Source of the DNA: Antrihabitans stalactiti
Lineage (GTDB): Bacteria > Actinomycetota > Actinomycetes > Mycobacteriales > Mycobacteriaceae
Length of the DNA: 64,000 nt
Assembly (NCBI RefSeq): GCF_012932915.1
Contig: NZ_VCQU01000004.1
Location: 186,001 to 250,000 of the forward strand
Direction of reading: 5' to 3'
The notes below the pieces were generated by a model. The model made no database searches and was not told the origin of the DNA. It saw only the letters and a list, made by a program, of their open reading frames with translations. Positions 1 through 64,000 of this stretch are shown piece by piece (within the stretch, counting starts at the first letter, position 1; the number at the start of each line of letters is the position of its first letter). The position numbers and the translations under genes were made by a program.

Positions 1-911
1 TCGTAGGTCACGGGCACCGTGTGCTGATTGAAGAAGCCGTCGGCCCACAAGTACGTAGCAACTTGCGGCACAACGGGATACGGGTCACGACGCTGGATCG
101 CGCTGATGTCGAGGATATTCATGCCGGCCTGTACCGACAGATACATCCGATTGCCGTCCGGGCTGATGCCGAAACCGTGCTCGGTCAGGGCCTGCAAACC
201 CTGCCAAATGATGCGCGGATTGGCGGTGTCGGAGATGTCGATGGCCGTCAACGCGCCGGGGAACGTACTCGACGCCCAGTAGGTGTTGCCGTCCGGCGAG
301 AATCCGCCTTCATGGGAGAAGAACCACAACGGCATGGTGAGGTCCGTGCCGGGGCCTCGATTGAGCAACCGCGGATGGGCGCAATCGGAGATGTCGTAGA
401 TCGAGAAGTACGCCGTGCCGGTCGTCGCGGGAGTCGCTGTCGCAGCGAGCAGTTTGCGGGCCTTGTTGACCTTCAAGCTTTCCCACGTGCCGCCGAGCAT
501 CGCGGGCTCGTTCAGCGAGGCCGTGCGTACGGGGTTGGCCGGGTCGGACACGTCGAGCACCGACACTCCCGGGGCAGGTGAATTCAGCAGATTGCCCGGG
601 AAGAACGTGCTCGTGTACGAGCAGTGCTCGTAGGTGACCGAGAGAATGCCGCCGCCGCGATCCTGGAACGCGCCGACCCTCGTCATGTTGCAGCGATAGC
701 CCTGGGTACTGCGGCCGTTGTTGCGGTCCTCGGTTGGGACATCGCCCTGCAGACCGGTTTCAGGCAGCGACCCTGGTCCGCATGCTGCGCGTGGGACCGC
801 CACATTCCCGATGTCGGGCAGCCAGAAGGTCTCGCCCACCGCCGTCGGTGAGACCCCGACAGCGAGCGAGACCGCAAGCGCAACTGCGACCAGAAGATTC
901 CAACGAGACAT
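1..911 (-). CDS. Secreted LVIVD-repeat protein (3' end beyond window)
   Basis: The open frame runs from an ATG at 911 leftward off the window edge with no stop, so at least 303 residues are present and the C-terminus is missing. Residues 1-26 form a signal peptide (MSRWNLLV, a hydrophobic core rich in Ala, Val and Leu, then an Ala-Val-Gly-Glu cleavage region). The mature part has repeated units of the type SVLDVSDPANPVR, YDISDCAHPRLL and TAIDISDTANPRII, which are LVIVD-type repeats expected to build a beta-propeller outside the membrane. The enzymatic or binding role is unknown. It lies in the same direction as the downstream end of the UPF0182 gene with a hairpin between them. Confidence 0.75.
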   Translation of the reverse strand, partial: MSRWNLLVAVALAVSLAVGVSPTAVGETFWLPDIGNVAVPRAACGPGSLPETGLQGDVPTEDRNNGRSTQGYRCNMTRVGAFQDRGGGILSVTYEHCSYTSTFFPGNLLNSPAPGVSVLDVSDPANPVRTASLNEPAMLGGTWESLKVNKARKLLAATATPATTGTAYFSIYDISDCAHPRLLNRGPGTDLTMPLWFFSHEGGFSPDGNTYWASSTFPGALTAIDISDTANPRIIWQGLQALTEHGFGISPDGNRMYLSVQAGMNILDISAIQRRDPYPVVPQVATYLWADGFFNQHTVPVTY

Positions 912-948
912 CCGACCTCCACGACCTTGTGGAACGGCCTGAGCCAGA

Positions 949-980
949 CCCCGCTCAGACTAACAACAGCTCTGGCGGGG
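949..980 (-). terminator. Hairpin between UPF0182 gene and LVIVD gene
   Basis: CCCCGC-T-CAGA pairs with TCTG-GCGGGG across an 11-nt loop, with a single bulged T. It begins about 9 nt after the stop codon of the UPF0182 gene on the minus strand. There is no U-tract after it, so it may be a weak or Rho-assisted terminator. Confidence 0.4.
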
Positions 981-988
981 CCGGCGCG

Positions 989-3940
989 TTATCCGGTGGC
1001 CTTCTGGTACGCGTCGATGGCTTTCTGCAACCTGTCCAGCGCTTCGTTCAAGGTGCCGAGCTGCGCGCTACGCACGTTGGTGATCGCGTCGTTCAAGTCC
1101 TTGAGCGCCTGGTCGCGGTTCGGTTGATTGGGCTGCGGCGCGGGCGTCGGAGCGGTGTTGTTGTCGGGCGTCGTGTTGCCCGGCGGCGGCACCGTCGCAT
1201 TCGGATCGAACCCCGGTGTCGTCGCAGCGTTGCCGATGCCTTCACCGAAGACTTGTTCCAGCGCGCCCTTGAGCGTGTCGGCAAACCCGACCTTCGGGTT
1301 CTGTTCGCCCCGAGCGCGATAACTGATCAACACCTTCGAAAGCTGAGGGAATGTCGGTGCTCCCCCGGTCTGCGCGTTTCGCTCCGTATAGAGCGGTTCG
1401 ACGTACAGAATTCCGCCCTCACCAATGGGCAACGTGAGCAAGTTCGCCTTGATCACTCGGTTGGTCAAACCGATCTGCCCTAGTGGCCCTGACACTTTCG
1501 GATCGGATGTCATGGTGCTCAGCGCCTGACCAGGACCCTGAGTTTGGGTATCGGTCGGGAGTTTTCGCACCGTGAATTTCCCGTAGTCGTCCGGATCGCT
1601 CGTCACCGTGATGTACGCAGACAGGAAGTCGCGCTGGAAGCCTCGCATCGCACTACTCAGAGTGAACGTGGGTTTTCCGTCCGGCTCACCGAGCAGCACG
1701 TAGTACGGCGGCTGGTTCGCGTCGCCTGCACTGTCGCCGGTCGGATCCTTCGGCACATCCCAGAACGAGTTGTTGGTGAAGAACTCTCGTGGATTGTCGA
1801 CGTGGTACTTCGCGAGCATCTCGCGTTGCACCTTGAAGAGATCCTCCGGATAGCGGAAGTGCGCCCGCAACTCCGGACTGATCGCCGATTGTGGCTGAAC
1901 GGTCCCCGGGAACACGCCGCGCCAGGCCTTCAGCACGGGATCGGTCGAGTCGACCTCGTAAAGCTTCACCGTTCCGTCGTAGGCATCGACGGTCGCCTTC
2001 ACCGAGTTACGAATGTAGGAGACCTGTTTGCGAGGGACCTGACGGCCCGTCGTCTGGTCGATGCTGTCTTCGACAAGGCCCTCCAGCGAACTGCTCTGCG
2101 CGTAGGGGTAGTTGTCGAGAGTCGTGTACGCGTCGACGATCCACAGGATGCGTCCGTTCACGACGGCCGGATAAGCGTCGCCGTCGGTCGTCAACCACGG
2201 CGCCACGTGCTGCACACGTTCTTTGGGGTCGCGGTTGAAGATGATCTTCGAGTTGGTCCCGATGGCACCCGAGAACAGGATGTTTCGCTCGGTGTACTTC
2301 GCGGCAAATGCCAGCCGGTTGAACCAGTTACCGATCGGCACACCGCCCGCGCCACCATAGGTGAAGCTCTCGTTGTCGCTGTCGTATTCACGCGGCTGCG
2401 AGCCATCGGCTGCGCCGACGATCGCATAGTCGGGTTCGCCTTCGGCGATCACTTCACCGAAGTAGACGCGTGGCTGATCGACCTTGATGACCTGGTTTCC
2501 AGCCTTTTGCGACGCGAGGTCGCTGACGGTGAACAGCGGGTAGCCACTTCCGGCCGTTGCACCGCCGTCTGCGTCGCTGACCGGCTGGACCGTGTTGGCC
2601 GGTGCGGCGACGAAACCGTTGCCGTGGGTGAACACGGTGTGTTGGTTGATCCAGTTGCGCTGGTTGTCCGTGAAGTTCTTCGGCGCAAGCTCACGCGCTG
2701 CGACGACGTAATCCTGAAGTTTGCCGTCGATGTTGTACCGGTCGATGTCGAGCGTCGACGGGAATCCGAACACGTTCTGGCGCGACTCGAAGTGGGTGAA
2801 CGTCCGCGACAACACATTCGGATCGAGCAGGCGGGTGTTGGCGATCGTCGTGCGGTCGGCGGCGACGTCGTCCGGATTCTTCGTACTGTCACCCGGATAG
2901 TCGACGACTTCGACCTTGTCCTTCGTTATGCCGTACGCCTGCCTCGTCGCAGCGATGTTGCGTTCGATGTAGGTACTTTCCTTGTCCGCCGCGTTCGGCC
3001 GAACCGAGAACTGCTCGACGACGAGCGGCCAGACCGCACCCACGAGGATCGACGACAGGACCAGCAACGCGGTCGCCATCGCCGGAACTCGCAAGTCACG
3101 CAGGAAGATTCCCGCGAAGAACGCCAGCGCGCAGATCACCGCGATGGACAGCAGGATCAGCTTCGCGGGTAGCACCGCGTTGATGTCGGTGTAGCTGGCA
3201 CCAGTGAACGTGGGTTCCTTGCGGCCGCTGGACAGCAACGAGTACCGATCGAACCAGTACGCAATCGCCTTGAGCAGCACGAAGGTTCCCGCAAGCACGG
3301 CCAGTTGGATCCGCGCCGACCGCGTCAATGCGCCTTCTCGGCCGGCCAAACGCAAGCCACCGAACACGTAATGCGTCAACAGATTCGCGAAGAATGCAAT
3401 GACGATCGAGACGAACAGCCAGTTGAGCACCATTCGGTAGAACGGCAGATCGAAGGCGTAGAAACCGACGTCGAGGCCGAACTGCGGATCCTGGACGCCG
3501 AAGTCGCCACCGTTGAGGAAGAGTTGGACGGTCACCCAGTTCGATTGCGCGACAAGTCCGGACAGCACGCCGAGCACGAGCGGAATGCCGATTCCGAACA
3601 GTTTCAGTCGCGTCATCACTGTGGTGCGGTAGCGCGCAATCGGGTCGTTCGGCCCCGCGACCGGCACGAATACCGGGCGCGTTCGGTAACCGAACAGAAG
3701 AGCCGCGAACACCACCCCGCCGACAATGACCGCGATGATCACGAAGAGCAGGATTCGAGTGAGCAGCACCTTCACATACACACTGCGATAGCCGACTTCA
3801 CCGAACCACAGCCAGTTGGTGTACGTATCGATCAGCCGAGGGCCGACCAACAGTAGACCTGCGAGGATCAACGCCACGATCAACAGAACTCGGCTGCGCC
3901 TCGACAAAGAAGGTAGGCCGGTCGGAGGCCGCATGCCCAC
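989..3940 (-). CDS. UPF0182 family integral membrane protein
   Basis: A 983-residue protein. The first 300 residues hold about seven hydrophobic segments, followed by a long polar domain probably outside the membrane (conserved-looking block GYPLFTVSDL and a tryptophan/tyrosine-rich middle). The C-terminus is a Pro/Thr/Asn-rich linker followed by a short amphipathic helix. Length and architecture match the UPF0182 family (COG1615; Rv3193c in M. tuberculosis), whose function is unknown. The start is a GTG at 3940; an ATG two codons later (3934) is equally possible. It is transcribed away from the PPA1309-type gene across a 132-bp divergent gap. Confidence 0.9.
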   Translation of the reverse strand: MGMRPPTGLPSLSRRSRVLLIVALILAGLLLVGPRLIDTYTNWLWFGEVGYRSVYVKVLLTRILLFVIIAVIVGGVVFAALLFGYRTRPVFVPVAGPNDPIARYRTTVMTRLKLFGIGIPLVLGVLSGLVAQSNWVTVQLFLNGGDFGVQDPQFGLDVGFYAFDLPFYRMVLNWLFVSIVIAFFANLLTHYVFGGLRLAGREGALTRSARIQLAVLAGTFVLLKAIAYWFDRYSLLSSGRKEPTFTGASYTDINAVLPAKLILLSIAVICALAFFAGIFLRDLRVPAMATALLVLSSILVGAVWPLVVEQFSVRPNAADKESTYIERNIAATRQAYGITKDKVEVVDYPGDSTKNPDDVAADRTTIANTRLLDPNVLSRTFTHFESRQNVFGFPSTLDIDRYNIDGKLQDYVVAARELAPKNFTDNQRNWINQHTVFTHGNGFVAAPANTVQPVSDADGGATAGSGYPLFTVSDLASQKAGNQVIKVDQPRVYFGEVIAEGEPDYAIVGAADGSQPREYDSDNESFTYGGAGGVPIGNWFNRLAFAAKYTERNILFSGAIGTNSKIIFNRDPKERVQHVAPWLTTDGDAYPAVVNGRILWIVDAYTTLDNYPYAQSSSLEGLVEDSIDQTTGRQVPRKQVSYIRNSVKATVDAYDGTVKLYEVDSTDPVLKAWRGVFPGTVQPQSAISPELRAHFRYPEDLFKVQREMLAKYHVDNPREFFTNNSFWDVPKDPTGDSAGDANQPPYYVLLGEPDGKPTFTLSSAMRGFQRDFLSAYITVTSDPDDYGKFTVRKLPTDTQTQGPGQALSTMTSDPKVSGPLGQIGLTNRVIKANLLTLPIGEGGILYVEPLYTERNAQTGGAPTFPQLSKVLISYRARGEQNPKVGFADTLKGALEQVFGEGIGNAATTPGFDPNATVPPPGNTTPDNNTAPTPAPQPNQPNRDQALKDLNDAITNVRSAQLGTLNEALDRLQKAIDAYQKATG

Positions 3941-4072
3941 GTGCCACTCCCAGTTTCGTGCTTGAAGCGATCACGGATTCGTGACCGTTTCGCCCCACTG
4001 TACGTAACGTCGGCGACCACGTGACCTGGCGGCAGCGAACGTTTCGCTCAGAGCGGATGCGAAGATGCTGTC

Positions 4073-4660
4073 GTGATCGAATTCGGCCCTAACGAGGATC
4101 TTTTGGCCCGCTGTGTCCGAGACGTCGCCGACCATGTCGACTCTCGTGGCTGGGGCCAACCTCCCACGCTGTTCGCCCTGGTACCGACTGCGGATCTCGC
4201 CGAGGCCGAACCAGCCTTGATCGACCACCTGGACGAAGGTGAATTGACGCCGATCGAGCAGGAGGCAATCCCGCACGACATCGGTGGTGGTTCCCGCGCG
4301 CTCGATGAATTTCTCGCGACGACGTCATGGCCGCCCGCGGTCGTGGGTTGCGCGCTGGTGCAGGAGATCGTCGTCCTGCCCCCCGAGGCCGAAACCGACC
4401 TCGACGACGCGCTCGCTCCCCTGCTCGCCGACCGCGACGCCGCCGACGAAGCCGCACGCGCAGCTGCCGTCGCTCACCCGGAGCGTCGCGAGGCGCGCCT
4501 GTTCGCCGCAGTCCTGCGCGACGGTGGTTCGCTCTGCCTGTTGCAGCTGCGCCCCGAAGACGACGACCCCTACTCCGAGATCGAGCTCCTCGCGTACGAG
4601 AACTTGGCCCCGAACCTGGTCGACGCGCTCTACGCCACCCTCGACGCCACCCCGGACTAA
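4073..4660 (+). CDS. PPA1309 family protein
   Basis: A 195-residue acidic cytoplasmic protein starting at GTG 4073. The N-terminal half contains DHVDSRGWGQPPTLFALVPT and the C-terminal half an Arg-rich helix followed by RLFAAVLRDGGSLCLLQLRP. This pattern is typical of the small actinobacterial PPA1309 family, normally found next to UPF0182. No catalytic motif is visible and the function is unknown. It is convergent with the PDZ/S16 protease gene, and the 225-bp gap is filled by two palindromic repeats. Confidence 0.8.
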   Translation: MIEFGPNEDLLARCVRDVADHVDSRGWGQPPTLFALVPTADLAEAEPALIDHLDEGELTPIEQEAIPHDIGGGSRALDEFLATTSWPPAVVGCALVQEIVVLPPEAETDLDDALAPLLADRDAADEAARAAAVAHPERREARLFAAVLRDGGSLCLLQLRPEDDDPYSEIELLAYENLAPNLVDALYATLDATPD

Positions 4661-4661
4661 C

Positions 4662-4776
4662 GAGCTGGGCGGTCGGGCCAGCGCGGCCTGGACTGAGCCA
4701 AAGGAGCGAGGAACGAGCGACGACGCGAGGGAAGGCCGCGCGTCAAGGCCCGACCGAGCCAGCGAGTCAACAACAC
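4662..4776. repeat. Palindromic repeat, copy A
   Basis: The outer arms are GGTCGGGCC (4671-4679) and GGCCCGACC (4747-4755). The inner arms are GCGCGGCCT (4681-4689) and AGGCCGCGC (4733-4741). A 43-nt centre, beginning GGACTGAG and ending GCGAGGGA, lies between them. Weaker outermost pairing (GAGCTGG with CCAGC) extends the stem. It follows the PPA1309 stop codon directly and is in tandem with copy B at a spacing of exactly 115 bp. It could act as a two-way terminator between the convergent genes. Confidence 0.85.
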
Positions 4777-4890
4777 GAGCTGGGCGGTCGGGCCAGCGCG
4801 ATCTGGACTGAGGAGCGAGCCGCGAGCGTCAGCGAGCGGAGCGACGAGGGAAGATCGCGCGTCAAGGCCCGACCGAGCCAGCGAGTCAAC
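4777..4890. repeat. Palindromic repeat, copy B
   Basis: The outer arms GGTCGGGCC (4786-4794) and GGCCCGACC (4866-4874) are identical to copy A. The inner arms are GCGCGATCT (4796-4804) and AGATCGCGC (4852-4860), so two base pairs differ from copy A on both sides and pairing is kept. The centre is GGACTGAGGAGCGAGCC, then a GAGCG-rich stretch ending GACGAGGGA. Its right flank overlaps the stop codon of the PDZ/S16 protease gene (4886-4888). Confidence 0.85.
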
Positions 4891-5926
4891 AAGACGGCGC
4901 GTCGCCGCCGCTCCGGATCGATTCGAGGGACTTCACGGCGCTTTCCAGCGTGTCGACCTTCACCAAACGAAGTCCGTCGGGTGTGCGTTGCTTGGCTTCG
5001 TCGCAGTTGTCGGCGGGAACGAGGAAGGTCGAGGCTCCTGCGTCGCGCGCGGCGATCATCTTGTACGGGATGCCGCCGATCGGGCCGACCTCGCCGCACG
5101 AGTTGATGGTCCCGGTGCCGGCGATGAATTCACCGCCGCTGAGTTCTCCGGTGCTGAGTTTGTCGACCACGGCCAGGCTGAACATCAGGCCGGCTGACGG
5201 TCCGCCGATGTCGGCGAGGTTGAAATCAACGGTGAACGGGATCTGCGGTTTCTCGTCCGGTGTGATCCCCAGGTAGCCCTTGTCTTCGGCGTTCGGCCGC
5301 GCGCCGAGTTTGATCGCTGTCGACGTCTCGACTCCGTCGCGTTTGAAACGCACAGTGACTTCGGTGTCCGGCTTGGCGTCGCCGACGATCTTCTGCACTC
5401 CGCATACCGTGCTCACGTCGACGTCGTTGATGCTGATCAGCTCGTCGCCTTTGCGCAGGGCGTCTTTGGCCGGGCCGTCCGCGCCGACGTCGTCGATCAC
5501 CAGCGACACCGGGAAGTCGCCGAGACCCGCTTTGTCGAGGTAGTGCAGGGCGGCGAGCTCGGCGCTGTCCTCGGATTGCTTGAAGTCCGCTTCGTTGCCC
5601 TTTTCGATGTCTTCCTTGGACTTGTCCGGCGGATAGACCTCCGCGCGAGGCACCAGTCCTTGGCGGCCGCTCGCCCAGAATCCGAGGGCTTCGAAGATGG
5701 TGAGGCCGTCGCGGACCGACACAGTAGTCATGTTGAGGTTGCCGGTCGTCGGGTCAACCTGGGTGCCGTTGATTTCGACGACCGGCTTGTCGTCCACGAT
5801 GCCGAGGGTGTTGAACGTCGGCCCGGGACCGAGCGCGACGTAGGGGACCGTCAAGACGCCGCCGAGCACGCCCAACGCAACCACTGGTAACAACGCCACG
5901 AGCAAGGTGACCATCCGTCGACTCAC
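4886..5926 (-). CDS. PDZ domain and Lon-type (S16) membrane protease, YlbL/Rv3194c-like
   Basis: A 346-residue protein from GTG 5926 (VSRRMVTLLVALLPVV...); the same frame stays open upstream only as a shadow of the opposite-strand metalloprotease. One N-terminal membrane segment (about 5-27) is followed by a PDZ domain (about 130-205, with the KGDELISINDVDV core). A C-terminal S16 peptidase domain has the nucleophile Ser244 in GGPSAGLMFS and the general base Lys289 in GIPYKMIAARDAG, a 45-residue spacing close to that of Lon. The protease domain should face outside the membrane. The last codons and the stop lie in the flank of palindromic repeat copy B, so the C-terminal Ser-Cys may derive from the repeat. 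Confidence 0.9.
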   Translation of the reverse strand: MSRRMVTLLVALLPVVALGVLGGVLTVPYVALGPGPTFNTLGIVDDKPVVEINGTQVDPTTGNLNMTTVSVRDGLTIFEALGFWASGRQGLVPRAEVYPPDKSKEDIEKGNEADFKQSEDSAELAALHYLDKAGLGDFPVSLVIDDVGADGPAKDALRKGDELISINDVDVSTVCGVQKIVGDAKPDTEVTVRFKRDGVETSTAIKLGARPNAEDKGYLGITPDEKPQIPFTVDFNLADIGGPSAGLMFSLAVVDKLSTGELSGGEFIAGTGTINSCGEVGPIGGIPYKMIAARDAGASTFLVPADNCDEAKQRTPDGLRLVKVDTLESAVKSLESIRSGGDAPSC

Positions 5927-6040
5927 CCGGCCAGAGTAACCAGCATCGATACATCGGGCCTGGTCGCCTGGAAGTGTGTTCGCCGTCAGCGTCATCACGT
6001 GCGCGTCCAAACCGGGCATTGCCCTTGTACCGTTGACGCC

Positions 6041-7420
6041 ATGAGTGACTACCCGTTCGGATTCTCGAACCCCGGCGACGACCCGGACCGCAAGAAAGAC
6101 GGCCCCGGTCAGGGGCCCGGCAACGACCCGTTCGGATTCGGAGCAGGTGGTTTCGACCCCGCGCAACTCGGTCAGATGCTGACGCAGTTCGGTCAGATGC
6201 TGAGCAACATGGGCAGCGCGACCGCGCCCGGTGCGTCGGCGAGTCCGGTGAACTACGACGTTGCCAAGCAACTTGCCCGCCAGCAGATGGGCAACTTTTC
6301 GCCGGTCTCTGCGAGCCAGAGCAAAGCCGTGGCGGACGCGAGCCATCTCGCCGAACTGTGGCTCGACGGCGCGACGACGTTGCCTGCAGGCGCGTCGAAG
6401 ACCGTCGCTTGGACGCCGAACGACTGGGTCGAAGGCACCCTCGACACCTGGCGCCGACTGTGTGATCCGGTTGCCGAGCAGATCGCGGGAATGTGGTCGC
6501 AGACGCTGCCGGAAGAAGCACAACAGCTCGCTGGTCCGATGCTCGGCATGCTCGGCCAGATGGGTGGGCTTGCGTTCGGTTCGCAGCTCGGTCAGGCGCT
6601 GGGTCAACTGTCGAAAGAGGTCCTGACCTCGACAGACATCGGCCTGCCGCTCGGGCCTACCGGTGTCGCGGCATTGCTTCCCGAGGCGATCGCCACGTTC
6701 AGCAAGGGCCTCGAACAGCCCGAGCAAGAAATTCTTGTGTTCATCGCGGCGCGTGAAGCGGCGCATCAACGACTGTTCCACCACGTGCCGTGGCTGCGTC
6801 AGCGCGTTCTCGACACCGTCGCCGATTACGCCCGCGGCATTCGAATCGACATGTCGGCCATCGAAGAGGCCGCGTCGGGCATCGATCCCGCTTCGTTGAT
6901 GGACCCGTCCAAACTGCAGGAGATCCTGGGCCAAGGCGCCTTCGAGCCGCAGACCACACCGGAGCAGACGCAAGCGCTGGCACGATTGGAAACGATGCTC
7001 GCGCTGATCGAGGGCTGGGTCGAGACAGTTGTTGCGGACGCGGTCGGTGACCGACTGCCCGGTGGCAATGCGTTGAGCGAGACCTTGCGGCGCCGCCGCG
7101 CGACCGGTGGTCCGGCCGAGCAAACCTTCGCAACCTTGGTCGGCCTCGAACTGCGCCCGCGCAAGCTTCGTGAAGCCGCGGCGCTGTGGCGGCAACTGAC
7201 CGACGACGCTGGCATCGACGGTCGCGACGGTGTGTGGGCGCACCCAGATCTACTGCCTGATCCGAGCGATCTCGACGACCCGACTGCATTCATCGCGCGC
7301 GTGGTGAAGGGCGACGAGAACCTCTTCGACGACCCGATTGCGCAGCTGGAGGAAACCGAGAAGCGCGAGGCCGCCGAGCGCGAGAGCAAGGCCAACGACG
7401 AGAAGACCGGCGACGAGTGA
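6041..7420 (+). CDS. Zinc-dependent metalloprotease, DUF2342 family (Rv3195-like)
   Basis: A 459-residue soluble protein. ATG 6041 was chosen because MSDYPFGFSNPGDDP begins the typical Gly/Pro/Asp-rich low-complexity N-terminus; a GTG 42 bp upstream is in frame but has no support. Around residue 238 the sequence EILVFIAAREAAHQRLFHHV carries an E-x-x-H core of the kind used for zinc in this family, though the first ligand of a canonical HExxH is replaced by Arg. The family was once labelled F420-associated or putative hydrolase. Its substrate is unknown. The gene overlaps the downstream SDR gene by 1 nt (TGATG). Confidence 0.85.
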   Translation: MSDYPFGFSNPGDDPDRKKDGPGQGPGNDPFGFGAGGFDPAQLGQMLTQFGQMLSNMGSATAPGASASPVNYDVAKQLARQQMGNFSPVSASQSKAVADASHLAELWLDGATTLPAGASKTVAWTPNDWVEGTLDTWRRLCDPVAEQIAGMWSQTLPEEAQQLAGPMLGMLGQMGGLAFGSQLGQALGQLSKEVLTSTDIGLPLGPTGVAALLPEAIATFSKGLEQPEQEILVFIAAREAAHQRLFHHVPWLRQRVLDTVADYARGIRIDMSAIEEAASGIDPASLMDPSKLQEILGQGAFEPQTTPEQTQALARLETMLALIEGWVETVVADAVGDRLPGGNALSETLRRRRATGGPAEQTFATLVGLELRPRKLREAAALWRQLTDDAGIDGRDGVWAHPDLLPDPSDLDDPTAFIARVVKGDENLFDDPIAQLEETEKREAAERESKANDEKTGDE

Positions 7421-8235
7421 TGGGCTTGCCGCTCCCTGCGCCCGATCGGACAGCTCTCGTCACCGGCGCGTCGTCGGGAATCGGCGAAGCCATTGCGCGT
7501 GAGCTCGCAAGGCGCGGTCACGGGGTAACGCTGGTGGCCCGACGTGCCGAACGACTTGCAGAATTGGCAAGCGAGATAAGGGAATTGGGAGTTCGAGCCG
7601 AAGTCGTTGCGGCCGATCTCTCCGACCGGCACGCCAGGGCCGCACTGCCAGGCCGAATCGCCGATCTCGGGCTCGACGTCGACATTCTGGTGAACAACGC
7701 GGGGCTGTCCACGCTCGGTCCGGTTGCGAAGTCGGACCCCGAAGCCGAGATGAACATGATCGAGGTCGATGTGATGGCCGTCGCAGATCTGTGCAGTCGC
7801 TTCCTCCCCGGCATGGTCGAGCGCGGCACCGGCAGCGTGCTCAATGTCGCGTCGACCGCCGCATTTCAGCCGTTGCCCGGCCAAGCCGGTTATGCCGCAG
7901 GAAAGTCGTTCGTCCTCTCCTATACGGAGAGCCTCAGCGGCGAGCTCAAAGGCTCTGGCGTCAACGCGACCGCCCTCTGCCCCGGTCCGGTCGACACCGG
8001 CTTCGGAGAGACCGCAGGCTTCGCCAAGGAAGACGCCGAAGCAGCGCTCCCCAGCTTCATGTGGGAAACCCCCGAAGCCGTTGCGAAGGCCGCCATCTAC
8101 GGCCTCGACAAAGGTCACATGGTCGTCATCCCCGGCGTAATGAACCGCGCCGCTTCGGTTTTCGGCCAGATCGCCCCGCGCCGGCTCTTGGTCCCCCTCC
8201 TCGCCCGCCGCCACCCGGGGCTGAAGGCGGAGTAG
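7420..8235 (+). CDS. Short-chain dehydrogenase/reductase
   Basis: A 271-residue classical SDR. The cofactor motif TGASSGIG is near residues 12-19 and is followed by LVARR, whose Arg residues suggest NADP preference. NNAG is near 90, the catalytic Ser is in NVASTAAF, and Tyr/Lys are in GYAAGKSFVLSYTESL (about 157 and 161). ATG 7420 overlaps the stop of the metalloprotease gene (TGATG), so the two are probably co-translated. The C-terminal extension after residue 225 is basic (RRLLVPLLARR). The substrate cannot be told. This gene is extra relative to the M. tuberculosis order. Confidence 0.85.
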   Translation: MGLPLPAPDRTALVTGASSGIGEAIARELARRGHGVTLVARRAERLAELASEIRELGVRAEVVAADLSDRHARAALPGRIADLGLDVDILVNNAGLSTLGPVAKSDPEAEMNMIEVDVMAVADLCSRFLPGMVERGTGSVLNVASTAAFQPLPGQAGYAAGKSFVLSYTESLSGELKGSGVNATALCPGPVDTGFGETAGFAKEDAEAALPSFMWETPEAVAKAAIYGLDKGHMVVIPGVMNRAASVFGQIAPRRLLVPLLARRHPGLKAE

Positions 8236-8288
8236 GCCGCGCGCTCGGCGCACCGTCACCCGACCGTTTTCTGGATGCCTGCGAGGCC

Positions 8289-8316
8289 TGTGGATAATCG
8301 CCGAGACTGTGGATAA
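8289..8316. promoter_or_regulatory. Pair of consensus DnaA boxes
   Basis: TGTGGATAA occurs at 8289-8297 and again at 8308-8316 in the same orientation, each a perfect complement of TTATCCACA, with 19 bp from start to start. They sit in the 132-bp gap between the SDR stop and the ThiF-like start, about 50 bp before the latter. No origin features (dnaA, dnaN, AT-rich unwinding element) are nearby. Binding is inferred from sequence only. Confidence 0.45.
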
Positions 8317-8367
8317 CTAGGGCTTTCGAAGGGTTCGGTTGACCCCGGATATTGAATACTGCGTCCT

Positions 8368-9246
8368 ATGTCGTCGCCTGCCAACCATCCTGTGCTCGAT
8401 CCACGTGTGACCGTTCTGCTTCGGCCCAGTGGTTCGGTGCAACTCGGGTGGGATCCGGAGACAGCGCTGCTGCTGCATCCCCCGCCACATGTCGAGGCGG
8501 CGACGTTGGAGAAGGTGCTGCGGTTCGTCGACGGCAAGCATTCGCGTCCACAGATCATGTGGTGCGCAGCCGAGCACGGTATCGAACCTGCGGATATGTC
8601 GGCAATCCTCGCAGAGCTCGAATCGGTCGGGCTGCTCGACGACGTCGAGGCGCGGGCGACCCGGTCGCTGTCGATGCGCATTCATGGTCGAGGCCCGCTC
8701 GCTGACGCAATCCACGCCGGACTTGCCCGCATGGGTGTGCAATTGACCAGGTCCAGGGCTGCGGGGCACGAGGATGTCAGCGGGTGGCGAACGGATTTCG
8801 TCGTCCTCGCCGACGATCTGGTACCCGATCCGCGCGTCGTGAACGACCTGGTCAAGCTGGAGATTCCGCACCTGCAAGTGCGTATTCGGGATGGGAAAGG
8901 TGTTGTCGGTCCGCTGGTCGTACCGGGCCGGACCAGCTGTTTGCGGTGCGCCGAACTCACCCGGTGCGGGTTCGACGAGGAGTGGCCCCACGTATCGGCG
9001 CAGATGCTCGGCAGAGTTGGATATGCCAGTCCGGCAACGATTCTCGCGACCGCGGCGGTCGCACTCGGGCAGCTGGAAGCGGTGCTCAGCGGTCCGCCTC
9101 GCGCGGCGCCGGCGAGCCTGGATGCGACGCTCGAAATCGATCTCGAAACGCACAAGTCCGGCATTCGGCGCTGGCCTCGGCACAATCTGTGCGAATGCTG
9201 GCAATCAGGGACCACGTTGGCTGTTGATCATGATCATCAGCCATGA
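8368..9246 (+). CDS. ThiF-like / TOMM leader-binding family protein (Rv3196-like)
   Basis: A 292-residue protein. The N-terminal 100 residues resemble a small winged helix (DGKHSRPQIMWCAAEHGIEP). The rest resembles the ThiF/E1-like fold used in cyclodehydratases, with two cysteine pairs likely binding zinc: Cys191 and Cys194 in TSCLRCAELTRC, and Cys275 and Cys277 in HNLCECWQSG. No ATP-binding GxGxxG loop is obvious, so it is probably not an active E1 enzyme. The stop is 7 bp before the ABC1 kinase gene, which suggests one operon. No TOMM precursor peptide was seen nearby, and the function is unknown. Confidence 0.7.
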   Translation: MSSPANHPVLDPRVTVLLRPSGSVQLGWDPETALLLHPPPHVEAATLEKVLRFVDGKHSRPQIMWCAAEHGIEPADMSAILAELESVGLLDDVEARATRSLSMRIHGRGPLADAIHAGLARMGVQLTRSRAAGHEDVSGWRTDFVVLADDLVPDPRVVNDLVKLEIPHLQVRIRDGKGVVGPLVVPGRTSCLRCAELTRCGFDEEWPHVSAQMLGRVGYASPATILATAAVALGQLEAVLSGPPRAAPASLDATLEIDLETHKSGIRRWPRHNLCECWQSGTTLAVDHDHQP

Positions 9247-9253
9247 TGGATGA

Positions 9254-10603
9254 GTGTCCGAGATTGAGCGCAAACGTTCAGCACGCACCCGCAAGTTGGC
9301 GAGGATTCCGCTAGGGATCGCCGGTCGTGCCGCGGTGGGTTACGGCAAGAAGCTCGCAGGTGGCGACAAAGGCGAGATCAACGCGCAATTGTCGGCTAAG
9401 GCCGCCGACCAGCTGTTCGCCGTACTCGGCGAACTCAAGGGCGGCGCGATGAAGTTCGGGCAAGCGTTGAGCGTCATGGAAGCGGCGATTCCCGACGAGT
9501 TCGCCGAGCCCTACCGCGACGCGCTGACGAAGCTGCAGGCGGAAGCGCCGCCGATGCCGACGAAGACCGTCCATCGGGTGCTGGACCAACAACTCGGCAC
9601 CAAGTGGCGCGAGCGCTTCAAGTCCTTCGACGACACCCCGACCGCGTCGGCGAGCATCGGGCAGGTCCACCGTGCGGTGTGGTCGGATGGGCGCGACGTT
9701 GCGGTGAAGGTCCAATATCCCGGCGCGGATGAGGCGCTGAAGGCGGACCTCAAGACGTTGGGGCGTTTTGCAAACCTCATGGCGTCGGTTATGCCGGGCA
9801 CAGATGTCAAACCCGTCCTCGCAGAACTCAACGCGCGCATGGAAGAAGAACTCGATTATCGGATCGAGGCCAACAACCAACGCGCATTCGCGAAGGTGCT
9901 CGATGGCGATCCGGACTTCGCGGTGCCGAAGGTTGTGGCCAGCGCGCCGAAGGTGGTTGTCACCGAGTGGATGACGGGAACCCCGCTGTCGAAGGTCATC
10001 AAGCACGGCACTGTCGAGGAACGAAACCGCGCCGGCAGGTTGTTCGCGTTGTTCGCGTTCTCGTCACCCGCGCGGGTCGGGCTGCTGCACTGCGATCCGC
10101 ATCCGGGCAACTTCATGCTGCTCGATGACGGTCGGCTCGGCGTCATCGATTTCGGTGCCTGCGCGCCGATGCCGAACGGACTTCCGCCCGCGCTCGGCAG
10201 GATGGTGCGGCTGGCATCCGAGGAGCGCTTCGACGAGCTGATCGACCTCCTGCAGAACAACAACTTCGTCCTCGCAGGCAAGACGGTCACCGATCGCGAA
10301 ATCGACGAATACCTACGGCCGTTCACCGATCCGATCAAGAGCGAGTCGTTTCATTTCACACGGTCGTGGCTGCAGAAGGTTGCAGGAACGGCGGCAGACT
10401 TCAACAGTTCGCAGTTCAAGACCGCGCGGTCGCTGAACTTGCCGCCTGAGTATTTGATGATTTTCCGGGTGCTGCTCGGTGGCGTCGGGATCGGCGCGCA
10501 GCTCGATGCCGAGGCCGAATACATGAAGATCCTGGCGGAATGGCTTCCGGGATTCAACGAACCGGAAGACGACGACGACGACCGTGCGCGAGTTTTACCC
10601 TAA
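9254..10603 (+). CDS. ABC1/AarF/UbiB family atypical kinase (Rv3197/MABP1-like)
   Basis: A 449-residue protein from GTG 9254. It has all hallmarks of the UbiB-type kinase-like fold: the KFGQ motif (MKFGQALSVM, about 75), the Ala-rich loop ASIGQVHRA replacing the Gly-rich loop, the lysine in DVAVKVQYPG, the catalytic loop LHCDPHPGNFML, and metal-binding DFGA. In mycobacteria the homologue (MABP1) has been linked to quinone metabolism and to macrolide tolerance within the WhiB7 neighbourhood. The last six codons form the 5' arm of a hairpin, and the TAA stop lies in its loop. whiB7 is convergent. Confidence 0.85.
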   Translation: MSEIERKRSARTRKLARIPLGIAGRAAVGYGKKLAGGDKGEINAQLSAKAADQLFAVLGELKGGAMKFGQALSVMEAAIPDEFAEPYRDALTKLQAEAPPMPTKTVHRVLDQQLGTKWRERFKSFDDTPTASASIGQVHRAVWSDGRDVAVKVQYPGADEALKADLKTLGRFANLMASVMPGTDVKPVLAELNARMEEELDYRIEANNQRAFAKVLDGDPDFAVPKVVASAPKVVVTEWMTGTPLSKVIKHGTVEERNRAGRLFALFAFSSPARVGLLHCDPHPGNFMLLDDGRLGVIDFGACAPMPNGLPPALGRMVRLASEERFDELIDLLQNNNFVLAGKTVTDREIDEYLRPFTDPIKSESFHFTRSWLQKVAGTAADFNSSQFKTARSLNLPPEYLMIFRVLLGGVGIGAQLDAEAEYMKILAEWLPGFNEPEDDDDDRARVLP

Positions 10604-10625
10604 GACGGGTAAGACTCGCGCACGG
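10582..10625. terminator. Two-way hairpin terminator between ABC1 gene and whiB7
   Basis: CGTGCGCGAGTTTTACCC pairs with GGGTAAGACTCGCGCACG (18 bp with one G-T wobble) around the loop TAAGAC. The loop contains the TAA stop of the ABC1 gene, and the whiB7 stop (10631-10633) is 6 bp beyond the other arm. It is related in sequence to the hairpins at 41157-41199 and 50650-50692. Confidence 0.75.
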
Positions 10626-10630
10626 GCCGA

Positions 10631-10966
10631 TTAGGCAACGCTCTTGCGCGGGCGGCCACGGGGCCGCTTGCGTGCGATGACGACACCCTGATCGAAGATC
10701 TCGCCACCCCACACACCCCACGGCTCTGCCCTGTCGAGAGCTGCAGTGAGGCACTGCTTACGGATCGGGCACTCGGCGCAGAGTGCCTTTGCCTGATCCA
10801 GTTGCGCCGGGCTCTCGGCGAACCACAGGTCTGGATCGGCTACCCGGCAGGGCAGCTCGTCCAGGCGCGGCGTTGCAGCTGCGACACCGATTACCGTGGA
10901 ATCGCTTGTGGCGAAACGGCTTTCGATATCATCTCGGCATGTCGTCCGGATTGTCGCGGTAGACAC
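10631..10966 (-). CDS. whiB7: WhiB7 redox-sensitive transcription factor
   Basis: A 111-residue Wbl protein from GTG 10966, chosen because AAGGAG lies 6 nt upstream. The [4Fe-4S] ligands are Cys40, Cys63, Cys66 and Cys72. The EPWGVWGGE turn (81-89) that contacts sigma-A is followed by a C-terminal AT-hook RPRGRPRK (101-108), which separates WhiB7 from other Wbl proteins. The family activates intrinsic antibiotic-resistance genes together with SigA by binding AT-rich DNA next to the -35 box. It is preceded by a 430-nt leader with an upstream ORF and an intrinsic terminator, so it is likely controlled by attenuation and by autoactivation. Confidence 0.95.
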   Translation of the reverse strand: MSTATIRTTCRDDIESRFATSDSTVIGVAAATPRLDELPCRVADPDLWFAESPAQLDQAKALCAECPIRKQCLTAALDRAEPWGVWGGEIFDQGVVIARKRPRGRPRKSVA

Positions 10967-11060
10967 GTCGTTCTCCTTAGCTCTCGTGCATCGGTTCTTT
11001 GTGTGCTGCTTTGGATTTGTTGCGAACCGGTGCCGGGCTGGAGACCAATGAGATGGGTCC

Positions 11061-11099
11061 AAAAATATGGCCACGATTCGCGATGTGCGATCCGTGGCC
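11061..11099 (-). terminator. whiB7: Intrinsic terminator (attenuator) in the whiB7 leader
   Basis: On the minus strand GGCCACG pairs with CGTGGCC, with inner GATCGC/GCGAATC pairing, and the 3' arm is followed by ATATTTTTGG. It lies 95 nt upstream of the whiB7 start and 18 nt after the upstream-ORF stop. A competing segment, ATCCGTG (11156-11150), inside the end of the upstream ORF is complementary to CACGGAT (11096-11090) of the terminator's 5' arm and could act as an antiterminator. Confidence 0.8.
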
Positions 11100-11116
11100 G
11101 AGAAATGCGCTGGAAG

Positions 11117-11326
11117 CTACCGAACTGGACTTCGGTGTCGACTTCCGATCACGGATGCGCGGTGTGCGTGACGAACGCGGAGTGCTCGCAATGCGAGTGC
11201 TGCCGGACGCCACTCCACCGTGGGTGCGTCTGCTGCTGCGAATACGCGCAGAGAGCTGCCCTGGGTGGCGACGAGCGACGGCTTCATTCCAGCGGGTTCA
11301 ATCACGCTGTAGATGCTCTTGTTCAT
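11117..11326 (-). CDS. whiB7 leader upstream ORF (uORF)
   Basis: A 69-codon frame starting MNKSIYSVIEPAGMK. Its ATG at 11326 is preceded by AAAGGAGG at a 9-nt spacing, one of the best ribosome sites in the window. The second half is rich in Ala and Arg (10 Ala in a 29-residue stretch). It ends with TAG 18 nt before the attenuator hairpin. By analogy with mycobacterial whiB7, its translation is expected to set whether the terminator forms: stalling should favour read-through. The peptide itself resembles no known protein and may have no function of its own. Confidence 0.7.
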   Translation of the reverse strand: MNKSIYSVIEPAGMKPSLVATQGSSLRVFAAADAPTVEWRPAALALRALRVRHAHRASVIGSRHRSPVR

Positions 11327-11401
11327 TTCTTCGCCACCTCCTTTTCGTGGATCGGTTTCGACATCGAGTGCACGCGGTTGATAACCCCGGGTGCTCAGAC
11401 C

Positions 11402-11439
11402 AGGGTAAGCAAGATCAGCGAAGCACACAACTTATTTTT
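11402..11439 (-). promoter_or_regulatory. whiB7: whiB7 promoter with WhiB7 AT-rich element
   Basis: On the minus strand an A-rich block AAAAATAA (11439-11432) lies next to a -35 box TTGTGT (11430-11425). A 17-nt spacer and a -10 box TACCCT (11407-11402) follow. An AT-rich block just upstream of the -35 is the established binding signature of WhiB7 with SigA, so whiB7 probably activates itself. The promoter begins 12 bp after the uvrD2 stop codon. Confidence 0.7.
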
Positions 11440-11450
11440 GACCTGCGGTT

Positions 11451-13568
11451 TTAGTGTTGGCTGCGAACGACATTGAGGACGTCTTCGCCGAATCGCTCGA
11501 GCTTCTTGGCGCCGATGCCAGCAATCGCGACGAGTGCGCGGGTATCCGTCGGGCGTTGTTCTGCGATAGCAACGAGGGTGTTGTCGGTGAATACAACGAA
11601 CGCCGGGACACTCAGTTCGCGAGACTTGTCGAGCCGCCAGGCCTTGAGTGCAACGAGCAGATCGTCGTCGACGTTGGACGGGCACGAGTCGCAGCGACCG
11701 AGCATCGTGGCCGTCGTGCCGAGCAGCTGCTTCCCGCAGACTCGGCACCCGGGGCGCTTCTTCTTCGGGGCAGGCGGCGCGATCCGCGATGCCGGCGATT
11801 CGTCCGGGATCAGGCCGTTCAAGAATCGCGACCGCCGCCGTGACTTGCGACCGCCTTGGTTGCGCGCGAGCGCCCAGGACAGTTCGAGGTGTTCGCGCGC
11901 ACGGGTCACGCCGACGTAGAGCAGCCTGCGCTCCTCTTCGACGGCCGCCTCGTCTGTAGGTACTCCACCGTCACCGAGCACATGACCGATCGGCAAGGTG
12001 CCGTCGCACAGGCCGACGATGAAAACGGCGGTCCATTCCAAGCCCTTCGCCGCATGCAGCGACGCGAGGGTGACTCCCTGCACGGACGGTGGGTGACGCG
12101 CTTCGGCCCGAACGGTCAGTTCACGGATCAAACCGGGAAGGTCCAGCTGATCGTCGTGTTCGACAAGCTCTTCGGTGAGCGAAACCAGCGCGACGAGCGA
12201 GGTCCAACGCTCGCGAGCCTGGGTGCCGGACGGCTCGGCAGCCGTCAGACCGAGCGGCGCGAGGACCGCTCGGACCAGCGAGACCAACCCCGGACCGACC
12301 GCGTCGGCAGGCAGATCGTCGCGAGAGGCAGCCTGCCGCAGCGCCTGCACGGACTGCCGGACCTCCTGGCGAGTGAAGAAGCCTTCGCCGCCGCGGACCT
12401 GAAATGGGATGTCGAGTTCGGTGAGCGCTTGCTCGTGCACCTCGGACTGCGCATTGATCCGGTACAGGATCGCGATCTCCGCAGCCGGCAGCCCCCCAGC
12501 TATCAGCTTTTTGATCGAACGCGCGACGCCTGCGGCTTCGGCAGGCTCGTCGTCGTATTCGACGAACGTCGGCTCCGGACCTGGCTGCCGCTGACCGATG
12601 AGTTGCAACCGGGTGCCCGCGATCCGTCCACGAGCGGCACCGATCACCCGGTTCGCGAGTGACACAACCTCCGGCGTCGAGCGGTAGTCGCGCTCGAGCC
12701 GAACCACGACCGCGTCGTGAAATCGACGCGAGAAGTCGAGCAGGTATTTCGGTGTGGCGCCAGTGAAGGAGTAGATGGTCTGGTTCGCGTCGCCGACGAC
12801 GGTGAGGTCGTCGCGATCGCCCAACCAGCCGTCGAGAACGCGTTGCTGCAACGGCGTGACGTCCTGATACTCGTCGACCACGAAGCAGCGGTAGCGCTCA
12901 CGGAACTCTTCGGCAACCCCTTGATGGTTCTCCAGGGCGCCTGCCGTCAGCACGAGCAGGTCGTCGAAGTCGAGCAGCCGGACCTCACCAGCGGCTTTCG
13001 CGCGCTCGTACGCCTCGTACACCGCTGCGACCTTCTCGGCGTCGGCAGGAGCTTCTCTGCGCCGTCGAGCGACCTCGTTCGGATAGTCCTCGGGCGCAAT
13101 CAACGACGCCTTGGACCACTCGATCTCGCTTGCGAGGTCGCGGACACTGTCTGTCGAGGTCGGGAGACCCACCCGGCTCGCCGCCTGCCCAACGAGTGCG
13201 AACTTGCGATCCAGCAACTGCCACTGAGTATCGCCGACGACCTGTGGCCAGAAGTACCGCAGCTGCCGCAGCGCAGCGGCGTGGAAGGTCCGCGCTTGGA
13301 CTTGAGCGGCCGCCCCGCCGATGCCGAGCGTGCGCAGCCGACTCCGCATCTCCCCCGCTGCCCTTGCCGTGAACGTCACAGCAAGCACCTGGCCTGCTGA
13401 AACATGGCCCGTGGCAACGAGATGCGCGATTCGGTGCGTGATGGTCCGAGTTTTGCCGGTGCCTGCTCCCGCCAGCACGCAGACCGGGCCACGCGGAGCG
13501 AGCACAGCCGCAGATTGTTCCGGATCGAGTCCGGTGACACTGGCTGGTGCGGGCATGCCGACCATCAT
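11451..13568 (-). CDS. uvrD2: ATP-dependent DNA helicase UvrD2
   Basis: About 705 residues from ATG 13568; the second ATG is adjacent and a third lies at 13556, and the longer open frame upstream is a shadow. It is an SF1A helicase with Walker A GAGTGKT near residue 39, motif [15 protein letters not shown], and motif [19 protein letters not shown] tetracysteine zinc motif (CRVC about 608-611 and CDSC about 626-629) and a C-terminal HRDC domain (about 636-705) give the same layout as mycobacterial UvrD2, where the cysteine motif is needed for unwinding. It acts on DNA in repair or replication. A marR-type gene lies 37 bp upstream in the same direction. Confidence 0.93.
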
Positions 13569-13605
13569 TGCAGCCCGTGCCGACAAGGGCCCTTCCCGCC
13601 GTAGC

Positions 13606-14052
13606 TCAGCGGTCTCGGAGGCGAAGGAGTGCGGCGAGGAGAGCGCGCGTGTCGTCGAGCGGGGCGAAGAACTCCGCGTCGCATTGCTCCACCACGCCGA
13701 TTGCTTTGTTGGCCAACGCGACACCGGCGGCGGTCGGCACCAATGCTTTTGCTCGCCGATCGTGCGGATGGCTGCCACGCTCGAGCAATTCCTTCTCCTC
13801 GAGAACTCGGAGCACCTGGGAGGTCATCATCGGATCAGTAGCGGCGTGATCTGCGAGGTCGCGCTGCGTGACGACGTCGAGGCGCGAAGCGAGCCAGGTC
13901 AGCGATGCGAGGAGCACGAACTGCACGTGCGTGAGACCGAGCGGCGCCAGGGCCGCGCGTTGGGCGGCCTGCCAGCGATTCGTCACCTGCCACAGCACCA
14001 GCCCGGGACTTTCGTCGGCGTCGTCGAAGTGGGTCTGCAGCACGTCAGGCAT
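13606..14052 (-). CDS. MarR family transcriptional regulator
   Basis: A 148-residue winged-helix protein: [15 protein letters not shown], then [20 protein letters not shown] (recognition region), then the wing [16 protein letters not shown]. Its ATG overlaps the stop of the EVE-domain gene by 8 nt, and that gene overlaps the SRPBCC gene, so the three form a tightly coupled operon. MarR proteins usually repress their own operon and release DNA when a small aromatic ligand binds. The ligand here is unknown. Confidence 0.85.
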
Positions 14053-14464
14053 GGCTCAGCATGGCATCCGAAATCAGTTCGAAATCGTGTTCACTGAGCT
14101 CGACCAGCCCGCGTCGCAGGACAATTCCCCAGTTCGGAGTACTCGTCAGCTCCAACCTGTCGCGAAGGTCGTCGATCGGCACATCGTGCGAGTCCAACCT
14201 GTAGGACACTGCTCGGCGCCACGGCTTGAACGATCCCTCGTCGGCCTGCCACGGAGCGCGGTCGTCGATCGTGCCGATTGCGGTGAACGACTTGACGGGC
14301 GCACCATCGCGAATCCGCTCTTTCGGCGAGTAGTAGACGATTCCGTCACCCGGCGTCATCCGGTGCATGCCGGTCGGGTTGCCGTGATTCGCTTGCGCAA
14401 TTCCGAGCTCGACACCACGCCGCACGTGCTCTCGGGAGACGACGTTCAGCCAATAGCGCGGCAT
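14045..14464 (-). CDS. EVE domain-containing protein (UPF0310)
   Basis: A 139-residue protein from ATG 14464 starting MPRYWLNVVSREHVRRGVE. The motifs GDGIVYYSPKERI and AIGTIDD are those of EVE/PUA-like domains that bind modified bases in DNA or RNA. The longer frame upstream overlaps the SRPBCC gene and is not the start. It overlaps the SRPBCC gene by 19 nt at its 5' end and marR by 8 nt at its 3' end. A stand-alone EVE protein beside a MarR regulator is common in actinobacteria, and its nucleic-acid target is unknown. Confidence 0.85.
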   Translation of the reverse strand: MPRYWLNVVSREHVRRGVELGIAQANHGNPTGMHRMTPGDGIVYYSPKERIRDGAPVKSFTAIGTIDDRAPWQADEGSFKPWRRAVSYRLDSHDVPIDDLRDRLELTSTPNWGIVLRRGLVELSEHDFELISDAMLSHA

Positions 14465-14751
14465 GACGCCTCCTCCGCGGCAGCGACCAGGCCGTCGAGA
14501 TCCGGTTGGGCAGTTTTGACCAGGTCGGCGCCGAGGACCTTGGTCCACAGCCAGCGCAACGGTCCGGTGATGGTGATCTCGACATCGATCGCTGTCAGTC
14601 CGCCGGCGGTGACGGCGACCCGATGATCGAACGTCATTCGCGCTCCTATGAGCTTCGACACATCGACGAATTCTCGGTCTGGAACGAGCCGCTCGAAGAA
14701 CGCAGCAGGTGGGGCGGTGGATGTTGCGTGAGCTGTGGCGATCGATGTCAT
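14446..14751 (-). CDS. Shortened SRPBCC (START-like) family protein with apparent internal deletion
   Basis: A 101-residue protein. It begins like an SRPBCC polyketide-cyclase type protein (TAHATSTAPPAAFFERL) and continues into the second half of the fold (VPDREFVDVSKL, ARMTFDHRV, TAIDVEITITGPLRWLW, DLDGLVAAAEEA). Relatives of this type are about 140-150 residues long. The stretch of about 40-50 residues that normally follows the FF-x-x-W helix, forming the first beta strands of the ligand cavity, is missing while the frame is kept. It is either a degraded gene or a reduced fold. It is first in the operon with EVE and marR. Confidence 0.65.
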   Translation of the reverse strand: MTSIATAHATSTAPPAAFFERLVPDREFVDVSKLIGARMTFDHRVAVTAGGLTAIDVEITITGPLRWLWTKVLGADLVKTAQPDLDGLVAAAEEASCRAIG

Positions 14752-14755
14752 ACAT

Positions 14756-14775
14756 TTACTATGCGCGCTTACTAT
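14756..14775. promoter_or_regulatory. Direct repeats upstream of the SRPBCC-EVE-marR operon
   Basis: TTACTAT occurs twice (14756-14762 and 14769-14775), separated by GCGCGC, just upstream of the SRPBCC start codon and 54 bp before the mycoredoxin start. The position suits a regulator site for the divergent genes, possibly MarR itself, but MarR sites are usually inverted repeats, so this is tentative. Confidence 0.3.
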
Positions 14776-14828
14776 TTACCTGTCAACGCGTAGGGAACAT
14801 CCCCGTCGAAAACGGCGTTACATCCCCC

Positions 14829-15086
14829 GTGACTGCGACCGAACCTGCCTTGACGATGTATTCGACCACCTGGTGCGGCTACTGCCGCCGGCTGAAGATT
14901 CAGCTGGACCAGGCGGGTATCTCCTATGTCGAGATCGACATCGAGGACGATCCGGCGTCGGCAGAATTCGTCGGCAGCGTCAACGGCGGCAACCACGTCG
15001 TACCGACCGTGAAGTTTGCAGACGGTCGGACAGCTACGAATCCGACGCTTGCCGCGGTCAAAGCAGCGCTCGCAGCGTCGAACTAG
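14829..15086 (+). CDS. mrx1: Mycoredoxin-1 (glutaredoxin-like, mycothiol-dependent)
   Basis: An 85-residue thioredoxin-fold protein from GTG 14829 (VTATEPALTMYSTTWCGYC). The active site is Cys16-Gly-Tyr-Cys19; the cis-Pro is in VVPTVKFADG, followed by the TNPTLAAVK helix. The longer frame upstream has no support. In Mycobacteriales this protein reduces mycothiol-mixed disulphides. Its 3' end overlaps convergent nudC by 4 bp. Confidence 0.9.
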   Translation: MTATEPALTMYSTTWCGYCRRLKIQLDQAGISYVEIDIEDDPASAEFVGSVNGGNHVVPTVKFADGRTATNPTLAAVKAALAASN

Positions 15087-15988
15087 TCGTCTTTTGCGGC
15101 CCAGGAAACAAGAATCGTTCGCGCGATCGAGATCGATCCTGGCAATAGGAGCCTTGCTCCCTCGGGCGACGTCCAATCACCGTGCGCGAGGGCTTCGCGC
15201 ACGTCACTGCGCGTGAACCAGTGTGCTTCGGCGATCTCGCCATCGCTGAAGGTCAACGGCGCATCGGGATCGCCGACAGCCGTGAAGCCGATCATCACCG
15301 AACGTGGAAAAGGCCAGGGCTGGCTGCCGAGGTAACGGACCTCGCGAACGTCGAGCCCGACCTCTTCCTTGATCTCGCGCGTAACGCAGGTCTCGAAGGA
15401 CTCCCCTGCCTCGACGAATCCGGCCAGGATCGAATACATGTACGGCGGCCAAGCCTGCTGGCGTGCGAGCAGCACGCGATCGGCGCCGTCGTGGACCAGG
15501 CAGATCACCGCAGGGTCGGTGCGCGGCCACTCCTCGTTGCCGTCCGACTCGCTTATCCGCGACCAGCCACCGTTCGCCGGTTTCGTCGGACTTCCGTCGA
15601 TCGCGCTGAACCGCGACTTGTTGTGCCAGTTCAGCAACGCGACGGCGGTGGTGAACATGCCCGCGCTCGTGTCGTTCAGGTGCGCACCGATGCCACGCAG
15701 GTCGACGAGATTGCCGTCGAGGTGCTTGGTGAAGACCGCCCACACATGCCTACCGTCGTCGACGCCGAGAAAGACCGCCTCGTCGACCGGCTCGGCGGCG
15801 AGGTCGGTCGCAGGGTCCAAAACGAGGCCGGCGTCGTCCACGCGGACGCGGCCTCCGCTGGTGACACGCAACAGCGACGCGTCTGCCCAGCCTTGCTTCA
15901 GCGCTTCGTGATCGTTTCTCAGATGCTCGGCGCGGTCGAGAGTCGAACGGGACAACAACGGTATTTCGGTGAGCTCGAAATGGACCAC
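15083..15988 (-). CDS. nudC: NAD(+) diphosphatase NudC
   Basis: A 301-residue Nudix hydrolase. The Nudix box is GFVEAGESFETCVTREIKEE then VGL, and it is followed by the NADH-pyrophosphatase signature SQPWPFPRSVMIGF. The enzyme cleaves NAD(H) to NMN(H) and AMP and can decap NAD-capped RNA in other bacteria. The usual CxxC...CxxC zinc ribbon before the Nudix domain is not present: the region FSAIDGSPTKPANGGWSRI has no cysteine. The start is GTG 15988. It is convergent with mrx1. Confidence 0.92.
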   Translation of the reverse strand: MVHFELTEIPLLSRSTLDRAEHLRNDHEALKQGWADASLLRVTSGGRVRVDDAGLVLDPATDLAAEPVDEAVFLGVDDGRHVWAVFTKHLDGNLVDLRGIGAHLNDTSAGMFTTAVALLNWHNKSRFSAIDGSPTKPANGGWSRISESDGNEEWPRTDPAVICLVHDGADRVLLARQQAWPPYMYSILAGFVEAGESFETCVTREIKEEVGLDVREVRYLGSQPWPFPRSVMIGFTAVGDPDAPLTFSDGEIAEAHWFTRSDVREALAHGDWTSPEGARLLLPGSISIARTILVSWAAKDD

Positions 15989-16014
15989 GCCCCCGAGCCT
16001 ATTCGCCGTACCCG

Positions 16015-17076
16015 TCAGGCGTGTACCCGGCGGATGTACAGGAGCTTGTCCCCCGCTTCGACGGCGTCGACCTCAGGCTCGCCGACACGCACCAGCCGAC
16101 CTTCGCGAACCACCCCCAGCACGATGTCGGTGAGATGTCGTGGCGAGCCGCCGACCTCTTGCGGCTCGACGTCGCGTTCGGCGATCGCAAAGCCCGCTTC
16201 AGGGGTCAGCAGATCTTCCATCATCTCGACGACGCTCGGTGTCGACGTCGCGATGCCGAGGAGCCTGCCCGCGGTTTCCGACGAGACGACCACCGAATCC
16301 GCCCCGGATTGCTTCACAAGGTGCGTGTTCTCGGCCTCGCGGATGGCGACGACGATCTTGGCCTTCGGAGCTATCTCGCGCGCCGTCAGCGTCACCAACA
16401 CGGCGGTGTCGTCGCGGTTGGTGGCAACGATGATGGATGACGCGTGCTGCGCGCCGGTCAGACGCAACACCTCGGACTTGGTCGCCGAGCCGTGCACCGT
16501 GACGAGGCCCAGGCTCGCAGCAGATTCCAGCATTGTGGCGTCCGTGTCGACCACGACGATGTCGGAGGGCGACACACCATCGCCCAGCATGGCCTCGACC
16601 GCAGTGCGGCCCTTCGTGCCGTATCCGATGACGACGGTGTGATTGCGCACTCGGCGCCTCCATTGCTGAATCTTGAATGCCTGGCGGGACCGTTCGGTCA
16701 GCACGGCAAGGGTTGTGCCGACCAACAAGATGAGGAAGAAGATCCGCAGCGGTGTGATGACGAGGATGTTCACGAGCCGTGCCGACGGTGCCACAGGAGT
16801 GATGTCGCCGTAGCCAGTGGTCGAGAGCGACACCGTGGCGTAGTACAGGGCGTCGAGGAATGACAGGTCGTTGCCCTGCGCATCCCGATAGCCGTTGCGG
16901 TCGATGTAGACGATGCACGCGGCAAGCAGCAAGAGCGAGAAGGCGAGGAGCATGCGCCGAGTTATCGCGGTCCATGGGCTGCTCTGCGCCTCTGGGATGC
17001 GCAGAATGCCCACCAAGGCGTGGTCCGGCCGTTTGGTGAGCTCGTCCGGATCACGGAATCGGAACCTACTCGCCAT
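16015..17076 (-). CDS. Two-TM potassium channel with RCK (TrkA-N/TrkA-C) domains
   Basis: A 353-residue protein from ATG 17076, which has GAGGGGG 7 nt upstream. It has two transmembrane segments (about 42-60 and 105-125) with the K+ selectivity filter TTGYGD at 86-91. An RCK N-domain begins VVIGYGTKGRTAVEAM (NAD-type GxGxxG) and a TrkA-C domain closes the chain. This is an MthK-like channel layout (Rv3200c in M. tuberculosis). It would pass K+ under control of a cytosolic ligand. A DoxX-type gene is divergent across 100 bp. Confidence 0.9.
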   Translation of the reverse strand: MASRFRFRDPDELTKRPDHALVGILRIPEAQSSPWTAITRRMLLAFSLLLLAACIVYIDRNGYRDAQGNDLSFLDALYYATVSLSTTGYGDITPVAPSARLVNILVITPLRIFFLILLVGTTLAVLTERSRQAFKIQQWRRRVRNHTVVIGYGTKGRTAVEAMLGDGVSPSDIVVVDTDATMLESAASLGLVTVHGSATKSEVLRLTGAQHASSIIVATNRDDTAVLVTLTAREIAPKAKIVVAIREAENTHLVKQSGADSVVVSSETAGRLLGIATSTPSVVEMMEDLLTPEAGFAIAERDVEPQEVGGSPRHLTDIVLGVVREGRLVRVGEPEVDAVEAGDKLLYIRRVHA

Positions 17077-17176
17077 CGCACACCCCCTCGGCAATCATTG
17101 ACATCGGCTGGGAGCCTAGTCGCTTTGTCTGGGGGCGGGGGTAGTGCTCGCGGATTAGACCCGGCAATGTGTAGGT

Positions 17177-17572
17177 ATGACCGAATCCGCCGGAAGTCCA
17201 AGCCAGGCAGCCGCTACCCGTCTTGCGGCACTGCTGCTCGGCTCGGGTGTACTGCATTTCGTGGTACCGAAGCCCTACGACGGCATCGTCCCCAAGGCAT
17301 TGCCAGGAAATGCACGCACGTACACATACGCGTCGGGCGTCGCCGAACTGGGCGTCGGCGCCGGCTTGCTGATCCCCCGGTACCGACGACTCTCTGCAGG
17401 CCTTGCTGCGTTGATCTTCATTGCAGTGTTCCCGGCCAACATCCAGATGGCGGTCGATTGGTGGCGAAGCGAGAAGATCCCGTTGCCACTGAAGATCGGC
17501 GCGATTCTGCGGCTGCCACTGCAGATTCCGATGGTGACGGAGTCGCTGAAGGCGCGGCGCAACGCCGCCTGA
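17177..17572 (+). CDS. DoxX-type small membrane protein
   Basis: A 131-residue protein with about four hydrophobic segments (LAALLLGSGVLHFVV, ASGVAELGVGAGLLI, LSAGLAALIFIAVFPANIQM, a C-terminal one). It has the ASGVAELGVGAGLL and FPANIQMAVDW blocks seen in DoxX-like proteins. The function is unclear; relatives are linked to membrane redox or thiol stress. It ends 8 bp before the stop codon of the convergent adnB gene. Confidence 0.7.
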   Translation: MTESAGSPSQAAATRLAALLLGSGVLHFVVPKPYDGIVPKALPGNARTYTYASGVAELGVGAGLLIPRYRRLSAGLAALIFIAVFPANIQMAVDWWRSEKIPLPLKIGAILRLPLQIPMVTESLKARRNAA

Positions 17573-17580
17573 CCGTCGGC

Positions 17581-20500
17581 TCACACCGCTGGCAGGTGAC
17601 CTGCGGCATCGACCAACCGACTCAGTGCCGCGATGTCTGGCAGCTCGTCCGGTGACACCGTGCGCCCGGACCGCACGTAGTGGAACGCGGCACTGACCCG
17701 GTCGAGCACGTCGGCTTCCGGTTCGCCCGTTTGCGACGAAATCAAGCGCGCCCACGCAATTCGGTACACCGCAAGCTGAACAACGACGGCGTCCACCTCG
17801 CTCGCAGACGGCTCCGCACCTGTCTTCCAGTCGACGACGGTCCAGCCGCCACCCGGTTCGGCGAAAACTGCGTCGATGCGACCGCGCACGACCGTCGACG
17901 CGACCGACGTTTCGAACGGCACCTCGACCTCGATCGGACTCCGTTCCGCCCACACCGATTCCAGGAACCGGTCCTGAAGCTGGACGAGATCGGTATCGGC
18001 GCTCGCTCCGGTGTCTGCCGCACCGGGTAGCTCGTCGAGATCGAGCAGACGGGTTGCCCTGAACCGACGTTCCACCCACGCGTGGAACGCGGTTCCTCGC
18101 CGCGCCAACGGATTCGGCGGATATGGAAGCGGCCGCCGCAAGCGTGCAGCGAGTTCGTCCGGGTCGGCTTTGAGGTCGACCAACTGTGTCACCGACAGCT
18201 GGCTCGGCAGTACGACATCGGCCCGGTGGTCGAGCGCGGCGGCGCGTTCGGCGAGCAATGCATCTACATCTGCCGCCCAGCCTTCGGGATCGGCGTCGTC
18301 GGCCTCGACACCCTCGACCAGACGCGCGATCTCCCGACGGACCGCGTGTTCGCCCGCCTCGACCGCGGTACGTCGACTACCGAGCGGATCCCGCGGCCAC
18401 ACCGCCGAAACAGGGCTTTCAGTCATAGGATTCGTCGCACCCGGTTCGGGAGCTGGATCCTTTCGGATTCGACTCTCCGGCACCACCTGCAGCAACTCGT
18501 CCAGAAACTCCGACGGACCTTTCGGCTCCGCCCCGGACTGACCCCAGTGATGGGCCGAAACATAGAGTGCGCGCTCAGTTCTCGTGACAGCGACGTAGAA
18601 CAGCCTGCGCTCCTCCTCCATCCGTCGCCTGCCGAGTGCAGCCTTGTGCCGCTTGATTGCGTCGTCGAGGGCGGCGCGGTCGTTGAGGTCGTCCAACTGC
18701 AGCACCGGAACACCCTCTGCTGCTTCGCCTTCGATCGCACGGTCGCCGCGCAACGAGGGTGGCAGTTCGGCGAGAGCCCCCAACCACGTGCCCGAGGCCG
18801 TCGCCGACGGGAACACACCCCGCACGACGTGCGGGACCGCGACCACCTCCCATTCGAGGCCTTTCGCGGAGTGGACGGTGAGAATCTGCACGCGATCGGG
18901 TGCGACTTCCACTTCGCCTGGCTCCAACCCATTCTCGACCTCGTCGGCCGCACTCAGAAACGCCAGCAGGCCGCCGATCGTCGCAGCCGAATCGTTCGCG
19001 TAACCCGAGACGACATCGGCGAATGCATCGAGATGCTCGCGGCCGACGCCGAAACCGACCCCGCTGCGCCGTGCTTGCGCCTCGACGCCGATGCCGGTCA
19101 CGCGCTCGACCTCGGCGACCAACTCGGTCAACGGCTGGCCGATCCGTTCCCGCAGCGACGCGAGTTCCTTTGCCAGCGCGGTGATTCTGGCGAAGCCGCG
19201 CGCTGAGTACCGCTCATGGCCGCCGGGGTCGGCGATGGCATCGGCGAGACCCGCGTCTTCGGACTGTTCGCCTGGCAGTTGGTCGTCCAGGGCATCGTGC
19301 AACGCGGCCGGACCGTCGAGCGTCGCCCCTGCAGCGGCATGCCGGATGGACAGCTCGTTGGCCCTGCGGGACAAGGCGCGCAGGTCGGCAATGCCGATCT
19401 GCCACCGCGCGCCGGTCAGCACACGGACAGCGGCACTGCCTGCACCCGGTTCGGCAATGAGGCGCAGCATCGCCACGACGTCGCCGACCTCCGGTGTGGC
19501 GAGCAGTCCGCCGAGCCCGACAATCTCGACTGGAAGCCCTTTGGCTCGTAGCGCCTCCGCAATCGGCGCGGTATCGGCATTGCGCCGCACCAGCACTGCC
19601 GACGTCGGTGGGGCCTCGCCCGCGGCCTTCGACGACGCGTACTCCCGGGCGATCTGCTCCGCGATCCAATGCCGTTCCGAATCCACGGTGTCGGTCACCG
19701 CGAGACGGATGTCGCCGGCGATCGCGTTGGGCCGAGCGACGAGCTCGTCGACGGGAACTCCCTTGTACCGCAATGGTTCTGCCACGAGATTCGCGAGTTC
19801 GAGTGCCTCGGGCGGATTGCGCCAGCTCGTCGAGAGCTGCAGGGTGGGTGCGGGTTTGCCTGGTGCACAAGGAAAGTCGGTGGCGAAGCGCGGCAAGTTG
19901 GCCGCCGATGCACCGCGCCAGCCATAGATCGACTGCATCGGGTCGCCGACCGCCGTGACCGCGAGACGCCGGTCCTCGCCGCCGCCGAACAACGCTGACA
20001 ACAACACGCGTTGGGCGTGACCGGTGTCCTGATATTCGTCGAGCAGGACCAACCTGAAGCGTTGCCGCTCAGCGCGGCCGACGTCGGTGTGCTCGGACGC
20101 CAGCCGGGCAGCCATCGACATCTGACGGCCGAAATCGAGCGCGCCGCGCCGGGCGAGCGCTTCGTCGAGTCGATCGACCAGTGGCAGCAGTTCAATCCGC
20201 GCACGCTGAGTCTCGAGGATTCGCAACAGCTCTTGGGTCGGACCGCCGCGTTGCCTCGGCCCGGCAGGGAGCGTGTGGACGAGCTTCTCCAGCTCGGTGT
20301 GGGCCTCGCGGAGATCGTCGGCATCCACGAGGTGCTCGGCGAGCTGGCCCGCCAACGCGATGACCGCCTCCGTCACGGTGGACGGTAGGCGCTCGGTGTC
20401 CAGTTCGCCGTCCCAAGCGCAGACTTCCTGAAATGCGAGCTGCCAGTACTGCGTTGGGGTGAGCAACGTTGCCGACGGCTCCATCGGGAGCAGAAGGCCG

Positions 20501-20889
20501 TGTTCGGCGAGCAGCCGGCCCGCGTAGGAATGATAGGTACCGACTTCGGGATCCGCGTCCGCAATGGTCGTGCGAAGTTGACCTGTCGGATCCAGTTCGC
20601 GAACGAGCGGAGACCCGGCAAGCCGCGCAAGCCGGGTACGGATACGAGTCGTCAGCTGTTGTGCGGCTTTTCTCGTAAACGTAAGGCCGAGTACCTGATC
20701 CGGCTCGACCAGCTGGTTAGCCACCATCCACACGACCCGCGCCGCCATCGTCTCCGTCTTGCCCGCACCTGCCCCGGCGACGACGAGCGTCGGGCCAGGC
20801 GGTGCGGCAATCACTGCGGCCTGCTCGGGAGTCGGCGAGGGCATTCCGAGCGCCTGGGCAATTGTCTCCGGCGATACCAACGACTTCAT
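17581..20889 (-). CDS. adnB: AdnB subunit of the AdnAB helicase-nuclease
   Basis: A 1102-residue protein from ATG 20889, fixed by the ATGA overlap with the adnA stop. The N-terminal UvrD-like motor has Walker A AGAGAGKTE (Lys44), DEYQDTGHAQ as motif II, and VGDPMQSIYGWRGA as motif III. The C-terminal RecB-family nuclease contains RIDAVFAEPGGGWTVVDWKT with the D...DxK catalytic set. AdnAB resects double-strand breaks in mycobacteria. The homologue (Rv3201c) is 1101 residues, so the gene is full length. It is co-translated with adnA. Confidence 0.93.
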   Translation of the reverse strand: MKSLVSPETIAQALGMPSPTPEQAAVIAAPPGPTLVVAGAGAGKTETMAARVVWMVANQLVEPDQVLGLTFTRKAAQQLTTRIRTRLARLAGSPLVRELDPTGQLRTTIADADPEVGTYHSYAGRLLAEHGLLLPMEPSATLLTPTQYWQLAFQEVCAWDGELDTERLPSTVTEAVIALAGQLAEHLVDADDLREAHTELEKLVHTLPAGPRQRGGPTQELLRILETQRARIELLPLVDRLDEALARRGALDFGRQMSMAARLASEHTDVGRAERQRFRLVLLDEYQDTGHAQRVLLSALFGGGEDRRLAVTAVGDPMQSIYGWRGASAANLPRFATDFPCAPGKPAPTLQLSTSWRNPPEALELANLVAEPLRYKGVPVDELVARPNAIAGDIRLAVTDTVDSERHWIAEQIAREYASSKAAGEAPPTSAVLVRRNADTAPIAEALRAKGLPVEIVGLGGLLATPEVGDVVAMLRLIAEPGAGSAAVRVLTGARWQIGIADLRALSRRANELSIRHAAAGATLDGPAALHDALDDQLPGEQSEDAGLADAIADPGGHERYSARGFARITALAKELASLRERIGQPLTELVAEVERVTGIGVEAQARRSGVGFGVGREHLDAFADVVSGYANDSAATIGGLLAFLSAADEVENGLEPGEVEVAPDRVQILTVHSAKGLEWEVVAVPHVVRGVFPSATASGTWLGALAELPPSLRGDRAIEGEAAEGVPVLQLDDLNDRAALDDAIKRHKAALGRRRMEEERRLFYVAVTRTERALYVSAHHWGQSGAEPKGPSEFLDELLQVVPESRIRKDPAPEPGATNPMTESPVSAVWPRDPLGSRRTAVEAGEHAVRREIARLVEGVEADDADPEGWAADVDALLAERAAALDHRADVVLPSQLSVTQLVDLKADPDELAARLRRPLPYPPNPLARRGTAFHAWVERRFRATRLLDLDELPGAADTGASADTDLVQLQDRFLESVWAERSPIEVEVPFETSVASTVVRGRIDAVFAEPGGGWTVVDWKTGAEPSASEVDAVVVQLAVYRIAWARLISSQTGEPEADVLDRVSAAFHYVRSGRTVSPDELPDIAALSRLVDAAGHLPAV

Positions 20890-23800
20890 CGGTCCGTCAC
20901 CGCCCGGCCGGCGTCTTGCGCAGGGCAACTCGTCGACACCGGACAATGCCTGCAGCCGTCGTTGACGACGGCGAGGAACTGCGGCCCGCGCGTCGCCGCA
21001 GCCACCTCATGAATGGTGTTGCGCCACTGCTCGATACCGGCCTCGTCGAGCGCCGACTGCATCCGCTGAGTCGCACCGTCTTTGTTGTGTGCCTTCGCAA
21101 CGAACACAAGGCGGCCACCGCCCGGCGCACCTGGCGGCTCCCCCTGAATTCCGCCGACCGCCCCGGCAACTTGGTAGGTCGCGAGCTGCGCATGATTCTG
21201 CGCATCCTGCTTGCTCGTCGGCGACTTACCGGTCTTCACGTCGATGATCACCGGGCGACCGTCAGGGTCGTGCTCCAACCGGTCGATGCGACCGCGAAGC
21301 CGGACCGCAGGCTCGCCCTCTTCGCGCGCGGGCAGCACACAATCGACCTCGACCTCGAGCCCCGCTTCGGTCAACTCGGTGCGCGAGTTCTGCAACCATG
21401 CCGTGAAGTTGTCCAACATCTCGCCAGTGCGCTCCAGTTCGTTGCGCGAATACCAGTCCGAGCCCAGATCCAGTGACTCCCAAGCCTTGTCGAGCGCGTC
21501 TCGGACTTCGTCGACAGGAATTCGACCGGCCACGGCCTGTACGAGGGTGTGCACTAGTGTGCCCGTGATCGCGCGCGTGTGCTGGCCGTCGGTGCCACCG
21601 TTTCGCTCCAGCCCCCACCTGAGTGGACAGCGAGTCAGCATGTCGACGTTCGAGGGCGACAGCGGAACGGGCCCGTCCTCGAATCCCCACAGCGGTTCGT
21701 CGGTGCTCGCGCCGGCCAATCCGTACCAGTGGTCGGGATGCGCGAATTTCACACCCGCATCGGCCAACCGGGCGAGTTGTACCGCGGCTCTGCGGTGTCG
21801 TTCCGGGTCATTCGCAGCGACCTCTGCATCGCACACGACCCCGCGGAGTTCCGCGACCAGCGCCGTCATTGCGAGCAATCTGTTGTTCGCATCCCGCGAG
21901 CGACCGATCGATTCGTCGGTCTCAGCGCTGCCGGCAGTGCCGAGGAGTTCGTCGATGAACCGCGACGGCGTCAAATCTCTATCGCCGGAAGCCGATTCGA
22001 CCGCAGTGACTAGCAGCATGCGACGGGCACGGCTACACGCCACGAGCAGCAGCCGACGTTCGTCGGCCAACAAAGGTGCGGTCCGGGAGACGCGCTCACC
22101 TGCAACGGTCCGTACGCCGGACGTCATGTCGACCAGCGCGTCCGTGCCAAGCAGACTCCCTCGCGTCCGCAAACTGGGCCACAGCCCTTCCTGCACAGCA
22201 GCAACGGCGACGACGTCCCACTCGCGCCCAGCGGCGGAGTGCGCACTGAGAATGGTGACCGCCTCACCGGCAACCGCCTGCGCCCGCGACTCGACGGGTA
22301 TTTCTTGGCGCACAAGGTAATCCACGAAGCCCTCTAGGGTGGCCCTCGGCAGCCGGTCGACGTAGTTCGCAGCAGCGTCGAACAGCGCGACAACTGCGTC
22401 GAGATCGCGATCTGCCTGCGCACCGACCGTCCCTCCTCGACTCGACGCGGTGGCCCATTTTCGCTCCAACCCGCTGGACTGCCATGCCGCCCACAACACG
22501 TCTTCGACACCGCCACCGTTGTCGACGACTTTGCGCGCCCGGGCCAGGGTCTTGAGCACGCGCCGGATCGCGGCTGCCTCGACGTCGGTGAGCTGACCGA
22601 GCAACTCGTCGTCCGACGACGACACCAGCAACAACCGGGCCAGTTCGGTCGACTCGCGATCGCCACCCGCAGCCAATTCGGCTCTGCGCAGGCCGCGGCG
22701 CATGCGGCGCAGGCTCACCGGATCCGCACCGCCCAGCGGACCGGCCAGCAGCGCGAGCGCCTCTTCGCCCGAGAAATCGTCGGCGTGCAGCGCCCGCAGG
22801 ACGAGCAACAGCCACGCGGCACCCCGTTGGCGTGACAAGGGCAACTCCGACGACGCGGTGGTGACCGGAACACCCGCGGCGGCCAGAGCGCGACGCAGCG
22901 GCGCGACCGACAGCGGCACGGACCGGACGATCACGGCCATCTGCGACCAAGGCACTCCATCGGCGAGATGCGCGCGCCGCAAGGTGTCTGCAATGAGCAC
23001 TGCTTCCTTCGCCACAGTGCGCAGTACGTGTACCAGCGCGGCACCGCGCGGCGCCTCGTCTATTGCGACCGCACCTCTGTGCGGCGGCACGCCTGGCAAC
23101 CGCCCGGCAAGGCGGCCGACCAACTCCGTGATCTCGGGAGCCGCACGACGATTGGCGCCCAAGATGATTCGACGCTCGGACTCGGAGTCGGCCAACCCGG
23201 ACAGAAACGCTGGATCCGCACCGCGGAACGTGAAGACTGCCTGGTCGGGATCACCCGCGACCGCGGTGACCGCCGTCGCCGTACCGATCAGCCGGACCAA
23301 CTGTGCGGCTTGTGGATCGAGATGTTGGGCGTCGTCGACCAGCAGGTATCGGATGCGCGCACGTTCACGCGCGAGCAACTCGGGGTCGAGAAAGAAGGCA
23401 GACAGCGCCGCGCCGACCAACTCGGCTGCGTCGAGAGCCGGTGCCGTCGCTTCGGGGGCCTCGACACCGACCGACCAGCGCAGCAGCGTCGACTGCTCGT
23501 AGCGTGTGGCGAACTTGCCTGCCGCCACCCACTCCGGGCGAGAATGTTTGCGGCCGAGCCGCACGAGATCCTCTGGACCGAGCCCACGTTCGGCCGCGCG
23601 CAGCATCAAATCCCGAAGTTCTGTCGCGAACCCCGCCATGCCGAGCGCCGGGCGCAACTTCTCCGGCCACATCTCGCCGCCGTCTTCCAGATCGCCTGCC
23701 AGCATCTCCCGCAGCACAGCGTCTTGCTCAGCGCTCGTCAGCAACCGAGGCGGCGGATTTCCATGCGCGGCCGCCTGCAGGCGAAGGACCGCGAATGCGT

Positions 23801-24152
23801 ACGAGTGCACGGTGCGGACCAGCGGTTGGCGCGTTGCGCTTGCGGCGATATTCGCATCGCTCGCCAACAGACCCGATGTGATCGCCTCCCGCACCGCGGC
23901 GGCTGCGCGACGCGAATGCGTCAGCACCAGAACGGACTCCGGATCGCAACCCGCCGAAATCCGGTCGATCGCGACATCGACAAGGAGCGAGGTTTTCCCC
24001 GTACCCGGGCCGCCGAGCACCTGCCACGGATGCCAACCGACATCCGTGCCATCGGCGCGAAACAACCGACTCTCGTCCTCGCTCCACACCCGCGCGGCCA
24101 CGGGCGCAGGCGTACGCGGAATCAGCCGCGTCGATCGCTCCGTGTCAACCAT
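20886..24152 (-). CDS. adnA: AdnA subunit of the AdnAB helicase-nuclease
   Basis: A 1088-residue protein. ATG 24152 (MVDTERSTRLIPRTP) was chosen over a longer open frame. The motor domain has Walker A GGPGTGKTS (Lys53) and motif II LLVDDAQHLDP, where DDAQ replaces the usual DExx. The C-terminal nuclease has GRIDRLEHDPDGRPVIIDVK. An iron-sulphur staple is formed by a Cys in TRCPLRWGLE and the C-x2-C-x5-C set in CRHCPVSTSC. It forms a heterodimer with AdnB for end resection. Confidence 0.93.
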   Translation of the reverse strand: MVDTERSTRLIPRTPAPVAARVWSEDESRLFRADGTDVGWHPWQVLGGPGTGKTSLLVDVAIDRISAGCDPESVLVLTHSRRAAAAVREAITSGLLASDANIAASATRQPLVRTVHSYAFAVLRLQAAAHGNPPPRLLTSAEQDAVLREMLAGDLEDGGEMWPEKLRPALGMAGFATELRDLMLRAAERGLGPEDLVRLGRKHSRPEWVAAGKFATRYEQSTLLRWSVGVEAPEATAPALDAAELVGAALSAFFLDPELLARERARIRYLLVDDAQHLDPQAAQLVRLIGTATAVTAVAGDPDQAVFTFRGADPAFLSGLADSESERRIILGANRRAAPEITELVGRLAGRLPGVPPHRGAVAIDEAPRGAALVHVLRTVAKEAVLIADTLRRAHLADGVPWSQMAVIVRSVPLSVAPLRRALAAAGVPVTTASSELPLSRQRGAAWLLLVLRALHADDFSGEEALALLAGPLGGADPVSLRRMRRGLRRAELAAGGDRESTELARLLLVSSSDDELLGQLTDVEAAAIRRVLKTLARARKVVDNGGGVEDVLWAAWQSSGLERKWATASSRGGTVGAQADRDLDAVVALFDAAANYVDRLPRATLEGFVDYLVRQEIPVESRAQAVAGEAVTILSAHSAAGREWDVVAVAAVQEGLWPSLRTRGSLLGTDALVDMTSGVRTVAGERVSRTAPLLADERRLLLVACSRARRMLLVTAVESASGDRDLTPSRFIDELLGTAGSAETDESIGRSRDANNRLLAMTALVAELRGVVCDAEVAANDPERHRRAAVQLARLADAGVKFAHPDHWYGLAGASTDEPLWGFEDGPVPLSPSNVDMLTRCPLRWGLERNGGTDGQHTRAITGTLVHTLVQAVAGRIPVDEVRDALDKAWESLDLGSDWYSRNELERTGEMLDNFTAWLQNSRTELTEAGLEVEVDCVLPAREEGEPAVRLRGRIDRLEHDPDGRPVIIDVKTGKSPTSKQDAQNHAQLATYQVAGAVGGIQGEPPGAPGGGRLVFVAKAHNKDGATQRMQSALDEAGIEQWRNTIHEVAAATRGPQFLAVVNDGCRHCPVSTSCPAQDAGRAVTDR

Positions 24153-24211
24153 GGGACGTAGTCCACCATGCCGGTCCGACACATTCCCCGTCGCTGCGCT
24201 CGCCGCGTCCA

Positions 24212-24934
24212 CTAAAAATGGGCCACCGTATTCGTCGCCCACGCAGCGCCACCAACCGGTCGATAGACCACGACGTTGCCGTCGTTCTGAACCACCAAGC
24301 GACTGCCCGGGTTTCGGTCCGTCCGCGAACTCCACAACGGCGTGTTCCATTTGTCATAGGCGACCAAGTTGCCGTCGTGCTGCATCGCGAGCCTCCCGGG
24401 TTCGTGTCGGTCCGTGCGCGAGGACCACAGCGCGCGTCCGCCTCGGTATACGACGACATTGCCGTCGACCTGGAAGGTGAGCATCGTTCGACCGTCCTGG
24501 GAGACGAGTTCATGGCCGGGATACAACGCCTCGTCGGAACCGATCGTGTCGCCCGACGCCGGCCGTGCGTTCGTGTACGACGCCCATGCCGCACCACCGC
24601 CGGGTCGATAGATCACCACGTTTCCGTCGTCCTGAACGGCGAGATGGCTACCCGGATTGCCGTCCGTGCGCGCGCTCCACACGGGGTGGTTCCCGGCGTT
24701 GTAGACGACGAGATTGCCGTCGGGCTGCATCGCGACGCGCCCTGGCGACTGATGGCCGGTTCCCGAGAACCACACAGCGACGTTGTCGCGGTAGAACCAC
24801 AGATTGCCGTCGTTCTGGTACGCCAGCGCACACCGACCGTTCGGGGAATACAGCGCTTGCATCGGCGCGAGCGCCTCGCCAGCTCGGAGGGTGTCTCTGA
24901 CCGCGGCTGGGGCGAAATTCGAGTCCGAATGCAC
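24212..24934 (-). CDS. Tandem monocot mannose-binding (B-type) lectin protein
   Basis: A 240-residue protein from GTG 24934 (an ATG at 24973 would add 13 residues but crowds the divergent lipV start). It consists of two beta-prism-II lectin domains, each with three QxDxNxVxY-type sites: YQNDGNLWFY, MQPDGNLVVY, VQDDGNVVIY in the first, and FQVDGNVVVY, MQHDGNLVAY, VQNDGNVVVY in the second. Five of the six match the mannose-binding consensus; the first has Trp for Val. There is no clear signal peptide, membrane anchor or enzyme domain. Two tandem lectin domains with nothing else is the layout of lectin-like bacteriocins (LlpA/putidacin L1 type), but a simple carbohydrate-binding role is equally possible. 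Confidence 0.8.
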   Translation of the reverse strand: MHSDSNFAPAAVRDTLRAGEALAPMQALYSPNGRCALAYQNDGNLWFYRDNVAVWFSGTGHQSPGRVAMQPDGNLVVYNAGNHPVWSARTDGNPGSHLAVQDDGNVVIYRPGGGAAWASYTNARPASGDTIGSDEALYPGHELVSQDGRTMLTFQVDGNVVVYRGGRALWSSRTDRHEPGRLAMQHDGNLVAYDKWNTPLWSSRTDRNPGSRLVVQNDGNVVVYRPVGGAAWATNTVAHF

Positions 24935-24997
24935 GCATCCACTGTAAGGAACTAATGCCAAAGCAGCCCGCATGCCGATCGATCTACAGTGGTCTGC

Positions 24998-25759
24998 GTG
25001 CAGATCTACGAGTTCGGGCCGGCGGACGGTCCTGCAGTATTGGCGTTGCACGGTGTCTCGGGGCACGGCAAGCGCTGGGAGTCGTTCGCCAACGAACATC
25101 TTCCCGAGGCTCATGTCATTGCGCCGGATCTGCGTGGTCACGGGCGGTCGCCGTGGGAACCGCCGTGGAACTTCGAAACCCTTGTCGACGATGCCGTCGA
25201 GGTGATCGGCGATCGTGGTCCGGTGCTGCTGGTCGGCCATTCGTTCGGCGGCGCAATAGGCCTGCATCTCGCTGCCCGGCATCCTGAGCTCGTTCGCGGA
25301 CTTGTACTGCTCGATCCGGCGATCGCGTTGCCAGGTCCGGAATTGCTCGAAGTCGCCACGGCAACTGTCGAATCACCGGACTACACCGATCTCGCCGAGG
25401 CGCGGTCGGAGAAGGTGCACGGTTCGTGGGGCGATGTCGACGAGCGGCTGATCGACGCAGAACTTGCCGAGCATCTGATTCCCACCCGCAACGGTCGAGT
25501 CGGGTGGCGGATGAGCGTGCCTGCGATCGTCGCCTTCTACGGCGAACTCGCCCGCGAATTCGTTCTTCCCGCACCAGATCTGCCGACCGTTCTGGTCCAG
25601 GCGATGAAGGTGCAGCCGTCGTACGTGACTCCGCCGTTTCTGGCCGCCTTGCGCGAGCGGCTCGGCGACAACCTGACGGTCCACCATTTCGACTGCGACC
25701 ACATGGTTGCGTTCGCTAAACCTAGCGAGACAGCCGCCGTGATCCGCAAGCTCTTGTAA
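24998..25759 (+). CDS. lipV: Alpha/beta hydrolase (LipV-like)
   Basis: A 253-residue hydrolase from GTG 24998 (VQIYEFGPADG); another GTG is three codons upstream. The oxyanion block is LHGVSGHGKRW, the nucleophile Ser is in LLVGHSFGGAIG, an acid is expected in the region before the cap return, and the catalytic His is in FDCDHMVAF. Position next to adnA and the alkyltransferase-like gene matches lipV (Rv3203). The natural ester substrate is unknown. The stop overlaps the next start by 1 nt (TAATG). Confidence 0.8.
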   Translation: MQIYEFGPADGPAVLALHGVSGHGKRWESFANEHLPEAHVIAPDLRGHGRSPWEPPWNFETLVDDAVEVIGDRGPVLLVGHSFGGAIGLHLAARHPELVRGLVLLDPAIALPGPELLEVATATVESPDYTDLAEARSEKVHGSWGDVDERLIDAELAEHLIPTRNGRVGWRMSVPAIVAFYGELAREFVLPAPDLPTVLVQAMKVQPSYVTPPFLAALRERLGDNLTVHHFDCDHMVAFAKPSETAAVIRKLL

Positions 25760-26082
25760 TGGCTACGACCGAGGCGGAGGTGGAGCGCGTCCGCGAGTTG
25801 GTCGCGTCCATCCCCCGCGGTGCGGTCGTGACCTACGGTGACATTGCCGCTGCCGCAGGACTTTCCACGCCCCGAACCGTCGGGTGGATCATGCGGACCG
25901 ACTCCGCCGACCTACCGTGGCATCGCGTCATCGGGGCTAGTGGGCGGCCTGCGGCGCATCTGGCAAGCAAGCAACTCGCGCGACTGGCGGAAGAAGGCGT
26001 GCGCATCCACGACGGGCGCGTCGACTTACGTTCGGCACGCCACGATCTCATGCACTCCGACGCCGTGCCCCCGGACCGATAA
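25759..26082 (+). CDS. Alkyltransferase-like (ATL) DNA-binding protein, MGMT family
   Basis: A 107-residue protein. It keeps the helix-turn-helix of MGMT (VVTYGDIAAAAGLSTPRTVG), but the active-site PCHR is PWHR (residues 53-56), so it cannot accept the alkyl group. ATL proteins of this kind bind O6-alkylguanine and hand the lesion to nucleotide excision repair. It is co-translated with lipV by a TAATG overlap. Its 3' end overlaps convergent hxlR-type gene by 35 bp. Confidence 0.88.
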   Translation: MATTEAEVERVRELVASIPRGAVVTYGDIAAAAGLSTPRTVGWIMRTDSADLPWHRVIGASGRPAAHLASKQLARLAEEGVRIHDGRVDLRSARHDLMHSDAVPPDR

Positions 26083-26518
26083 TCGCAACCGTGTCGCGCG
26101 CCGAGAGCGCCACGCCGGAGCCGACAGGCCGGACTACCGCCTCGACCGACTCACCTGTCGAGCGCTCCCGAACCACCAGCGCCGGACCGTCGTCGTCGGC
26201 ACAGTGCCGATCGCCCCACTGCAGCAACGAGATCAGGATCGGAAAGAGGTCCATACCCTTTTCCGTCAACCGATACTCGTTGCGAGTTCGGCTGCCGGCC
26301 TCGCGATACGGCTCGGTCCGAAGTACGCCTGCCGCAACGAGTTTGCGCAATCGATCGGCGAGAATCGGTTCCGAGACCCCCATGTGACGGCGCATGTCGT
26401 CGAAGCGGCGCACCCCGTTGAACGCCTCACGCAGTACGAGCAGTGTCCACTTCTCCCCGATCACATCGAGGGTTCGTTGGATCGCGCAGTTGTCGGTGCT
26501 GGTCTCCAACCATTCCAT
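26048..26518 (-). CDS. HxlR family transcriptional regulator
   Basis: A 156-residue winged-helix protein from ATG 26518 (a GTG two codons upstream is possible). The typical N-terminal Cys is in TDNCAIQRTLDVIGEKW, followed by the DNA-binding part FDDMRRHMGVSEPILADRL and the wing EAGSRTRNEYRLTEKG. The C-terminal 60 residues are longer than in minimal HxlR proteins and might bind a ligand. It is divergent from a thioesterase gene across 45 bp that carry a perfect inverted repeat, so it very likely controls both. Confidence 0.88.
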   Translation of the reverse strand: MEWLETSTDNCAIQRTLDVIGEKWTLLVLREAFNGVRRFDDMRRHMGVSEPILADRLRKLVAAGVLRTEPYREAGSRTRNEYRLTEKGMDLFPILISLLQWGDRHCADDDGPALVVRERSTGESVEAVVRPVGSGVALSARDTVAIIGPGARRRSA

Positions 26519-26530
26519 GCGCACAGTCTA

Positions 26531-26555
26531 GCTAACTTCTGACTTCTAAGTTAGC
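26531..26555. promoter_or_regulatory. Inverted-repeat operator between hxlR-type and thioesterase genes
   Basis: GCTAACTT (26531-26538) and AAGTTAGC (26548-26555) form a perfect 8-bp inverted repeat with a 9-bp spacer. The surrounding CTAGCTA copies extend the symmetry. It lies between the two divergent start codons, in unusually AT-rich DNA, as expected for a HxlR-family operator. Confidence 0.65.
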
Positions 26556-26563
26556 ATCTAGCT

Positions 26564-26965
26564 ATGCAACTTTCCGAGCTCTCCCAGTTCAGCGCCTTCG
26601 CCACCGCCTCCGGATTCATCGTCGACGAAGCCAGCGGCGCCCGCGTCGTCGGGCATATCGACCTCAGCGAAGACCACCACACGCCGTGGGGCGTCGTCCA
26701 CGGCGGCGTCTACACGACCGCGGTAGAGTCCGCCGCGAGCGTGGGCGCCAGCCTGGCAGTGGAGGACAAAGGCCAGTTCGCGGTCGGCGTCCACAACGCC
26801 ACCGACTTCATGCGGTCGATGAAAGCCGGCCGGGTCGACGTGGTCGCCGAACCGCTGCAGCAGGGCCGGGTCCAGCAGTTATGGCTGGTGACCATCACCT
26901 CCACCGACACCGGCAAGACCGTCGCGCGCGGTCAGGTCAGGCTGCAGAACGTGCCCAAAGGCTGA
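26564..26965 (+). CDS. PaaI-type hotdog thioesterase
   Basis: A 133-residue hotdog-fold protein. The active-site block HHTPWGVVHGGVYTTAVESA carries the VHGG-x-x-x-x-x-x-E/D pattern of PaaI/4HBT enzymes that hydrolyse acyl- or aryl-CoA thioesters. The second strand set is DFMRSMKAGRVDVVAEPL. Divergent from and probably controlled by the HxlR regulator. The acyl group is unknown. Confidence 0.85.
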   Translation: MQLSELSQFSAFATASGFIVDEASGARVVGHIDLSEDHHTPWGVVHGGVYTTAVESAASVGASLAVEDKGQFAVGVHNATDFMRSMKAGRVDVVAEPLQQGRVQQLWLVTITSTDTGKTVARGQVRLQNVPKG

Positions 26966-27124
26966 CTTCTCCCACGTTTTGCCGACCTCGCGATCCCTAT
27001 AGGCAACGCGAAGTCAGCAAAACCGCCGCGACGTCGCGAGAATCGACGAGAACCGACTGGCGCATACCTGCTTCCTGTGAGGTCCGCGTGCCATGGGAGT
27101 CTGGACCGACGACTGGACAACACC

Positions 27125-27218
27125 GTTTGCGGGCCCGCGCGGTCTGGACTGAGGAGCGAGCCGTGAGCGCTAGCGAGCGGAGCGACGAGGGAAGACCGCG
27201 CGTCGTAGGCCCGCAAAC
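27125..27218. repeat. Palindromic repeat, copy C
   Basis: The outer arms are GTTTGCGGGCC (27125-27135) and GGCCCGCAAAC (27208-27218). The inner arms are CGCGCGGTCT (27136-27145) and AGACCGCGCG (27193-27202). The centre GGACTGAGGAGCGAGCC...GCGACGAGGGA is nearly identical to that of copy B 22 kb away, while both arms have changed with pairing retained. It lies in the gap between the thioesterase and the mobA-moeA gene and has no stop codon in the mobA-moeA frame. Confidence 0.85.
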
Positions 27219-28968
27219 ACGCCCGAGCGAAGCGAGGGCAGACAGCATCGTCCTCGCCGGGGGGCGTGGCAGCCGCATGGGCGGGGTGGACAAGCCGGCG
27301 ATCGAGATCGGCGGGGTATCGATGCTCGCGACGGCGCTGGCCGCGGTTGCCGGGTGCGAGCGGCGCGTCGTCGTCGGACCGCACCGCCCGGACCTGCCTG
27401 CCGAGGTAGTGCAGACGCAAGAGGATCCGCGCGGCAGCGGGCCGGTCTCAGCGATCGCGGCGGGTCTGCGCGAACTCCGAACCGACGCCCCCCTGGTCGT
27501 TATACTGGCCGCTGACATGCCGTTTCTTCGACGCGACGCCATAGAAGCTTTGGTTACGCGCAGCGCAGAGTCGGGCGCAGACGCGGTGCATGCGATCGAC
27601 GACGAGGGCCGGCCGCAGTATCTGGTCGGGGTGTGGCGCAAGAAATTTCTGTTAGACCGGCTGGCCGCAATCGGTTCACCGGTCAACCTTCCGATGAAGT
27701 CTCTCGTGCCGGATCACTCCGAAACTGTTCGGCTGGAAGGCATTTCGGACTGCGATACCGACGAGGACGTAGCCCGGGCCGTCGCCTCGCTCGGTCCGCC
27801 CCCTGCGCTCGATCTCGACGGTACACGCTCGACCATCCGTAACGGCCTGTCCCGCTTGCCTGTTCGGCGTTTACCACTGCACGACGCACTCGGCGCAGTG
27901 CTGGCGGCACCGGTCCATGCCACGCAACCGCTTCCGCGATTCGATGTGTCCGCGATGGACGGTTACGCGGTCGCAGGCGACGGACCGTGGGTCCTGCGCG
28001 CGGCGGTCGGCTACGCGGGCGGGACGCGTCCGGCTCGGCTGGAAATCGGTGAGGCTGTTCGTATCGCCACCGGTGCACATCTGCCCGAGGGAAGTTCGTC
28101 GGTCCTGCGGGACGAGTTCGCCACGGTCGATGGCGACCGGCTGTCACGGCTCCCGGACACTCCTGTTCGCGCGGATGTTCGCCGAGTCGGCGAGGAATGG
28201 CAACCCGGTCACGTTCTCGCGCAGGCGGGTTCGACGGTGACGCCGATGACCGTGTCCGCTGCTGCGAGCGGCGAGGTGACCGAGGCCGACGTTCGCGGAC
28301 CGGTCCGCGCGCATGTCGTCGTCACCGGCGACGAAATTCGACGCGACGGGCCCCTTCGCGAGGGGCAGACCCGCGACTCGGTTGGTCCGGTGCTCCCACT
28401 CTTCTTGGCCTGGTGCGGAATTCGTGTCGCCAGCGACGCCCACCTTCGTGACACCGCCAACGCATTCGACGACCTCCTCGCCGCCGCGCCGGACGCAGAG
28501 CTCATCGTGATCGTCGGAGCAACCGGCCGGGGCGCGGCCGATCAGCTACGGACCGCTCTGGCACGAGCAAACGCGCGCTTGCTCGTCGAACGGGCCCGCT
28601 GCCGTCCGGGTGGTTCACAGATCACGGCGGAACTTCCCGACGGCCGGGTGGTGCTCGGCCTTCCCGGCAACCCGTTCGCCGCGATTTCCACGTTGCTGAT
28701 CTCGGCGCCTGCAATCTTGGACGGCCTGACCGACCGGGCGCCGCGCGAGCCGTTCGTCGGCCCGGTGATCAACGCCGACGAGCTGAGCGGTCCGGTCACT
28801 CGCATCGTGCCAGTGCGCCGTATCGAGGGCGGAAAATGGGAAGGCGATTCGTCGACCCGGACGGCTCATCTCGCCGGACTCGTCGGCCGGGACGCGCTCG
28901 CACTCGTGCCGCCGAATGCCCGAGCACTCGATCTCGTCGAATTGATTTTGCTGCCGAATCAAATGTAA
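27163..28968 (+). CDS. Fused MobA-type nucleotidyltransferase and MoeA-type molybdopterin molybdenumtransferase
   Basis: About 601 residues if translation starts at GTG 27163, which lies inside repeat copy C. There is no ATG, GTG or TTG between the repeat and the first MobA motif, so the true start is uncertain; GTG 27088 is another option. Residues 25-210 are MobA-like (IVLAGGRGSRMGGVDKPAIE; VILAADMPFLRRDA) and would transfer GMP to molybdopterin. Residues 225-600 are MoeA-like (RFDVSAMDGYAVAGDGPW; VVTGDEI; LGLPGNPFAAIS). The usual GGxSxGxxD of MoeA reads GATGRGAAD, and the change may alter activity. It lies 281 bp before narG and should supply its Mo-bis-MGD cofactor. Confidence 0.8.
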   Translation: MSASERSDEGRPRVVGPQTRPSEARADSIVLAGGRGSRMGGVDKPAIEIGGVSMLATALAAVAGCERRVVVGPHRPDLPAEVVQTQEDPRGSGPVSAIAAGLRELRTDAPLVVILAADMPFLRRDAIEALVTRSAESGADAVHAIDDEGRPQYLVGVWRKKFLLDRLAAIGSPVNLPMKSLVPDHSETVRLEGISDCDTDEDVARAVASLGPPPALDLDGTRSTIRNGLSRLPVRRLPLHDALGAVLAAPVHATQPLPRFDVSAMDGYAVAGDGPWVLRAAVGYAGGTRPARLEIGEAVRIATGAHLPEGSSSVLRDEFATVDGDRLSRLPDTPVRADVRRVGEEWQPGHVLAQAGSTVTPMTVSAAASGEVTEADVRGPVRAHVVVTGDEIRRDGPLREGQTRDSVGPVLPLFLAWCGIRVASDAHLRDTANAFDDLLAAAPDAELIVIVGATGRGAADQLRTALARANARLLVERARCRPGGSQITAELPDGRVVLGLPGNPFAAISTLLISAPAILDGLTDRAPREPFVGPVINADELSGPVTRIVPVRRIEGGKWEGDSSTRTAHLAGLVGRDALALVPPNARALDLVELILLPNQM

Positions 28969-29061
28969 ACGGCACGAAAAATCGGCGATTCCAGCACGTC
29001 ACAAAAAGCCCACATTGCGCCCGAAACTGTGCGGTAGGCGCGAGCTTCGGCAACCTTCGCC

Positions 29062-29086
29062 CAGGTCAGCCCACACAAGTGACCTG
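29062..29086. promoter_or_regulatory. Inverted repeat in the narG upstream region
   Basis: CAGGTCA (29062-29068) and TGACCTG (29080-29086) form a perfect 7-bp inverted repeat with an 11-bp spacer, about 100 bp upstream of the predicted narG promoter. It could be a regulator site or a moderately weak hairpin after the moeA end; no T-tract follows. The rest of the 281-bp gap (28969-29249) shows an A-rich stretch near 28970-29000 and no gene. Confidence 0.4.
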
Positions 29087-29168
29087 AGCAACACCACCCC
29101 CACATAACCACGGTGTTACGACGTCCGCACACCCCAATTCGACGGAAAGTGCGACGGATTCGCTCGGT

Positions 29169-29197
29169 TTGGAGCGCCTAGAGGCCGGCCCTACAGT
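29169..29197 (+). promoter_or_regulatory. Predicted narGHJI promoter
   Basis: TTGGAG (29169-29174), a 17-bp spacer and TACAGT (29192-29197) make a reasonable SigA-type promoter. The start of transcription would lie near 29204, leaving a leader of about 45 nt before the narG GTG. Confidence 0.4.
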
Positions 29198-29249
29198 CGA
29201 GAAACCAGCCCATGGTGAAGCGAATAATTGTTCGAAAGTTGGCGCTCAC

Positions 29250-32200
29250 GTGAACGACAATTCCACCAAAACGATCGACTTCGGCGACTCGTTGCTGCGC
29301 GTCGGAAAATACTTCAACAAAGGCGAGCAGTCCGCCGACAACCGAACGCTGCACCAAATCGGTGGGCGCTCGGCCGACGACTTCTACCGCGACCGCTGGG
29401 CGCACGACAAGGTGGTCCGGTCGACGCACGGCGTCAACTGCACCGGATCGTGCTCGTGGAAGATCTACGTCAAGGACGGCGTGATCACCTGGGAGTCGCA
29501 GCAAACGGACTACCCGTCCGTCGGCTCCGACAAGCCCGAATACGAGCCGCGTGGCTGCCCCCGCGGCGCATCGTTCTCCTGGTACACCTACTCCCCCGCC
29601 CGTGTGCGCTACCCGTACATCCGTGGCGTGCTGGTCGAAATGTACCGCGAGGCAAAAGAGCGTCTCAAGGATCCGGTGCTGGCATGGGCCGACATCGTCG
29701 ATGATCCGGAAAAGTCCAAGCGGTACAAGTCTTCTCGCGGCAAGGGTGGATTCGTCCGTGCCGAGTGGTGGGAAGCTGCCGAAATCGCCGCGGCAGCCCA
29801 CGTTCATACGATCAAGAAGTACGGCCCGGACCGTGTCGCAGGCTTCTCCCCGATTCCCGCCATGTCGATGGTGAGCCATGCCGTTGGCGCACGGTTCATT
29901 TCGCTCATCGGCGGCTCGATGCTGTCGTTCTACGACTGGTACGCGGACCTTCCGGTCGCCTCGCCTCAGGTGTTCGGCGACCAGACCGACGTTCCCGAAT
30001 CCGCGGACTGGTTCGACGCCGGCTACCTCATCATGTGGGGCAGCAACGTCCCGGTCACGCGGACCCCCGACGCGCACTACATGACCGAGGCCCGTTACCG
30101 CGGCCAGAAGGTCGTCGTCGTCTCCCCGGACTACGCCGACAACACGAAGTTCGCCGACGAATGGCTGCCCGCTCACCCGGGAACCGATGGTGCACTGGCC
30201 ATGTCGATGGGCCACGTCATTCTCAAGGAATTCTTCGTCGACCGCGAGACACCGCAGTTCCTCTCCTACGTCAAGCAGTACACCGACCTGCCCTTCCTCG
30301 TCACCCTCGACGAACACGGCGACACCTTCGTTCCCGGAAAGTTCCTCACCGCAGCAGATCTCGGAGATACGTCGGAGGCAGCGGAATCGCGCACTGTCCT
30401 GCTCGACGGCGACGGAAACCCGTACGTTCCTGGCGGCTCGCTCGGTCACCGCTTCGCGAAGTCCGGCATGGGCAAATGGAATCTCGACCTGGAGGGTGTC
30501 GATCCGCAGCTGACGCTGTATGGCAGCGACGACGCGGCAGCAATCTCGTTGCCGCGCTTCGACACCGATCAGCCCACCATCGTCACTCGCGGGGTGCCGA
30601 CCAAAATAGTTGCCGGTAAACGAGTTACGACGGTCTTCGACCTGATGCTCGCCCAATACTCGGTCGGTCGCGACGGCCTACCTGGTGACTGGCCCACCGG
30701 ATTCGACGACGCGTCGCAGCCGAACACGCCCGCGTGGCAGGAAGCGATCACGGGCGTCCCTGCCAAGCAGGCTGCACGCATCGCACACGAATTCGCCGAG
30801 AACGCGGAGAAGTCCGGCGGCCGGTCGATGATCCTGATGGGCGCAGGTACCAATCACTGGTTCCACAGCGATCAGATCTACCGCTCGTTCTTCACCCTCA
30901 CGCTGCTCACCGGCTGTCAAGGCGTGAACGGAGGCGGCTGGGCGCACTACGTCGGACAGGAGAAGTGCCGCCCCGTAACCGGCTGGGCCACTTTGGCATT
31001 CGCAGCGGACTGGCAACGGCCCGCACGGCAGATGCAGGGCACCATCTACTGGTACCTCGCGACCGACCAATGGCGCTACGACCCATTTACATCCGAGGTG
31101 ATGGCGTCGCCCCTGGCCGGAGGCAAGTTTGCCGGCCGCACTGCGGCGGACAATATCGCGCTGGCCAGCCGATTGGGTTGGATGCCAACGTATCCGACGT
31201 TCAATCGCAACCCACTCGACCTGGCCGACGAGGCGGAGCGGCTGGGCAAGTCCGGCGTCGACCACGTCGTCGACGGACTGAAAACCGGGCACTTGCGCTT
31301 CGCTTGCGAGGATCCCGATGCGCCCGAGAACTTCCCGCGAGTGCTCACCGTGTGGCGCGCGAACCTGCTCGGTTCGTCCGCCAAGGGCAACGAGTACTTC
31401 CTGCGCCATCTGCTCGGCACCGACTCGAACGTGGCCGCCGACGACAAGTACGGGATTCGCCCGCAGGACGTGACGTGGCGCGAAGAGGCGCCGGTCGGCA
31501 AGCTGGACCTGTTGTTGTCGTTGGACTTCCGCATGACGAGCACGACGCTGTTCTCCGACATCGTGCTGCCAGCGGCGACCTGGTACGAGAAACACGACCT
31601 GTCCAGCACCGACATGCACCCGTTCGTGCACGCCTTCTCCCCCGCGATCTCGCCGCCGTGGGAGACCAAGACCGACTTCGAGGCGTTCCACCGCATCGCC
31701 CGTGGGTTCAGCTGGCTCGCCGAGAAGCACTTGGGTGTGCGAAAAGACATCATCGCGATGCCGCTCATTCACGACACCAACGACGCGACCGCGCAACCCG
31801 GCGGTCGAGTGCTGGACTGGAAAGCCGGTGAATGCGAACCGATTCCAGGAAAGACGATGCCGCGGCTCGTCGTCGTCGAGCGGGACTATCCGGCGGTGGC
31901 CGAGAAGATGGCCGCGCTCGGACCGATGGTCGAAGCCGTCGGCCTCACGACCAAGGGCGTGACCACCCATCCCGACGCTGAGGTCGAGTATCTGCGTGGT
32001 GTGAACGGCGTTGTCGCGAGCGGCGTTGCGGCGGGTCGGCCGTCGCTGGCGAAGGACACGCACGCGGCGGAAGCGATTCTGTCGCTGTCAGGCACCACTA
32101 ACGGCCGGCTTGCGGTGGAGGGTTTCGAGGCGCTCGAACGGCGCACCGGAACCAAGCTTGCGGACCTCGCCGCCGAGCACGAGGGCAAGCGAATCACGTT

Positions 32201-32915
32201 CGCCGACACTCAGGCTCGTCCGGTGCCGGTCATCACGTCACCCGAGTGGTCGGGCAGCGAGACCGGCGGGCGACGGTACTCACCGTTCACCATCAACGTC
32301 GAGCGGCTGAAGCCGTGGCACACGTTGACCGGCAGACAGCATTTCTATCTCGACCACGACTGGATGGTCGAACTCGGCGAGCAGCTGCCGATCTTCCGTC
32401 CACCGCTGGACATGACGGCGTTGTTCAACGAGCCGAATGTCGGCGATGTCGGAAAGGATGGCGTCACCGTGCGATTCCTGACGCCGCACTCGAAGTGGTC
32501 GATTCACTCCGCGTACCAGGACAACCTGTACATGCTCACGCTTTCTCGTGGTGGACAGGCGATCTGGATGTCGGACGTCGACGCGGCGAAGATCGGCGTC
32601 AAGGACAACGACTGGATCGAGTGCATCAACCGCAACGGCGTCGTCAACGCCCGCGCGATCGTCAGCCACCGGATGCCGGAAGGCACCGTGTTCATGTACC
32701 ACGCCCAGGACCGCGCGATCGACGTCCCCCGGACGGAGAAGACCGGTAAACGCGGCGGCATTCACAACGCGTTGACCCGCTTGATGATCAAACCGTCGCA
32801 CCTCATCGGCGGTTACGCGCAGCAGTCGTTCGCCCTGAACTACCACGGCCCCACCGGAAACCAGCGCGACGAGGTCACCACGATCCGACGTCGCTCGCAG
32901 GAGGTTGAGTACTGA
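29250..32915 (+). CDS. narG: Respiratory nitrate reductase, catalytic alpha subunit
   Basis: A 1221-residue molybdoenzyme from GTG 29250. The FS0 [4Fe-4S] ligands are His60, Cys64, Cys68 and Cys103 (H-x3-C-x3-C, then C after 34 residues), the NarG-specific arrangement with His first. The molybdenum ligand Asp229 is in SFYDWYADLP. There is no Tat signal, and the active site faces the cytoplasm with NarH and the NarI anchor. It reduces nitrate to nitrite with electrons from menaquinol. The stop overlaps the narH start (TGATG). In M. tuberculosis the same complex serves both respiration and assimilation, which fits the nirBD block in this island. Confidence 0.95.
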   Translation: MNDNSTKTIDFGDSLLRVGKYFNKGEQSADNRTLHQIGGRSADDFYRDRWAHDKVVRSTHGVNCTGSCSWKIYVKDGVITWESQQTDYPSVGSDKPEYEPRGCPRGASFSWYTYSPARVRYPYIRGVLVEMYREAKERLKDPVLAWADIVDDPEKSKRYKSSRGKGGFVRAEWWEAAEIAAAAHVHTIKKYGPDRVAGFSPIPAMSMVSHAVGARFISLIGGSMLSFYDWYADLPVASPQVFGDQTDVPESADWFDAGYLIMWGSNVPVTRTPDAHYMTEARYRGQKVVVVSPDYADNTKFADEWLPAHPGTDGALAMSMGHVILKEFFVDRETPQFLSYVKQYTDLPFLVTLDEHGDTFVPGKFLTAADLGDTSEAAESRTVLLDGDGNPYVPGGSLGHRFAKSGMGKWNLDLEGVDPQLTLYGSDDAAAISLPRFDTDQPTIVTRGVPTKIVAGKRVTTVFDLMLAQYSVGRDGLPGDWPTGFDDASQPNTPAWQEAITGVPAKQAARIAHEFAENAEKSGGRSMILMGAGTNHWFHSDQIYRSFFTLTLLTGCQGVNGGGWAHYVGQEKCRPVTGWATLAFAADWQRPARQMQGTIYWYLATDQWRYDPFTSEVMASPLAGGKFAGRTAADNIALASRLGWMPTYPTFNRNPLDLADEAERLGKSGVDHVVDGLKTGHLRFACEDPDAPENFPRVLTVWRANLLGSSAKGNEYFLRHLLGTDSNVAADDKYGIRPQDVTWREEAPVGKLDLLLSLDFRMTSTTLFSDIVLPAATWYEKHDLSSTDMHPFVHAFSPAISPPWETKTDFEAFHRIARGFSWLAEKHLGVRKDIIAMPLIHDTNDATAQPGGRVLDWKAGECEPIPGKTMPRLVVVERDYPAVAEKMAALGPMVEAVGLTTKGVTTHPDAEVEYLRGVNGVVASGVAAGRPSLAKDTHAAEAILSLSGTTNGRLAVEGFEALERRTGTKLADLAAEHEGKRITFADTQARPVPVITSPEWSGSETGGRRYSPFTINVERLKPWHTLTGRQHFYLDHDWMVELGEQLPIFRPPLDMTALFNEPNVGDVGKDGVTVRFLTPHSKWSIHSAYQDNLYMLTLSRGGQAIWMSDVDAAKIGVKDNDWIECINRNGVVNARAIVSHRMPEGTVFMYHAQDRAIDVPRTEKTGKRGGIHNALTRLMIKPSHLIGGYAQQSFALNYHGPTGNQRDEVTTIRRRSQEVEY

Positions 32916-34534
32916 TGAGAGTCATGGCCCAGATGGCGATGGTGATGAACCTCGACAAATGTATCGGCTGCCATACCTGCAGCGTGACGTGCAAGCAGGC
33001 GTGGACCAACCGGACCGGCGTCGAGTACGTCTGGTTCAACAACGTGGAAACCCGTCCCGGGCAGGGCTATCCGCGCCAGTACCAGGACCAGGACAAGTGG
33101 AAGGGTGGCTGGACCCTCACCAAGCGCGGAAAGCTCACGCTCCGAACGGGTTCCCGCCTGCAGCGCCTGCTGAAGATCTTCGCCAACCCCGATTTGCCCA
33201 CGGTCTCGGACTATTACGACCCATGGACCTACGACTACTCGAACCTGCTCGGCTCGCCGCCATCGGATACCACTCCCGTCGCTCGTCCGAAGTCCCTGAT
33301 CACCGGTGACAACACGAAGGTGACCTGGGGCGCCAACTGGGACGACGACCTCGGCTCCGGACCGGAGCAGGTCGGCAAAGACCCTTTGCTGGAAAGGCTT
33401 TCAGAGAAGGTCAAGCTCGAGTTCGAAGAGACCTTCATGTTCTACCTGCCCCGCATCTGCGAGCACTGCCTCAACCCATCGTGCGCGGCGTCGTGCCCGT
33501 CCGGCGCGATCTACAAGCGCTCCGAAGACGGCATCGTCCTAGTCGACCAGGACAAGTGCCGCGGCTGGCGGCAATGCGTCACCGGGTGCCCGTACAAGAA
33601 GATCTACTTCAACCACAAGACCGGCAAAGCCGAGAAATGTACGTTCTGCTACCCACGCGTCGAGGTCGGCATACCGACGGTGTGTTCGGAAACGTGCGTC
33701 GGGCGGCTGCGCTACATCGGCGTGATGCTCTACGACGCGGACAAGGTGCTCGAAGCCGCGAGCGTCGAAGACCCCAAGGACCTGTACCCGTCGCAGCTCG
33801 GTGTGTTTCTCAACCCGCACGACCCACGGGTGATCGCCGAGGCCGAGCGCGCCGGCATCCGGCCGGAATGGATTCAGGCCGCCCAGGATTCGCCGATCTA
33901 CAAGCTGATCGTCGACTACCAGTTGGCCCTGCCGTTGCATCCGGAATACCGGACGATGCCGATGGTGTGGTACGTCCCGCCGCTGTCGCCGATGGTCGAC
34001 GCGCTGACCGAGACCGGGCACGACGGCGAGAACGCGGGCAACCTGTTCGGCGCTATCGACGCGCTGCGCATTCCGACGGAATATCTCGCCGAACTGTTCA
34101 CGGCAGGTGAGATCGGTCCGGTCCGGGCGTCGCTGCAGCGACTGGCAGCCATGCGCTCGCACATGCGGTCGGTGAATCTCGGCGAAGAACCCGATCCGGA
34201 GATCGCGAAGTCGGTCCGTCTGAAGAAGGGCGAGATCGAGGCGATGTACCGACTGCTCGCGATCGCGAAATACGAAGACCGCTACGTCATTCCGAACGGC
34301 GCAGGGAGCGACGCCCATCGTCTCGACGCCCTCGCCACCGGTTGCAGCCTCGACAACGACGGCGGTCCGGGCATGTCGGCATTCGATGCAATGAACGAGA
34401 AGTTCAACCTCACCGCGCAGCCACTGGACACCAACGGCGCTGCCCCGGAAGAGAAGTCCGGCCGCGTGAACCTGCTCAACTGGGACGGCAAGTCGACCAA
34501 TGGCGTTGTGCCGAAGAAGGAGGCTGTCGGATGA
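32915..34534 (+). CDS. narH: Respiratory nitrate reductase, iron-sulphur beta subunit
   Basis: A 539-residue protein from ATG 32915 with CAGGAGG upstream. It carries four cysteine groups: CIGCHTCSVTC, CEHCLNPSCAASC, CRGWRQCVTGC and CTFCYPRV...CSETC. In the third group Trp takes the place of one Cys, as expected for the single [3Fe-4S] cluster, leaving three [4Fe-4S] clusters. It passes electrons from NarI haems to NarG. The ATGA overlap with narJ indicates translational coupling. Confidence 0.95.
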   Translation: MRVMAQMAMVMNLDKCIGCHTCSVTCKQAWTNRTGVEYVWFNNVETRPGQGYPRQYQDQDKWKGGWTLTKRGKLTLRTGSRLQRLLKIFANPDLPTVSDYYDPWTYDYSNLLGSPPSDTTPVARPKSLITGDNTKVTWGANWDDDLGSGPEQVGKDPLLERLSEKVKLEFEETFMFYLPRICEHCLNPSCAASCPSGAIYKRSEDGIVLVDQDKCRGWRQCVTGCPYKKIYFNHKTGKAEKCTFCYPRVEVGIPTVCSETCVGRLRYIGVMLYDADKVLEAASVEDPKDLYPSQLGVFLNPHDPRVIAEAERAGIRPEWIQAAQDSPIYKLIVDYQLALPLHPEYRTMPMVWYVPPLSPMVDALTETGHDGENAGNLFGAIDALRIPTEYLAELFTAGEIGPVRASLQRLAAMRSHMRSVNLGEEPDPEIAKSVRLKKGEIEAMYRLLAIAKYEDRYVIPNGAGSDAHRLDALATGCSLDNDGGPGMSAFDAMNEKFNLTAQPLDTNGAAPEEKSGRVNLLNWDGKSTNGVVPKKEAVG

Positions 34535-35229
34535 GTCTCCTGCGAACGAGACGAAAACCTGAGGCGCCGGAAATCCTCGCGGACAACGATCGACGAATCG
34601 TCTGGCGCATCGCCGCATTCCTGCTCGACTACCCGACCGAGCAGACGATGGGAATGCTTGACCAACTCGGTTCTGCTGCAGCGGAACTGCCCGAGCCTGC
34701 AGCATCGTCGTTGACCTCGTTCGTCGAGCATGCACGGACGACGCCGCAGATCACGCTCGCCAAGCGCTACGTCGAGACGTTCGACATGAAACGCCGCAGC
34801 TGTTTGCACCTGACCTACTACGCGTACGGCGACACCCGCAAACGCGGAATGGCGTTGCTGCGCTTCAAACATGCGTACAAGACCGCAGGTGTCGGCATCG
34901 GCGACGGCAATATGCCCGGCGGTGAGCTGCCGGACCACCTCGCTGTGGTCCTCGAGTTCGCCGCGACGATCGATTCGGTGGCCGGTGCGCGGTTGCTCGG
35001 CGAGCACGTTCCGGTGATCGAGCTGCTCCGGCTTTCCTTGCACGACAGCGACTCTGCGTACGCCCACCTTCTCGACGCCGTTTGCGCGACCCTGCCACCG
35101 ATCACTACTGCCGACCGCCGTCGCATCGAAGAACTTGCGGCACAAGGCCCGCCCGACGAGGAGGTCGGCTTGGAGCCGTTCTCGATGGATCCGTCCTTGC
35201 ACACCCCCGACATGGGAGCCCGGCGATGA
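34531..35229 (+). CDS. narJ: Nitrate reductase assembly chaperone
   Basis: A 232-residue helical protein from ATG 34531 (ATGA overlap with narH). It contains the TorD/NarJ-type core YVETFDMKRRSCLHLTYY and the acidic DSDSAYAHLLDAV. NarJ binds apo-NarG and holds it for molybdenum cofactor insertion before membrane docking; it is not part of the final enzyme. Preceded by GAAGGAGG. Confidence 0.93.
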   Translation: MSLLRTRRKPEAPEILADNDRRIVWRIAAFLLDYPTEQTMGMLDQLGSAAAELPEPAASSLTSFVEHARTTPQITLAKRYVETFDMKRRSCLHLTYYAYGDTRKRGMALLRFKHAYKTAGVGIGDGNMPGGELPDHLAVVLEFAATIDSVAGARLLGEHVPVIELLRLSLHDSDSAYAHLLDAVCATLPPITTADRRRIEELAAQGPPDEEVGLEPFSMDPSLHTPDMGARR

Positions 35230-35966
35230 ACCAACTGCTGTGGATGACGGTCCCCTACATCGCTTTCACATCGTTCGCGCTCGGTCACGTGTGGCGCTAC
35301 CGCAACGACCAGTTCGGCTGGACGACGCGGTCGTCGCAGGTGTTCGAAAGCAAATTGCTGCAGCTCGGCAGTCCGCTGTTCCACTTCGGCATGCTCGCCG
35401 TCATCGGCGGTCATGCGATGGGTCTGCTGATCCCCGAAAGCTGGACCGCGTTCTTCGGCATCTCCGAGCACATGTACCACCTGGTGTCGGTCACCGGCGG
35501 CACCCTGTCGGGGATTGCGGTCGTCGCCGGGATCTCGATCTTGCTGTACCGGCGGACCACCGTGAAGGCAGTCCGCAAGGCGACAAGCCGCGGCGACGTC
35601 GTCATGTACGTGTTGCTCGCTGCGGCGTTGGTCACCGGTATGTGGAACACGGTGGGCAACAACCTGATCGGCGGTCCGTACAACTACCGCGAGACCGTCT
35701 CGCCCTGGTTCCGTAGCTTGTTCAGCCTCCACCCGCAGCCCGACCTGATGGCGAATACGCCGCTCAGCTTCCAGGTCCACAACCTCATCGTCCTCACGCT
35801 GATCGGGATCTGGCCCTACACCCGCCTGGTCCATATGTTCAGCGCGCCGATCGGCTACCTGGTCCGGCCGTACGTCGTCTACCGGAGCAAAGATCCCGGT
35901 GGTTCGAAACGCAAGTACGCCAAGGCATGGGAGACGCCGGTCGCTCCGCCGCCGCGCAGATGGTGA
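35226..35966 (+). CDS. narI: Respiratory nitrate reductase, cytochrome b gamma subunit
   Basis: A 246-residue membrane protein with about five transmembrane helices, from ATG 35226 (ATGA overlap with narJ). Histidines in LFHFGMLAVIGGHAMG, SEHMYHLV and FQVHNLIV lie where the two b haems are held. It oxidises menaquinol at the outer side and sends electrons to NarH. Last gene of narGHJI. The C-terminal tail is basic (GGSKRKYAKAWETP). Confidence 0.93.
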   Translation: MNQLLWMTVPYIAFTSFALGHVWRYRNDQFGWTTRSSQVFESKLLQLGSPLFHFGMLAVIGGHAMGLLIPESWTAFFGISEHMYHLVSVTGGTLSGIAVVAGISILLYRRTTVKAVRKATSRGDVVMYVLLAAALVTGMWNTVGNNLIGGPYNYRETVSPWFRSLFSLHPQPDLMANTPLSFQVHNLIVLTLIGIWPYTRLVHMFSAPIGYLVRPYVVYRSKDPGGSKRKYAKAWETPVAPPPRRW

Positions 35967-36008
35967 CCCTTGTGACGCCGCGCTGGTGGGAGCACAGTTA
36001 GTAGCAAC

Positions 36009-36033
36009 CGGTAGCGCCACCGGGGCGCTACCG
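36009..36033. terminator. Hairpin after narI
   Basis: CGGTAGCGCC (36009-36018) pairs with GGCGCTACCG (36024-36033) around a 5-nt loop, 43 bp after narI and 22 bp before the next start codon. There is no U-tract. It could be a terminator for narGHJI or a leader structure for the following gene. Confidence 0.45.
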
Positions 36034-36054
36034 CCGATCAGGAAGAGGTCGGTC

Positions 36055-36675
36055 GTGTACGCGCGTTCAACCACAGTTCAAGCCCATCCGGATTTGATCA
36101 ACGCCGGCATCAAGCACATTCGCGACGAAGTCATGCTGAACCTGCTGAGCATGCGGGGCTGCATCGGCCTATCGATGCTCGTGGATCGGCAGTCTCGTCG
36201 CTGCATCGTCACTAGCGCGTGGGATTCGCTGGACGCCATGGCTGCCAGCGAGGCCGAGCTCGACCCAATCCGTAACCACGCAGCCGAGTCGCTCGGCGGG
36301 AGGCCGCAGGTCGATCAGTGGGAGATCAGCGTCGTCCATCGCGATCACACGAGCCACCCGGGTGCCCGGGTCCGTGGGACGTGGTTCCGCGTCGACCCCA
36401 GTGGATTCGAGCACGCCGTCGACGTCTATCGGATGGCCGTGCTGCCGTCGCTGGCCGAGCTACCGGGATTCTGTAGCGCAACGCTATTGACCGACCAGGA
36501 AACCGGACTCTGCGTGTCCTCGGTGACATTCGACGACGCCGCTTCGATCGAAGCGACCCGCGACCCGGTTGCCGGCATCCGCCGCGCCTTCACCAGGGAT
36601 ACCGGCGCGGAAATCCTCGACGTAGGCGAGTTCGAGTTGGCGCTCGCACACCTCCGGGTTCCCGAGCTGGTTTAA
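36055..36675 (+). CDS. Predicted dimeric alpha/beta-barrel (ABM-type) protein
   Basis: A 206-residue protein from GTG 36055 (VYARSTTVQAH), with GGAAGAGG 7 nt upstream. Two repeats of an antibiotic-biosynthesis-monooxygenase-like half barrel are visible: MRGCIGLSMLVDRQSRRCIV then AWDSLDAMAASE, and LPGFCSATLLTDQETGLCVS then FDDAASIEATR. Proteins of this type are cofactor-free monooxygenases or have only a binding role; no catalytic residue can be assigned. It is 88 bp after narI behind a hairpin, so co-transcription is uncertain. Confidence 0.6.
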   Translation: MYARSTTVQAHPDLINAGIKHIRDEVMLNLLSMRGCIGLSMLVDRQSRRCIVTSAWDSLDAMAASEAELDPIRNHAAESLGGRPQVDQWEISVVHRDHTSHPGARVRGTWFRVDPSGFEHAVDVYRMAVLPSLAELPGFCSATLLTDQETGLCVSSVTFDDAASIEATRDPVAGIRRAFTRDTGAEILDVGEFELALAHLRVPELV

Positions 36676-36699
36676 CCCCCACATGGCACCATCGGATAG

Positions 36700-37131
36700 G
36701 TGACCAGTAGTTCGGCCGAACAGCGCCTCGGCGACCTTGCGCGGCTTCGTCGCGTCCGCGACCGGATCGACCGCGAATACGCACAACCGTTGGACGTAGA
36801 GGCGCTCGCGCGCGACGCACACATGTCCGCCGGGCACCTCAGTCGTCAGTTCAAGCTCGCCTACGGCGAAGCGCCGTACTCCTATCTGATGACCCGCCGG
36901 ATCGAGCGGGCAATGGCGTTGCTGCGCCGCGGCGATCTCAGCGTCACCGACGTCTGCTTCGCTGTCGGCTGCTCGTCACTCGGCACGTTCAGCACACGCT
37001 TCACCGAATTGGTCGGCGTGCCACCGAGCACGTACAAGCGCGAGGCCGAACTGTCGACCATGGGGATGCCGGCATGTGTCGCCAAACAAGTCACAAGACC
37101 GATCAGGAATCGAGAAGCGACGGCCCCCTAG
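36700..37131 (+). CDS. AraC family transcriptional regulator (DNA-binding domain only)
   Basis: A 143-residue protein from GTG 36700. It is essentially the two helix-turn-helix units of AraC: LDVEALARDAHMSAGHLSRQ and SVTDVCFAVGCSSLGTFSTR, ending in the family signature FTELVGVPPSTYKR. No ligand-binding domain is present. It is followed 20 bp later by a VOC protein gene, a pairing often seen in actinobacteria, where the VOC protein may bind the signal. Confidence 0.85.
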   Translation: MTSSSAEQRLGDLARLRRVRDRIDREYAQPLDVEALARDAHMSAGHLSRQFKLAYGEAPYSYLMTRRIERAMALLRRGDLSVTDVCFAVGCSSLGTFSTRFTELVGVPPSTYKREAELSTMGMPACVAKQVTRPIRNREATAP

Positions 37132-37151
37132 TCGGAATTAGCCTGATCAGC

Positions 37152-37562
37152 ATGACAATCAACATTGCATCGAGCTTCCTTCCGCAGAACGACCCGGACG
37201 CCGCGGTGGCCTTCTACCGCGACACCCTCGGCTTCGAGGTCCGCATGGACGTCGGATACAACGGGATGCGCTGGATCACCGTCGGCCCCGCCGACCAGCC
37301 CGGCACGTCGATCGTCCTGTACCCACCTGCCGCAACGCCCGGCCTCACCGACGACGAACGCCGGACCATCGAAGACATGATGGCCAAAGGCACCTACGGC
37401 AGCATCCTGCTGGCCGCCAAAGACGTCGACAGCGAGTTCGAACGACTCCAGGCGAGCGACGCCGAGGTCGTTCAAGAGCCCACCGACCAGCCGTACGGCG
37501 TCCGCGACTGCGCCTTCCGCGATCCCGCGGGAAACATGGTCCGCATTCAGCAAGTCCCCTGA
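37152..37562 (+). CDS. VOC family protein (glyoxalase-like)
   Basis: A 136-residue protein from ATG 37152. It has one beta-alpha-beta-beta-beta pair: DPDAAVAFYRDTLGFEVRMD and GSILLAAKDVDSEFERL, ending DCAFRDPAGNMVRIQQ, where a Glu is usual at the metal position but Gln-Gln is present. Enzymatic activity is therefore uncertain. Probably co-transcribed with the AraC gene. Confidence 0.8.
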   Translation: MTINIASSFLPQNDPDAAVAFYRDTLGFEVRMDVGYNGMRWITVGPADQPGTSIVLYPPAATPGLTDDERRTIEDMMAKGTYGSILLAAKDVDSEFERLQASDAEVVQEPTDQPYGVRDCAFRDPAGNMVRIQQVP

Positions 37563-37577
37563 TCCAACCCACCACCC

Positions 37578-37613
37578 GACTGACGCCGTCCGCTGCGACA
37601 GGGACGGCTAGTC
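37578..37613 (+). terminator. Hairpin after the AraC-VOC pair
   Basis: GCCGTCC (37585-37591) pairs with GGACGGC (37602-37608), and outer GACT pairs with AGTC, with a short internal loop. It starts 15 bp after the VOC stop and has no clear U-tract. Confidence 0.4.
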
Positions 37614-37660
37614 AGTGCTGCCCGCCAACGTCTACTCGAACTACTCACTCAGGAGCTGTC

Positions 37661-38272
37661 ATGACCGCCATCGAAACCGTCATTCTCGAAGTGTCCGACT
37701 CTGTCGCCGCAAAAGAGTTCTACTCCGCTGCGTTCGATCTTGGCGACACACTCACTTTCCGCGAGTCCGACGCCTCGACCTCGGGGTTCCGCGGCTTCGT
37801 GATGTCGCTCGTCGTCTCGCAACCGAGCACCGTCGACAGCCTGGTTGAATCCGCCCTCGCTGCTGGCGCCACGACGCTGAAACCGGTGGCAAAGAGCTTC
37901 TGGGGCTACGGCGGCGTCGTCCAGGCGCCGGACGGCACGATCTGGAAGGTCGCGTCCTCGTCGAAGAAGGAAGTCGGTCCGGCGACCCGCAAGGTCGACG
38001 ACGTGGTGCTGCTACTCGGCGTCGACAACGTCAAGGCGACCAAGAAGTTCTACGTCGACCGCGGCCTTGGCGTCGCAAAGAGCTTCGGCAGCAAGTACGT
38101 CGAATTCGACACTGCGGGTTCGCCCGTCAAGCTCGCGCTCTACGGACGCAAGGCGGCAGCCAAGGACGCCGGCGTGGACCCAGCGGGGACCGGCTCCCAC
38201 CGCGTGGTGATCGGTGGCGACGCCGGACCGTTCACCGACCCCGACGAATTCGTCTGGGAAGCGGCTAGCTAG
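37661..38272 (+). CDS. VOC family protein with two glyoxalase-like modules
   Basis: A 203-residue protein from ATG 37661 with CAGGAG 6 nt upstream. Two VOC modules are seen: VILEVSDSVAAKEFYSAAF (start) to APDGTIWKVAS, and VVLLLGVDNVKATKKFYVDR to the end ...DPDEFVWEAAS. The substrate is unknown. The 3' end overlaps the convergent cupin gene by 8 bp. Confidence 0.75.
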   Translation: MTAIETVILEVSDSVAAKEFYSAAFDLGDTLTFRESDASTSGFRGFVMSLVVSQPSTVDSLVESALAAGATTLKPVAKSFWGYGGVVQAPDGTIWKVASSSKKEVGPATRKVDDVVLLLGVDNVKATKKFYVDRGLGVAKSFGSKYVEFDTAGSPVKLALYGRKAAAKDAGVDPAGTGSHRVVIGGDAGPFTDPDEFVWEAAS

Positions 38273-38720
38273 CTGCGCAGCTGGGCGCCGGCGCATCTTC
38301 CGACAACGGTTTGCCTGCAGGCAGCGTGTAGACGACGTCCAAGATCACGGGTGTCGTTCCCAGATTGAACCCGGCGTGGACTTTGTCCGCGCCGGGCGGC
38401 TCGTTGATGATCTGGCCGGCGTTGTAAATCGCGGGGACGCACTTCTCGTCCGGATGAGTCAGCGTGCCCGCGCGCACGTAGGCGTAGATCGGGCCGTCGT
38501 GATAGTGCCAGCCGGTGGTGCCGCCAGGCGCGATGGTGATCTCGCGAACCACGACATCTGCGGCACCCGCGATCATCGGCACCAAGCCAGCGGGAATTTG
38601 TGCTTGCGTCAGGATCACGCCGGTCACCCCGGAACTCGGCGTGGCCTGCGCAGCACCCGGATACAGGGCACCTGCGACAAGTGGAGTGACAACGAGGGCG
38701 ATCTGAAGGCTACGACGCAT
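38265..38720 (-). CDS. Secreted cupin-domain protein
   Basis: A 151-residue protein from ATG 38720. Residues 1-27 are a signal peptide (MRRSLQIALVVTPLVAGALY, then PGAAQA cleavage region). The mature part is a small cupin with GGTTGWHYHDGPIYAYVRAG, whose two His and the following residues would bind a metal, and a second motif GADKVHAGFN. One Cys pair (KCVPA and PSCAAS) could form a disulphide. The function is unknown. Confidence 0.8.
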   Translation of the reverse strand: MRRSLQIALVVTPLVAGALYPGAAQATPSSGVTGVILTQAQIPAGLVPMIAGAADVVVREITIAPGGTTGWHYHDGPIYAYVRAGTLTHPDEKCVPAIYNAGQIINEPPGADKVHAGFNLGTTPVILDVVYTLPAGKPLSEDAPAPSCAAS

Positions 38721-38799
38721 GGCATGAGGGTATTCCGTGGCGGTCGTCACACGTGCCGATCGGGGGAACATCACCCGCGCGTCGTGGGTTGTGTGCACT

Positions 38800-39912
38800 G
38801 TGTCGCTTTCACCAACACCGCTCGAGCCCCTGTTCACACCGTTCGCCGCGTCGTCGCTGCACCTACGGAACCGGTTCGCGATGGCGCCCATGACGCGCGC
38901 CAAATCGCCTGGCGGGTTTCCAAACGCCGAAAACGTCGACCACTACCGCGCCCGAGCCGCAGGTGGCGTCGGACTGATCATCACCGAAGGCACCTACGTC
39001 AAGGCACCGGCCGCGGGACCGCGCAGCGACGTTCCCCGCTTCTACGGCAAGCGAGCCACGTTGGGCTGGAGCGCGATCGTCGACGCGGTCCACGCCGAGG
39101 GGTCCGCCATCATTCCCCAGCTGTGGCACACGGGTGTCACCCGCGGCACGGATCCGGACTTCGAGGCCGAGATTCCGTCGATCAGCCCGTCGGGGATCGA
39201 CCTGTCCGGCAACCCGCTGGGCCACGAAGTGACGACCGACGCACTAGAAGACGTCGTCGCGGGCTTCGCCCACTCTGCGCGGCTGGCACAGAGTCTCGGC
39301 TTCGACGGTGTCGAACTCCATGGCGCACACGGCTATCTGCTCGACGAATTCTTCTGGGACCGCACCAACCGGCGCACCGACCGTTACGGCGGCAGCATCG
39401 CACGCCGCGCAACGTTTCCCGCGGAAGTTGTTGCCGCAGTTCGCGATGCGGTCGGACCGGATTTCGCGATCGTGTACCGCTATTCCCAGTGGAAGGCGGG
39501 AAACTTCGACGCGCACATTGCGTCCAACCCGCACGAGTTGGAGGAGCTGCTGACTCCTCTGGTCAACGCAGGCGTCGACGTTTTTCACACGTCGACGCGC
39601 AGGCACTGGGTGCCCGGTTTCGAATCCTCGACCGATCCCACGGGCCTCGCAGGCTGGACCAAGAAGGTCACCGGGCTGCCGGTCATCACAGTCGGGTCGG
39701 TCGGCGTCGAGACCGTATTTCACTCCAAAGGCGCGCCACCCGCAGAATCGAGCTGGCAGCGGCTCGACTACCTCACCGAACAGTTCGAACGCGGCGAGTT
39801 CGACGTTGTAGCCATGGGTCGTGCCTTGCTGGCCGACCCGGCGTGGGTGGAGAAGGTCAGGTCCGGGCGGCGGGACGACATCGTCGCGTTCGACCGGCCG
39901 CGCGCTTCCTGA
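38800..39912 (+). CDS. Old yellow enzyme family NADH:flavin oxidoreductase
   Basis: A 370-residue FMN-dependent reductase. GTG 38800 (VSLSPTPLEPLFTPF) fits the usual N-terminus; the open frame extends 21 codons upstream without support. Signatures are RNRFAMAPMTRA, HYRARAAGGVGLIITEGTYV, the FMN/substrate block GFDGVELHGAHGYLLDEFFW followed by RTDRYGG, and the phosphate site VVAMGRALLADP. It reduces activated C=C bonds with NAD(P)H. It is followed 12 bp later by an esterase gene. Confidence 0.88.
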   Translation: MSLSPTPLEPLFTPFAASSLHLRNRFAMAPMTRAKSPGGFPNAENVDHYRARAAGGVGLIITEGTYVKAPAAGPRSDVPRFYGKRATLGWSAIVDAVHAEGSAIIPQLWHTGVTRGTDPDFEAEIPSISPSGIDLSGNPLGHEVTTDALEDVVAGFAHSARLAQSLGFDGVELHGAHGYLLDEFFWDRTNRRTDRYGGSIARRATFPAEVVAAVRDAVGPDFAIVYRYSQWKAGNFDAHIASNPHELEELLTPLVNAGVDVFHTSTRRHWVPGFESSTDPTGLAGWTKKVTGLPVITVGSVGVETVFHSKGAPPAESSWQRLDYLTEQFERGEFDVVAMGRALLADPAWVEKVRSGRRDDIVAFDRPRAS

Positions 39913-39924
39913 CACACTCGCCAT

Positions 39925-40821
39925 GTGAATCGTCGTCAGTTCCTCGGCCTCGGGGCGTGCACGGTCGTGGGTGCCGCGGCGGCCGCCGGGGCGGGGTTGT
40001 TCTTGCTCGACGAGCCCACTGGGACCGGTCACGTGTCGAGCGCCACGTCGACGCCGACGACCCCTAGCGCGGCGCCGACGACCACAACGACGACGACCGC
40101 ACCTGTCACTCCGGCGTCGACCACGAGCGGGTCGTTCCGGTCCGCCGCGCGCAACGGCATCGAGACTGCGTGGATGTTGCATCGACCGGCGTCGACCACG
40201 CCGTTGCGCCCGGTGATCGCCCTGCACGGCAAGGGCGGCAATCATTCGATGGTCTTCGACCTCGGAGTGGAAGCCCTACTGGCACAGGCGATCCAGAATG
40301 GCACGCCACCCTTCGCCGTCGTCGGCATCGATGGCGGCGACGGATACTTCCATCGCCGCGCAACCGGCGAAGACTCGGGCAAGATGGTCGTCGACGAGAT
40401 CATCCCACTACTCGCGACCATGGGCCTCGACACTTCCCGCGTCGGCTTTCTCGGCTGGTCGATGGGCGGCTACGGATCCCTTTTGCTCGGCGGGCAACTC
40501 GGTCCGCAACGGACTGCCGCGATCGCCGCGGTCAGCCCCGCATTGTGGACGTCGGCGGGAGCAACTGCACCCGGGGCCTTCGACGGCGCCTCGGATTACA
40601 ACGCCAACGACGTCTTCGGCCGGACCGCCGCATTGGCCGACATCCCGGTTCGCATCGACTGCGGCACCAGCGACCCGTTCTACAGCGCGGCGCAGAAGTT
40701 CGTCTCGGAGTTGACCACACCCCCGTCGGGCAGCTTCTCCCCCGGCGGCCACGACGGCAACTACTGGCACGGTCAGCTCATCGGCGAACTGGAGTTCCTC
40801 GGCTCGAACCTGGCGAAGTAA
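39925..40821 (+). CDS. Tat-exported alpha/beta-hydrolase esterase
   Basis: A 298-residue protein from GTG 39925. The N-terminus VNRRQFLGLGACTVVGAAAA is a twin-arginine-type signal (RRQFLG), with a Cys that could also suit lipid attachment. A Thr/Pro/Ser-rich linker (about 40-68) follows, then the catalytic domain with LHGKGGNHSM, the nucleophile Ser about 179 in GWSMGGYG, and a C-terminal His in GGHDGNYW. It resembles mycobacterial secreted esterases and antigen-85-like folds. The substrate is unknown. Probably in an operon with the OYE gene. Confidence 0.8.
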   Translation: MNRRQFLGLGACTVVGAAAAAGAGLFLLDEPTGTGHVSSATSTPTTPSAAPTTTTTTTAPVTPASTTSGSFRSAARNGIETAWMLHRPASTTPLRPVIALHGKGGNHSMVFDLGVEALLAQAIQNGTPPFAVVGIDGGDGYFHRRATGEDSGKMVVDEIIPLLATMGLDTSRVGFLGWSMGGYGSLLLGGQLGPQRTAAIAAVSPALWTSAGATAPGAFDGASDYNANDVFGRTAALADIPVRIDCGTSDPFYSAAQKFVSELTTPPSGSFSPGGHDGNYWHGQLIGELEFLGSNLAK

Positions 40822-40893
40822 TTCGGTCGAGCTGTCGAAATCAGGTCCGCAGGTTCGACGCATTGGTAGAAGCCGCCAAGCGAAGGGAACCTG

Positions 40894-41160
40894 ATGTCTG
40901 CCGATCACCTCACCCAGATCGATGCGTCGATCGAATCGCTCATCGACGTCGTCGCTGGTGACAGCCGGTTGTGTGAACTGCGCAGGACCTCGAAGTACGT
41001 GACCCTGCGGCTGCGCAACGGACGCCGCATCGACGATCCGTCAGGACGGCTACAGCCCGGCGCGCGCGGCTCCGCAAGCATCAAGCTGCGGACGATTGCC
41101 GACGTCGACCCGGAGCTATTTGCGGACTGGCTGGTCCAGGCCGCGGCCCTCGGACCGTGA
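40894..41160 (+). CDS. Small hypothetical protein
   Basis: An 88-residue protein starting MSADHLTQIDASIESLID, acidic at the N-terminus with a basic middle (LRRTSKYVTLRLRNGRRIDD). No domain was recognised. AAGGGAACCTG precedes the ATG. Its TGA stop (41158-41160) is inside a palindrome shared with the convergent cbiX gene. Confidence 0.5.
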   Translation: MSADHLTQIDASIESLIDVVAGDSRLCELRRTSKYVTLRLRNGRRIDDPSGRLQPGARGSASIKLRTIADVDPELFADWLVQAAALGP

Positions 41161-41199
41161 GTGAATTTCACCCCTGCAGGGGTCAGACGCGCGCACGGG
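41157..41199. terminator. Hairpin holding both convergent stop codons (40894 gene and cbiX)
   Basis: The core CACCCCTGCAGGGGT lies in a longer arrangement GTGAGTGAATTT...CAGACGCGCGCACGGG. It is nearly identical to the element at 50650-50692 and similar to 10582-10625. The TGA of the plus-strand gene (41158-41160) and the TGA of cbiX (41183-41185 on the minus strand) both fall inside it. Confidence 0.65.
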
Positions 41200-41869
41200 C
41201 GAGCTCGCGAGCACCGGCGCGATAACGCTCTGCCACCAGGTCGACGACGTCGGGATGCACGCCCAACGGTTCACCGACGCCGTCAGCGCCCGCTTGGTGG
41301 AGCCGCCCCTGAAAGAGCCCGTGCGCCAACAAGTACGACGCGACGAAGACACGACGTTGCCCGGATTCACGTAACTTCTCTACGACGTCGGCGACGCGGG
41401 GTTCGCCCGTCGCGACGTAGCCGATGTGTACGCGGCTACCGACGCGATCGGCGAGCATCGAAGCCGCGCGTCGAACGTCGGCCAAGGCCCGCTTGTCCGA
41501 CGACCCCGCTGCGGCAAGGACGACGGCGTCGCCGGGGCGCCAGCCTGCCTCGCGCAACCGTCGATGCTGCACACGCGCAAGCACAGGATCGGGTCCCATG
41601 GCACGAGTGACGGCGACATCGAAGCCCTCGACTTCACGCTGGACGTCGGTATGCACGTGATAGCCGGATGCCAGGAATGCCGGCACGACGACGGCGGCCT
41701 CGCCGCCGAGGTCTCGCAGCGTTTCCGACGGCGACGGACCGAGTACGTCGACGAAGGACACGTGAACACGCGGAACCTTCGCCGACAGCGCCTCCGCAAG
41801 CGCAGCAATCATTTCCACGCCGCGTGCACTTCGAGTTCCGTGCGCGACGAGCACCAGTGGTGGGGTCAT
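41183..41869 (-). CDS. Sirohydrochlorin chelatase (CbiX/SirB type)
   Basis: A 228-residue protein from ATG 41869, fixed by an ATGA overlap with nnaR. It has two tandem CbiX-like halves with metal-binding His in LVLVAHGTRSARG and VASYLLAHGLFQGRL, plus HVHTDVQREV. It inserts iron (or cobalt) into sirohydrochlorin; next to nirBD the likely product is siroheme for NirB. Last gene of the narK-nirB-nirD-nnaR-cbiX run. Confidence 0.85.
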   Translation of the reverse strand: MTPPLVLVAHGTRSARGVEMIAALAEALSAKVPRVHVSFVDVLGPSPSETLRDLGGEAAVVVPAFLASGYHVHTDVQREVEGFDVAVTRAMGPDPVLARVQHRRLREAGWRPGDAVVLAAAGSSDKRALADVRRAASMLADRVGSRVHIGYVATGEPRVADVVEKLRESGQRRVFVASYLLAHGLFQGRLHQAGADGVGEPLGVHPDVVDLVAERYRAGARELARARV

Positions 41870-43029
41870 GAGCGGTCCGAACTGTTGTCGACACACTCCG
41901 CCGGATCGAGGGCCAGCCGGTAGCCGCGTTTGACGACCGTCTGAATCGCCTTCGGCGTACCGAGCGCGGCACGCAACCGAGCGATCGCCGTCTCGACCGC
42001 GTGCGTGTCTTCACCGCACCCGGGCAGAGCGGCCAGCAGGTTCTCGCGAGACACCACGCGACCAGGCTGCCTGGCGAGCGTGCGCATCAACGCCATCGAC
42101 GCAGGCGGTAGCTGCCTGACCTCGCCATCGACGACGACACAGCCTCCTCGGACGCTCAGCACATGACCGTCGGCCTGAATCCTGTTGGCACGCCTTGGAA
42201 GTTCGTCGGCGATATGGCGAGCCAACGCACCGAGGCGCGCACGGCCGGGCATCGACGTGGCAACGCTGAGTTCCTCGAGCGGCGCTGCCGTGATCGGTCC
42301 GACGCAGGCCGCGAGCACGCGACCGCGCAGCGAATACAGCAGCGGTTCGATGAGACCTGTTTCCTTGGCACGCATCAACATCGACGCAACAGCAGGCGCG
42401 CTCGTGAAGCTCAAGCAATCGAGACCGGACGAGACAGTCAGCTCGATCATGCGGTCCATGGGCGACTGGTCGTCGGGCGGCGTCCACCGGTAGACAGGGA
42501 CGGCAATCACCTCGGCGCCCGCGCAGCGCAGCACCTCACAGAAGTCCGGGATTGGCTCCCATTCGGTTGTCGCACCGTGCAATTGGACCGCGATGCGGAC
42601 ACCTTCGACGCCCTCGGCCAACAGGTGATCGAGCACCTCCGCGGACGATTCCGACGCCGGTGACCACTCTTCGCGCAGATCGGCGGCGCGAATGGCACCC
42701 TTCGCCTTCGGTCCGCGTGCGAGGAGTCGGGTGCTGCCGAGCGCTTTCGTCAATTCCTCGGCGACACCCCAGCCTTCTGCGGCTTCCATCCAGCCGCGAA
42801 AGCCGATTCCCGTTGTCGCGACTGCAATTTCGGGTGGGTTGGCCACGATGTCACGGGTGACGCGTTCCAATTCCGTGTCGTCGGACAGCGGGATGATCCG
42901 AATCGCGGGCGCGTGGATGACCGACGCACCACGACGGGTCAGCAACGTGGCGAATTCTTCGGACCGGCGAGCGGCTGTGACACCGATGGTAAATCCGGCC
43001 AGCGGCGTTGGGTTTTCGTCGTCGATCAT
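41866..43029 (-). CDS. nnaR: NnaR: uroporphyrinogen-III synthase-like protein with C-terminal DNA-binding domain
   Basis: A 387-residue fusion. Residues 1-265 are a HemD-like fold (IGVTAARRSEEFATLLTRRG; FTSAPAVASMLMRAKE). Residues 285-375 are an OmpR-type winged helix (QLPPASMALMRTLARQPGRV, THAVETAIARLRAALG, IQTVVKRGYRLALDP). In Streptomyces and mycobacteria such proteins (NnaR; Rv0260c) activate nitrate and nitrite assimilation genes together with GlnR. It could also act in uroporphyrinogen-III formation for siroheme. It overlaps nirD and cbiX by ATGA at both ends. Confidence 0.88.
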   Translation of the reverse strand: MIDDENPTPLAGFTIGVTAARRSEEFATLLTRRGASVIHAPAIRIIPLSDDTELERVTRDIVANPPEIAVATTGIGFRGWMEAAEGWGVAEELTKALGSTRLLARGPKAKGAIRAADLREEWSPASESSAEVLDHLLAEGVEGVRIAVQLHGATTEWEPIPDFCEVLRCAGAEVIAVPVYRWTPPDDQSPMDRMIELTVSSGLDCLSFTSAPAVASMLMRAKETGLIEPLLYSLRGRVLAACVGPITAAPLEELSVATSMPGRARLGALARHIADELPRRANRIQADGHVLSVRGGCVVVDGEVRQLPPASMALMRTLARQPGRVVSRENLLAALPGCGEDTHAVETAIARLRAALGTPKAIQTVVKRGYRLALDPAECVDNSSDRS

Positions 43030-43448
43030 GTGCTTGTCGACGTTTCGCGTTTGAGGTTGCTGTGGACCTGAACGACACCGGCCCAGACCCGCACTTCATA
43101 GACGGGCAGACGTACGGACTCGTCGTCCAGGCAGCGACCGTCGACCAACGAAAAAACCTGCTTCAGCAGAGGCGACGCGACGGTCGGCTCGCCTTTTCGG
43201 TCACCGACGATCCCACGAGACATCACGGCGGCGCGACCGAACGGATCGATGTTGCCGACCGCGTACAGTCCGCCATCTTCGAGCAGGAACAAAGCGACCT
43301 GCTCGCCTCCGCGAAGGAGCACAGCAACTCCGCGGCCGGGGATCAAATGTCGCAACGGGCAAGCGGAGGTCCATTCGAGGCGGCCATCGCCGACGCTGGT
43401 GCGCCGGGCGTTGCTGAGGACGTGCACGGTCGTGTCGAGTGAAGTCAT
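43026..43448 (-). CDS. nirD: Assimilatory nitrite reductase small subunit
   Basis: A 140-residue Rieske-fold protein from ATG 43448 with AAGGAGGG upstream. Motifs are CPLRHLIPGRGVAVLLRGGE, the Rieske-like AVGNIDPFGRAAVMSRGIVG, and a tail PVYEVRVWAGVVQVH. As usual in NirD, the Cys/His pairs that bind the Rieske cluster are absent, so its role is structural. It works with NirB to reduce nitrite to ammonium with NADH. An 86-bp gap separates it from nirB; it overlaps nnaR by ATGA. Confidence 0.9.
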   Translation of the reverse strand: MTSLDTTVHVLSNARRTSVGDGRLEWTSACPLRHLIPGRGVAVLLRGGEQVALFLLEDGGLYAVGNIDPFGRAAVMSRGIVGDRKGEPTVASPLLKQVFSLVDGRCLDDESVRLPVYEVRVWAGVVQVHSNLKRETSTST

Positions 43449-43534
43449 CGCAGTCCCTCCTTGTTGTTAATCAGTTGTACGGCGCTGGTGTTACTTGGGC
43501 GTTAAGGCGACATGCCCCACGGGTAAGGGCGTTC

Positions 43535-46054
43535 TCAAACCGGCATTGTCGGCATGCCCATGAGCACCGGTACCTTGCGCGGCCCGGTCTCGTCGAACAC
43601 GACCGTCGGGTCTGCCTCGTCCGGCGCATTGACGAAAGAGACGAAACGAGAAAGCTTTTCGGGGTCCTCCAGAACGCCTGCCCACTCGTCCTTGTAACCG
43701 ATCACGTGCTTTTCCATCGCGGCCTCGAGTTCGGCAGCAATTCCGAGACTGTCGTCACAAATAACGGCTTTCAGGTGCTCCAGCCCACCTTCCATCGCAT
43801 CGAGCCACGGCGCCGTCCGCTGCAGACGATCCGCTGTGCGGATGTAGAACATCAGGTAGCGGTCGATGTAGCGGATCAGGGTTTCGTCGTCGAGATTGCC
43901 CGCCAGGAGCACCGCATGCTTGGGCGATTGCCCGCCGTTGCCTGCGACGTAGAGATTCCAACCGTGCTCGGTGGCGATGACGCCGACATCCTTGCCACGC
44001 GCCTCGGCGCATTCACGCGCGCAACCCGACACACCGAACTTCAGCTTGTGCGGCGAGCGCAATCCGCGGTACCGGTTTTCGAGATCGACGGCCATGCCGA
44101 CGGAATCCTGGACACCGTAGCGGCACCACGTCGAGCCGACACAGCTCTTGACCGTCCGCAGCGACTTGCCGTACGCCTGGCCGGATTCCATCCCCGCATC
44201 GACGAGACGCTGCCAGATGGCAGGCAGCTGTTCGACTCTCGCACCGAACAGGTCGATGCGTTGGCCGCCTGTGATCTTGGTGTAAAGCCCGAAATCCCGT
44301 GCAACTTCACCGATCACGATCAGTTGCTCAGGCGTGACCTCGCCACCTGGCATCCGCGGCACCACCGAGTAGGTGCCGTTCTTCTGAATGTTGGCGAGGA
44401 AGTGGTCGTTGGTGTCCTGCAGACCCGCTTGCTTGCGGTGCAGGATGTGGTCGGAATCGGTCGACGCGAGAATCGAGGCGACCACCGGCTTGCAGATGTC
44501 GCAGCCAGTTCCCTTGCCGTACTTGGCGATCAGAGCCGAGAACGTCCGCGTCTGCGTCGCACTGACGATCTGGAACAACTCCGCACGAGACTGCTCGAAG
44601 TGCTCGCACAGCGCCTTCGACATGACGACACCCGACGACGCAAGCAGCTGCTTGATCATCGGAAGGCAACCGCCACAGGTGGTTCCAGCGCTTGTGCATT
44701 TCTTGACCGCTGGGATGTCGCACGCGCCGTCGGCGATAGCGCCGCAGATCGCGCCCTTGGTCACCGCGTTGCAGGAGCAGATCTCGGCGTCGTCGGGAAG
44801 TGCACCGACACCGACCTTTTCGCCTGCGGGCGAGATAAGAGACGCGGGGTCGCCAGGCAGCTCGCGACCGACGAGCGGCCGCAGGACCGAGTACGCGCTC
44901 GCATCGCCGACCAGAATTCCGCCGAGCAGAATCTTGGCATCGTCGGAGACGACGAGCTTGGCGTAGGTGCGCTTCGCGGCATCGCTGAGCACGACTTCGA
45001 GTGCACCGGGGGTCGCGGCATGCGCATCGCCGAAGCTCGCGACGTCCACGCCGAGCAGCTTCAGCTTGGTCGACAGATCGGCGCCTGGAAATTCTGCCGC
45101 GCCACCGAGCAGCCGATCGGCGACAACTTCAGCGGTCGAATAGCCAGGGGCGACGAGACCGTAGCAACGGCCCTCGACAGCGGCGACCTCGCCGATCGCA
45201 TAGATGTAGGGGTCCGACGACGCACCGCCGAGGTCGGTGACGATGCCGCCGCGTTCGCCGATTTCGAGGTCGGCGTCACGGCCGAGCTGATCCGCGGGCC
45301 GAACGCCGGCCGAGAACACCAGCAGCGCCGCGTCGATGATCGAGCCATCGGCCAGGTGGACGTCCAGGCCGGAGCCGTCCTCGCGCTTTTCGATACGCGC
45401 TGTGCCGACGCCTGCGTGAACGGTCACGCCCAAGTCCGTCACGAGCCGTTCGAGCAGCGCGCCACCACCCTCGTCGACCTGCAAAGGCATCAACCGTGGT
45501 GCGAACTCGACGACGTGCGGCGTCATGCCGAGCAGCTTGAGAGCGTTCGCGGCCTCCAGCCCGAGTAGGCCGCCACCGACCACGACGCCGACCGCGCCAG
45601 GCTCGGCTGCCTCGGCTGCGGTGCGGATGCCGTCGAGGTCGGCGAGTGTGCGATAGACGAAGCATTCGGGCAGATCATGGCCGGGAATCGGCGGGACGAA
45701 CGGATACGACCCCGTCGCCATGACCAGCGCGTCGTAGCTGAAGATGTCACCGGTACTCGTCGTCACCTTGCGCGAGTGCCGGTCGATCGACTGCGCGCGT
45801 TCGTTGAGCCGAAGCTCGACCAGCGCGTCATCGTCGTAGGTGTTGCCAGCCAGGGCCAGTTCCTTCGGGTCCCAGGCGCCGACGTAGGAGGACAATCCGA
45901 CGCGGTCGTATGCAGGCAACGGTTCGTCACACAGGATGGTGACCTTCCATTCGCCCGCCTCGTCCCGGGCGCGCAGTGCCTCGACAAACCGGTGTCCGAC
46001 CATTCCGTGCCCGACGACGGCCACGTTCTTGGGCGACACTGCTTTCGGGGACAT
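43535..46054 (-). CDS. nirB: Assimilatory NADH-nitrite reductase large subunit
   Basis: An 839-residue protein from ATG 46054 (AAGGAG 7 nt upstream). The FAD/NAD domain has VAVVGHGMVGHRFVEAL and GVVVGGGLLGLEAANAL. A BFD-like [2Fe-2S] unit is CSCNAVTKGAIC...CGGC. The siroheme/[4Fe-4S] domain carries C-x5-C in SCVGSTWCRYG and C-x3-C in SGCARECAE. It reduces nitrite to ammonium in six electrons. A strong hairpin separates it from upstream narK, so it may receive partial read-through or use its own promoter. Confidence 0.95.
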   Translation of the reverse strand: MSPKAVSPKNVAVVGHGMVGHRFVEALRARDEAGEWKVTILCDEPLPAYDRVGLSSYVGAWDPKELALAGNTYDDDALVELRLNERAQSIDRHSRKVTTSTGDIFSYDALVMATGSYPFVPPIPGHDLPECFVYRTLADLDGIRTAAEAAEPGAVGVVVGGGLLGLEAANALKLLGMTPHVVEFAPRLMPLQVDEGGGALLERLVTDLGVTVHAGVGTARIEKREDGSGLDVHLADGSIIDAALLVFSAGVRPADQLGRDADLEIGERGGIVTDLGGASSDPYIYAIGEVAAVEGRCYGLVAPGYSTAEVVADRLLGGAAEFPGADLSTKLKLLGVDVASFGDAHAATPGALEVVLSDAAKRTYAKLVVSDDAKILLGGILVGDASAYSVLRPLVGRELPGDPASLISPAGEKVGVGALPDDAEICSCNAVTKGAICGAIADGACDIPAVKKCTSAGTTCGGCLPMIKQLLASSGVVMSKALCEHFEQSRAELFQIVSATQTRTFSALIAKYGKGTGCDICKPVVASILASTDSDHILHRKQAGLQDTNDHFLANIQKNGTYSVVPRMPGGEVTPEQLIVIGEVARDFGLYTKITGGQRIDLFGARVEQLPAIWQRLVDAGMESGQAYGKSLRTVKSCVGSTWCRYGVQDSVGMAVDLENRYRGLRSPHKLKFGVSGCARECAEARGKDVGVIATEHGWNLYVAGNGGQSPKHAVLLAGNLDDETLIRYIDRYLMFYIRTADRLQRTAPWLDAMEGGLEHLKAVICDDSLGIAAELEAAMEKHVIGYKDEWAGVLEDPEKLSRFVSFVNAPDEADPTVVFDETGPRKVPVLMGMPTMPV

Positions 46055-46094
46055 GCTTGCTCCTTCTTGAAGATTTTCGATCGGCGCATGGAAA

Positions 46095-46135
46095 CACTCC
46101 CGCTGCGTCGTCTCGACGACGACGCAGCGGGAGTG
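46095..46135 (-). terminator. Strong hairpin between narK and nirB
   Basis: CACTCCCGCTGCGTCGTC (46095-46112) and its exact complement at 46118-46135 form an 18-bp stem with a 5-nt loop, 7 bp after the narK stop. On the minus strand it is followed by TTTCC, a short U-tract, so it should act as a partial terminator and lower nirBD expression relative to narK, or stabilise the narK 3' end. Confidence 0.75.
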
Positions 46136-46141
46136 CAAGCG

Positions 46142-47587
46142 TCATACCGAGACAGAGACCTTGTCGTCGGATTCGCCGGTGACTGCGGGAGTTGCCTCGA
46201 CCGTTTCTGGTGTCTTGGGCGACGGGGTGCGCAGGAAGACGGCCCATGTCACGATCGCGCAGACGACATAGAACGCTGCGAACACCATGAATGCGCTGGT
46301 AGCGGACTTGTCCGCACCGAGGTAGGACTGCCGGAGCACCAGGTTGATGAGCACACCACCGAAGGCGCCGATCGCACCGGCGAACCCGATGAGGGCGCCG
46401 GACATGTTGCGCGACCACGCTGCCTGCTCGAGCCGCGTCTTGCCTTCGAGGCTCTTGCTCTTGGCCTCGAAGATCGACGGGATCATCTTGTAGGTCGAGC
46501 CGTTGCCGATGCCGGACAGGATGAACAATGCGATGAACGCGACGATGTAGGTGACCAGCACCGCGCCGCTCGCGCCGGGGCGACCGTCGTTGTCATCGAT
46601 GATGCCCGCCGTGACGAGGACACCTGCCGACACCATCATCAGAACGAAGGTGAACAGCGTGACCTTGCCGCCGCCGATCTTGTCGGACAGCTTTCCGCCG
46701 AACGGGCGCGAGATGGAACCGAGGAGTGGTCCGAGCCACGCGATCTGAGCAGCATGCAGTACTGCCTGGGGAGCCGTCTGGCCCGAGGCGACGAAGTTGA
46801 TGTTGAGCACCTGGCCGAACGCGAAGCTGAAGCCGATGAACGATCCGAAGGTGCCGATGTAGAGGAACGCCATGACCCAGGTGTGGCTGAACTTGAACGA
46901 CTCGGTCATGTACTTGAGGGTGGTCTGCTGGTTGGCCAGGTTGTCCATGTAGATCGCCGCACCGACGGCAGCGAGACCACACAGGACCAAGTAGATGGCG
47001 CACACGATCTCGGGGCTCGTCTTGGAGACGAATGCGATGACGAGGAGGCCGATGATCTGCATTGCCGGCACACCGATGTTGCCGCCGCCTGCGTTCAGGC
47101 CGAGCGCCCAGCCCTTCAACCGCTGCGGGTAGAAGGCGTTGATGTTGGTCATCGACGAGGCGAAGTTGCCACCACCGAGACCCGCGAACGCCGCAACGAT
47201 GAGGAACGTCGTGTAGGAGGTCTCCGGATGCTGGACGAAGTACAAGGTCAGCGCCGCCGGGACCAGCAACGCGACCGCGCTGAAGATGGTCCAGTTGCGG
47301 CCACCGAACTTGGCCGTTGCCACCGTGTAAGGAATGCGCAGGATAGAGCCGACGAGGGTCGGAACCGCCAGCAGGAAGAATTTGCCTGCCGCGTCGATGT
47401 GATAGACGTTCTGCGGCATGAAGAGCACCATGACCGACCAGATCGACCAGACCGAGAAACCGACATGCTCGGCGAAGATCGAGAAGATCAGATTTCGCTT
47501 GGCGATCTTCTTGCCGCCAGCCTCCCAGGCTGCGACATCTTCCGAATCCCAGTCTTCGATCCAACGCTTGCGCGACTGTGTAGTCAC
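46142..47587 (-). CDS. narK: Nitrate/nitrite transporter (MFS, NarK family)
   Basis: A 481-residue, 12-helix transporter from GTG 47587 with AGGAGG 5 nt upstream. The first nitrate signature is seen in AGLGGGNFASSMTNINAFYP and the second in LSGIGNGSTYKMIPSIF. Substrate Arg is probably in SILRIPYT and GSISRPFGG. The N-terminal cytoplasmic segment (WIEDWDSEDVAAWEAGG) is typical of actinobacterial NarK. It brings nitrate in or sends nitrite out for the NarGHI/NirBD pathway. A GlnR-type box lies upstream. Confidence 0.93.
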   Translation of the reverse strand: MTTQSRKRWIEDWDSEDVAAWEAGGKKIAKRNLIFSIFAEHVGFSVWSIWSVMVLFMPQNVYHIDAAGKFFLLAVPTLVGSILRIPYTVATAKFGGRNWTIFSAVALLVPAALTLYFVQHPETSYTTFLIVAAFAGLGGGNFASSMTNINAFYPQRLKGWALGLNAGGGNIGVPAMQIIGLLVIAFVSKTSPEIVCAIYLVLCGLAAVGAAIYMDNLANQQTTLKYMTESFKFSHTWVMAFLYIGTFGSFIGFSFAFGQVLNINFVASGQTAPQAVLHAAQIAWLGPLLGSISRPFGGKLSDKIGGGKVTLFTFVLMMVSAGVLVTAGIIDDNDGRPGASGAVLVTYIVAFIALFILSGIGNGSTYKMIPSIFEAKSKSLEGKTRLEQAAWSRNMSGALIGFAGAIGAFGGVLINLVLRQSYLGADKSATSAFMVFAAFYVVCAIVTWAVFLRTPSPKTPETVEATPAVTGESDDKVSVSV

Positions 47588-47641
47588 CAGGGCCTCCTGA
47601 TTAGTTTTGGTGGCCCAACGGTAGGAAACGGGTATTGCCGG

Positions 47642-47670
47642 AATGATGCGCTGAATGTCCTTGGCGTCAA
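47642..47670 (-). promoter_or_regulatory. Predicted narK promoter
   Basis: On the minus strand a -35 box TTGACG (47670-47665) and a -10 candidate ATCATT (47647-47642) are separated by 17 bp. The leader would be about 45 nt. The -10 is a weak match, consistent with a need for an activator. Confidence 0.35.
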
Positions 47671-47705
47671 CTGGTCCTCACCTCCTCGGCGTTTGCACAG
47701 TGAGG

Positions 47706-47721
47706 GTTTCGGACATGTTAC
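47706..47721 (-). promoter_or_regulatory. GlnR-type box upstream of narK
   Basis: On the minus strand GTAAC-ATGTCC-GAAAC matches the a-site/b-site core of the actinobacterial GlnR box (GTnAC, 6 bp, GAAAC). A degenerate second unit (TGTGC-AAACGC-CGAGG) follows 6 bp later. It is centred about 46 bp upstream of the predicted -35. GlnR activates nitrate and nitrite assimilation under nitrogen limitation in related bacteria. Confidence 0.55.
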
Positions 47722-47734
47722 CGGCGCATTGCTA

Positions 47735-48979
47735 CTAGTGTTTCGAGGCCATCCAGGAGTCTTCCAACACCCGCGGCTTGCACGCGTGCCATGCAGATAT
47801 GACGACGATCACAACTGCGATGGTCAACATCGCGAACGGCGCGAACCAGGAATGTGTGGCCTCGTGCAGCACTCCGAAGCAGAGCGGTCCGAGGCAGGAC
47901 ACTGTGTAACCGACACCTTGCGTGAACCCCGACAGCGCAGTCGCACCGGCTTGCGTGCGGGTACGCAGATTGATCAGGGTGAGCGACATCGGGAACGTGC
48001 TCGGCCCCAGACCCAGGATCACCACCCAGACGACGGGTGCCGCCATCGGTGCCATGAGCAGACCTGTGAAGCCGATGAGATAACACGTCGCGCACGCCAC
48101 GACCACAGGGAACGGGTTTGCCACACGGGTGACCAATGTCGGCGCGCCCAGCGCCGCAGCCAACCCGGTGAGGGCGAAGATGCCGACCATGCTCCCGCCG
48201 AACGCCTGGCTTGCACCGGCGTCGGTGAACAATTTCGGTAACCACGTGAACATCGCGTAGGTGATCAACGAGGTCATGGCAAACATGCCCGCCATCCCCC
48301 AGGCGACCGGCGAGCGCCAGACCTGGCCTTTCGGCTCGATATGGCTCGTCACGATCAAACCGTGGTGATCGGCTCGGCGACCGCGCAGCACCGCCACCCA
48401 CGGCGCCGCCGCCGCGAAGCCCAACAGCGCCCACATTCCGATCGAGACGCGCCAGCCGAATGCGTCGGCGACGGGGACCGCGACAAGCGCAGGCACGACC
48501 GTGCCGAGCTGGACCATCGTGATGTAGACCGAGCTCACGATGGCGAGGCGGTCCGAGAAATAGCGTTTGACCAGTGGTGGGATCACAACGTTGCCGATAC
48601 CCATCCCGGCGAGCGCGAGACCCGACAGCAGCAAGAGCGAGCCGACATCGGACACGACCGACCGTGCCAGCATGCCGAACCCCGCCATCAGCATCGCCAG
48701 CAGCGCAGTCAGCTCCAAGCCGAGTCGCTTGGCGAAATAGGGCGTGAGCAGGCCGGACAGGGCGAACATCGCCGGGGGAACCATGCCGAAGATGCCGACG
48801 ATGGTCCCCGAGAAACCGATGTCTTCGCTGATCCGCGCAGCCAACGGCGTGAAGGCCGTGACTCCGACGCGCAACGTGAGGGCCGAGACGATGATCGCGG
48901 CGAAAACGAGTACGCGACCTTCGAGCAGAGCGCGGCGTTCCAGCACTGGCGGCGGTGGCGTCTCGGCTATTGCAGTCAC
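47735..48979 (-). CDS. CynX/NimT-type MFS transporter
   Basis: A 414-residue protein with about 12 transmembrane helices. The segment SALTLRVGVTAFTPLAARI and MGIGNVVIPPLVKRYFSDR are typical of the CynX/NimT (cyanate / 2-nitroimidazole) transporter family. The loop carrying RRADHHGLIV joins the two halves. The substrate cannot be told; cyanate would suit a nitrogen island but no cyanase gene is present. It is divergent from a GntR regulator across 35 bp, which probably controls it. Confidence 0.8.
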   Translation of the reverse strand: MTAIAETPPPPVLERRALLEGRVLVFAAIIVSALTLRVGVTAFTPLAARISEDIGFSGTIVGIFGMVPPAMFALSGLLTPYFAKRLGLELTALLAMLMAGFGMLARSVVSDVGSLLLLSGLALAGMGIGNVVIPPLVKRYFSDRLAIVSSVYITMVQLGTVVPALVAVPVADAFGWRVSIGMWALLGFAAAAPWVAVLRGRRADHHGLIVTSHIEPKGQVWRSPVAWGMAGMFAMTSLITYAMFTWLPKLFTDAGASQAFGGSMVGIFALTGLAAALGAPTLVTRVANPFPVVVACATCYLIGFTGLLMAPMAAPVVWVVILGLGPSTFPMSLTLINLRTRTQAGATALSGFTQGVGYTVSCLGPLCFGVLHEATHSWFAPFAMLTIAVVIVVISAWHACKPRVLEDSWMASKH

Positions 48980-49014
48980 CGATAAATCATAGGATGACCG
49001 GATGACAGGAGCAA

Positions 49015-49710
49015 ATGAGTTATTCTGTGTCCATGGAGCCGGTACGACGCAATAGCCTGATTGCGCAGGTCACCGACCAGTTGCGTCGGGAAATTCGAGA
49101 AGGCCGCTGGTCCGTCGGGTCGCGCATTCCGACCGAACCCGAGCTCACCGAACTCACCGGAACCGGGCGCAACACAGTCCGCGAGGCGGTCCAAGCGCTG
49201 GTCCACGCCGGAATGCTCGAGCGTCGGCAAGGCTCCGGCACGTTCGTCATCGCGGCATCCGATCTCGGTGGCACGCTGGGCAAATACTTCGAAGACGCGC
49301 GTGAACGCGACATTCTCGAGCTCCGCCAAGCCTTGGACACCACCGCGGCGGCGCTCGCGGCGAAGCGACGCAACGACGCCGATATCGCGAACCTGCTCGA
49401 ACTGCTCGAAGCGCGCCGCCAATCGTGGGACGACGAAAACCCGGGAGCCATCGCCGCCGACGTACAACTCCACCGTGCGGTCGTCGTAGCCAGCCACAAC
49501 GCCGTCTACCTGGAGTTCTACGACTCGCTGCTCCCCGTCATCGAACAAGGAATTCGCCAACGCACCGCCAAATCCGGCGACGCCTTCCACGAAGAGCACG
49601 CCGAACTCGTGCATGCCGTGATCGACGGCGACGCCGACCGCGCGGCCCGCACTGCGCGGTGTTTCTTCAACGACCTATTGGCCGAATACCAGCAACAGAG
49701 CCCCTCGTGA
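49015..49710 (+). CDS. FadR-type GntR family regulator
   Basis: A 231-residue protein from ATG 49015 (ACAGGAG upstream; a second ATG at 49033). The winged helix is LIAQVTDQLRREIREGRW, then RIPTEPELTELTGTGRNTVR and GMLERRQGSGTFV. The C-terminal all-helical FCD domain has metal-ligand type residues in DVQLHRAVVVASHN and EEHAELVHAVIDGD. FCD regulators respond to small carboxylates. It likely controls the divergent CynX-type transporter. Confidence 0.87.
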   Translation: MSYSVSMEPVRRNSLIAQVTDQLRREIREGRWSVGSRIPTEPELTELTGTGRNTVREAVQALVHAGMLERRQGSGTFVIAASDLGGTLGKYFEDARERDILELRQALDTTAAALAAKRRNDADIANLLELLEARRQSWDDENPGAIAADVQLHRAVVVASHNAVYLEFYDSLLPVIEQGIRQRTAKSGDAFHEEHAELVHAVIDGDADRAARTARCFFNDLLAEYQQQSPS

Positions 49711-49746
49711 GTCTTTTAGGAGTCCAGGGACTCCTAAAAGACTCAC
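49707..49746. terminator. Perfect palindrome holding both convergent stop codons
   Basis: GTGAGTCTTTTAGGAGTCC (49707-49725) is followed by a 2-nt AG and its exact 19-nt complement (49728-49746). The TGA of the GntR gene (49708-49710) and the TGA of the opposite gene (49743-49745 on the minus strand) are at mirror-image positions. Each arm supplies a run of four T, so it should terminate in both directions. Confidence 0.8.
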
Positions 49747-50594
49747 AACAGCATTCGGACTAAGTCGGAGGTTCGAGCCAGACCCGGGAACGCCTCGGCG
49801 GTGGAGCGTGGGTGCAGCGCATGGACCGCAAGGCGAAATATCAACGCACGCAACAGCATCTGCGGCCATTCGGGGAGATCGTCCCAGCGTTGGAGCAGTC
49901 CGTCGTCGGCGCCACCCCAGGAGAGCGCGTCGACGACCGCCACGCCCGACGCCCACGGCGCCGGCCGCCAGTACGGCGTGATGTCGGCAAGTCCGGGCGC
50001 CATGCTGCCGGAGAACAGAACAGTGCCGAACAGGTCACCGTGCACCAACTGCGGCGGCGTATGGATCGGTTTGCGCAGCGACGCGAGTTGCCCGATCAAT
50101 TCGATGCTGCGTTTGCCGTCCGGCGACGTCGATTGCGGCGGCAGCGCACCACGCATGCCACGCAGTGGGACCGCTTCCCACGCCGCACGGTCCGCGGCGA
50201 CGAACACGTCGACATCGACCCATGGGGCCGCGGGAGGTTGCACCAAGAAACGTGGCCGCTCGAGCTGCGCCGTCACCGCGTGGAGCCGCTGCGCCACCGA
50301 TACGACTTCGTCATGACGCGGTTCCGGCGCCCCTTCGATGAAGGTGTCCGCGCGCCAGCCCGACACAACGTAGCGGCCATCGGTTGCGCGTACAGGCTTC
50401 GCAAGCCGAAGTCCGTCGACCTCTAGCGTCTCGCGCACTTTCGCCGACCAGGCGGCCCGAGCGTGGTCGGCGATGGGTGACAACACCACATCACCGCAGC
50501 GCCAACCGCCGTCCCAGTCCGCGAGCGGAACCGGATCGACGCCACGCAAGCCGAAGGTCGAGCGCACGTGTTCGGGGGGTTCGACTGAGCTCAC
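49743..50594 (-). CDS. TIGR02569-type actinobacterial protein (Rv3205c-like, phosphotransferase-like)
   Basis: A 283-residue protein from GTG 50594 (VSSVEPPEHVRSTFGL). It looks like a remote aminoglycoside-phosphotransferase fold: PQLVHGDLFGTVLFSGS corresponds to the catalytic HGDxxxxN loop, but Asn is replaced, and GLADITPYWRP corresponds to the metal-binding D. The actual reaction is unknown. It marks the return to the conserved Rv3205c-Rv3206c order, lying downstream of moeZ on the same strand behind a hairpin. Confidence 0.8.
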   Translation of the reverse strand: MSSVEPPEHVRSTFGLRGVDPVPLADWDGGWRCGDVVLSPIADHARAAWSAKVRETLEVDGLRLAKPVRATDGRYVVSGWRADTFIEGAPEPRHDEVVSVAQRLHAVTAQLERPRFLVQPPAAPWVDVDVFVAADRAAWEAVPLRGMRGALPPQSTSPDGKRSIELIGQLASLRKPIHTPPQLVHGDLFGTVLFSGSMAPGLADITPYWRPAPWASGVAVVDALSWGGADDGLLQRWDDLPEWPQMLLRALIFRLAVHALHPRSTAEAFPGLARTSDLVRMLL

Positions 50595-50649
50595 AGCCGT
50601 CACGGTACCGGCGCAAACCCGCAGCACCGCGTAGGCGCTACACGGAACT

Positions 50650-50692
50650 GTGCGTGAATTTGGCCCCTCTGGGGGTCAGACGCGCGCACGGG
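50650..50692. terminator. Hairpin after moeZ
   Basis: GTGCGTGAATTTGGCCCC and GGGGTCAGACGCGCGCAC face each other across TCTG, pairing with two mismatches and several G-T wobbles. It is 8 bp after the moeZ stop on the minus strand. The sequence is almost the same as that at 41157-41199. Confidence 0.6.
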
Positions 50693-50699
50693 GGCACGG

Positions 50700-51875
50700 T
50701 TAGTAGACAGGCAGGCTGGTGTCGACCTGGCGAGCCCAGGCGATAACACCACCCTGCAAATGCGTGGCGTCGGAGAAACCTGCCTTCTTCAACGCTGCCA
50801 AAGCTTCCGCCGAGCGGATACCTGTCTTGCAGTGCAACACAATCGGCTTGTTCTGCGGGAGCTCGGCGAGCGCTTCGCCGGACAGGATGCGGTCCTTCGG
50901 GATCAAGGTCGCGCCCGGCAAATGGACGATGTCCCATTCGACTGGCTCGCGGACGTCGATGATCGCCACGTCCTTACCTGCCTCGAGCATCTCGTGCAGC
51001 TCTTGGGCCGTGATCGTCGAACCCTCTGCGGCAGCCTGACCTTCGTCGGAGACGACACCGCAGAACGCGTCGTAGTCGATGAGGTGGGTGATCGGCTCCC
51101 GTGCCGGGTCGCGGCGCAGTTTGATCGTTCGGTAGCTCATGTCGAGTGCGTCGTAGACCATTAGACGGCCGAGCAACGGATCGCCGATACCGGTGATCAG
51201 CTTGATCGCCTCGGTCACCATGACCGAGCCGATCGAGGCGCACAGCACTCCGAGGACACCACCTTCGGCGCACGACGGCACCATTCCCGGCGGCGGCGCT
51301 TCGGGATAGAGATCCCGGTAGTTGAGACCGCGACCGTCGGGCGCATCTTCCCAGAAGACCGAAACCTGACCCTCGAACCGGTAGATCGATCCCCACACGT
51401 ACGGCTTGCCTGCGAGCACCGCAGCATCGTTGACGAGGTAGCGCGTCGCGAAGTTGTCGGTGCCGTCGAGAATCAGGTCGTACTGGCGGAAGATCTCGAT
51501 CGCGTTCTCGGGTTCCAGGCGCAGCTGATGCAGCCGGACCTCGACATGCGAGTTGGCTTCCTTGATCGAGTCGCGAGCGCTCTCACCCTTGGGCCGGCCG
51601 ATATCGGACTCGCCGTGGATGATCTGGCGCTGCAGGTTCGACGAATCGACCTCGTCGAACTCGACGATGCCGATGGTTCCCACACCGGCCGCGGCAAGGT
51701 AGAGGAGTGCTGGCGAGCCGAGGCCACCGGCGCCGATGACCAGAACTTTGGCGTTCTTCAGGCGTTTCTGACCGTCCACACCGAGATCAGGAATGATCAA
51801 ATGTCTGCTGTAGCGCGCAACTTCATCCCTGGTCAGTTCCGCGGCCGGTTCGACCAACGGGGGCAATGACGACAC
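50700..51875 (-). CDS. moeZ: Adenylyltransferase/sulphurtransferase MoeZ (MoeB1)
   Basis: A 391-residue two-domain protein from GTG 51875 with GGAG 5 nt upstream. The E1-like domain has KVLVIGAGGLGSPALLYLAA and DGTDNFATRYLVND. The C-terminal rhodanese domain (about 285-391) has the sulphur-carrying Cys near residue 345 in LHCKTGIRSAEAL. It activates MoaD and CysO-type sulphur carriers for molybdopterin and cysteine synthesis. The CxxC zinc pairs of classic MoeB are not present in the E1 part. It serves the molybdenum cofactor needed by NarG. Confidence 0.92.
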   Translation of the reverse strand: MSSLPPLVEPAAELTRDEVARYSRHLIIPDLGVDGQKRLKNAKVLVIGAGGLGSPALLYLAAAGVGTIGIVEFDEVDSSNLQRQIIHGESDIGRPKGESARDSIKEANSHVEVRLHQLRLEPENAIEIFRQYDLILDGTDNFATRYLVNDAAVLAGKPYVWGSIYRFEGQVSVFWEDAPDGRGLNYRDLYPEAPPPGMVPSCAEGGVLGVLCASIGSVMVTEAIKLITGIGDPLLGRLMVYDALDMSYRTIKLRRDPAREPITHLIDYDAFCGVVSDEGQAAAEGSTITAQELHEMLEAGKDVAIIDVREPVEWDIVHLPGATLIPKDRILSGEALAELPQNKPIVLHCKTGIRSAEALAALKKAGFSDATHLQGGVIAWARQVDTSLPVY

Positions 51876-51930
51876 GTCGACTCCTTAAATCGGGGCATTC
51901 ACAGTCGTACAACAGCTCGGTGGCCTTCGA

Positions 51931-53810
<1,880 letters not shown>

Positions 53811-53827
53811 CATCAAGCTGCTAACAA

Positions 53828-54055
53828 CTAGCTGCTTACAACGAAGCCGACCCGGCCGCCCTGCGACGCACCGATCTCGACGTAGGAGACCTTGCTCGAC
53901 TGCACGAGGTACTTGCGTCCTTTTTCGTCGGTGAGCGTGATGACCCCGCCGTTGCCGAACGCCTCGTTCACCACGGCCTCGACCTCCGCCGGAGTCTGTC
54001 CGCTCGTGACAACCAATTCGCGCGGGCTATCCGAGATACCGATCTTGACCTCCAC
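53828..54055 (-). CDS. DUF3107 family small protein (TB9.4/Rv3208A-like)
   Basis: A 75-residue protein. GTG 54055 (VEVKIGISDSPREL) was chosen because GGAGG lies 6 nt upstream; the TTG six bases earlier would sit too close to it. The fold is small beta-alpha (VKIGISDSPRELVV, VITLTDEKGRKYLVQSSKVS). The function is unknown, but the gene is highly conserved next to Rv3208 and rhlE homologues. Confidence 0.85.
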   Translation of the reverse strand: MEVKIGISDSPRELVVTSGQTPAEVEAVVNEAFGNGGVITLTDEKGRKYLVQSSKVSYVEIGASQGGRVGFVVSS

Positions 54056-54166
54056 GGCCAACCTCCGCTGTGTGCTCGATTTCGACTGCTTCGACTTTCG
54101 TGACCAGGCTAGTGCAGACTGCGAGCGCGTATGGACGCGCGCACTGTGCTCTCAGCGAACAACGGC

Positions 54167-54847
54167 TTAGACCAGGCCGAGCAGCTCCATGCGCTGCGCG
54201 TGACTGTCCTGCATCCGGTCGAAGAGGGCGACAATATCGCCGAGCGCGCCTGCGGCGGTGATCATCAACTCGGTGAGATCGTCGCGCTGCGCCATCACGT
54301 ACTGGGCCTGGGTGATCGCTTCGCCCAACAGCCGTCGACCCCACAACATGAGCCGATCCTTTTCCTGCCGGTTGGCCAGAACTGCGGACCGCACTTCCTC
54401 GACGACGAACTCCGAATGACCGGTATCGGCGAGGACATCGCGCACGACTCCCGCGATCTCCGGCGCCAACGCGCCCGCGATCTCACGGTAGAAATCGGCA
54501 GCAATTCCGTCGCCGACGTAGAACTTGACCATCGACTCGAGCCAGGTGGATGGGCTCGTCGACGCGTGATAGGCATCGAGCGCACGGACATACGGCGCCA
54601 TGGCATCGAAAACGTCGACGCCGCGATCGGACAGCGCGCGCTCGACGGTCTTGAAGTGATTCATCTCGGCCGCGGCCATTTTTGCGACCGCCACCTTGCC
54701 GCGCAGACTCGGCGACAGCTGCGCCTCTTCGACGAGCCGGTAGAACGCCGATATCTCGCCGTAGGCCAGCACCGCGAATAACTCCGGAACGCCGGGGTGA
54801 TCCAGCGCGACAGACGGCGTCAGCTCAGCAGACGAATTTGCTCCCAT
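54167..54847 (-). CDS. Ferritin-like-fold protein (Rv3210c-like)
   Basis: A 226-residue all-helical protein from ATG 54847. Possible di-iron ligands are in AYGEISAFYRL, AAAEMNHFKTVE (E-x-x-H) and VLADTGHSEFVVEEV (the second E/H set). This resembles MiaE/ferritin-like hydroxylases, but the substrate is unknown. Its start codon overlaps the opposite strand's ATG at 54846, and the region to the right is the rhlE leader. Confidence 0.78.
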   Translation of the reverse strand: MGANSSAELTPSVALDHPGVPELFAVLAYGEISAFYRLVEEAQLSPSLRGKVAVAKMAAAEMNHFKTVERALSDRGVDVFDAMAPYVRALDAYHASTSPSTWLESMVKFYVGDGIAADFYREIAGALAPEIAGVVRDVLADTGHSEFVVEEVRSAVLANRQEKDRLMLWGRRLLGEAITQAQYVMAQRDDLTELMITAAGALGDIVALFDRMQDSHAQRMELLGLV

Positions 54848-55165
54848 GACCGACAAGCCTAATCGCATTGCGGAGGTGCGTGCGCTGGTCCGGTCGGCGT
54901 CGATTCCACCATTTGGACGCGGCACGGTACCATTGACCTGGGTAACCGCTCGTATCGGCAATTTTCATATTGAGGCCGACGCGGATTATCCACCGATAAT
55001 GTGCGCGCACCTGATCCGGATTGCTGCTGAGATCGCGAAGAATTTTCACGAATTCCTACGCTGAGGCGAGCAGCGAAATCACACCGGATTCGAGGGCAAT
55101 CGGACTGTAAACCACAGGCCTGGCCCACACCTCGTGCGTGCAGAGGCAAGAGGAAGGCCAGTCCC
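54848..55165 (+). other. Gene-poor stretch and predicted structured leader before rhlE
   Basis: This 318-bp stretch lies between the divergent ferritin-like gene and rhlE. The part 54940-55060 is AT-rich for this genome and holds a -10-like GATAAT. Closer to rhlE, GGACTG (55102-55107) can pair with CAGTCC (55159-55164), and CTGGCC (55120-55125) with GGCCAG (55156-55161). Both pairings cover the ribosome site AGGAAGG, so translation of the helicase could be controlled by RNA structure. A 72-codon frame (54846-55064) is open but has no family features. Confidence 0.4.
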
Positions 55166-56758
55166 CTGAGCAAGATCACCATCGACGACGAACCCGGCGT
55201 AGCCGAGACGTTCCTCGACGCAAAATTAGACGACACCCACACTCCCCCAACCTTCGCTGAGCTGGGCGTTCGCGACGAAATCGTTCGCGCGCTCGCCGAA
55301 ATCGGCATCGATCGCACCTTCGCTATCCAGGAGCTGACGCTTCCGCTCGCGCTCGCAGGCGAAGACCTGATCGGCCAAGCCCGCACCGGCATGGGCAAGA
55401 CTTTCGGCTTCGGTGTTCCGCTGTTGCACCGCATCGCTTCGGCCGATACCGGAACCGCTGTGCTCGACGGAACGCCCCGCGCTTTGATCATCGTTCCCAC
55501 CCGTGAGCTGTGCGTTCAGGTCGCTTCGGACCTCGAAAATGCCGGTAAGTACCTCCGTGGTGACGACCGCAAACTGAAGGTCCTCTCGATCTACGGCGGT
55601 CGCCCGTACGAGGCGCAGATCGACGCTCTCCGTAAGGGCGTCGACGTGGTCGTCGGTACCCCGGGCCGCCTGCTCGACCTCGCCAACCAGGGTCATCTGA
55701 TTCTCGGCAAGATCGGCGTTCTCGTCCTCGACGAGGCCGACGAAATGCTGGATCTCGGCTTCCTGCCGGACATCGAACGAATCCTCAACATGGTGCCCGA
55801 TCGCAGGCAGACCATGTTGTTCTCGGCGACGATGCCCGGCCCGATCATCACCCTCGCCCGGACCTTCCTGAGCAGGCCGACGCACATTCGCGCCGAAGAG
55901 GCGCATTCGTCGTCGGTGCACGAAAGCACGACGCAGGTGGTCTACCGGGCGCATGCACTCGACAAGGCCGAAGTGATCGCGCGCGTGCTGCAGGCCCGCG
56001 GCCGCGGCGCCACGATGATCTTCACCCGCACAAAGCGCACCGCGCAGAAGGTCTCCGACGACCTCGCCGACCGTGGTTTCGCAGTGGGCGCAGTGCACGG
56101 CGATCTCGGCCAGGTCGCTCGCGAGAAGGCGCTGAACGCCTTCCGTAAGGGCAAGATCGACGTGCTCGTCGCCACCGACGTTGCCGCGCGTGGCATCGAC
56201 ATCGACGACGTCACCCACGTCGTCAACTACCAGTGCCCCGAGGACGAGAAGACCTACGTCCACCGCATCGGTCGTACCGGCCGCGCGGGCAAGACCGGAA
56301 TCGCGGTCACGCTGGTCGATTGGGACGACATCCCGCGCTGGCAGCTGATCGACAAGGCGCTCGGACTCGACAACCCCGAGCCGACCGAAACCTATTCGAG
56401 TTCGCCGCACCTGTTCGACGATCTCGACATTCCCGAGGACGCGAAGGGTTCGGTCAAGAAGGTGAAGCCGGTCGTCGAGGCCGCCGCTCCCGCCGAGGCC
56501 GGCTCCGACGAGTCCGACAAGCCCGCGCGGCAGCCACGCAAGCGCAACCGCACGCGGACTCGCTCGGGTAAACCGATCACCGCGGATGTCGAGCATCCCG
56601 CCGAGTCGGTCCAGGTCGAGGTCGAGGTCGCCTCGGCATCGCCCGAAAACTCGGACGCTCCCGCGCCTGCTCGTCGTCGCCGTCGTCGCCGCAAGCCCAA
56701 CGCCGATTCCAACGCCGCAGCTGCGGTCACCGACACGGTTTCGGCAGGCGCGGAGTAA
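55166..56758 (+). CDS. rhlE: DEAD-box RNA helicase RhlE with CTG start
   Basis: A 530-residue protein (M. tuberculosis Rv3211 is 527). The first in-frame ATG is at 55391, but the Q motif (FAELGVRDEIVRAL...AIQELTLPLAL) and most of Walker A (GQARTGMGKT) are encoded before it. No ATG, GTG or TTG exists in frame back to at least 55060. CTG 55166 has AGGAAGG 8 nt upstream and gives the expected length, so it is taken as the start. Other motifs are VLDEADEMLD, LFSATMP and YVHRIGRTGRAG. The C-terminal 100 residues are Arg/Pro/Ala-rich and basic, probably RNA-binding. It acts in ribosome assembly or RNA decay. Confidence 0.88.
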   Translation: MSKITIDDEPGVAETFLDAKLDDTHTPPTFAELGVRDEIVRALAEIGIDRTFAIQELTLPLALAGEDLIGQARTGMGKTFGFGVPLLHRIASADTGTAVLDGTPRALIIVPTRELCVQVASDLENAGKYLRGDDRKLKVLSIYGGRPYEAQIDALRKGVDVVVGTPGRLLDLANQGHLILGKIGVLVLDEADEMLDLGFLPDIERILNMVPDRRQTMLFSATMPGPIITLARTFLSRPTHIRAEEAHSSSVHESTTQVVYRAHALDKAEVIARVLQARGRGATMIFTRTKRTAQKVSDDLADRGFAVGAVHGDLGQVAREKALNAFRKGKIDVLVATDVAARGIDIDDVTHVVNYQCPEDEKTYVHRIGRTGRAGKTGIAVTLVDWDDIPRWQLIDKALGLDNPEPTETYSSSPHLFDDLDIPEDAKGSVKKVKPVVEAAAPAEAGSDESDKPARQPRKRNRTRTRSGKPITADVEHPAESVQVEVEVASASPENSDAPAPARRRRRRRKPNADSNAAAAVTDTVSAGAE

Positions 56759-56767
56759 CCTCGCAGC

Positions 56768-57985
56768 GTGCTTGCACCCGAGCGCCGTACGCGCGGCGAT
56801 CTTGCCGTCGCGGCGGCGATTGTGGTGGCCATAGTCGTTGCCGCAACGCTGATTTGGCTACACAGCGACGCCCGAGGCACGACATCCATCACCGCTGGAA
56901 CACCGATCCCGGTACCTGCGGCAGCAGTGCAGGTACCGGACCGCCTTGCCGAGCTCTGGCACGCCCCTGACGGAGCGATCGACGCTCCGCTGACTGTCGA
57001 CGGTGCCGTGGTGACCGCGGACGACGGCACGGTCACCGGTCGCGATCCACAGACGGGCAATGCCCTCTGGAGCTACCAGCGCAACATGCCGCTGTGCGGC
57101 GTTGCGAGCGCATGGCATTCGGCGATCGCCGTGTATCGCGATCGCCGCGGTTGCAGCCAGGTCACTGCGCTCGATGGCGCAACCGGGCTACGCAAAGGCC
57201 ACCGGACCAGTGAGGCCGACGATTCGGTGCACGTCACTTTCGACGGCACCTACGTCATGTCGCAGGGTCCGACGCGGCTGGAATTGTGGCGCTACGACCT
57301 CGTCCGCACCATCGAGTACGGGCACGTCGATGCGCCGGTCAACTCCCATTCGCAACCACGGTCCGGGTGCGATCTCCTGTCCGCAGCATCGAGCAGCAGC
57401 CGCCTGACCGTTCTGGAGCGATGCCCGGACGAACCCGCGCTTCGGCTCACCATCTTGAATCCCGCACCGAAAGACTCCCAGAAGCCCGAGGAGTACGGGT
57501 CGTCCACCTTGACGAATATCGTTGCCGCGCCTGCCGACGTTCGTGTGCTCGCGGTCTCCGGCGACCGCACAGCCGTGTACATCGACGGCGGCAGTTCGTC
57601 GGGGCCGGTGATCGCCACCTACGACGGCAGCGGAAAGGCCGTCGCCCAGTTCCCGCTCACCGCTCCCCTGGCGCCCAACGCGACCATCGAGAAGGTGGGT
57701 GTGGGGTTCACGCTGTGGACCGGCACCCAATTGGTCGCGCTGCGATCGGATTTCGCGCCGATCTGGGCGATCAACGGCGCGCTCGGTCCGGGGGTGTTGA
57801 TGGCCGCCAGCGTCTTGGTGCCGATTCCTGGTGCGATCGCCGTCGTCGACCCGGTCACCGGGCAGCTGCGCTCGCAAATTCCGTTGGACCGCAAAGGAAC
57901 CGAGACCACACCCATCACGATGGCAGTACTGGGCAACGTAGTACTCGAGCAACGCGGCAAAGAAGTATTTGCACTGGGCAGCTGA
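56768..57985 (+). CDS. Membrane-anchored beta-propeller-like protein (Rv3212-like)
   Basis: A 405-residue protein from GTG 56768, 9 bp after rhlE, so co-transcribed. One N-terminal membrane segment (about 12-32) is followed by an extracytoplasmic domain with PQQ-like blades (GTVTGRDPQTGNALWSYQRN; GCSQVTALDGATGLRKG; GAIAVVDPVTGQLRSQ). Four or more Cys could form disulphides. The function is unknown. The pairing with rhlE is conserved in Mycobacteriales. Confidence 0.78.
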   Translation: MLAPERRTRGDLAVAAAIVVAIVVAATLIWLHSDARGTTSITAGTPIPVPAAAVQVPDRLAELWHAPDGAIDAPLTVDGAVVTADDGTVTGRDPQTGNALWSYQRNMPLCGVASAWHSAIAVYRDRRGCSQVTALDGATGLRKGHRTSEADDSVHVTFDGTYVMSQGPTRLELWRYDLVRTIEYGHVDAPVNSHSQPRSGCDLLSAASSSSRLTVLERCPDEPALRLTILNPAPKDSQKPEEYGSSTLTNIVAAPADVRVLAVSGDRTAVYIDGGSSSGPVIATYDGSGKAVAQFPLTAPLAPNATIEKVGVGFTLWTGTQLVALRSDFAPIWAINGALGPGVLMAASVLVPIPGAIAVVDPVTGQLRSQIPLDRKGTETTPITMAVLGNVVLEQRGKEVFALGS

Positions 57986-57990
57986 CGCGA

Positions 57991-58779
57991 TTATTCGCTG
58001 AAGGTGACCAATTCTTCGCCGCCCCACCAGTAACCGGCCAACGACTCGGCCAGTTCGCGGTACGCCTCGGCGCCTTTGTTCTTGCGTCCCGCCATGACCG
58101 TCGCGCCCGAAGCCGTCGCCTCGGCGAAACGGACCGTACGCGGAATCGCTGGGGCGAGCACAGGCATGCCGTAGCGGTCCGCAACGTCGGCAAGAACGTC
58201 GCGAGCATGGGTGGTGCGTGAGTCGTACAGCGTCGGCAGCGCACCGAGCAATTGCAGATTCGGGTTCGTGATCTGCTGGACCTCGGAGACGGTGCGCAAT
58301 AGCTGACCGACACCGCGGTGGGCCAGCGTCTCGCATTGCAGCGGAACGAGGACCGCGTCTGCGGCGGTGAGCCCGTTCAGCGTCATGATGCCGAGCGACG
58401 GCGGGCAGTCGAGAATGATGACGTCGAACTCGTCGTGCAACGGCTTGAGCGCGCGCTTGAGCGCGAACTCGCGGCCAGGCTTCATCAGCAGCACGGCATC
58501 GGCACCCGCGAGGTCGATCGTCGCGGGCAACAGCGACACACCTTCGGCGGTGTCGAGCAGGACTTCCTTCGCGTGGATATCCGATGTCAGAACGTCGTAG
58601 ATCGACACGTCCAAGCGGTCCGGATTATGGCCGAGCGAGAAGGTCAAACATCCTTGCGGGTCGAGGTCGACGACAAGAACGCGCTGGTCAAGGCCAACAA
58701 GCGCGGCCCCCAACGAAGCAACAGTCGTCGTCTTTGCGACGCCGCCCTTTTGATTAGCAACCGCAAGCACCATCGTCAC
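57991..58779 (-). CDS. ParA/Soj-type ATPase (Rv3213c-like)
   Basis: A 262-residue protein. GTG 58779 was chosen because GGAAGG lies 9 nt upstream; ATG 58773 is two codons later. The deviant Walker A is NQKGGVAKTTT, followed by VVDLDPQGCLTFSLG, Walker B VIILDCPPSLGIMTLN and PLQCETLAHRG. No parB partner is adjacent, so it is an orphan ParA-like protein rather than the chromosome-partition pair. It ends 5 bp from the convergent Rv3212-like gene. Confidence 0.85.
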   Translation of the reverse strand: MTMVLAVANQKGGVAKTTTVASLGAALVGLDQRVLVVDLDPQGCLTFSLGHNPDRLDVSIYDVLTSDIHAKEVLLDTAEGVSLLPATIDLAGADAVLLMKPGREFALKRALKPLHDEFDVIILDCPPSLGIMTLNGLTAADAVLVPLQCETLAHRGVGQLLRTVSEVQQITNPNLQLLGALPTLYDSRTTHARDVLADVADRYGMPVLAPAIPRTVRFAEATASGATVMAGRKNKGAEAYRELAESLAGYWWGGEELVTFSE

Positions 58780-58948
58780 GGTGACGATCCTTCCGTAAAT
58801 TCTCCGATAGAGCGAACGCTTGCTCATAGCTAGCGTGGCGCGCGACAGACTGGTCTGTCGACCATCTGCCGAACCCCAAATGAAATCCTGCCGGTCGACA
58901 TCGGCAACCCCACCCGAAGACATACGCGGGCACGGCATGATTACGCCC

Positions 58949-59545
58949 ATGAATGCCCCCGATCCCCGGCTCATCGTTATGAGACACGGCGAGACCGAGT
59001 GGTCGAAGTCAGGCCAGCACACCGGATACAGCGACATCCCGCTCACCGACGTCGGCGAAGCGCAGGCGAAGGCGGCAGGGCCTGAACTCGCCACGCTGGA
59101 GCTTCGAAACCCGTTGGTGTTGTCGAGCCCCCGCCAGCGCGCGATCCGGACCGCCGAACTTGCTGGACTATCGATCGAGCGAACGTGGGACGACCTCGTC
59201 GAATGGGACTACGGCGAGTACGAGGGTTTGACCACCCCGCAGATTCGCGAGGTGGTCCCGGACTGGACCGTCTGGACCCATCCGTGTCCCGGTGGCGAGA
59301 CGGCCGCCCAGGTGCAGGCACGCGCCGACACTGTGCTGGCGGAGGTCATGCCGCAGCTAGCCGATCGCGATGTCATCCTCTTCGGCCACGGGCATTTCTC
59401 GCGCGTGCTGATCGCGCGGTGGATCGGCCTGACGGCAGTCGACGGCGTGCGGTTCGGGATGGCCGCGGCGGCGTACTCGATCCTCAGCTTCGAGCGTGGA
59501 GTACATCAGGTCGTCGCCCACAGCGTCTGTGCATGGCAGAGCTGA
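58949..59545 (+). CDS. gpm2: Histidine phosphatase superfamily protein (Gpm2/Rv3214-like)
   Basis: A 198-residue protein from ATG 58949 (a nearby ATG at 58937 is possible). The catalytic RHG is Arg12-His13-Gly14 in LIVMRHGETEWSKSG, and the second His is in LFGHGHFSRVLIA. The acid donor is in DLVEWDYGEYEGLT. The M. tuberculosis homologue is named gpm2 but behaves as an acid phosphatase rather than a phosphoglycerate mutase. It is followed 10 bp later by a GNAT gene; entC, found here in M. tuberculosis, is missing. Confidence 0.85.
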   Translation: MNAPDPRLIVMRHGETEWSKSGQHTGYSDIPLTDVGEAQAKAAGPELATLELRNPLVLSSPRQRAIRTAELAGLSIERTWDDLVEWDYGEYEGLTTPQIREVVPDWTVWTHPCPGGETAAQVQARADTVLAEVMPQLADRDVILFGHGHFSRVLIARWIGLTAVDGVRFGMAAAAYSILSFERGVHQVVAHSVCAWQS

Positions 59546-59555
59546 CCGGCGTCGA

Positions 59556-60032
59556 ATGATTCGACGCGCAACGCCCGACGACGTCGACGCGATGGTCGGC
59601 TTGGTCTACGAACTGGCCGAGTACGAGAAACTTCGCCACGAGTGCACGCTGACCAGCGACCAACTACGGACCGCACTGTTCGGTCCGCAGCCAGCGTTGT
59701 ACGCCCACGTGGTGGAGGTCGAGGGCGAGATCGTCGGGATAGCGATCTGGTTCCTCAACTATTCGACGTGGGACGGGGTACACGGCATCTACCTCGAAGA
59801 TCTCTACGTGACGCCGCAACGGCGAGGAGCGGGCTACGGGCGGGCACTGCTCGCCGAATTGGCCCGCGAATGCACTCGCAAGGGCTACAGCCGGCTGGCA
59901 TGGTCGGTCCTGGACTGGAACGCACCCTCGATCGCGTTCTACGAGTCGCTGGGCGCGATCGCACAGGACGAATGGACGACCTTCCGGCTCAGCGGTGGGG
60001 CGCTTGCGAATCTCGCGGCACGCGAAGACTGA
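59556..60032 (+). CDS. GNAT family N-acetyltransferase (Rv3216-like)
   Basis: A 158-residue protein from ATG 59556. The acetyl-CoA loop is PQRRGAGYGRALL in motif A (LEDLYVTPQRRGAGYG), and motif B contains WNAPSIAFYESLGA. It is close to the diamine/thialysine acetyltransferase group by the segment GIAIWFLNYSTWDG then GIYLEDLYV. The real substrate is untested. Probably co-transcribed with gpm2. Confidence 0.85.
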   Translation: MIRRATPDDVDAMVGLVYELAEYEKLRHECTLTSDQLRTALFGPQPALYAHVVEVEGEIVGIAIWFLNYSTWDGVHGIYLEDLYVTPQRRGAGYGRALLAELARECTRKGYSRLAWSVLDWNAPSIAFYESLGAIAQDEWTTFRLSGGALANLAARED

Positions 60033-60036
60033 GGGC

Positions 60037-60432
60037 CTAAGCCTGCGCGGACCAGCGGACCGCCGCAGGCGAGAAGAGCAGCACGAGCGAACTCAACACC
60101 ACGACGCCCAAGAGCACTCCGTAGAGCGGCTGGTGCGAGTCGGTCAACAACGCCCAGGTCACCGGCAGCAGGAGCAGTTGCGCAACGACCGCTACCGCTC
60201 GGCCCCACCGATGCCCGAAGACGAGCGCAACGCCGGAGGCGAGGACAGCGCCGCCGAGAGCCAGGAACCAGATCGCCGTGCCATACCCGTTGGCTTGACT
60301 TTGATCGCTGCCCGCAAGACCACGGATGACGAGGACCACCGCTGTGACGACCGCGACCGCGCCCTCCAGCGCGACGAGCGAGCCCGCCCAGCGAATCGGC
60401 TTGGGAGGCGAGTTCGGCTCGGTCTTCGGCAC
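60037..60432 (-). CDS. Four-helix membrane protein (Rv3217c-like)
   Basis: A 131-residue protein with four hydrophobic segments (LVALEGAVAVVTAVVLVIRG, TAIWFLALGGAVLASGVALV, AVAVVAQLLLLPVTWALL, GVLLGVVVLSSLVLLF). The N-terminus is short and polar (MPKTEPNSPPKPIRW). It is a conserved actinobacterial family with no known function. It ends 4 bp from the convergent GNAT gene. Confidence 0.78.
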   Translation of the reverse strand: MPKTEPNSPPKPIRWAGSLVALEGAVAVVTAVVLVIRGLAGSDQSQANGYGTAIWFLALGGAVLASGVALVFGHRWGRAVAVVAQLLLLPVTWALLTDSHQPLYGVLLGVVVLSSLVLLFSPAAVRWSAQA

Positions 60433-60508
60433 GGCGTCCAGCGTATTGCAACCCCACCCGACCGACCGACCGTGGGTTTGCGCTCATGTCCGTTTAGGCT
60501 GGTGACCC

Positions 60509-61474
60509 GTGCGAGCACTGTTGATCGTCAATCCGAACGCCACGTCGACCACGCCGGCGGGCCGGGATCTGCTCGCGCATGCACTGGAGAGTCGAGTCGA
60601 ACTCGCCGTCGCCCACACCGGTCATCGCGGCCACGCCGCCGAACTGGCGCAACAGGCTGCCGCGGACGGAATGGGACTCATCGTCGTGCACGGCGGCGAC
60701 GGCACGGTCAACGAGGTGATCAACGGCTTCCTCCCCAAGCCCGTCCTCGGTCCAGCGAATTCGCTGTCCGCGGGCTGGATGCCGCGCATCGCGGTCGTGC
60801 CGGGTGGCTCGGCCAACGTCTTCGCCCGCTCGCTCGGAACGTCGTCCGATCCGGTGGTGGCCACCAACCAGCTGATCGACCTGCTGTCGTCGGATACGAC
60901 AAGGCGAATCGGGCTCGGCTACGCGGACGATCGGTGGTACACGTTCACGGCCGGAATGGGCCTCGATGCGCGGGTGTGCGAAGCGATCGATTCGAGCCGC
61001 AACGACGGCCATGCGGTGACGCCTGCGCGCTACGTTCGGACGACGGTCCAAGAGTTTTTCAAGTCGAAAGGCAGCCATCCGACGCTGACCGTGGAGCTGG
61101 AAGGCGCCGAACCGGTGAGTGGCGTTCATTACGCGTTCGTTTCCAACTCGAGTCCGTGGACCTACCTGAACACACTCCCGGTACATACGAACCCCGGAAC
61201 GTCGTTCGACACAGGACTCGGCGTGTTTGCCATGCGATCGACGAGCATGGTGTCGACCCTGCGGCTCGCAAGGCAACTGTTGACACCGGGCGCAGAACCC
61301 AAGTTGGACAAGCTATTTCGCGTCGACGACGTCCCGTGCGCCCGGTTCACATCGAGTGTGCCGATCGGTCTGCAGATGGACGGCGACTACCTCGGATTGC
61401 GCGAAGAAGTGGTGTTTCATTCGGTGCCGCAGGCGCTCGAAGTGGTGGCCCCGAAGCCCGATCCGAAGGGCTGA
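60509..61474 (+). CDS. Diacylglycerol/lipid kinase family protein (Rv3218-like)
   Basis: A 321-residue protein from GTG 60509. The nucleotide-binding part has LLIVNPNATSTTP and the kinase signature IVVHGGDGTVNEVING, then VVPGGSANVFARSLG. The C-terminal beta domain includes GLGYADDRWYTFTAGMGLDA and the product-site LQMDGDYLG. It is expected to phosphorylate a lipid such as diacylglycerol or sphingoid. It is immediately upstream of the whiB1 region. Confidence 0.85.
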   Translation: MRALLIVNPNATSTTPAGRDLLAHALESRVELAVAHTGHRGHAAELAQQAAADGMGLIVVHGGDGTVNEVINGFLPKPVLGPANSLSAGWMPRIAVVPGGSANVFARSLGTSSDPVVATNQLIDLLSSDTTRRIGLGYADDRWYTFTAGMGLDARVCEAIDSSRNDGHAVTPARYVRTTVQEFFKSKGSHPTLTVELEGAEPVSGVHYAFVSNSSPWTYLNTLPVHTNPGTSFDTGLGVFAMRSTSMVSTLRLARQLLTPGAEPKLDKLFRVDDVPCARFTSSVPIGLQMDGDYLGLREEVVFHSVPQALEVVAPKPDPKG

Positions 61475-61518
61475 CATCGGCCGCGAAGGTCCGACAAGAG
61501 GGCATGGCAGAACATTCG

Positions 61519-61549
61519 TTCGCACAAAATCCCATCTTTATAGTGCGAA
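61519..61549. promoter_or_regulatory. Inverted repeat in the whiB1 upstream region
   Basis: TTCGCAC (61519-61525) and GTGCGAA (61543-61549) form a perfect 7-bp inverted repeat with a 17-nt AT-rich spacer that contains TATAGT. It lies 45 bp after the lipid kinase gene. It may be a regulator site or a weak hairpin. No gene is seen in 61475-61757. Confidence 0.35.
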
Positions 61550-61635
61550 AACAGGATTGACGGAGTAAAAAGGACTGCGGACCTCTGAAGGGGAGCCTAA
61601 CAGAGTGATGTACCCCACGGAGCGCGGCATACCTA

Positions 61636-61668
61636 TTGACATCTCGCGTGTTCGTGAAAGCATTCACA
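61636..61668 (+). promoter_or_regulatory. whiB1: whiB1 promoter region with CRP-type site
   Basis: A consensus -35 TTGACA (61636-61641) is followed at 61653-61668 by CGTGA-AAGCAT-TCACA, an almost perfect cAMP-receptor-protein palindrome (TGTGA-N6-TCACA). In M. tuberculosis, whiB1 is controlled by the CRP homologue Rv3676. Here the site would cover the -10 of the TTGACA promoter, so repression of that promoter or activation of a downstream one is possible. Confidence 0.55.
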
Positions 61669-61757
61669 AGCAACCGTGCGGAAACATTCGAGACGCACAA
61701 GTAAACGTGTAACGACTTAGTGGTGCTGCAAATACGCACCCGACGAAGGAGCAGAGG

Positions 61758-62012
61758 ATGGACTGGCGCCACAATGCAATCTGTCGTGATGAAGACCCCG
61801 AGCTGTTCTTCCCGGTGGGAAACAGTGGGCCTGCACTCGCGCAGATCGCTGATGCCAAAATCGTCTGCAATCGCTGTCCGGTGACCGCGGAGTGTCTTTC
61901 GTGGGCGCTGAAGTCCGGACAGGACGCAGGCGTATGGGGCGGAATGAGTGAAGACGAGCGACGCGCACTGAAGCGTCGCAACGCGCGGACGCGGGCACGT
62001 ACTTCAGTTTGA
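61758..62012 (+). CDS. whiB1: WhiB1 transcription factor
   Basis: An 84-residue Wbl protein from ATG 61758 with GAAGGAG upstream. The [4Fe-4S] ligands are Cys9, Cys37, Cys40 and Cys46, and the GVWGG turn is at 58-62. The basic tail KRRNARTRART binds DNA. WhiB1 is essential in M. tuberculosis, binds SigA, and its cluster reacts with nitric oxide. A strong terminator follows. Confidence 0.95.
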   Translation: MDWRHNAICRDEDPELFFPVGNSGPALAQIADAKIVCNRCPVTAECLSWALKSGQDAGVWGGMSEDERRALKRRNARTRARTSV

Positions 62013-62027
62013 TCGAAGCGGAATGGG

Positions 62028-62057
62028 GCCCGGCACCTCGGTGCCGGGCATTTTTTT
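62028..62057 (+). terminator. Intrinsic terminator of whiB1
   Basis: GCCCGGCACC (62028-62037) pairs with GGTGCCGGGC (62040-62049) and is followed by A and seven T. It is a classic Rho-independent terminator 16 bp after the whiB1 stop, before the convergent pdtaS stop. Confidence 0.9.
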
Positions 62058-62071
62058 GTGCGCGAACCGGA

Positions 62072-63574
62072 CTAACCACGTCCCGCCCGCCGACCCAAGG
62101 GCACTCGGAGAACCGCATCGGTCCCACCGCCGGTACCCGGATGTAGGCCGATCGAGCCACCGAGTTCCGCGGTCACGAGGGTGCGCACGATCTGCAAACC
62201 CAACCGATCGGACCGCTCTAGACTGAAGCCGGGCGGCAGGCCACGACCGTCGTCGTGAACAACCACGTCGAGCCAGCGCGCCGACCGCTCGGCCTTCATC
62301 GACACCGTGCCGACCGCACCAGGATCGAAGGCGTGCTCGATCGCATTCTGAACTAGTTCGGTCAGCACCATCACCAACGGCGTCGCCCGCTCGGCAGAGA
62401 AAACACCGAGCTTGCCTTCGCGTCGGATGTGCACGGGGGTCGTGCTGACGGTCGCGACGTCAGCCATCATCGGCACGAGCCGGTCGACGACGTCGTCGAG
62501 ATCGACCTCCTCGTCCACCGACATCGACAGCATCTCGTGCACGGCAGCGATCGACGTGACGCGGCGGACCGACTCGGTCAGCGCCACCCGCGCCTCTTCG
62601 TTGTCCGTGCGGCGCGCCTGCAGCCTGAGTAGGGCGGCGACCGTCTGCAGGTTGTTCTTCACCCGGTGGTGAATCTCGCGGATCGTCGCGTCCTTGCTGA
62701 GCAACGCGCGGTCGCGCCGCTTCACCTCGGTCACGTCGCGGACCAGGACCGCCGCGCCCGCGAGGACCCCTTTGGGCCGCAGCACGAGGGTCCGCAGCAG
62801 CACGGTCGCGCCGTGCGCATCGACCTCCATTCGCCGGCCGGTCAGCCCTGCCAGCGCCGCGCGGATGTCGTTGACGACCTCCTGTGCGTCGAACGGATCG
62901 GTGATCAGCGACCGTGTCATCAGTGCGAGGTCTTCGCCGTTCAGCTCGGCGGACATGCCCATGCGGTGATAGGCGGACTGCGCATTCGGACTCGCGTAGA
63001 CCACGCGGCCTTCAGTGTCCAAGCGGATGAATCCATCGCCTGCGCGTGGGCTGGAGTGCGTGGCCGCGCGATCCTCGGGTGTGGGATATGTTCCGTCGCT
63101 GATCATTTGGAACAGATCATCCGCGCATGCCGTATACGCCAACTCCAGGGTGCTGCGGATTCTCGAGCGCAAAAAGTCGGTGTCGCGGCTCAGCACCGCA
63201 ATCACATCGTCACCGCATCGGACCGGAATTGCCTCGCGTAGGGACGCAGGCGGTGGCTGGTCGGACGTCGACCCGTCCGCGCGGACGATCTGCCCATCGA
63301 TCAACGCGCGAATCACCTGCGGGTGTTCGGACTCGGACGCCAGCTTGCCGACGAGGTCTTTGGCGATGACGGTCGGCGCAGTCGTCGGCCTGCACTGCGC
63401 CACACAGACCACGGCGCTGCCCTCGCTGACCGGTCCGCTCCCGACCCACATCAACAGGTCCGCGAAGGAGAGGTCCGCAAGCAACTGCCAGTCCCCCACC
63501 ACTCGCTGTAGGTGATCGACAGCAGCCCCTGGCAAGTCGGTGTGCTCGGCCAGCAATTCACTCAGCGTCGACAT
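62072..63574 (-). CDS. pdtaS: Sensor histidine kinase PdtaS
   Basis: A 500-residue soluble kinase. The N-terminal GAF-like domain (about 1-160) is followed by a PAS domain (DGFIRLDTEGRVVYASPNAQ). The HisKA_2 phosphoacceptor His is near 302 in IREIHHRVKNNLQTVAALLR. The HATPase domain has LVQNAIEHAF (N box) and DDGRGLPPGFSL (G box). In mycobacteria PdtaS phosphorylates the antiterminator PdtaR (encoded elsewhere) and responds to copper and nitric oxide. There is no membrane segment. Confidence 0.92.
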   Translation of the reverse strand: MSTLSELLAEHTDLPGAAVDHLQRVVGDWQLLADLSFADLLMWVGSGPVSEGSAVVCVAQCRPTTAPTVIAKDLVGKLASESEHPQVIRALIDGQIVRADGSTSDQPPPASLREAIPVRCGDDVIAVLSRDTDFLRSRIRSTLELAYTACADDLFQMISDGTYPTPEDRAATHSSPRAGDGFIRLDTEGRVVYASPNAQSAYHRMGMSAELNGEDLALMTRSLITDPFDAQEVVNDIRAALAGLTGRRMEVDAHGATVLLRTLVLRPKGVLAGAAVLVRDVTEVKRRDRALLSKDATIREIHHRVKNNLQTVAALLRLQARRTDNEEARVALTESVRRVTSIAAVHEMLSMSVDEEVDLDDVVDRLVPMMADVATVSTTPVHIRREGKLGVFSAERATPLVMVLTELVQNAIEHAFDPGAVGTVSMKAERSARWLDVVVHDDGRGLPPGFSLERSDRLGLQIVRTLVTAELGGSIGLHPGTGGGTDAVLRVPLGRRAGRG

Positions 63575-63588
63575 ATCAGCTCGCTCTT

Positions 63589-63804
63589 CTAGGAGATCAC
63601 TGCGATGAGGTCGCCTTGTTGGATGACGTCGCCGACCTTGACGTCCAACGAGGTGACGGTCCCCGCGATCTCAGCGAAGACGGGGATCTCCATCTTCATC
63701 GATTCCAGGATGACGAGCGTATCGCCCACAACGACATCGTCACCGGTCTTGGCGACCACCTCGAAGACAGTCGAAACCATCTCGGCGCGCACGTCTTCCG
63801 CCAT
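63589..63804 (-). CDS. Biotin/lipoyl attachment-domain carrier protein (TB7.3/Rv3221c-like)
   Basis: A 71-residue protein consisting of a single biotinyl domain. The target Lys37 is in LESMKMEIPVFAE, which is the biotin-type motif (MKM). An acyl-CoA carboxylase partner is not encoded nearby, so the enzyme it serves is unknown. It ends 15 bp upstream of the pdtaS start on the same strand, suggesting an operon with pdtaS second. Confidence 0.9.
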   Translation of the reverse strand: MAEDVRAEMVSTVFEVVAKTGDDVVVGDTLVILESMKMEIPVFAEIAGTVTSLDVKVGDVIQQGDLIAVIS

Positions 63805-63883
63805 ACGAGCTCCTCATCCACGGGCCTGCGATCTACAGCCAACCACACGTGGGAGAATGGACTTCAACCGAAGGGAGTCCCAC

Positions 63884-63958
63884 ATGGGCAAGCGTGGCCG
63901 TAAGAAGCGTGACCGCAAGAACAACAAGGCCAATCACGGCAAGCGTCCAAACAGCTGA
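63884..63958 (+). CDS. Large-subunit ribosomal protein bL37 (24 residues)
   Basis: A 24-residue, very basic peptide from ATG 63884 with AAGGGAG 6 nt upstream. MGKRGRKKRDRKNNKANHG then KRPNS matches the small 50S protein bL37 found in mycobacterial ribosome structures. The longer open frame that begins at 63605 covers the carrier-protein gene on the other strand and is not the start. A perfect terminator follows. Confidence 0.85.
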   Translation: MGKRGRKKRDRKNNKANHGKRPNS

Positions 63959-63962
63959 TGCA

Positions 63963-63997
63963 ACAAGGGCCCGGAGAAATCCGGGCCCTTGTCTTTT
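63963..63997 (+). terminator. Intrinsic terminator after bL37
   Basis: ACAAGGGCCCGGA pairs perfectly with TCCGGGCCCTTGT around the loop GAAA and is followed by CTTTT. It begins 5 bp after the bL37 stop codon. Confidence 0.9.
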
Positions 63998-64000
63998 CCC

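Follow-up and report, generated by a model that had tools for sequence, protein, structure and literature searches.

The 64,000 nucleotide stretch of the Antrihabitans stalactiti genome considered here (the window) contains three copies of a palindromic repeat whose stems differ from copy to copy and stay paired, which raises the question of what this repeat is and what keeps its arms matched. A sequence-only reading had located the three copies and quoted their stem arms, and both the positions and the arms proved correct when the sequence was re-examined. Three is the right number for the window; the host genome (G000) contains about a dozen copies (12 matches in a covariance-model search). 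The third copy does occupy 27125-27218, where it had been placed, and it continues through a hairpin and a tail to approximately 27244 (Table 1). Copies 1 and 2 fill the interval that separates two convergently oriented reading frames (TAA at 4658-4660; minus-strand frame ending at 4886), and copy 3 is placed at the 5' end of a mobA-moeA type frame.

Table 1. Features of the three element copies, in coordinates of the window
Feature	Position	Strand	Pairing partner	Evidence
Copy 1, first member of a tandem (period 115)	4662..4776	+		R1 match 4667-4764, 43.3 bits; RNA fold z -5.55
Copy 1, variant apex; core ends ACGCGAGGGA	within 4662..4776	+		sequence
Copy 1, inner stem P2 5' arm GCGCGGCCT	4681..4689	+	4733-4741	sequence, fold
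Copy 1, conserved internal loop and apex, GGACTGAG...CGAGGGA	4690..4732	+		pattern match
Copy 1, outer stem P1 3' arm GGCCCGACCG	4747..4756	+	4670-4679	fold
Copy 2	4777..4885	+		R1 match 4782-4883, 71.8 bits; RNA fold z -6.36
Copy 2, inner stem P2 5' arm GCGCGATCT	4796..4804	+	4852-4860	sequence, fold
Copy 2, conserved internal loop and P3 hairpin	4805..4851	+		pattern match
Copy 3, complete (P1, P2, core, P3, P4, tail)	27125..27244	+		R1 match 27123-27225, 88.4 bits
Copy 3, outer stem P1 5' arm GTTTGCGGGCC	27125..27135	+	27208-27218	sequence, fold
Copy 3, inner stem P2 5' arm CGCGCGGTCT	27136..27145	+	27193-27202	sequence, fold
Copy 3, conserved internal loop and P3 hairpin	27146..27192	+		pattern match
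Copy 3, asymmetric 5-nt bulge, 3' side of P2/P1	27203..27207	+		A2/R1 structure, fold
Copy 3, P4 hairpin GCCC-GAGCGAAGCGA-GGGC, GAA (GNA) loop	27221..27239	+		fold; family-wide P4 test
Copy 3, 3' tail AGACA, ahead of target	27240..27244	+		sequence; family tails by eye

The window repeats are copies of a hairpin element of about 120 nt that is common to many actinomycetes, the unit measuring approximately 115-135 nt in the family copies compared. The pattern GGACTGAGN{5,35}CGAGGGA is found three times in the window (0.02 expected from shuffles) and eight times in the host genome, where a reversed control pattern gave no match. A covariance model (R1) built without any window sequence recovers all three window copies (E 4e-11 to 3e-25), and a covariance-model search of the genome and its relatives, a kind of check proposed at the outset with a model built from the three copies, revealed a family far larger than three copies. 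Matches range from 1 to 81 per genome in 38 genomes picked as carriers. Genera possessing the element include Kribbella, Streptosporangium, Actinomadura, Herbidospora and Gordonia, among others, and its distribution is patchy even inside a genus, the related genomes G000, G001, G002 and G003 having 12, 15, 0 and 1 matches. Copy 3 had no match in phage and plasmid collections; of four viral contigs in which the pattern occurs, two (L154 and L156) fit the covariance model, and the element may be connected to phage.

On the GGACTGAG strand the predicted fold is a long hairpin made up of P1, a bulge, P2, a purine internal loop and P3; a short hairpin, P4, comes next, and then a tail resembling ACA(G). 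The foot of the stem varies and the conserved core sits at the inner loop. The asymmetric 5-nt bulge on the 3' side between P2 and P1 is a family feature (A2/R1 structure), and in the folds the GAGCG-rich middle forms short steps of standard pairs split by GA/GA mismatches. The short 3' hairpin with its GNA loop, and the tail, were missed in the first reading; P4 is present in 145 of the 202 copies, its stem taking 92 different forms, as against 21 of 202 after shuffling, and the tails, judged by eye, are often ACA or ACAG. Six pattern loci (L071, L122, L131, L133, L153 and L155) were dropped by eye as spurious. Identical rows and rows truncated at an end were also removed before the G.T/A.C and related counts and from the later counts, for which 202 copies were kept, 174 of them non-tandem; the flank-match counts further exclude tandem copies. 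The 160-copy set for gene context and arrays excludes one partial match and 6 of the 57 matches of another search.

The paired changes reported for the three stems hold for the family: across 43 diverse copies both partners have changed in 20 of the 25 pairs, with a covariation score of 0.539 as against 0.154 (shuffled) and 0.10-0.12 (slid). The model matches and this covariation rule out plain low-complexity GAGCG sequence, which had been named as one of the outcomes that would undo the claim. In 126 copies G.T pairs outnumber A.C mismatches by 49 to 8 at P2 positions 3-8, a range picked after inspection of the table, and by just 60 to 29 when all ten P2 positions are counted; two model alignments gave 52:8 and 25:2, the latter for the set from G000 and its relatives. 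This excess makes folding of the GGACTGAG strand probable, whether as RNA or as single-stranded DNA. Predicted RNA folds of copies 1, 2 and 3 have z values of -5.6, -6.4 and -6.3 on the plus strand and -3.5, -4.0 and -1.9 on the minus strand. Since the bias is strand-specific, a strand-neutral cruciform, one of the forms originally suggested, is disfavoured, while covariation and the G.T excess support a structured unit selected for its fold on one strand.

With a strand-specific covarying fold, GA mismatches and GNA loops the element resembles the structured RNAs of Rfam, and no copy in the window and 18 loci reached a gathering score there. At copies 1 and 2 nothing matched even at E 10; five sub-threshold matches fall within 26900-27300, the best (E 0.17, 23 bits against a gathering score of 49) being to a microRNA family on the other strand, overlapping the end of copy 3. 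Neither hammerhead nor k-turn motifs, compared by eye, fitted.

Matching places without the element in relatives support a mobile unit. At the 4.66-kb locus G002 and G003 lack copies 1 and 2, and at the 27.1-kb locus G001 and G002 lack copy 3; there the gap is 53-60 nt in relatives and ca. 295 nt in the window, a difference (about 240 nt) exceeding the element alone (about 120 nt). In Kribbella eight sites were queried and six aligned, all six being empty at base level; none of these filled/empty comparisons reveals a target duplication outside the element. GTCA[TC] lies at the insertion point in five of the six; of 27 Kribbella copies, 20 have it within the 30 nt past the model end, as do 5.6% of background windows. 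The Kribbella element carries the target pentamer GTCAT again at its 5' end; the repeated GTCATG could be a 6-bp target duplication, a reading which fails for L042 and for nested copies. Taken over all lineages, 5' end and right flank show a modest match (72 of 174, as against 50 when permuted, largest 63), which comes mainly from Kribbella and G034/G004; it is absent in G024 and in G000/G001/G013, and weak at the other named loci. The first proposal, that the fold is kept or copied as a unit, is supported: covariation, G.T excess and these empty sites point to a unit both mobile and selected for its one-strand fold.

Copies also occur in head-to-tail tandems, nested halves and nests at the hairpin tip. 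Half-copy breaks fall at or near the P3 tip, and 3' halves are found appended to the tails of copies. Every half copy identified adjoins a full copy, and no solitary truncated copy was seen, in loci mostly fetched for holding a full copy, a selection that would miss solitary ones. In the head-to-head pairs L092 and L148 other predicted genes lie between the members. Within the fetched loci no long version with a gene in the apex was found among the unpaired core halves, nor was an autonomous version seen among the loci examined.

Predicted genes flank rather than contain most copies (129 of 160 are intergenic), and orientation to the genes is balanced: both neighbours lie in the same sense for 37 copies and antisense for 36, the remainder (33 and 23) being mixed. 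In 24 of 30 loci the Kribbella copies lie on the strand whose GC skew is negative, a bias that may follow from the ATGA target; in other lineages 56 of 100 loci have positive and 41 negative skew. Shuffles reached at least as high a value in 380 and 3,142 of 5,000 cases in the contig orientation test, and no clear replication-strand bias emerged from it or from GC skew. Coding sense outside Kribbella is 50.9%, and thus there is no sign of strand preference there.

The best explanation, in our judgement a reasonably probable one, is a non-autonomous mobile hairpin whose fold is recognised by a mover acting in trans. A candidate trans-acting enzyme or process would recognise the folded strand, as RNA or single-stranded DNA, and the unit would be inserted precisely, mostly between genes and without target duplication outside the element, in Kribbella mostly 5' of GTCAT. 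The tips of existing copies and junctions with an existing copy would be further targets, which would give rise to the nested and tandem arrays, and selection for the fold would cause the arms to change together.

One special case of this explanation belongs to the IS200/IS605 world, of PATE or REP type, with a Y1 HUH transposase moving it as single-stranded DNA. According to PMC7290912, PATE and IS200/IS605 elements insert beside a fixed tetra- or pentanucleotide without target duplication. Our element has hairpins and no duplication outside it, and in Kribbella, on the complementary strand, ATGAC both flanks and ends it, the target pentamer recurring at the other element end. Such a fixed target fits Kribbella and was not seen in G024 or G000/G001/G013. 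Yet the hairpin layout differs from that of PATE, the fold-selected strand is the complement of the one that would bear the left-flank target logic, and coding sense outside Kribbella is even. Moreover, of seven genomes with at least six copies, G000, G001, G004, G013, G017 (66% complete) and G034 have no Y1 match (PF01797) and G024 has one. PF01797 matches occur in 6 of 61 genomes, four of these without element matches. A Y1 transposase may once have been present in carriers and later lost; as things stand we consider this version unlikely.

Palindrome maintenance, in which a template switch in replication rewrites one arm from the other, would yield paired changes without any selection and reduce the repeat to a repair-prone palindrome; a process of this kind is described in PMC8794818. 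The half-copy breaks at or near the P3 tip agree with it. It predicts equal numbers of G.T and A.C, contrary to the 49:8 at P2 positions 3-8 (60:29 over all ten) and the 25:2 in the set from G000 and its relatives, so pure palindrome repair is rejected on the G.T excess; it also leaves the precise insertions and conserved core unexplained, and is in our view decidedly unlikely. The other special case of the trans-moved hairpin, a SINE-like element copied from RNA by target-primed reverse transcription, would suit the folded sense strand, the constant 3' hairpin and tail, the lack of target duplication and the 3' halves joined onto tails. Four of the seven genomes with at least six copies have a reverse transcriptase, but there is no match in G000, G017 or G024, and all half copies adjoin a full copy, in loci among which solitary ones would be missed; we regard this reading as quite improbable. 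IS110 is absent from two of the seven, and none of the Y1, reverse-transcriptase and IS110 genes, considered as the mover, tracks element copy number. Very improbable is a cis-acting RNA serving the neighbouring gene (3'-UTR stabiliser, terminator, leader or riboswitch), for although many copies lie near predicted gene ends or starts and the RNA fold is strong, the balanced gene orientation, the empty places in relatives and the lack of any intrinsic terminator-like site (GC hairpin and U-tract, in gene sense) in 4500-5000, around copies 1 and 2, speak against it, and with it against the two-way terminator once suggested.

REP, BIME and REPIN sequences are high-copy intergenic palindromes with no gene of their own, forming tandem and inverted doublets and patchily distributed. 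Our element shares with these RAYT-associated repeats its gene-less intergenic palindromes, its tandem and inverted doublets and its patchiness. Of the REP-like mobile element originally proposed the mobility is supported; strict REP identity fails on size and on the absence of a Y1 match from G000 (PF01797, 0). A REP is defined as a 20-40 bp palindrome with a GTAG or CGTC tag at one end (PMC3733652, where none of six genus and phylum names was found), whereas our unit is 115-135 nt long, with a variable stem foot and its core at the inner loop. The element is also short, non-coding and dispersed, with inverted-repeat arms, and in this it is like the MITEs. Classical (DDE) MITEs are short, non-coding and dispersed and have inverted-repeat arms. 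It differs from them in lacking target duplication outside the element (six Kribbella comparisons), in arms that vary between copies yet stay paired, and in its strand-specific fold.

Dispersed palindromes are already well known in other bacteria; in the portion of the literature searched we found no strand-specific, covarying, two-hairpin mobile element spread across actinomycete genera. We suggest, tentatively and with more doubt than confidence, a new class of actinomycete mobile nucleic acid in which the folded strand would be recognised, insertion would occur at hairpin tips and next to a match to the element's own 5' end, and the mover, new or host-encoded, would lie outside the Y1, reverse-transcriptase and IS110 groups. 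The G.T/A.C comparison offers a simple and general means of telling selection for a fold from palindrome repair. Lying between genes and near their ends, the copies can reshape gene borders, and the mover, once found, would show whether bacteria possess another route for moving hairpins.

The three palindromic copies that the sequence-only reading had placed in the window are present at the coordinates claimed, as was checked in the sequence itself, and copies 1 and 2 are arranged in tandem with a period of 115. The core pattern has three matches in the window against 0.02 expected. In the whole genome (G000; 6.76 Mb), in which the window forms part of contig C21, it has eight, and the reversed control pattern none. 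As plus-strand RNA, all three copies fold much better than shuffled sequences; folding of the minus strand as RNA was weaker, as was folding of either strand as DNA (z of -2.6 to -4.2 for the three window copies).

Features of the window, with z scores of RNA folding against shuffles and scores in the search with covariance model R1
Feature	Coordinates	Strand	z, + strand RNA	z, - strand RNA	R1 score (bits)
Copy 1	4662-4776	+	-5.6	-3.5	43.3
Copy 2	4777-4885	+	-6.4	-4.0	71.8
Copy 3	27125-27244	+	-6.3	-1.9	88.4
Second palindromic repeat	26976-27036
MobA/MoeA-type reading frame (PF12804, PF03453, PF00994)	27217-28968

A search of the genome collection with the family pattern GGACTGAGGAGN{5,35}GACGAGGGA gave at least 120 stretches, and all of the 80 titles among the matches listed are actinobacterial. 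The genera among these matches include Kribbella, Streptosporangium, Herbidospora, Actinomadura, Nonomuraea, Virgisporangium, Actinophytocola, Gordonia and others. The shared layout consists of an outer stem, P1 (ca. 10 bp), a bulge of ca. 5 nt on the 3' side, an inner stem, P2 (ca. 10 bp, ending in CT/AG), a conserved internal loop (CTGGACTGAGGAG/GACGAGGGAAG) and, beyond it, a variable hairpin, P3, which is followed by the P4 hairpin and a tail. In predicted folds, one or two standard pairs alternate with GA/GA mismatches in the internal loop and P3, and this accounts for the GAGCG-rich look of the element. Of 202 copies, 145 have a P4 hairpin, versus 21 of 202 after shuffling; its stems comprise 92 distinct sequences, and 103 of the 145 carry a GGA, GAA or GCA loop.

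The paired changes in the stem described by the sequence-only reading hold in the family at large. In a 43-copy alignment (A2, the source of R1), from which the window sequence was excluded, both sides vary in 20 of the 25 pairs and 87.7% of cells are paired. The covariation score is 0.539 versus 0.154 for shuffled alignments (none of 500 shuffles as high); with slid partners it falls to 0.096-0.120, a comparison biased towards the unslid pairing since the structure was taken from one member sequence and its fold.

Were the arms matched by arm-to-arm copying alone, or paired as a cruciform, G.T and A.C mismatches would be expected to be equally common. The 133 pattern matches (collection stretches and viral loci) were reduced to 126 distinct copies by leaving out six loci rejected by eye, edge rows and identical rows. 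Over all ten P2 positions these copies hold 60 G.T and 29 A.C mismatches, 19 of the latter at positions 9-10, the helix end; at positions 3-8, a range picked only after the table had been inspected, the counts are 49 and 8. A model-based alignment of 110 copies, overlapping the 126, gave G.T:A.C ratios of 52:8 in P2 and 22:7 in P1, and one of 69 copies from G000 and its relatives 25:2 and 11:2; such alignments favour standard pairs, and element copies are not independent of one another. Because G.T mismatches exceed A.C, we conclude from the sequences that it is probably the GGACTGAG strand that adopts the fold, either as RNA or in the form of single-stranded DNA.

The distribution among relatives is patchy. 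Four genomes of one genus (G000 to G003) hold at least 12, at least 15, 0 and at least 1 matches, respectively. Matches occur in at least 12 of 61 genomes (G000 and 60 relatives), the highest count being at least 26; these are lower bounds because 67 candidates were scored per genome. In 38 genomes selected as carriers, with 107 candidates scored in each, there are 1-81 matches per genome. At the 4.66-kb locus 13 nt separate the flanks in G003 versus 240 in G000, and 54 nt in G002 versus 271 in G000. At the same site G001 has a different palindrome (locus L172, ca. 1400-1490; CTCGTGAGTCC...GACTCACGAG), with a P4-like hairpin and then an AACAG tail behind it; this may be a related element whose core is different. 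At the 27.1-kb locus the spacing is 53 nt in G002 and 60 nt in G001 versus ca. 295 in G000. This difference is about twice the element, the remainder including a second palindromic repeat. The latter lies closely upstream of copy 3 and has no obvious core in common with the element; four more matches to it are listed in G000, of which two overlap each other on opposite strands.

Joined flanks of eight Kribbella copies were searched in 15 Kribbella genomes, with a base-level comparison at six sites. One filled site reads ACGCGACAC-[GGTCATGGGG...AATTCAATAC]-AGTCATGACC and its empty counterpart ACGCGACAC-AGTCATGACC. The motif GTCA[TC] stands at the insertion point in five of the six empty sites (the exception is L042), and in the 30-nt window of tail end and right flank in 20 of 27 copies versus 5.6% of background windows; in Kribbella the 5' end of the element itself is GTCATG. 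In G034 and G004 the 5' end and right flank match with a different sequence (at least five bases common in 8 of 12, versus 1-2 of 12 further out). The match is absent in G024 and in G000, G001 and G013, and weak in the remaining named loci. Of 30 Kribbella loci, 24 have their copies on the strand whose GC skew is negative, and the Kribbella copies run in the same direction as only 34% of the predicted coding length. This may follow from the target, GTCAT, whose complement ATGAC contains ATGA start/stop overlaps. In G024 (L301-L320) the surroundings of the copies also look alike, e.g. GGTCCACCTCC, as if another repeat enclosed or adjoined the copies.

The 160 copies from fetched loci include 17 pairs no more than 2.5 kb apart, some of them from related genomes and so not independent: nine direct (seven with a spacing of 114-125), eight head-to-head and none tail-to-tail. 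Two further head-to-head pairs occur in L296 and L298. All ten inverted close pairs (L047, L092, L115, L121, L143, L148, L194, L210, L296, L298) are head-to-head. In some loci 5' halves precede a single full copy and 3' halves come after it, as in L292 (three, one and two); others have half copies on one side alone. The break point mostly falls at the P3 tip or close to it. All identified half copies adjoin a full copy, most loci examined having been fetched for holding one. Such arrays could arise if copies repeatedly inserted at hairpin tips and sequence between direct repeats was then lost.

With respect to a role in cis, a simple codon-usage gene finder, crude and uncertain as to starts, placed 129 of the 160 copies between two predicted genes, 25 with their midpoint within one and six at a locus edge. 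The neighbours of the 129 are both same sense in 37 cases, both antisense in 36 and mixed in 33 and 23; there is no consistent orientation to genes. No terminator-like site was found in window 4500-5000, and no Rfam family matched an element copy at gathering score. In the window, MobA-like and MoeA-like domains share a single reading frame; copy 3 lies at its 5' end, and the start codon of this gene may therefore have been displaced by it.

The 61 genomes were searched for Y1 transposase, reverse transcriptase and IS110 transposase; seven of these genomes have at least six copies (G000, G001, G004, G013, G017, G024, G034). Within these seven, of which the G017 assembly is 66% complete, Y1 transposase was found in G024 and not in the other six; reverse transcriptase in four, with none found in G000, G017 or G024; and IS110 transposase in five, not in G013 or G017 and in G024 only below the cut-off. 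Each is also present in genomes without copies. It is possible that the mover has been lost or belongs to another family. The element behaves like a non-autonomous mobile hairpin, broadly of the REP/PATE/MITE kind, but lacks at least one tested defining feature of each of these classes. The boldest reading is that a new or host-encoded mobiliser would act on the folded strand.
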